Shown here one piece after another: positions 1-20,863 of a stretch of 20,863 nt of DNA; position 1 is the first letter of the stretch, and every line of letters starts with the position of its first letter. The stretch lies in the NCBI GenBank assembly GCA_026770585.1, contig MU646356.1, positions 67,578-88,440 on the forward strand, given 5' to 3'. A program made the translations under genes and the position numbers. Origin of the DNA: Baffinella frigidus. Taxonomy: Eukaryota > Cryptophyceae > Cryptomonadales > Baffinellaceae. Under the pieces are notes generated by a model, which saw nothing but the letters and a program-made list of their open reading frames with translations, was not told the origin of the DNA and ran no database searches.

Positions 1-1
1 T

Positions 2-95
<94 letters not shown>
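1..95 (+). repeat. (TTGAGGG)n array, about 13.5 units
   Basis: A near-perfect tandem array of the TTGAGGG variant of the plant/alga telomere heptamer. The G-rich strand reads 5' to 3' from the window's left edge, which is the wrong orientation for a left chromosome end, so this is interstitial. It lies immediately after the exon E donor of gene 1, so relative to that gene it is a C-rich intronic array. Confidence 0.9.
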
Positions 96-104
96 TGGCT
101 TGAC

Positions 105-165
105 CCGGAAAGAGTGTCGCCCATCCGACAGCAGACATTGCCACCCACAACCACCATTTCTCCAC
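105..165 (-). CDS. gene 1 exon E
   Basis: The acceptor is AAG|GT. Codes for VEKWWLWVAMSAVGWATLFP and ends in phase 1 before donor GTCAAG. The WWxWVAxSAVGW pattern repeats the WVLATMLGW element of exon C, supporting the same gene. The following intron is the heptamer array at 1-95. Confidence 0.45.
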
Positions 166-1766
166 CTTGCGCGAGAGCGGGACCGCCTGCGGTGCACGCG
201 CGCATTCAGAGTCGTCCTTCCTCCGAAACAACCACCGCAAACATTCTCCCGCTCGGGATGTGCACGTTTGACCTCGAGGAGTCGCTCCGAAAAAGTGAAA
301 CCTCAACCCTCGTTCATACGTGAAACCTCAACCCTTTTGCGGTGCAAGAGAGCGTTGAGAGCATTTACTCGAGACCATCTGGACGGCGTTCTGACAAAAG
401 CATGTGAACGTTGATACATAGCCGGCACTCATCCGAGATCATCCTGCCAAGTCTCATGAAACTCGCATAATGTGCGTGTTGGCTGCGGATAGTTGCCATA
501 ACACACGAATCCTCCCGGACGTGGTGTGCACGGGGAGTCGTATATGGGCCGTATATACTCTATAACCTGCATCTATAATGTGCATGTTGGCTGCAGAGAG
601 TAGCCACGCACCTGCGCGGCGACTCTACACTCTAGCATCTAAAACCCGCACCCGAAGAGTTTCCCTGGTAACGTCACGCACCTGTGCCGCGCCGAGAAAG
701 GTGCCGGCGATACCAGCAACAAGAGATGCGTCTTGGGAAAGTGGTAGCGCGATTCCGTGCGCGGTCAGCAACCACCGCGCAAATACTACCCCTGCTCAAT
801 GTTTCAAGGTTCAGGGGTTCGGGGTTATCGATTAGAGGTTAGGGGTTAGGGGTTGGGGTGTAAGTTTCCAAGCGAGTACTGCCCTCACGCAGAGACAGTG
901 GAGGGTCATTTTGACCATCGCCTCAATGATATCGACTGGGAGAGCTAGGGTTTAGGGTTTGGGACTTGGGGTTTAGGGTTTGGAATTTGGGGTGTGGGGT
1001 TTTGGGTGTATGCTGCAGGGTTCAGGGTTTTAGTGTTGAGGGTTCAGGGTTGAGAGTTAAGGGTGTAGGGTTGAGAGTTTAGAGTTCAGGGTTGAGGGTT
1101 GAGGGTTTAGGGTTCAGGGCCTAGGTTCAGGATTTCGGGGGTCGGTTTTAGTGTTTAGGGTTTCGGATATAGGGTTTATGGTGTGGGATTTGGGGTAAGG
1201 TACTGGAGGGTGGCACAAAGAGGGAGAATTGCCTGTAGTCCATCCAAGCATCGTGGCGAGGACCCACCCGCTCCGCCCCCCCAGAAATTCGCGGAGCTCG
1301 CCTGCCTGACCCAGCCATGCCACATGTCGCGTCACCCCCAGAAAAACCACGCCCGACTGGAAGACCATACTGGTTCCGTTCCGAGCTGCGAGCGGTTCTC
1401 CGCACCCAGAACATATACGCCGGGCTCGCACATACACCAGCCATTAGCCCTCTGTCCTGGCGAGGGTTGGGCACCTGCGCGATGCCGAAGGAAGCGCTGC
1501 AGATAAGAGCCTGGACCGCCTCGCGTACGAGGTATGAGGTTTCGTGCGGCAGGATGAAACGACCCACGAACATACCTGCAGGTGCATCGTCGCAGGTTTA
1601 CCTCTCTGGGGAGAGGAGATCAGGGAGTTTGCGCTGGTGCCAGCAGGCTGTGGTCGCGTGTATGGGGCTTGGGGCTTGCACCTGTGAGGATCCCCGGGAA
1701 CCAGCCGATGTTGGTCATGAGCACGTACCGCCACCACCACGACCAGCCCTGGTCGGGAGTGGGCAT
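105..1766 (-). CDS. polytopic membrane protein, spliced, partial (runs off left edge)
   Basis: Read on the minus strand as exons 1766-1682, 1575-1475, 1356-1233, 791-682 and 165-105. Phases agree at the first three junctions (1 to 1, 0 to 0, 1 to 1, the last using a GC donor at 1232). At least one exon between 682 and 165 is unresolved. The product is hydrophobic and rich in Gly and Trp: WWWRYVLMTNIGWFPGILTG, then FGIAQSGVVFLGV, WVLATMLGWTTG, AGIAGTFLGAAQ and WWLWVAMSAVGW. This alternation of GxxxGxAQ and WxLAxxxGWxxG elements recalls Gly/Trp-rich multi-span membrane proteins seen as hypothetical proteins in bacteria and algae; that link is from memory and weak. The start is taken at the ATG at 1766-1764, but the frame stays open to 1970, so an upstream exon or start is possible. 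No function is assigned. Confidence 0.55.
466..605 (+). repeat. imperfect direct repeat pair, about 32 bp each
   Basis: The segments 466-497 and 574-605 share TAATGTGC.TGTTGGCTGC with a few substitutions. They lie in the unresolved part of gene 1 between exons D and E. Apart from this I see no convincing exon in 170-680. Confidence 0.6.
682..791 (-). CDS. gene 1 exon D
   Basis: The acceptor is CAG|GG, phase 1. Codes for VVFARWLLTAHGIALPLS, then QDASLVAGIAGTFLGAAQ, ending in phase 0 at donor GTGCGTGA. The same GTGCGTG follows an AG on the minus strand inside the next intron (putative acceptor near 623), another copied exon start. Confidence 0.5.
805..1200 (+). repeat. degenerate TTTAGGG/TTGAGGG-like tract
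   Basis: G-rich heptamer-like repeats with many variants (GGGTTTA, GGGTTGA, GGGTTCA), broken by unique sequence at about 870-945. The tract occupies the intron of gene 1 between exons C and D and is C-rich in that gene's sense. Confidence 0.8.
1233..1356 (-). CDS. gene 1 exon C
   Basis: The acceptor CAG|TC follows CTTC. Codes for SGVVFLGVTRHVAWLG, then QAGELREFLGGRSG, then WVLATMLGWTT. It ends in phase 1 before a GC donor (ACAG|GCAATT). The usual GT alternatives nearby give the wrong phase for exon D. Confidence 0.45.
1475..1575 (-). CDS. gene 1 exon B
   Basis: The acceptor is CAG|GT, phase 1, and the donor GTGCCC, phase 0. Codes for MFVGRFILPHETSYLV then REAVQALICSASFGIAQ, a second membrane segment that joins exon A in phase. 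Confidence 0.55.
1682..1766 (-). CDS. gene 1 exon A (putative start)
   Basis: Codes for MPTPDQGWSWWW then RYVLMTNIGWFPGILT, ending one base into a Gly codon. The donor is GTGCAA at 1681. The Trp-rich hydrophobic run is too regular to be chance. The ATG choice is uncertain. Confidence 0.5.
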
Positions 1767-1858
1767 GTGCGGGTGGAGGTGCGTCCTCGAGCACCCTCCC
1801 GAGGATTCTTTGATCGCAGAGGCTGCGGGGCTCTCCGACCACCGAGAACATTCCGGGG
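1767..1858. promoter_or_regulatory. putative bidirectional promoter / 5' leader region
   Basis: A 92-bp gap separates the putative ATG of gene 1 (1766, minus) from the ATG of the GT6 gene (1859, plus). I see no TATA box. The role is inferred only from the divergent gene arrangement. Confidence 0.3.
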
Positions 1859-1962
1859 ATGGGTCGAACGGGGCTGCGGCTGCACTTGCTCCTGCTCGCA
1901 TCCGTCTTCTGCATCCTGCTCCGCCCGACCTCCCCGGCTCTGTCCAGCGAAGACGACTACAG
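1859..1962 (+). CDS. GT6 exon 1, start and signal-anchor
   Basis: The ATG at 1859 opens MGRTGLRLHLLLLASV, then FCILLRPTSPALSSEDDY. Basic residues precede a hydrophobic core, and the SPALSS stretch could be cleaved. The donor GTACCC is in phase 2. Without splicing the frame stops about 25 bases later. Confidence 0.8.
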
Positions 1963-4900
1963 GTACCCACCGACCCTCCCAGCTCCCCTCATTTGATGAT
2001 TTCGCAGATCTCCGGTTTCGAAGGACCCTCCAACCCCCATCCGCCCTGTCCAGGCTCGTATTCAGCGACGGGCTGGCATGGCCGGAGAGCGAGATGACTC
2101 CCCTTTACTATTCGGCGAGGAAATACGCAGCAGTCGGGGACTTTCGGCAGGCCAACGCGCTCTTCGCCTCCCTCGAACGTAAACTCGCGCGCGCTCAAGC
2201 TGCGGACGCTGCTGCTGGCGAGTACCATCTGGCGAGTACCATAGGCGTGGCGGCAAGGCCCGGAATGGCACGGCTGCAGGCGGTGGTTCTAGCTCGTCGT
2301 GCGGAGCTGGAGGCCCTGGCGTCGGCCTCTCCAGAGACGACCCTAGAAGAACGGCGCGCTGCAGCTGCGAAAGAGGTCCGTGCCGCAGAACTGATCTCCA
2401 GTGGAAAGTCTCAACCAACGCGGTGGTCCACCGCCATCAGTCCCCACGCGCATGTGTGTGGCAGCGCATGCTCAGTCCTGCCTGCCCACTCCCTAAACCC
2501 TACACCCAAAACCGCAAACCTCAAACCCTTGACCCTCGACCCTAAACCCTACACCTCAAACCCTAAAAACTGAACCCCCAACCCCCAACCCCCAACCCCC
2601 AACCTTAACCCCACACCCTCAACCCTAATTCCTAAAACCTAAACCTCAATCCCTAAACCCTGAACCCTACACCCTAAACACTGAACACTGAACCCTATAC
2701 CCCCCACCCCCCACCCTAAACCCTAAACTCGCAACCCTAAAACCTAAAACCTAAACCCTAAACCCTAAACCCCAAACTCTAAACCCTAAACTATAAATCC
2801 TACACCCTAAACCCCAAACCCCAAACCACAAACCTCAAATCCGAAACCCCAGACCCTAAACCCCTAATCCTAAATCCTAAACCTGAATCCAAAACTCTAA
2901 ACCGTAAACCGTCAACCGTAAACCGTAAAACGTAACCCGTAAACCGTAGACCGTACACCGTGAACCCTGAACCCTAAACCCGAAATCCTAAACCCTAAAA
3001 CCTAAACCCTAAACCCTTAACCCTAAACCCTAAACCCTAAACCCTAAAGCCTAAAACCCAAACCCCAAACCCTAAGCACTAAACACTCAACCCTAAAACC
3101 TAAACCCTAAACCCTAAGCCCCCAATCCTGAACCCAAAACCCCAAAACCCAAATCCCAAACTCAAAACACTGAACCCTACATCCTAAACCCCAAACCCCA
3201 AACCCCGCACCTGAAACCCTGCACCCTGAACCCCAACCCCCAAACCCCAACTCCAAACCCAGAACCCCACATACCAAGCTTCAAATCCCAAAACCCAAAC
3301 CCCAACCCTCAAACCTTAACCCCCCGTGACAGGCTGAGCTGCTGGGGCAAGCGCTGACAGTGTGCGTCGCCGGCGGGGAGGGGCTGCATTGCGACTCTGC
3401 ATGGGTGGGGTGGGGCGTCGGATCATGCTGCTCGATTGCCGGGACGTTAGCGCGGGCATTGCAGCGCCGCGGTGACATCGCAGGAACTCGCGGGGATGTC
3501 AAAAGGGCGCTCATGCTTGGACGGAGGCTGACTTCACTCGGGGGGGGGACGGGTGCTGCTGTGTGGAAGGGGCCGGGCGAGAGGAAGAGGGTGGTGTTGC
3601 TCACAGCGGTAAGTGGGGTGTTGTGCTCGCTGGTTGGTGTGTTGGTCGTAGGGGGCGGTTGAGGTGCCACGCTTGCAAGACATTCTCACAGCCAAAGTCT
3701 AGCTCTGCCTCAGTCGGGCTGGGTGGTCGTTTTTGTGAGGACACCAAATTAACTCAGGCAGAACTAGAAAGTGTTGTCAGGCAGCCTGATGTGTTGGGCC
3801 TCAGCGGATAGGAATCCAGGCTCTCACAACATGCTGTGATGTGCCTAGCGGTTTTCGATCAGCATGCATGCGTGTGGGGGCTGTCTGGGGCATTGCCCTG
3901 CTCTTCACACTTATATTCAGATGCTACTACATGTGGGAAAACAGGTAAGTGGGGCGTACCACGTATTCGTCGCGCCATTGATCGCGTCCGCAAGACGTTT
4001 TCTTCTCCTGGGAATCGCTGACCTGGTTCGCACGCCCATCCCCGTGTCCCACTTCTCGGACGTGCTTGTGTAACGGTTATTCCTGATCCGATTTCGTTCG
4101 CTACCACCACTTTACAAAGGATAGCTTTGCTGGGGCGGGACTGTCAGGAACGGTAGGCCGTGTCACGCATACGTGTCACTCGAAGGAACGAGCTAGCTCA
4201 GCAATCGCTGTCAATGATTTTCGTTGACGCGCGGCAGGAGTTTGTTGTGGTGTCCGACCGGGTGCGAGTTTCTCTCGCGTCACCACATGCTGGTCTCTTT
4301 CGTTCAGAGTTTGTAGAGCTAAACGATGAGGCGGGATAGGTGGCCTTGGGCCAGCAACGCATGATAGCTCTCCTCAGACGGCACTGACACGAGCGGTATC
4401 TGCAGGAATTTGTAGTGGTGACCGTCTGGGCCCTGGACGCATCAACCCGCCTCGGCCTCCAAGGCGCGCGCGTGACGTGGATAGCGACAGAGGAGATCTA
4501 TGAAACAGGACTTCCAGGACCGGTGCCAGGACCGGCCTACCGCGTAAATATCTGCCACTGATTCTCTTCGGTTGAAACCCGGCAGGAGTTTGTAGTGGTA
4601 TCCGACCAAGCGCTCGACGCGGAAACCCGCATCGGTCTCGGAGGCGCGCGTGTGACGTGGATTGCGCGGCCGGAACTGGGGTGGCCTCTGACTGCGATGA
4701 TGCGTTACCGCTCCTTTCTTGACGCATGGCATCTCGTCGGTCCGTGCCCCCCCATCTCCTAACCTGCAAATCGTAAATTAAGAATCTCTTGTTATACTGC
4801 ACGGTTCTGTTGGTATCTGTTAGTCTTGCTTTTTGAACGGGGTGTGTGGTACACTCGTGCTTCTGCAGATAGACCGTGCGGTTGAGGTTGAGCCGCATCT

Positions 4901-7900
4901 ACTTCGCCTTTCTTAATGTGAGAGACCTGTTAATTTAAAAATCTTGGGCAATGAAACACTGCACACATAATGATTTTTACTAGTCGTATAAATGCGGAAG
5001 TGACGGGACGTGATGGTTGTGCAGGACACGCGGACTACGCGTTCTTGATCGACGTCGATTGTCTATTCGTCGCTCCAGTCGGAGAAGAGGTCAATCGCAA
5101 CCCCACGGGACAGAGCACGACCCCCCCAACAGAATGATGTGCAGCAGTGCTACCCCTCGCTGCGCTGGCATTTTTTCTGCTCCTGATAAGCATGCGTGGC
5201 AATGCGCAAACGTGCATTCTGCACTAGCCTTGCAAACTTGGATTCTGTTCCTGACAAAGATGCATTCTGCTCCTGACAATGATGGCACTTGATGCTCGCG
5301 GGCGGTGTGGCATGTAATGTCCCGCACCTCGACGCACATGATGAAGCGGGTGGGGCGCAACATGCCATGTGGGGCGCATGATGCGGCCGAAAACTGCTCC
5401 AAATGTGATGTGGCATGGCAGATTCTGGGGCGAACGGTCGGAACTACGCACGCTGATAATGCCTTCTATTCTGGGGAGGAAGTCTCCGGGTACGTCACTG
5501 TTTTGTTATCTCGGGGATGGGGTTTGTGTTTGGTATAGCTTTGTCGAGGCTAAGATAGCAAACTGCTTTCTTGAGATAACTCAAAGCACACTCCACCCTT
5601 AAGATAACTCATAGAGAGCAAGAGAGAGAGAAAGAGATAGAGAGACAGTGCGTGTGAGAGAGCATGCGAGAGAGCGATAGAGAAATGAAGTGTGAGACGC
5701 AACCAGGCGCAGGAAACTGATGCAGCGCGCATCTCTCTGACAACGCGCCCCACCAGGCCCGGCAACCGCACCGCCCCGCCCACCCCACACCTCCCGAAGG
5801 CCTCCATGTGGCGCCAGTCGGAGGTGGCCGATGCGGCGACGCGCGCGAGAGGGGATGTTGGGTTCAGGCCTGGGGAGGCTGTGTACGAGCGGCGGGGGGG
5901 GTCGGCCGCTGCGATCCCGGAAGGCGGTGCGAGACCCTGAATTTCATGTCAAAACGGATTTATTTTCAAACTTTAGGATTCGATAGAAATTACTACACGA
6001 ATGCGTCAATATAACTAATTAAGATCATGATGTGTAGTAAATTGGATTGGCCACATGATTTGAACCAGACCCATTTTTGCACGAAATTGTAGCACCCTAG
6101 ACTACTGACCTCCTGCGGAAAGCGGAGCAGACGGCGGTGGAGAGTCCTGACAGGACTACACCCTGGTACAAAGGTCTCGCGCACCCTGGTACGAGACCTT
6201 TGTCAATCGCGCGTGCCTCCGTTCCCGCACTCACGGCCTCTGGGCATGTCTTCGCGAGGCCTGGCGCCGGGCTGGCGAGGCTAGTGAGGCTAGTGAGACT
6301 GCCTGGCGAGACTGCCTACAAAGGCGCGGGTGCTGTGCGCCCCGGTTGACTGGTTCTCGTCCCACACGGCCGTCTTTGCACATCGGTCCATGCATTGTCA
6401 TCTTACCAATTAGGAGTTACGAGATGACGAGTGTTTTTCTCCGGGGGCGGTACTCTCCGTGTCTGCTCTCTCTCCCGCTCTCGCTCTTTCTCTATGTATC
6501 TCACACACACACAAACACACCTTGGCGGCGTCACATGACCCTTCCGTGGTGGCGCGCAGGTGGAGAGAGGTACTACTACTCGGGGTTCCTGGGGGGCAAC
6601 ATCGCGGGGATGCGAGAGGTCTCCCTGTATCCCTGTCTCTCTCTCTCGCTCTGTATATCTCGCTCTATCTCTCTCTCTCTATCTATCTCTCCTTCTCTAT
6701 CTCTATACATATCTCGCTCTCTCTCGATGTGCAGCCCCAGACTGGGCATGTGGTGTGGCACGACAGGCCCGCATGCGGGTCTCACACCTCTTATTCAAGA
6801 CCTTGCGTTTCGGAATTCAACTTTGCACGGTTAAAACTGACAGCAGCGGGAGTGGTTGGCTGTGCAGGTGTTGGAGGGGGTGGTACAGTCAACTGAGAGC
6901 GACCTCGCCCGCGGGGTGCCGTCCTCCCACACGTTCATGTAGCCTGGCTAGATGCAAAAGCGACGGTAAGGGTTGATGATGCCCGGCACCAGCTGGTCGG
7001 GAGACACACATTGTTCTAGCCTGCCACCAGGCACGGAAACTCATGGTTGGGAAGGGACCTGACACACCTTCTCCCGCACATTGATACCTGGGTGGAAGTC
7101 TCCGCCGCAGCGAGGACCTCCCAACACCTCGTTATATCCTGGTCTGTTTGGCGGGTGTGACCGCGCTTCGGAAAGATCACGTATGCCCTGGTCCATGTGG
7201 GGTGTAGGGTTTTAGGGTTGAGGGTGTATGGTGTGAGGCGCGCACGTGATCCGTCCTGAGAGCGCTCGCCAGTGGTGGTGCGACTGCACGAAAAGACACT
7301 AAACCCTAAAACCAAAATCCCTAACCATCAACCCTGAACCCTGCACCCCTGCACCCTAAACACCCAACCCTGAATCCCAAACGATAAACCCAAGGTGGTG
7401 GCGCGAGTGCACGACGAGAGCCACGTCAATCGCTACTGGTCTCTACATCCTCCTGCGATCATCCTTACCGCGGTACTCTCCTCCCCTTCGCACCCTGCAC
7501 GATATGCCAGCAGCCGATTTCTCTCCACGCTCCGGCAGTCATCTTGACATCAGCATCCCCCCCCCCCCATCAACCCCCCCGCCCCGCCTTATGGGGTAAG
7601 GACATTGCTCCCTCCACCCTCCAGCGGGCATCTTCAATGCGGTAACCCTTCCCTCCTCGCTCACCCTGCACGATATGCCTTGGTAGTCGTCGATTTCTCT
7701 CTACGCTCCGGCGGTCATCGTGACAGCGGTGCCCCCCTCCTCCCTATCACCCTCCACGCCCCGGCTTATACGGTACGGACATTGTCAACACAGACGTATC
7801 ACGCAAGCATGTACATGTACAGCGGCAGTCGTGACCGACCCCCCATTGTGCTACCGCCCCTCTCGCCCTGCCTGCCAGCCTCTTTCCAGCTGCCCGCCCC

Positions 7901-8430
7901 TCCCACCAAGCACGCCCCGCCTTGGAAGTCAGTCGTCACTGACCCCAGGCAGTCGGCTCTGACCCCCCCCCTGTGCTACGATGGCAGCGCACATGTACCT
8001 GGAGGCAGGGATGCTGCGCGACCCCTCGCTGTGCCGCCCGGCGCTTTTCTATCCAAGGGACTGACCTCCCCCTCCGCGCTGTGCTGCTGGCAGGCGTACA
8101 TGTATCCGGAGGCAGGGATGTTGCACGACCCCGCGCTGTGCCGCCCGGCGCTTTTCTGTCCAAGGGACCACATGCATCCGTGGCTCTGGGCTCCGTGGCG
8201 CCCCCAGGTCACCCGCTTGGATTTTTGTGAAGGGTTTTGGGGGTTGGTTACTGTTTAGGGTTTGGGTGTTTGAGTACTGTTTATGGTTTGGGTGTTTGGG
8301 TGTTTGGGTGTTTAGTGTTGATGTTTATGGGTTGGGGGTTTGGGTGTAAAGTGTTGGTATAGTGTTGAGGGGTCAGGGAGTGGGTACGCTCGCGCCCCAG
8401 GTCACCCCCCGTACCACCGATTCCTATTGA
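1859..8430 (+). CDS. GT6-family glycosyltransferase (ABO / alpha-1,3-galactosyltransferase-like), 12 exons
   Basis: Joining 1859-1962, 2054-2375, 3333-3608, 3945-4025, 4586-4739, 5025-5089, 5824-5926, 6560-6618, 6868-6915, 7395-7472, 8094-8207 and 8401-8430 gives one open frame of 477 residues with every intron phase matched. Residues 1-30 form a signal peptide or type II anchor (LRLHLLLLASVFCILL), implying the secretory pathway/Golgi. A helical stem follows, then the GT6 core from about 227: VVLLTA-VSGAYHVFVAPL, EFVVVSDQ, GWPLTAMMRY, DYAFLIDVDCLF (DVD at 322-324), YERRGGSAAAIPEG (from 355), YYYSGFLGG (373-381), VHDESHVNRYW (E412, the catalytic Glu position of the family) and AYMYPEAGML. Known GT6 enzymes transfer Gal or GalNAc in alpha-1,3 linkage with retention. 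The vertebrate-type DVD is present rather than the bacterial NxN. Gly at the second G of YYxxGF matches an ABO specificity position, but donor sugar cannot be predicted. The last exon could instead read through 8208 to a stop at 8258 (484 residues). Confidence 0.85.
2054..2375 (+). CDS. GT6 exon 2, helical stem region
   Basis: The acceptor CAG|GC completes an Arg codon. Codes for LVFSDGLAWPESEMTPLYYS, then ARKYAAVGDFRQANALF and a long Ala/Glu/Arg-rich helix (LERKLARAQAADAAAGEY, LEERRAAAAKE). The start has a TPR-like look (YYSARKYAAVGDFRQANALF). The donor is GTCCGT, phase 0. Confidence 0.75.
2376..3332 (+). repeat. intron 2, mostly a degenerate CCCTAAA array (about 2485-3325)
   Basis: About 840 bp of C-rich telomere-like heptamers with many variants fills this intron in transcription sense. 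A sub-block at about 2899-2972 is homogenised to a CCGTAAA variant. The first bases (GTCCGTGCCGCAGAACTGAT) resemble the end of the intron plus exon 3 start (CCGTGACAGGCTGAGCTGCT). Confidence 0.85.
3333..3608 (+). CDS. GT6 exon 3
   Basis: The acceptor GACAG|GC closes the heptamer tract. Codes for AELLGQALTVCVAGGEGLHC, a Gly-rich stretch, LARALQRRGDIAGTRGDVK, and finally GPGERKRVVLLTA, the first beta strand of the GT6 fold. The donor is GTAAGT, one of the few canonical ones here. Confidence 0.8.
3609..3944 (+). other. intron 3, whose first bases copy the exon 4 start
   Basis: The intron begins GTAAGTGGGGTGT and exon 4 begins GTAAGTGGGGCGT, 12 of 13 identical and both preceded by a G-ending codon/AG. 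One copy acts as donor, the other as coding Val-Ser. No gene is seen inside. Confidence 0.75.
3945..4025 (+). CDS. GT6 exon 4
   Basis: Codes for VSGAYHVFVAPLIASARR then FLLLGIADL, matching the first helix of GT6 enzymes (Y..FV..L..SARR.FL.G). Phase 0 at both ends. The donor is GTTCGC. Confidence 0.8.
4238..4340 (+). repeat. decayed copy 1 of GT6 exon 5
   Basis: After GGCAG the frame reads EFVVVSDRVRVSLASPHAGL and stops at 4337-4339 (TAG). It matches the first eight codons of exon 5, then diverges. The preceding intron sequence (CGCTGTCAATGATTTTCGTTG) also matches that before exon 5. Confidence 0.75.
4406..4561 (+). repeat. in-frame copy 2 of GT6 exon 5
   Basis: After CTGCAG the frame reads EFVVVTVWALDASTRLGLQ then GARVTWIATEEIYETG, ending at a TGA at 4559. 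It parallels exon 5 (EFVVVSDQALDAETRIGLG, GARVTWIARPE) through two thirds of its length but lacks the SDQ and the WPLTAMMRY motif. It could be a decayed duplicate or a rare alternative exon. Confidence 0.75.
4586..4739 (+). CDS. GT6 exon 5 (functional copy)
   Basis: The acceptor CGGCAG|GA is in phase 0. Codes for EFVVVSDQALDAETRIGLG, GARVTWIARPELGWP and LTAMMRYRSFLDAWHLV, ending in phase 1 at GTCCGT. It contains the GT6 equivalents of V(F/V)TDQ and WPxxTMMR. It is the third and only complete copy of this exon. Confidence 0.85.
5025..5089 (+). CDS. GT6 exon 6, DVD motif
   Basis: The acceptor GTGCAG|GA completes Gly. Codes for HADYAFLIDVDCLFVAPVGEE. The DVD binds the nucleotide sugar via Mn2+ in GT6 enzymes, and VGxE follows it in the family. 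The donor is GTCAAT, phase 0. Confidence 0.88.
5090..5823 (+). other. intron 6 with GA microsatellite and copied exon edge
   Basis: No exon is recognised inside. A GA-rich microsatellite lies at about 5613-5690. The last bases repeat the exon 6 end: GCTCCAGTCGGAG at 5071-5083 and GCGCCAGTCGGAG at 5811-5823 share CCAGTCGGAG, so both splice junctions sit in copies of one sequence. TGCTCCTGA(T/C)AA repeats occur at 5179 and 5270. Confidence 0.65.
5824..5926 (+). CDS. GT6 exon 7
   Basis: Codes for VADAATRARGDVGFRPGEAV then YERRGGSAAAIPEG, the family's YERRxxSxAxIPxGEG block. An alternative in-frame acceptor after CGCCAG at 5817 would add Ser-Glu. It ends in phase 1 at GTGCGA. Confidence 0.85.
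5927..6559 (+). other. intron 7, with AT-rich block, hairpin and CT microsatellite
   Basis: An AT-rich stretch (about 5940-6115) differs in composition from its surroundings. A perfect 12-bp inverted repeat, ACAAAGGTCTCG at 6168-6179 and its complement at 6192-6203, follows. CT-rich and CA-rich tracts start near 6465. The intron start GTGCGAGA resembles the exon 8 start GTGGAGAGA. Confidence 0.6.
6560..6618 (+). CDS. GT6 exon 8
   Basis: The acceptor GCGCAG|GT is in phase 1. Codes for GERYYYSGFLGGNIAGMRE, equivalent to GDFYYxGGFFGG, which lines the donor-sugar pocket. The donor is GTCTCC, phase 0. Confidence 0.88.
6619..6867 (+). repeat. intron 8 with CT/CTAT microsatellite
   Basis: A pyrimidine microsatellite runs from about 6634 to 6726. 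No coding signal is seen. Confidence 0.7.
6868..6915 (+). CDS. GT6 exon 9
   Basis: The acceptor GTGCAG|GT. Codes for VLEGVVQSTESDLARG, the helix between GGFFGG and HDES in GT6. Phase 0 at both ends. The donor is GTGCCG. Confidence 0.8.
6916..7394 (+). repeat. intron 9 with opposed heptamer tracts and decayed exon 10 copy
   Basis: A short G-rich tract at 7200-7235 is followed by a C-rich tract at 7299-7392. Between them, 7272-7299 (GTGGTGGTGCGACTGCACGA...) is a degenerate copy of the exon 10 start (GTGGTGGCGCGAGTGCACGA...). Confidence 0.7.
7395..7472 (+). CDS. GT6 exon 10, HDES catalytic motif
   Basis: The acceptor CCCAAG|GT. Codes for VVARVHDESHVNRYW then SLHPPAIILTA. HDES carries the catalytic glutamate of GT6; the Trp usually before it is Val here. 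The PPAIILTA stretch aligns with the family's KPTKVLSP. The donor is GTACTC, phase 0. Confidence 0.88.
7456..7795 (+). repeat. tandem duplication of exon 10 end plus intron, about 167 bp units
   Basis: The segment 7456-7622 is repeated, diverged, at 7623-7795. Shared pieces include CACCCTGCACGATATGCC, CGATTTCTCTC.ACGCTCCGG and a GCC(T)TTAT..GGTA.GGACATTG end. The unit includes the exon 10 donor. Confidence 0.75.
7981..8062 (+). repeat. decayed copy of GT6 exon 11
   Basis: Reads like HMYLEAGMLRDPSLCRPALF then YPRD and a stop at 8063. It aligns with 8087-8168 over about 82 bp including the TGGCAG acceptor, with one base missing after the AG. Confidence 0.8.
8094..8207 (+). CDS. GT6 exon 11
   Basis: The acceptor TGGCAG|GC, phase 0. 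Codes for AYMYPEAGMLHDPALCRP, ALFCPRDHMHPWLWAPW and RPQ. YMYPE continues the LSPxYxYPE motif of the family, and PRDH resembles the terminal K(N/D)H. Either it ends at donor GTCACC or it runs on to a TAG at 8256. Confidence 0.82.
8208..8400 (+). repeat. intron 11: G-rich heptamer tract between direct repeats
   Basis: CGCCCC(C)CAGGTCACCC occurs at both ends (about 8199-8214 and 8392-8407), so donor and acceptor both lie in the repeat. The interior is a GTTTGGGTGTTTGGG-type variant array on the plus strand. Confidence 0.75.
8401..8430 (+). CDS. GT6 exon 12 (terminal, alternative)
   Basis: Codes for VTPRTTDSY and a TGA if intron 11 is removed. Its start equals the intron 11 start (GTCACCC). The alternative C-terminus without splicing is VTRLDFCEGFWGLVTV. 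Confidence 0.45.
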   Translation, partial: VTPRTTDSY

Positions 8431-8437
8431 TCGGAAA

Positions 8438-8766
8438 ATGGCGCGCACTCCCGAGATTAACGTCGAAAGTGGCACGTCTCAAAACACACGTAAACATCAA
8501 TTACTAGGAGTAACGGTGGATGCTGGCACATGCGACGCTCGGTGCCATGGTCTCAAGCGCCAGAACCTCGCTCGCCGGTGGTAGCAATGCGTGGCAGCAA
8601 TGCTGTGCAGCGATGCTTGGTCGCTACGCGTGCGCGCGCGCGCCGAGCCATGCCGCTGCCTGCACCGGAATGGGACGTGTGGAATGCGAGAACCTCCGGT
8701 ATTAGGAGTAACAGTGGATGCTACCAGACTACGGTGCCATGCTGGTCCGAAATGCCAGACCTGACG
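8438..8766 (+). CDS. gene 3 candidate 5' exon(s), unresolved
   Basis: The ATG at 8438 has a good context (GAAAATGG) and opens MARTPEINVESGTSQNTRKH then QLLGVTVDAG. A diverged copy of GGAGTAAC.GTGGATGCT at 8507 recurs at 8704. The frame reaching 8766 (TTVPCWSEMPDLT) would join exon 8818 in phase 0 via a GTGGAT donor at 8767. How these pieces connect is unclear. Confidence 0.35.
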
Positions 8767-11700
8767 GTGGATGCGCAGGAATGGGGCATGGAATGACGTT
8801 TGCTGACGTCTTGGCAGGAATGGGATGTGGGTGCGGGGTGGTGGCCGGGTCTCTGGGGATCGAAGCCGCGCTTTGTGCCCCGCATCCTCAACCTCGCCAA
8901 GGTCCCTCTCTCATCTCGCGCCCCCGCTCTATATCCTATCCTCTCGCATCTCACCCCGCTGTATGGTCTTTATCTTGCATATCTTCCCGCTCTCTCTCAT
9001 TTTTTATATTATCTCGCTCTGTCCTTTTTCTCGCATCTCTCCCCGCTTTCTCATCTTTCCTGTCTCATCTATACCCGCTCTTACGCACATCCCAACGGTG
9101 TACCCGCGCCCAGACACTCGGGATTGTGAGGGGGCGTCAAGCCAGGGCTGGTGACTCAACCAGCACACCCCGACAATCAGGATAAAGCGAAGCTTGTTGG
9201 AGGGGCAGCGGGCAGCACTGGCGGGGGCAACCGGTATGTTCTCTGGAACGCGGATCTACACATCGGACCGATTGGAGATGTCGGAGAGGTGCGCTCCCTC
9301 TTGATCGTGCGATGCACAACCCTCCTCACGTTGGGTTGAGCGATGCTCAACCCTTCTGAAGGTTGTGTCTGCGATGCCCAACCCTCGTTGGCATTACGAA
9401 GCGCAACCCTCCTGAGAGTGCGCGGGCGCCGCGCCCCGCACTCTCAGAAAACATCCAGCCGTAATGATGCAACCCTACCGCATTCATCAATGGCGTGTGA
9501 TCATTGACCGTTGCAGTTCCTCTCGAAAATAGCTCTCGTACTTCACGCACTGATACCTCTCGTACCTCACGCGCTGATACGCTTCTCAGAATGTTCCCGC
9601 CAGACGCGCTGATACGCGTATCTGGCGAGAACATTCCGAGAAGTGCGCGCCGCGCTGTATCTCTCTCTCTCTCTCTCTCTCTTATTATCCCTCTCTCTCT
9701 CTCTCTCTCGCTCGCTCGCTCGCTCGCTCGCTCGCTCGCTCGCTCGCTCTCTATCTCGGTAGCTGATACGTGATTGGCGGCGGCGGGTAGGTGATGCGGG
9801 CGTTGGGAGTGGATGTGCGGGAAGAAAGCCTCTCAGCGCACTGCGCTTCCCGGGGAACCTGCGCCACATCACTCAAGGTGCCCCCGCCCTCCTTCTCATC
9901 ACTCACCACTCCCTTGTTTTCCAGCGAATTGCAAAAACGTCTTTCAGACCTTTTTGGCGAATCGCATATCCCCTGAGTTCCAATAGCATATTGCCGTCTC
10001 GGGCCACCTACGTGTATAGGCGTTTTGAAGAGTGCCATGTTCGGACCGTTACCTCAGGCTCGTACCCTGCTGTTGGCAAGCAGCTCTGCCAGCCATCAAA
10101 CCTTTTGCCGAACTTTTGAAGCAATTCGCAACTTGCAGCAATTTGCAAGTATTGTGCAGAGCGGCGTGCACGATTCTGCAGCACCCTTCTCAATCCTCCT
10201 TTGTCTAGCCCCCCTCACGACCGTCCTTGAGCAGCTCTGTGTTTGCTGACGGCACTGAAACATGCGTTGACACTCGCACACTCGGGCAGGTCTTGTCGCG
10301 AGAAAACGCAATGGAACTCGGCGACAATCCGGTGAGCCGTGAACCCCACACCCTACACCATAAACCCCAAACGATAAAAAAAGTGCAACGCGCTCCATCA
10401 CACCAATGTGCCACTCTCTACCAAGAGAAAAGTTTTCCTTTCCAGCCGACTCTATCAGGCGACTACCCTTGATTTACTCACCATCAAACCCGAAGCAGAA
10501 GCTTGACGATACGGCGGGGATGGCCGCGACGCGTGACCTACAAGCACGAGTGAGCATCCCTACCTCTGCACTCACGCCCATGCACCGTCTCTCATATCTT
10601 CCCGCGCTCTCGCCCAAACACCTTCTCTCGTATCTCCCCGCGCTCTCTCCTTTTCTCTCCCCGCTTTCTCACATGTTCGACCGGTGCACACGATGCTTGT
10701 GCCGTGTCCTCATCGACGCGATGGCCCTGTCTGGGGTTCGGTGTCTGTGGTTGGGGGTATATGGTGCAGGTGGCAGGGGTTAGGGTTCAGGAGTTAGGGG
10801 ATAGAGTTGATGGGTTGGGGCTCGAGTTACTCTCCACTGCCCCCGATCGCTGAACACGCCACACACGCTAGGCGCTGAATACGTGAATACGTGAACACTT
10901 TTATGGCGCTGATTGAACACGTGAACGCATCCATGACGCAAGGCGCTGAATACTGAATACGGCACACTTCCATGGGAGCAGGTTTTCGAAGCGTACATAT
11001 CTGGAGGGGGGCCTGCGGACGCAGACCTGGTTGCCCCTCCTCTGACCTCTCACCTGACCCCACAAGTCTTTTTCATTTGTCTCTGTCCCCAAACCGGTTT
11101 GAATTGCACCCCACACCTGACCCCAAGAGCACCCTTATTGTAGAACTTGGCTCCGCGCGGTTTTTCAGAACGTGAGGTAAGGAGGTCAGGAACGTCAAAA
11201 AATCGATTTGTTGGCAGAAAAATTGATTTTGTGCTATGTTACGGTTGGTTGATTCTATTTTGGGCATCTTGCCCACGCCTAAGATAGCATAAAAGTTCAT
11301 TTTCGACGTTTTTGTATCTCCTGACCTCATTTCCTGACCTGACCTTGAATCCGCGCGGAGCCCATTTCTACAATACCAGCCCCGTTCGCAGCATTGTGTC
11401 CTCTCCCCACACCTGTGAAATTTGAATGGGATTTGTCACGCTGCCAGCTAGAAATCGACCGTTTTGCAGTCGGTTGGTTCTATGGTGATTGGCATTGAGC
11501 TCACGCGTCGGACCCAGCAGATTATGTGTACGCCCCCTGCGGATGATTTGGCATGCAGGGTAGATTATGTGGTATCGAGGAGTATGCGTCGGACCGGAGA
11601 TTCTTTGTGCTTACTCGAACACCCTACACTCTACACCCTGCACCCCAAACCCTACACCCCTGACCCTACACCCAACACCCTACACCCTACACCCTACACC

Positions 11701-14700
11701 CTACACCCTACCCCCCACACCCTACACCCTACACCCTACACCCTTAACCCTAACCCCGAATCCCTACGAGCTCACGCGCTGGACAATGCAGATTATGTGC
11801 GCGCACCCTGCAGATGATGCGTCCGACCTTTCAGAGTATGCATAATCGTCGGACCATGCAGATTATGTGTGCGCATCCGGCCGCGCTGTGCGAAGCGTTC
11901 ATCCCCTTCAATCGCGCACTCGTGGTAACCCTCAATCTTTCATACTAAGCCTCAAACCCTACACCCTACAACCCCAACCGCTAAACCACGACACCTCGAC
12001 CCTAACCGCCTAACCACGAAACTCTCACCCTACACTCTCAAGACTGAACACTAAAGCCGCTCTTTGTCATCCTCTCATCTCCCCTATACATGCATTCCCT
12101 TCTGGTTTGCAAAGGCATCTTCGGGTCTTGGACTGACTGCAGTCCACCGGGGTGCAGGTATATCTGACGACGCGCCTGGACCTTGGGAGGCTGCATCGGA
12201 CGGCCGCCCTCCAGAGGTGGTCTTTTTCTTGTTCCTCTTGTTCTTCTTGTTCTTGATTACTCTTGATACAGGTCCTAGATAGGTCGTGAGGTGTAGATAA
12301 GTCTTGAGGTGAGTGATTCAAAAGATGAAGCCCTCCAGAGGTGAAGGCCACGTGATGCCTGCAGAAATGCAGCACGATTGATGTTTCAGAGGTGAACCCC
12401 ACTTGATCATCCTGAGGAGAGAAGCACTCTTGATGCAAGCCTCGAGAGGTGAAGGGCACTGGATCCTCGAGAGGTAAAGGATGCGTGAGGTACCCCTGTA
12501 GATCAGATAATGCGACCACACCCCTTCTCCGACGCCCCTTCTGCCCCTGCGGCCCCTCACTATCCCTTAAGTGGCCAGTAGGCTAACACGCTCACTCTGA
12601 TCCACGACGATACTCGCCGTTGCTGGCGACATGAGTCATGTTCCCGGAAACAGAAGCGCCTACATGAGTTGGACTTTGCACTCTCAGCCGATAGTTGCAT
12701 CGAAGACTGGATCGAATAGTTGAGCAGTGTTCGGGTCCATCGCCGTGTATCAGTCCCTTCATCACACCCAGTCCCGCTCCCACCTGCTCAAACGTGAAGT
12801 TGAATCGATGATTGGAGCATCGATAAGTGGAGCGATGATCGGAGCACTGCGTGTGTGGGCCTGCGGCACTACAACTCGCGCCCCCTCAACCCTAGCCCCT
12901 AACCCTCTTGTGCGTGGGCGGGTATATAGGTGGCTTGATACGCTGGGGCAGATCGCAACACGGGCAGACGGCGCGATCGTGGCGAACAATCACTACGATG
13001 CTGCCTACCTCGACTACTTCACCGGGTCTGTCCCAAACCCTCTGGTCCAAAAACGAACCTGTCGTCAACCCTCGACTCCAAACCCTAGACTCTGAATTCC
13101 TCAACCCTAAACTCTAAACAACCCCAAACTCTAAACTGATCACTCAACCCTGAACCCGACACCCTCAACCCTGTTCCCCAAACCCTCAACCATGAACCTT
13201 AAACCATAAACCCCAAACATGCTTCCCCTGCTGCCGCATCCTTTCGTGGTTGGCGCTGCGCTGTCCACGGTAGGTTTCGCAGATTGCGGCAATCACCGGA
13301 CAGGTCTCGATCGGCCACTTAGCAGATCAATGGCTCAAGTAAACCCCACTTGGAGTGTGACATTCAAAGGACCCGGCGGGCCTCCTGTAAATACACGTAT
13401 GTGTCACTTACTTATGAAGGGGTGATACACGGTGTATCACCCCTTCATATGTAAGGGCTGGTGTGCATGCCCCCCCCCGCGTGTGCATGATTATATTCAT
13501 GTTTGTCATTACTCTCAAGCCTGGAGATGATTGAGTGGTCAAACAATGTTTGAGTGAGTGATCCAAAAATGTGTGAGCCTCACGAGAAGCCCGATCCGGT
13601 GCAGGATTCGAGCGCGGGTGATCCCGACGCTGGCGCGTCATCGCACCTCACCTCGCGCCTGCCCGCCACCACGCTCCGAGGTCGGTCTCTGTCTTAGTCA
13701 ATCGGCGCTTCCAATTGAATGCATTTAGATCAGGACTCCGTACAAACTTGCCTGTGCAAAAAGCATCTGAATGTATTGAATTTTGCAGAGCTGGGATGTG
13801 CTTTCATCCCCTGACCGCCGGGGTATGCGCTCCCATTAGACGTGAAGGTGCAGGGCTTGAAAGAGGTACTGGCGGCAATGGAGGGACGGATGCACAGGGA
13901 TGAAACCCCACATCCGAAACCTTGCTCCCTGCACCCCAACCCCTAACCATCAACCATGAACCCGCGTTTGATCGCAGGTGCTGGTCGATGCCTGCGACGC
14001 GACTCGGTTTAGGGTTGGGGGTCCCTAAAACCCAACCCTCAAACCTTACACCGCTATCGATGGAGGGAGTGATGCATGGTGATGGCAAGCAATGCTCACT
14101 CGCAGGTGCTGAGTGACGACTCTGACGCGACTCGGATGCAAAGGGATGGAACCCCACAACATACAACTTACACGCTGCACCCCAATCTCTTACCCTCATC
14201 CATCAACCCGCGTTCGCTCGCAGGTGTTAATCGACGCGTGCGACCCGACTCGATGCCCACCCTTCCGCCAGCAGGGGGTCCATCCCACCCGAATTCATCA
14301 ACCGCAATCCCAACCGTTAGCACCCCGCCAACCCCCACCACACATGCGGTAGGATCAACCCCTACCACATGTGGCGCCACCAAACACCACACGCCTGCCA
14401 ACCCGCACCGCACATGGCGTCTGGGCGCTGCAGCGCAAGCGGGATAGCATCGCTTAATGCCCAGGTGTTTACTGTTACCAGGCAAGTATCACCGCCCTGC
14501 GCGTGTCCGCAGTGTTTTGACACGACACATCGTGTGGGCGGCGTGTGGGCGCTGCAGCACAAGTGGGCTGTCATCACTTACCGTCGAAGGCTGGCATCCC
14601 CTGACTGTCTAAGGCTGTCATCTCCGTTACCGCCCAATGCTGACATAATCGTTTGACAAGACACCTTGCTGACCCGCCTCGAAAAACAGGTTGCGAGCCT

Positions 14701-17700
14701 CATCTCGTCTCTCAGAGAAGCACAGACCAAGAGAAGAGGCCAGGCCGAGGGGTATACGCTCGTGGAACTACGGGAGGTTTATCCGCGGTACCAGAGCCGA
14801 GATTTGGAGCGGCATCTTGCTATCGTGTACCTTCCGTACCAGGTCGCTCTTGGGGCAGGGTTCAGCGTTTCGGTTTTAGGCGTTAGGTTTGCGAGTTTAG
14901 GCGCAGGGCCGTTGCAATTGAAACTGCAGGGGTTAGATGCAGGGCCATTACATTTCAAATAAAGGCATCAGAGCGGCTGCTACGCACCTCTTTCCTGCAG
15001 GACGGGTGGACTCGCGGGGTGTACCTCCAGACAAGGTGTCGTGGACTGTAGGGTTTAGGGTTTGGGGTGTGGGGTAAACCTTAAAACCCTCACAAATTCA
15101 GTGTAAACCTTACATCCCAATCAAACCAGTTAGTGACTGTCGTTGTTGGCAGGTGTCGGTGATGGCACTGTTCGAGCGGTTGGCGGCTGGCATCCCCGTA
15201 TTCGCCCCGTCCCTCGACCTCCTCGTCGAGGTCCTTTCAACAACACCATCTCGATTTGATTTACATTTTAATCTGAAGGTTCGCCATGCTGTTCCCTCTT
15301 GTTTGGCCATGGTGTTCGCTCTTGTTTAGCCATGGTGTTTCCTCCCCCGTGCGCCTTCCCCCTCAACGGTTGGCAGCAGGCATCCCCGCCTTCGCCCCGT
15401 CCCTCGACCTCCTCGTCGAGGTGCTCTTCTCCTCTCAACCGGATTGGCGGGGATGCTCCGTCGCTCAATATCCTCGTCGAAGTTCCCTCATCAGCAAAAA
15501 GTGTCGTGATTTACATTTTTATTTGATGTGGTTGACATTTTAGATCTGGTGTGTACCCATGGTGTGTACCCATGGTGCTCCCCCCGCCTCCCCCGTGCGC
15601 CTCCCTCTCCTCCCTATGTGCAGAGGGAGTTGCCTCCCGCGGGGAACATTTCAGGATCAGGGTTGAGGGTTTCGACTTGAGGGTAGGCATTCACCTGAGA
15701 TCTGCGTCTTCCGAGGAGGCGACCCCCGCTGAGTCAGTAATTGATTTGACTCTCAGTCACCAGGTGATTTGCATTTAAGTCGCTAGGTGATTTTTTGCTG
15801 AGTGAGTTCCTTTCCATTCCATGAGGCATTCCGCAAGGGTTTGGTGTCCCGGGAGGTTCAGACACTGAGCGGAGCACACCCGAGCGAGTTAATGACGCGC
15901 GCGGTCGAACGGATAACTCAGGGCCGGCGTGGTGTTGTGAGGGCTCGACCACTGGCTGGGGGCTGGCGTGGTCTTGTAAGGTTTTGAGCACTGGCTGAAG
16001 GCTGGCGTGGCGGTGTCAGAGTTTGCACACTGGCTGGGGGATGGCGTGGTTTTTGCGAGGGTTGGAACACTGACTGAGAGATGGCGTGGTGTTGTGAGGG
16101 GTGGGACCAACAACTGAGGGCTGGCTTGGTGCGCAGTGGCACATGCGGTTCGGGCTTGTTTTCGAGCGCCGCGCCGACTGGCAGGTGTCCTTCCCCCGTC
16201 TTATCTCAGATAAACACTTTTAAAAGTCGTTTTCCTAAGTCAACTCCCCCACAAATCTGTCAACTTATGCTTTACTCTGCGAGCCCGTACGCATAAGTCG
16301 CCGGATTTGTGGGGGAGTTGACTTAGGAAAACGACTTTTAAAAGTGTTTATCTGAGATAAGTCCCCAACCACCAGTCACCCTCTGGCGATTCCCTATCGC
16401 ATCACATAGCGAGACAGTCCTTGATTGCTCATATATCGCACCGATTGGCAGGCGCCACCCCCACCCTCCCGGCCCTGCTTTGACGCCGATTGCTGAAGCT
16501 CTTCGCGCATTAGGGGGTAAGGGGGTGGGGGTGCTCACACCCTGGGGTCGCCAACAGGCGCTCCCCACTAGCATCAACAGGCGCTCCCCACTAGCATCAA
16601 CAGGCGCTCCCCACTAGCATCGCTGATCAGCGAGAGAGATCTTGATTGCTGCCAACTCGGCCGCCATCGTGAATCGGCTTCTGTGCCTGGCAACTACGCA
16701 TGCGAGCGTCTCCACTCGGCGATGTGCCAGGAGAGTCATGTCCTGTCATTCCACGCATATCTCCCGAAAACCAAATCCTACATCTGCCTGGCGGTGATAG
16801 GGTATCAATGTGGTGTGTTCCCCGGACAAATGCAGTGCGGGTTGACCTGTCCGCATGTGTGCCTTCTCTACATGACTCAGTTGCTTTACAGCACAGAAAA
16901 ATACCACGCTCGCATGCCTCTCCGCGCGGGCTGACCGTTCCGTGTGGGGTGACATTTCACAGACGGCCGGGCAGCGCAGAGGGAGTCTTGTGGGACCGCA
17001 CCCAAATGCCTCAGCGGCACTTCGCGACCACGATCCAAACGACGAACGCGACCCCGCTGCTGTCAGGTCTCTCCCATCCACGATGGGGCACCGGTTATGG
17101 ACCTACCACGTCCTCCGTCGCATTTCCTCTGCGCCTTCCCCCGTGCCACTGATCGTTCTCTCAGACACTGCATTTACCGCGCGCGGGACTAGCTGACATG
17201 CATATTCTGTGCCGTGACACTTTGCATGCGAGTTTTTCGCGGCATCGACAGCTCGCTCCTTGGCAGTCTTTTGACGAAGCTGTGTGTGTGTTTGTGTTGG
17301 CGCAGATACTGGCTCGGCCTGAGCGACATTTATACCACGCCAGGTATGTCCCGTGTGTACCGTCTCCTCACTCCAAGCATCTTTTCCTGTCTGCACTATG
17401 TATGGTCATCGACAGCAAAGGGATGACATTTGAAACTGATGCACCAGCCTTGTACACAAGGCCTCAAAATGGTGTGACCTCAATTTTGAGTAACCCCTGT
17501 AACGCATGTGTATTGACCGGCAGGCGTGCTGCTTTTCAACTCATGGGAGCACCTTCTCGACCTCCTTCGCGAAGTTGACCTATGCGAGGCACTCCCCGTG
17601 CCGTATATCCTACATTACACGTTGCGCATGCTGAACACTAGGTTATTGCGTTGGCCGCCGCGGTCGTGAGACCTCACTCGAGTGACGGTCACTCCAGGTG

Positions 17701-18853
17701 CGAGGCACTTCCCTTCTGTATGCTTCCTTCTTCATTCCTGCTTCCTCCTTTATATTTCCACCATCATCGTTCCTCATTCATATGTCCTCCTGCATCCTGC
17801 ATCCTGCATCCTGCATCCTACATCTTTCTGCATTGCTTTTGCGTGTTGCTTCTTTGTTCTTGCCTCATCCTTCCGCATGAATCATGTATTTTGCCTCATC
17901 CATCCGTTCCCCGCTTTCATAAAATCACCATCCAACGTCCAAAAGGCGCTGCATTCGTGCCGACTGAAAAAACGGGGGGTTCCAATCTGAAAGTGGTGAG
18001 GATTTCAAACTTGAAAGAGGGGGGGGTCGCAAGGTTGACAAGAGGCGGGGTTGGCAGGTATCGCGCGGGTTGCTGGAGGAGCAAGGGACGCGGGAGGAGG
18101 AGGTGCACTCTGCGTGGAAGGAGGTACTCCCCTTGCTGTGGCTTACATCCTATCCCTTAAGTGTCTAGTAGGCGCATACGCCCTACCGTAGGGTCCTAGG
18201 ACCTGGCTGGGACCTTTTCCCATGGGCACTTAATGGATAGCACGACCACGGGACATTCAGAGGCAAACGAGGATTGACGGTAGCCCGATACACAGCTAGC
18301 TCTATCATTGGAAGGATACACTCAGGAGGTGAGCAACATACGAATATGGGTGCGTGAATCTGCACCCGCGCCCCTACTGGCATCCCTCACACACGCGGGC
18401 AAGCACCATATATCAAGGACCGTGGAAAGTCGATGTTATGTTGAGGAAGCTCGCCAAGTAGCCCCAGGAGATATGTCAGAAACCGTGCCTGCCCCTCGCG
18501 ATGCCCCCCCCGACCACAACCGCGCGATACCTCAGACACGGCCCTTCTGGGGGTACAGTCCCGTGCAGGATGACTGGAGCCCTGTGGATACAGTGTCGTG
18601 TAGGATAACCGGTGTGACTTAAGGACATGGCCCGCGTGATGTTGAAGCATGGCCTTTTCACAGAACCAGGTCCGGTGTCCGCCTGTGTTGGGAGCTCGAA
18701 GAACCTCACGGACCTGAAGGACGCTTGACCTGCTCTGTGTGGCGGCAGGTGTTGTCAGAGGTTGTCGGGGGGGCGCTGCCAGGGGGACGGCCTCTGCCGC
18801 GTGGCACCTTCCAGGATGCAATGCGTGAGCTGTACCCCTCGCTGGCCCTGTGA
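8438..18853 (+). CDS. conserved algal-type protein of unknown function, possibly glycosyltransferase-like, 17 or more exons
   Basis: Exons 8818-8901, 9181-9288, 9791-9877, 10290-10331, 10982-11029, 11862-11924, 12158-12216, 12930-13025, 13789-13822, 14224-14277, 14690-14842, 15153-15230, 16975-17066, 17306-17343, 17524-17597, 18058-18123 and 18749-18853 join without a phase conflict into 426 codons plus stop. Blocks in order: EWDVGAGWWPGLW, YVLWNADLHIGPIGDV, SLSAHCASRGTCATSLK, VLSRENAMEL, IMCAHPAALCEAF-IPFNRA, LTTRLDLGR, IVANNHYDAAYLDYFTG, VLIDACDPTR, ELREVYPRYQSRDLERH-LAIVYLPYQ, VSVMALFERLAAGIPVFAPS, HDPNDERDPAAVRYWLGLSD, FNSWEHLLDLLREVDL and FQDAMRELYPSL. From memory these belong to a family common in algal genomes and annotated hypothetical; GIPVFAPS-type loops suggest a nucleotide-sugar fold, but no function is proven. 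The 5' end is unresolved: an ATG at 8438 (MARTPEINVESGTSQ) is a candidate. An exon may be missing between 15231 and 16974. It could also be fused to the GT6 gene. Confidence 0.75.
8668..8833 (+). repeat. three copies of the GAATGGGA(C/T)GT exon start
   Basis: GAATGGGACGTGTGG (8668), GAATGGGGCATGG (8779, after CGCAG) and GAATGGGATGTGGG (8818, after TTGGCAG, used). The second soon hits a TGA. This is the same exon-start amplification seen elsewhere in the window. Confidence 0.65.
8818..8901 (+). CDS. gene 3 exon, EWDVG block
   Basis: The acceptor GGCAG|GA, phase 0. Codes for EWDVGAGWWPGLWGSK then PRFVPRILNLAK. The donor is GTCCCT. The next 280 bp (8902-9180) is pyrimidine-rich intron with CTCTC/CTCGCATCTC repeats. 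Confidence 0.75.
9181..9288 (+). CDS. gene 3 exon, NADLHIGPIGDV block
   Basis: The acceptor ATCAG|GA, phase 0. Codes for DKAKLVGGAAGSTGGGNR then YVLWNADLHIGPIGDVGE. The donor GTGCGCTCCC translates as VRSLL, resembling the next exon's VMRAL. Confidence 0.75.
9289..9790 (+). repeat. intron with CAACCC hairpins, 23-bp inverted repeat and (CTCG)n
   Basis: CAACCCT/AGGGTTG repeats with small hairpins (GGGTTGAGC-gat-GCTCAACCC near 9334; CTGAGAGTGCG at 9412-9422 with its complement at 9437-9447). A 23-bp inverted repeat, two mismatches, at 9582-9604 and 9621-9643. Then (CT)n and about ten CTCG units, 9657-9752. Confidence 0.75.
9791..9877 (+). CDS. gene 3 exon, SLSAHC block
   Basis: The acceptor GGTAG|GT, phase 0. 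Codes for VMRALGVDVREESLSAHC then ASRGTCATSLK. The spacing of SLSxHC and GTCATxLK is a family hallmark as I recall it. The donor is GTGCCC. Confidence 0.78.
9878..10289 (+). other. intron, no gene recognised
   Basis: Contains CAATTTGCAA/AATTGCAAA-type short repeats around 9925 and 10120-10148. No coding block of the family is seen. Confidence 0.5.
10290..10331 (+). CDS. gene 3 exon, VLSRENAMEL
   Basis: The acceptor GGGCAG|GT. Codes for VLSRENAMELGDNP, continuing CATSLK in the family order. The donor GTGAGC is canonical. A short C-rich heptamer tract (10337-10378) follows immediately. Confidence 0.7.
10332..10981 (+). repeat. intron with opposed heptamer tracts and pyrimidine repeats
   Basis: The C-rich tract at 10337-10378 and G-rich tract at 10776-10822 are opposed. 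Between them CTC(T/G)CATATCTTCCCGCGCTCTC-type repeats echo those at 8910-9060. Copies of GCTGAATACGTGAA/GAACACGTGAAC lie at 10871-10960. Confidence 0.6.
10982..11029 (+). CDS. gene 3 exon, VFEAYISGG
   Basis: The acceptor GAGCAG|GT. Codes for VFEAYISGGGPADADL. The donor is GTTGCC, phase 0. It fits the FFxxY...D position before the CAHP block. Confidence 0.65.
11136..11375. mobile_element. 240-bp foldback/MITE-like inverted-repeat element
   Basis: The left arm TATTGTAGAA...GGCTCCGCGCGG (11136-11160) is matched inversely by CCGCGCGGAGCC...TTCTACAATA (11351-11375). Inner arms also pair (GGAGGTCAGGAACGTC against GACG...TCTCCTGACCTC). The centre is AT-rich. It lies in an intron of gene 3 and has no coding capacity. 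I see no clear target-site duplication. Confidence 0.7.
11496..11861 (+). repeat. two decayed copies of the IMCAHP exon start, with heptamer array between
   Basis: ATTATGTGTACGCCCCCTGC (11521) and ATTATGTGCGCGCACCCTGC (11792) copy the functional exon start at 11862, each preceded by a related stretch ending in CAG (GAGCTCACGCG..GGAC..CAG). A CCCTACA-type array (11612-11758) separates the first two. Confidence 0.8.
11862..11924 (+). CDS. gene 3 exon, CAHPAALCEAF block
   Basis: The acceptor ATGCAG|AT. Codes for IMCAHPAALCEAFIPF then NRALV. The (S/A)HP...CE...PFN pattern is central to the family. The donor GTAACCCTCA translates as VTLN, like the next exon's VYLT. Confidence 0.8.
11925..12157 (+). 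repeat. intron with C-rich heptamer-like tract
   Basis: Degenerate CCCTACA/ACCGCTAA-type repeats from about 11944 to 12055, in transcription sense. Confidence 0.7.
12158..12216 (+). CDS. gene 3 exon, LTTRLDLGR
   Basis: The acceptor GTGCAG|GT, phase 0. Codes for VYLTTRLDLGRLHRTAALQ plus AG of Arg. The donor GTGGTC is in phase 2. Joins RWLDTL of the next exon. Confidence 0.75.
12203..12500 (+). repeat. amplified exon-junction motif CCAGAGGTG
   Basis: The exon end plus intron start CTCCAGAGGTGG recurs inside the intron as CTCCAGAGGTGAAGG (12333), TTCAGAGGTGAAC (12386), CTCGAGAGGTGAAGG (12441) and CTCGAGAGGTAAAGG (12467). Each is a potential AG|GT site. CGTGAGGTACCCCTG at 12484-12498 matches the end of the 117-bp element at 19727. 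Confidence 0.65.
12930..13025 (+). CDS. gene 3 exon, IVANNHYDAAYLDYFTG
   Basis: The acceptor TATAG|GT, phase 2. Codes for WLDTLGQIATRADGA then IVANNHYDAAYLDYFTG. The donor is GTCTGT, phase 2. The VANNxYDxxYxxYFTG block is the best-conserved part of the family in my memory. Confidence 0.82.
13026..13788 (+). repeat. intron with C-rich tract and 24-bp-arm palindrome
   Basis: A CCCTAAA/CCCTCAA-like tract at about 13030-13222. A palindrome with 24-bp arms and one mismatch at 13407-13430 and 13432-13455 (core GAAGGGGTGATACAC). The remainder shows no exon I can defend. Confidence 0.75.
13789..13822 (+). CDS. gene 3 small exon, FHPLTAG
   Basis: The acceptor TTGCAG|A completes Gly in phase 2. Codes for AGMCFHPLTAG. 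The donor GTATGCGCTCCC is in phase 0. Both phases match neighbours, but the exon is only 34 nt. Confidence 0.5.
13978..14277 (+). repeat. three copies of the VLxDxxDxTR exon start
   Basis: After a CGCAG, 13978 reads VLVDACDATR, 14106 VLSDDSDATR and 14224 VLIDACDPTR. Upstream intron text (AACCCGCGTT..(T/C)CGCAG) is also shared by the first and third. Units carry GGGATG(G)AACCCCACA and heptamer pieces. Confidence 0.8.
14224..14277 (+). CDS. gene 3 exon, VLIDACDPTR
   Basis: Codes for VLIDACDPTRCPPFRQQG. Phase 0 at both ends, donor GTCCAT. It is chosen over the two upstream copies because it is open to an in-phase donor. Confidence 0.6.
14278..14689 (+). repeat. intron with diverged tandem duplication
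   Basis: GGCGTCTGGGCGCTGCAGCGCAAGCGGG (about 14417) is repeated as GGCGTGTGGGCGCTGCAGCACAAGTGGG (about 14538), about 121 bp apart. GCTG(G/T)CATC repeats follow. No exon is accepted here. Confidence 0.6.
14690..14842 (+). CDS. gene 3 exon, ELREVYPRYQ..HLAIVYLPYQ
   Basis: Codes for VASLISSLREAQTKRRGQ, AEGYTLVELREVYPRYQ and SRDLERHLAIVYLPYQ. The acceptor AACAG|GT is preferred for the AG|GT pattern; an acceptor at 14660 would add LLTRLEKQ but breaks phase with the previous exon. The donor GTCGCT begins an intron translating as VALGAGF, like the next exon's VSVMALF. Confidence 0.82.
14843..15152 (+). repeat. intron with degenerate G-rich then C-rich heptamer pieces
   Basis: TTTAGGC/TTTAGGG-like sequence at about 14870-14920 and 15047-15077, then C-rich CCTTAAAACCC to about 15120. 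No gene is seen. Confidence 0.6.
15153..15230 (+). CDS. gene 3 exon, GIPVFAPSLDLL
   Basis: The acceptor TGGCAG|GT. Codes for VSVMALFERLAAG then IPVFAPSLDLLVE. The donor is GTCCTT, phase 0. Confidence 0.82.
15371..15485 (+). repeat. tandem copies of the FAPSLDLLVE exon end
   Basis: 15371-15420 repeats 15181-15230 with only a few changes (AAGIPAFAPSLDLLVE), offset 190 bp. A third, weaker copy at about 15443-15482 reads GDAPSLNILVEV. GATTTACATTTT follows the first and third copies. Confidence 0.8.
15913..16135 (+). repeat. 39-40 bp minisatellite, about 5-6 copies
   Basis: GGCGTGGT.TTGT(G/A)AGG......CACTGGCTG units recur at 15926, 15965, 16004, 16043, 16083 and 16123 within the intron of gene 3. 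Confidence 0.85.
16200..16361. mobile_element. perfect palindromic foldback element, 58-bp arms
   Basis: 16200-16257 and 16304-16361 are exact reverse complements (arm begins CTTATCTCAGATAAACAC and ends CCCCCACAAATC), 58 of 58. The 46-nt loop carries a further ACTTATGC/GCATAAGT pair. It lies in an intron of gene 3, is AT-richer than its surroundings and encodes nothing. It could be a recent MITE or a hairpin RNA precursor. Confidence 0.9.
16552..16620 (+). repeat. three perfect 23-bp tandem repeats
   Basis: The unit CAACAGGCGCTCCCC-ACTAGCAT is repeated exactly three times without spacers. Intronic. Confidence 0.9.
16621..16974 (+). other. intron end, no exon resolved
   Basis: Open frames exist but none shows a family block. 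The family would be expected to have about 30-40 more residues between DLLVE and HDPND, so an undetected exon may lie here or in 15486-15912. Confidence 0.35.
16975..17066 (+). CDS. gene 3 exon, HDPNDERDPAAVR
   Basis: After GGGCAG the frame codes RRGSLVGPHPNASAALR then DHDPNDERDPAAV and AG of Arg. The end is sure (donor GTCTCT, phase 2); the exact start is less so. Confidence 0.72.
17306..17343 (+). CDS. gene 3 exon, YWLGLSDIYTTP
   Basis: A 38-nt exon after GCGCAG. Completes Arg, then YWLGLSDIYTTP and the first base of Gly. The donor is GTATGT. Confidence 0.75.
17524..17597 (+). CDS. gene 3 exon, FNSWEHLLDLLREVDL
   Basis: The acceptor CGGCAG|GC, phase 1. Codes for VLLFNSWEHLLDLLREVDL then CEALP. 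The donor is GTGCCG, phase 0. Confidence 0.75.
17598..18057 (+). repeat. intron with (CATCCTG)n and pyrimidine-rich tract
   Basis: A four- to five-unit CATCCTG heptamer repeat at 17786-17824 inside a long TTCCTGCTTCCTCC-like pyrimidine tract. No coding block. Confidence 0.7.
18058..18123 (+). CDS. gene 3 exon, VSRGLLEEQGTREEEV
   Basis: The acceptor TGGCAG|GT. Codes for VSRGLLEEQGTREEEV then HSAWKE. The donor GTACTC is in phase 0. Read-through would end in the 91-bp element at 18150, so splicing is favoured. Confidence 0.72.
18150..18240. mobile_element. 91-bp MITE-like element, 14-bp inverted ends
   Basis: CTATCCCTTAAGTG at 18150-18163 is matched by CACTTAATGGATAG at 18227-18240 (13 of 14). 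The inside carries GGGTCCTAGGACC. A related single end (TATCCCTTAAGTGGCCAG) lies near 12562 and a related element at 20373. Confidence 0.65.
18749..18853 (+). CDS. gene 3 terminal exon
   Basis: The acceptor GGCAG|GT, phase 0. Codes for VLSEVVGGALPGGRPLPRG then TFQDAMRELYPSLAL and TGA at 18851. It joins AWKE of the previous exon. Confidence 0.78.
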   Translation: MLSEVVGGALPGGRPLPRGTFQDAMRELYPSLAL

Positions 18854-18984
18854 TTACCCAGTGTCGACACAAGGGGGCCTGCGGTTGGATGCAGGGGCAC
18901 CCGCTCGTGCTCGCGTGTGGCTGGCTGTACGTGTAGAGGTGTTGACGTAGTGAATGTAGGGGCATGAAGCTCGGATGGCTGGCG

Positions 18985-18990
18985 AATAAA
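18985..18990 (+). terminator. AATAAA polyadenylation-like signal of gene 3
   Basis: AATAAA 131 bp after the gene 3 stop codon. It is a short motif, so weak evidence alone. Confidence 0.3.
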
Positions 18991-19210
18991 AGTCAGATAA
19001 TTGTACAAAATGATCACACACAGCACCCCGTGTACTGCCACACACGGTGGCAAAGGTGCAAGTCGGTTGGACGACTTGAAGTGTCTTCCGGTTTCTGGAA
19101 ACCATTTGCGTATTGGGGCGCATCAAGACCCCCGTACAAGTGTTGCCAGGCTTTATGAAGAGGTGAGGTGAAGGTTGCCAGAAAGTCACACCGCCCTTCA
19201 CCAATCATTA
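18991..19210. other. intergenic region between convergent genes
   Basis: Untranslated tails of gene 3 (plus) and gene 4 (minus) presumably share this stretch. I see no other feature. Confidence 0.4.
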
Positions 19211-19216
19211 TTTATT
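19211..19216 (-). terminator. AATAAA overlapping the gene 4 stop codon
   Basis: The minus strand reads TGAATAAATAATG, so AATAAA begins with the last base of the stop codon. Confidence 0.35.
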
Positions 19217-19347
19217 CAAACCAGATCGTGTCTCTTAAACACGGCAGCAGCCCCCGAGACGGACTCCTGCTGGGACTGTGACGATCGAGACTTCCTGAGA
19301 TCAAGACTTTCTGTGTCGAGCATCACGCCCTCCTCGACCAAGCGCTC
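19216..19347 (-). CDS. gene 4 terminal exon
   Basis: The acceptor AGTAG|GA. Codes for ERLVEEGVMLDTESLDLRKS, RSSQSQQESVSG and AAAVFKRHDLV, then TGA. The open frame, charged helical start and polyadenylation-like signal at the stop support this strand over the longer plus-strand frame. Confidence 0.65.
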   Translation of the reverse strand, partial: ERLVEEGVMLDTESLDLRKSRSSQSQQESVSGAAAVFKRHDLV

Positions 19348-20863
19348 CTACTTATTAATTCAGACCAGATCGTGTCTCTTAGAAACCCCAGCTGCCCCCG
19401 AGAATTCTGCTGGGATTGTGACGATCAAGACTTTATGTAATCAAGACTTTCTGTGTCGAGGATCAACACCTCCTCGATCCAGCGCTCCTACTGGACTTGC
19501 CTTCCTGGAGAAGTTGCTGGCCTGCAAAGAGCGCCGAGTCAGCATGGATGCACGCAGACGATGGATGATCAGTGGGGAAAAAAGCGCGGCAACGATCACG
19601 CTCTCGGCCGGCACCAAAGCACCGTTGAAGCGCCGCAAGGGTGCGGTGTCCGCATCGCATCGAGAAAAACGCATGCGGACGATAGAGGAGCAGCGATGGG
19701 AGTCATAACAGAGGAGGGCTCCGGTACAGGAGTGCCTCGCTCATGAGAAACCGCGCCCCCACCAAGACCATCATGGGACCCTGGGCACAGGCCTACTGTT
19801 GGGTCCTAGGGGGTGGCGCTTTCTTGTGAGCGAGGTACCCCTGCAACGCCCCGCGGCAACGTATCACACAGGTGGGGGGGGGTTGTGCAGGAGACTCCCG
19901 CACACGCATCGCGACGAAGAAAATCTCAGCTGCGTTAGCGAGAGCCCCCCCCCCTTCGAGTACTGGCGGGTCTGGAAGGGGGAAGATGAAAAGGGAGGGG
20001 CACCTTGATGGGCATGTGCGCAAGCAGGAACTTTGCCGCGGACGATAATCGAGGAGTCATACCCCGCCTTTGCGTCGATGCCTCTCCACCCGATCGCGAG
20101 CGCGAGAACATCGAGAGGCCCGAGCGAGACGACCGCCCTCGTGATGGCTGTGCGGTGCCGGCTTCGGAGACTTCGGGCATCGAGAGGGAGCGGCGGTGGT
20201 GTGCGTGTTCATGCTCGATGCCGCCTGCGCAGGGGTTTAGGGAGTAGGGGTCAGGGTTAAGTATTGAGGGCCGGCAGCACGTCCGGATGGGCATCAATCT
20301 AGGATGCAGAGGAGGCGGCGGCGGTGGTGTGCGTGTTCATGCCCACCACCGCCTGCGCAGGGGTTTGGGGTTTATCCCTTTAGTGGCGAGAGGGTCAAAA
20401 TTGACCCCCGACAGGTCCTAGGAAGGTCGTAGAGCCCTGCGGTAGGGAGCATGAGCCCACTCGCCACTTGAGGGATATGAGTACTTCGGTCATAATAAAC
20501 AGCCCCCCCGCTGGGACAAAACGTAGAGCCCTAGGCATAGGCCTACTTTAGGGTCCTAGGGGGTGGCGCCTTATTACGAGTGAAGTACCCCTGTGGGGTT
20601 TACGGTTTAGGGTTGAAGATCACCGGCACGACAGCATTAGTATCAAGGGAGCAGAGGAGAACGAGTGTGGTTTCCACAGGGCAACACTTTTGTCTGATAC
20701 AAGAGACTGGGCCTGATGAAACTAGAGGCGGCTGCAGGCTGCAGGGTGGTTGGAGGAGGCGTGCTACCTGCGTGCGCGTGCGCATGCTCATTCGACCCCT
20801 CCATCGACGCAGGCGCGTCCCCCCCCTCACCCACGCTGCTGCGCCGTCGTACGGGTGCACCCG
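19216..20863 (-). CDS. unrecognised Ser/Arg-rich protein, spliced, partial (runs off right edge)
   Basis: Minus-strand exons 20863-20768 (partial), 20224-20004, one ending at 19501, and the terminal exon 19347-19216. The first two share a phase 1 junction. The protein starts in view with GEGGDAPASMEGSNEHAHA, continues GIEHEHAHHRRSLSMPEVSE, a Ser/Arg-rich stretch, RLSSAAKFLLAHMPIK, then a more hydrophobic VPAESVIVAALFSPLIIHR, and ends ERLVEEGVMLDTESLDLRK...AVFKRHDLV. No domain is recognised. The junctions between 20004 and 19501 are not resolved; exons may lie around 19870-19930 (ALANAAEIFFVAMRV). It converges on gene 3. Confidence 0.55.
19356..19487 (-). repeat. decayed tandem copy of the gene 4 terminal exon
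   Basis: On the minus strand it reads ERWIEEVLILDTESLDYIKS then stops, preceded by the same TAG|GAGCGC acceptor. Offset from the functional exon is 140 bp. The copy sits only 11 nt after the upstream donor, too close to be spliced to it. Confidence 0.8.
19501..19674 (-). CDS. gene 4 penultimate exon (start unsure)
   Basis: Frame reading DTAPLRRFNGALVPAESV, IVAALFSPLIIHRLRASM and LTRRSLQASNFSRK, ending AAG before a GC donor with an otherwise good consensus (GCAAGT) in phase 0, which joins the terminal exon. The start boundary is not known. Confidence 0.45.
19727..19843. mobile_element. 117-bp MITE-like element, copy 1
   Basis: The left end CAGGAGTGCCTCGCTCATGA...CCCCCACC pairs with the right end GGTGGCGCTTTCTTGTGAGCG...CCCCTG. 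The middle has AGGCCTACTGTTGGGTCCTAGG. A second copy lies at 20478-20593. Confidence 0.75.
20004..20224 (-). CDS. gene 4 internal exon
   Basis: The acceptor GCGCAG|GC, phase 1, and donor GTGCCC, phase 0. Codes for GIEHEHAHHRRSLSMPEVSE, AGTAQPSRGRSSRSGLSM, FSRSRSGGEASTQRRGMTP and RLSSAAKFLLAHMPIK. Confidence 0.5.
20225..20372. repeat. short heptamer tract and copied exon start
   Basis: GGGTTTAGGGAGTAGGGGTCAGGG at about 20231. On the minus strand 20307-20359 repeats the exon start (GCGCAGGCGG..., GGCATGAACACGCACACCACC), a second copy of the 20224 junction. Confidence 0.65.
20373..20477. mobile_element. 105-bp MITE-like element, 18-bp inverted ends
   Basis: TATCCCTTTAGTGGCGAG (20373-20390) pairs with CTCGCCACTTGAGGGATA (20460-20477), 16 of 18. 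Its inner CAGGTCCTAGGAAGGTCGT matches sequence at 12269. Confidence 0.75.
20478..20593. mobile_element. MITE-like element, copy 2 of the 117-bp family
   Basis: The right part (AGGCCTACTTTAGGGTCCTAGG, GGGGTGGCGC, GTACCCCTG) closely matches 19727-19843. The left end GAGTACTTCGGTCATAATAA pairs with TTATTACGAGTGAAGTACCCC. It directly abuts the element ending at 20477. Confidence 0.75.
20768..20863 (-). CDS. gene 4 exon at right edge (partial)
   Basis: Codes for VGEGGDAPASMEGSNEHAHA then HA and the first base of Gly. The donor is GTAGCA, phase 1. GAGCATGCGCACGCGCACGCAG here resembles GAGCATGAACACGCACACC at the start of the next exon. Confidence 0.45.

Follow-up and report, generated by a model that had tools for sequence, protein, structure and literature searches.

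Introns in four genes of the cryptophyte Baffinella frigidus contain truncated copies of the exons that flank them, and these copies follow a rule of sides: those lying upstream of an exon repeat its 5' part, and those lying downstream repeat its 3' part. The presence of such copies, with this geometry, in the assembly is stated with very high confidence, and they are probably real in the organism as well. The explanation that we prefer, at slightly better than an even chance, is that old introns have gathered truncated copies of flanking exons by unequal exchange, partly between diverged homologues. Judged from sequence, the process would be one of repeated partial-exon duplication, in which introns grow rather than are born.

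The locus, its repeats and its duplications

The window, i.e., the whole stretch of 20,863 nucleotides that was analysed, is nuclear DNA of B. frigidus (contig C54, positions 67578-88440, of a 382-Mb assembly). The joined peptides of the window exons matched a single protein, P0001 ('hypothetical protein T484DRAFT_3155859 [Baffinella frigidus]', 164 aa), and the translation of seven spliced window exons from position 15162 is identical to it letter for letter. P0001 begins at the ATG at 15162, inside the first of these exons; the start of that exon at 15153 is putative and derives from a CAG acceptor and the open frame.

15153-18853, + strand: gene of P0001 (T484DRAFT_3155859), from the spliced translation
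15153-15230, 16137-16184, 16963-17066, 17306-17343, + strand: exons 1-4, from the spliced translation
17524-17588, 18058-18123, 18749-18853 (including the stop), + strand: exons 5-7, from the spliced translation
15231-16136, 16185-16962, 17067-17305, + strand: introns 1-3, exactly defined by P0001
17344-17523, 17589-18057 (GC donor), 18124-18748, + strand: introns 4-6, exactly defined by P0001

A search of the organism's own genome with P0001 led to a diverged paralogue on contig C544 (stretch L029), which has introns at the same residue and in the same phase as five of the six in the P0001 gene; the sixth differs. Because these positions and phases are common to both genes, five introns of the P0001 gene are old, and the window appears to be an intron-rich nuclear locus with old introns. 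A Pfam search of P0001 and the window exon peptides gave no family match, and P0001 had no match among solved structures and no relative in viral contigs; the confidence of its structure model (mean pLDDT 43) was too low for use. The window yielded no Rfam match and no tRNA, and protein searches with its other exon strings returned the window's own ORF alone, or nothing. The GC donor of the annotated intron at 17589 reads TGCGAG/gcactc (here and below, the slash marks the splice junction), and TGCGAGGCACT is repeated about 115 nt further 3' within the same intron (17589-18057).

Long degenerate telomere-like repeats (CCCTAAA and TTTAGGG variants) occur on both strands of the window, mostly between exons, and two of the stretches lie between direct repeats.

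2490-3330, 946-1200, 7297-7394, 8224-8383, 11613-11767, 13028-13216 and others, both strands: telomere-like repeats
7272-7414 (7272-7291 and 7395-7414), + strand: 20-nt direct repeat, 18/20 identical, around a C-rich telomere-like stretch, lacking AGGT
8198-8407 (8198-8214 and 8392-8407), + strand: AG/GT direct repeat of 16-17 nt around a G-rich telomere-like stretch

Passages of a study of human and horse (PMC7215372) describe interstitial telomeric repeats inserted at staggered double-strand breaks, with flanking duplication at 3 of 66 horse loci. The window resembles this in that 2 of 18 examined telomere-like stretches have flanking direct repeats of 16-20 nt, but here the telomere-like sequence is highly degenerate, and direct repeats of this kind are no rarity across the window (random flanks of the same spacing elsewhere in this repeat-rich sequence scored at least 26 in 41 of 2339 trials). 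As a general cause, the insertion of telomere-like sequence with duplication of the target was rejected: only 2 of 15 blocks had a flanking repeat score of at least 20 (vs 4 of 210 mispaired), and the background was high.

Other repeats include a near-perfect, foldback/MITE-like palindrome (16200-16361, 71-nt arms, 96%) in the annotated intron 16185-16962 and a 240-nt MITE-like element with long imperfect terminal inverted repeats (11136-11375). An element of 105 nt whose ends are inverted (TATCCCTTTAGTGGCGAG...) occurs, together with related pieces, at 20373-20477, 18150-18218 and 12551-12591, with copies of about 85% identity on L029 (5509-5612, 8065-8170 and 9390-9495). Another dispersed repeat (19725-19843 and 20479-20593, 76% identical) has several copies on L029 at about 8420-9812, on both strands.

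After masking of telomere-like and simple repeats, the window contained 18 duplication pairs at most 400 nt apart (median offset 136 nt), compared with none in 60 shuffles, and two further pairs more than 400 nt apart; several of the near pairs form one array and are non-independent. Of 20 fetched 10-kb stretches of the genome, the eight with readable sequence (52,367 bases) gave 78 pairs within 400 nt, compared with none in three shuffles per stretch, and 89 pairs beyond 400 nt, so that duplication is not solely local. Window duplications that carry pieces of exons lie at 4208 and 4402 (exon at 4586), 7959 (exon at 8094), 13978 and 14106 (exon at 14224), and 15367 and 15455 (exon ending at 15230).

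15177-15235, + strand: 3' part of exon 15153-15230 and donor start, counterpart of the copies in the next intron
15367-15425, + strand: truncated copy of the end of exon 15153-15230 with GT, 54/59 nt identical, in intron 15231-16136
15455-15526, + strand: second, more decayed copy of the end of exon 15153-15230 and the intron start, 72%
4586-4739, + strand: probable intact exon (EFVVVSDQALDAETRIGL...) of a provisional gene model, with open frame, CAG acceptor and GT
4402-4486, + strand: upstream copy of the 5' part of exon 4586-4739 with acceptor, 79%
4208-4259, + strand: second upstream copy of exon 4586-4739, acceptor and exon start, 79%
8094-8207, + strand: probable intact exon (AYMYPEAGMLHDPALC...) of a provisional gene model
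7959-8061, + strand: head-to-tail tandem copy of 8061-8168, comprising the intron end and the first 75 of the exon's 114 nt
13887-14223, + strand: tandem array with 91-nt units at 13887-13977 and 14133-14223 and exon-start copies at 13978 and 14106
1859-3608, + strand: probable first exons 1859-1962 (signal-peptide-like), 2054-2375 and 3333-3608, without annotated-protein support

The copy at 15367-15425 has an intron-exon score of 88, compared with at most 26 for every other intron-exon pair of the P0001 gene; that at 15455-15526 fell below the threshold of 30 with the exon alone as query and lies outside the 41-copy set described below. The array at 13887-14223 precedes the probable exon 14224-14277, and the exon start thus stands at 13978, 14106 and 14224. 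The intron before exon 3333-3608 consists mainly of degenerate CCCTAAA repeat. In the protein search no annotated protein matched exon 4586-4739 or exon 8094-8207; for all window sets except 15367/15455, the parent exons are likely but without annotated-protein support. Differences of the window copies from their exons number 15/12/30 at first, second and third codon positions overall, and 3/3/1 in the tandem pair 7959-8168, which gives no hint of coding constraint. Regarding 4402-4486 and 4582-4666, both have an acceptor and 8 of 14 changed codons are synonymous, which makes this copy the most promising candidate alternative exon in the window.

Truncated exon copies in four genes

Copies were counted, at an intron-exon score of at least 30, in the window P0001 gene, its paralogue on C544, an actin gene (C217) and a second actin-family gene (C869); three of these genes thus lie outside the window, and the models of the two actin-family genes were built on a human actin sequence. 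In one blastn comparison most matches were telomere-like or transposon-like, and the exon matches alone were taken. The actin gene has 19 copies in six introns and the second actin-family gene nine copies in eleven introns; the C544 paralogue also has truncated exon copies within its introns, and the annotated window gene contributes only one of the 41 copies above threshold. The introns of two one-intron beta-tubulin genes contain no exon copies.

Across the four genes, 24 of the 58 pairs of an intron with a flanking exon contain a copy, and none of the 200 non-flanking pairs does (Fisher 3e-18). The centre of every upstream copy (20 of 20) lies in the 5' half of the exon, and 18 begin at its nucleotides 1-3; 20 of the 21 downstream copies are centred in the 3' half, and 19 end at most 3 nt from the exon end. 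A single copy is full-length, the other 40 being truncated. The exon copies measure 19-73 nt, at distances of 60 to about 1100 nt from the parent exon. A second, overlapping set of 35 copies leaves out the C869 gene; the junction is reached by 33 of them, and each of these 33 retains AG, GT or GC there or a few nucleotides away. Compared with their exons, the 41 copies show differences of 15/20/62 by codon position, i.e., 35 of 97 outside third positions, and 8 indels; indel lengths include the frameshifting values 1, 2 and 5 (among 9 indels). Four distinct versions of actin exon 5 occur on each side, and three of the shared exon 3 part.

Origin of the copies

The copies fall into two classes. 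In 24 of the 41 the adjoining intron flank is homologous as well (differences 9/17/27 by codon position, mean identity 0.932), whereas 17 have no detectable homology in the intron flank (6/3/35, mean identity 0.929), and the codon-position contrast between the classes is significant (Fisher p 0.005). Examples of copies that run on into matching intron are L029 816 and 1777 and actin 2935 and 6934; examples that halt at the junction despite 97-100% exon identity are actin 3133-3204 and 6162-6205. The 24 flank-homologous copies fit duplication on the same chromosome. Because third-position differences (35 of 44 in the flank-unrelated class) mark the divergence of functional genes, the 17 remaining copies look like the exon ends of another functional copy, and they may stem from an allele or homeologue that has diverged so far that its introns can no longer be aligned; the same excess could also mean selection on the copies. 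Given that the copies are real, there is about an even chance that part of them came from diverged homologues.

Gene pairs alike in exons only do occur in the assembly. The beta-tubulin genes G000:C1176:66549-67793 and G000:C99:231910-233154 (L037 and L038) differ by 0/0/47 in exon 2, with no gap, and neither intron (133 nt in one gene, 366 nt in the other) appears in any blastn match. This pair also offers a handle on the speed of non-coding DNA turnover in B. frigidus.

In the mechanism that we envisage, end joining or crossing-over at non-equivalent points of sister or homologous chromosomes would duplicate a segment spanning one splice junction, comprising an intron end and exon start for upstream copies and an exon end and intron start for downstream copies. 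One exon would stay intact, joined to the other half, and the truncated copy would come to lie buried in the intron; such duplications would be tolerated because the intact exon survives. A duplication of the whole exon would instead be spliced into the mRNA and presumably be removed by selection. We calculate that, with duplicated segments near 180 nt and exons near 80 nt in length, more than one third of the hits ought to take in a whole exon, and the single full-length copy among 41 suggests that whole-exon duplications have been removed. The more specific proposition that homologous gene copies resemble each other in exons only, and that exchange between them at non-equivalent points leaves exon stubs with live splice sites in introns, is put forward tentatively. 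Insertion of a new exon nested in an old one was rejected: one nested insertion should give matching ends, but the upstream and downstream fragments do not pair (p 0.12).

The main rival is an assembly artefact, in which pieces of different haplotypes or homeologues, alike in their exons but with unrelated introns, were joined into one sequence, so that a stub stands beside an exon and no duplication took place in the cell. We consider it unlikely, though to be taken seriously. It predicts the same geometry, stub splice sites, unrelated flanks and synonymous differences, all of which are found in the 17 flank-unrelated copies (6/3/35), and gene pairs of the necessary kind are at hand in the beta-tubulin genes on C1176 and C99. 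It does not predict the homologous intron flank of the other 24 copies, nor the decay seen in the copies as a whole, since the tubulin genes differ by 0/0/47 without gaps, but the copies by 15/20/62 with 8 indels. Two haplotypes also allow fewer versions than the four per side of actin exon 5 and the three of the exon 3 part, and the perfect head-to-tail unit at 7959-8168, with its 3/3/1 differences, is no haplotype pair.

A purely tandem origin on one chromosome, with later gene conversion by the intact exon keeping the exon part of each copy similar while its intron side drifts, is improbable. It accounts for the geometry, for similarity that ends precisely at the junction and for the kept splice sites, and a tandem origin is directly visible in the 24 flank-homologous copies; conversion and neutral decay should not, however, give mainly third-position differences, as are seen in 35 of 44 cases among flank-unrelated copies. 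According to our own arithmetic, a conversion mixture would place a fraction of about 0.45 of the differences at third positions, and the pooled value (62/97) is higher (p 1e-4), with differences within a family being non-independent.

More doubtful still is the view that the copies are functional, as alternative exon ends or splice-site decoys under selection. The third-position excess (15/20/62) and the splice dinucleotides kept in 33 of 33 junction-reaching copies of one set would agree with it, as would copy 4402-4486, which is open over 27 compared codons, has an acceptor and is synonymous in 8 of 14 changed codons. Most copies cannot be whole exons, however, because 40 of 41 are truncated, and there are frameshifting indels (lengths 1, 2 and 5) among them. 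Mutually exclusive tandem exons consist of several adjoining diverged copies of one exon, each of them a whole exon with both splice sites. The present copies are like them in forming a row of diverged versions of one exon, but differ in their truncation (40/41).

Intron birth and published cases

A preliminary description of this DNA had proposed that its introns begin with a copy of the next exon and were born locally by tandem duplication of AGGT-containing segments, a model of intron gain treated in passages of the review PMC3443670. Its claims were tested on the pairs it had named and on protein-defined introns, rather than on its own models of 34 introns. In a pairing test, intron starts were compared with the starts of their own next exons and with those of all mispaired exons. 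For 31 introns of six genes, defined by spliced protein alignment (six each in the window gene, the paralogue and the actin gene, eleven in the second actin-family gene and one in each of two tubulin genes), three scores gave p 0.29, 0.50 and 0.08. The six annotated introns (four scores, p 0.27-0.53) and nine introns without the named pairs (four scores, p 0.19-0.52) behaved likewise. Lower values were obtained for the seven introns of the kind drawn in the preliminary description (p 0.014-0.084), a set that includes the four named pairs, and for all 13 window introns (p 0.003, 0.018, 0.008 and 0.16), where the named pairs drive the result. The similarity of intron start and next exon was rejected as a general pattern on two intron sets.

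Among the named pairs, that at 3609 and 3945 does share GTAAGTGGGG (12/13 nt, shuffle p 0.006), but 3945 is not borne out as an exon start: with AAACAG in front of it, the sequence there looks like another 5' splice site (CAG/GTAAGT), and no exon start was seen there in the window analyses. The repeat named at 8208 and 8401 is real and longer than claimed, with GCGCCCCCAGGTCACCC at 8198-8214 and GCGCCCCAGGTCACCC at 8392-8407 (p 0.002; the background of 41/2339 at a score of at least 26 applies here too). Splicing of this stretch is putative: spliced or unspliced, the reading frame runs into a stop in no more than 20 codons. For the intron at 13866, the first 60 nt show no significant likeness to the first 60 nt from 13978 (p 0.31), nor does 13866-13886 to any of the exon starts at 13978, 14106 and 14224 (p 0.13, 0.38 and 0.95); its first 60 nt match the 60 nt from 14106 (0/500 shuffles), in register only from nucleotide 22, and 13887-13977 aligns as a duplicate of 14133-14223. 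The supposed echo of exon 15153 in the intron at 14843 (VALGAGF/VSVMALF) is at chance level (p 0.39). Exons after an acceptor do commonly begin with G (22 of 31 protein-defined introns), though below the claimed 29 of 34; a GT start was found for 11 of 31 (claimed, 18 of 34), and AG/GT stands at both ends of six of the 31, which a general AG/G preference fits equally well.

The statement that duplication has acted repeatedly within single genes holds good, in view of the window duplications and of the exon copies in four genes, and some duplicated segments include AG/GT junctions. Of 748 AGGT pairs spaced by 60-400 nt, 42 have flanks in common, more than for any other of 12 tetramers of the same composition (mean of the other 11, 3.7%, range 2.4-5.0%; pairs non-independent), and this weak excess over the control tetramers led us to reject AGGT-specific duplication. 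Intron birth is a highly improbable account in general, though conceivable for single introns: it can draw on that slight excess, on one AG/GT repeat of 16-17 nt (8198-8214/8392-8407) and on a pairing that becomes significant once the named pairs are counted in, but the 31 protein-defined introns show no clear paired excess, the pairs named at 14843 and 13866 are non-significant, five of six intron positions are common to the C544 paralogue, and the copies are partial exons within introns that are required anyway, not exonic AGGT segments turned into whole introns. The next-exon 'echo' of the preliminary description is a partial view of the truncated exon copies.

The nearest published case, judging from parts of PMC4974935, is a potato gene in which a new intron arose from a duplicated intron-exon piece and in which an 83-bp tandem duplication lies inside an intron. 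As in that gene and in the AGGT model, within-gene tandem duplication in B. frigidus adds extra AG and GT sites, and as in the potato gene the plain tandem copies repeat existing intron-exon structure: 24 of 41 copies cross one junction with both intron and exon sequence, the 5' part lying upstream (20/20) and the 3' part downstream (20/21). Whereas the AGGT model has an exonic segment become a new intron, here truncated exons are buried in pre-existing introns; and unlike the potato gene, the buried pieces are repeated around many exons of one gene, with no new intron demonstrated. Direct repeats at intron borders are reported in PMC11782384, and those at gained Daphnia introns in PMC3443670. 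The repeat at 8198-8214/8392-8407 is comparable as a short direct repeat near splice sites, but the exon copies are longer (19-73 nt), lie farther off and follow the side rule. The main-text passages of an introner paper (PMC9860276) make no mention of Baffinella, Guillardia or cryptophytes, and a literature search of partial coverage found no paper describing truncated exon copies in cryptophyte introns.

Should the buried exon pieces be an artefact, the same pattern would serve as a simple flag of mixed haplotypes in intron-rich algal assemblies. If they are real, they would be a direct record of intron growth by one-junction duplications that survive since the intact exon remains; the near-lack of whole-exon copies (1/41) would measure selection against whole-exon duplication, and the codon-position pattern would show whether sisters or diverged homologues had exchanged DNA. 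They would also call for caution in gene finding and in scans for intron gain, since exon-like pieces with good splice sites sit in introns. If exchange between homologues is true, the introns of B. frigidus would hold, genome-wide, a fossil record of exchange between homologous chromosomes, together with a steady supply of spare splice sites and of intron growth.
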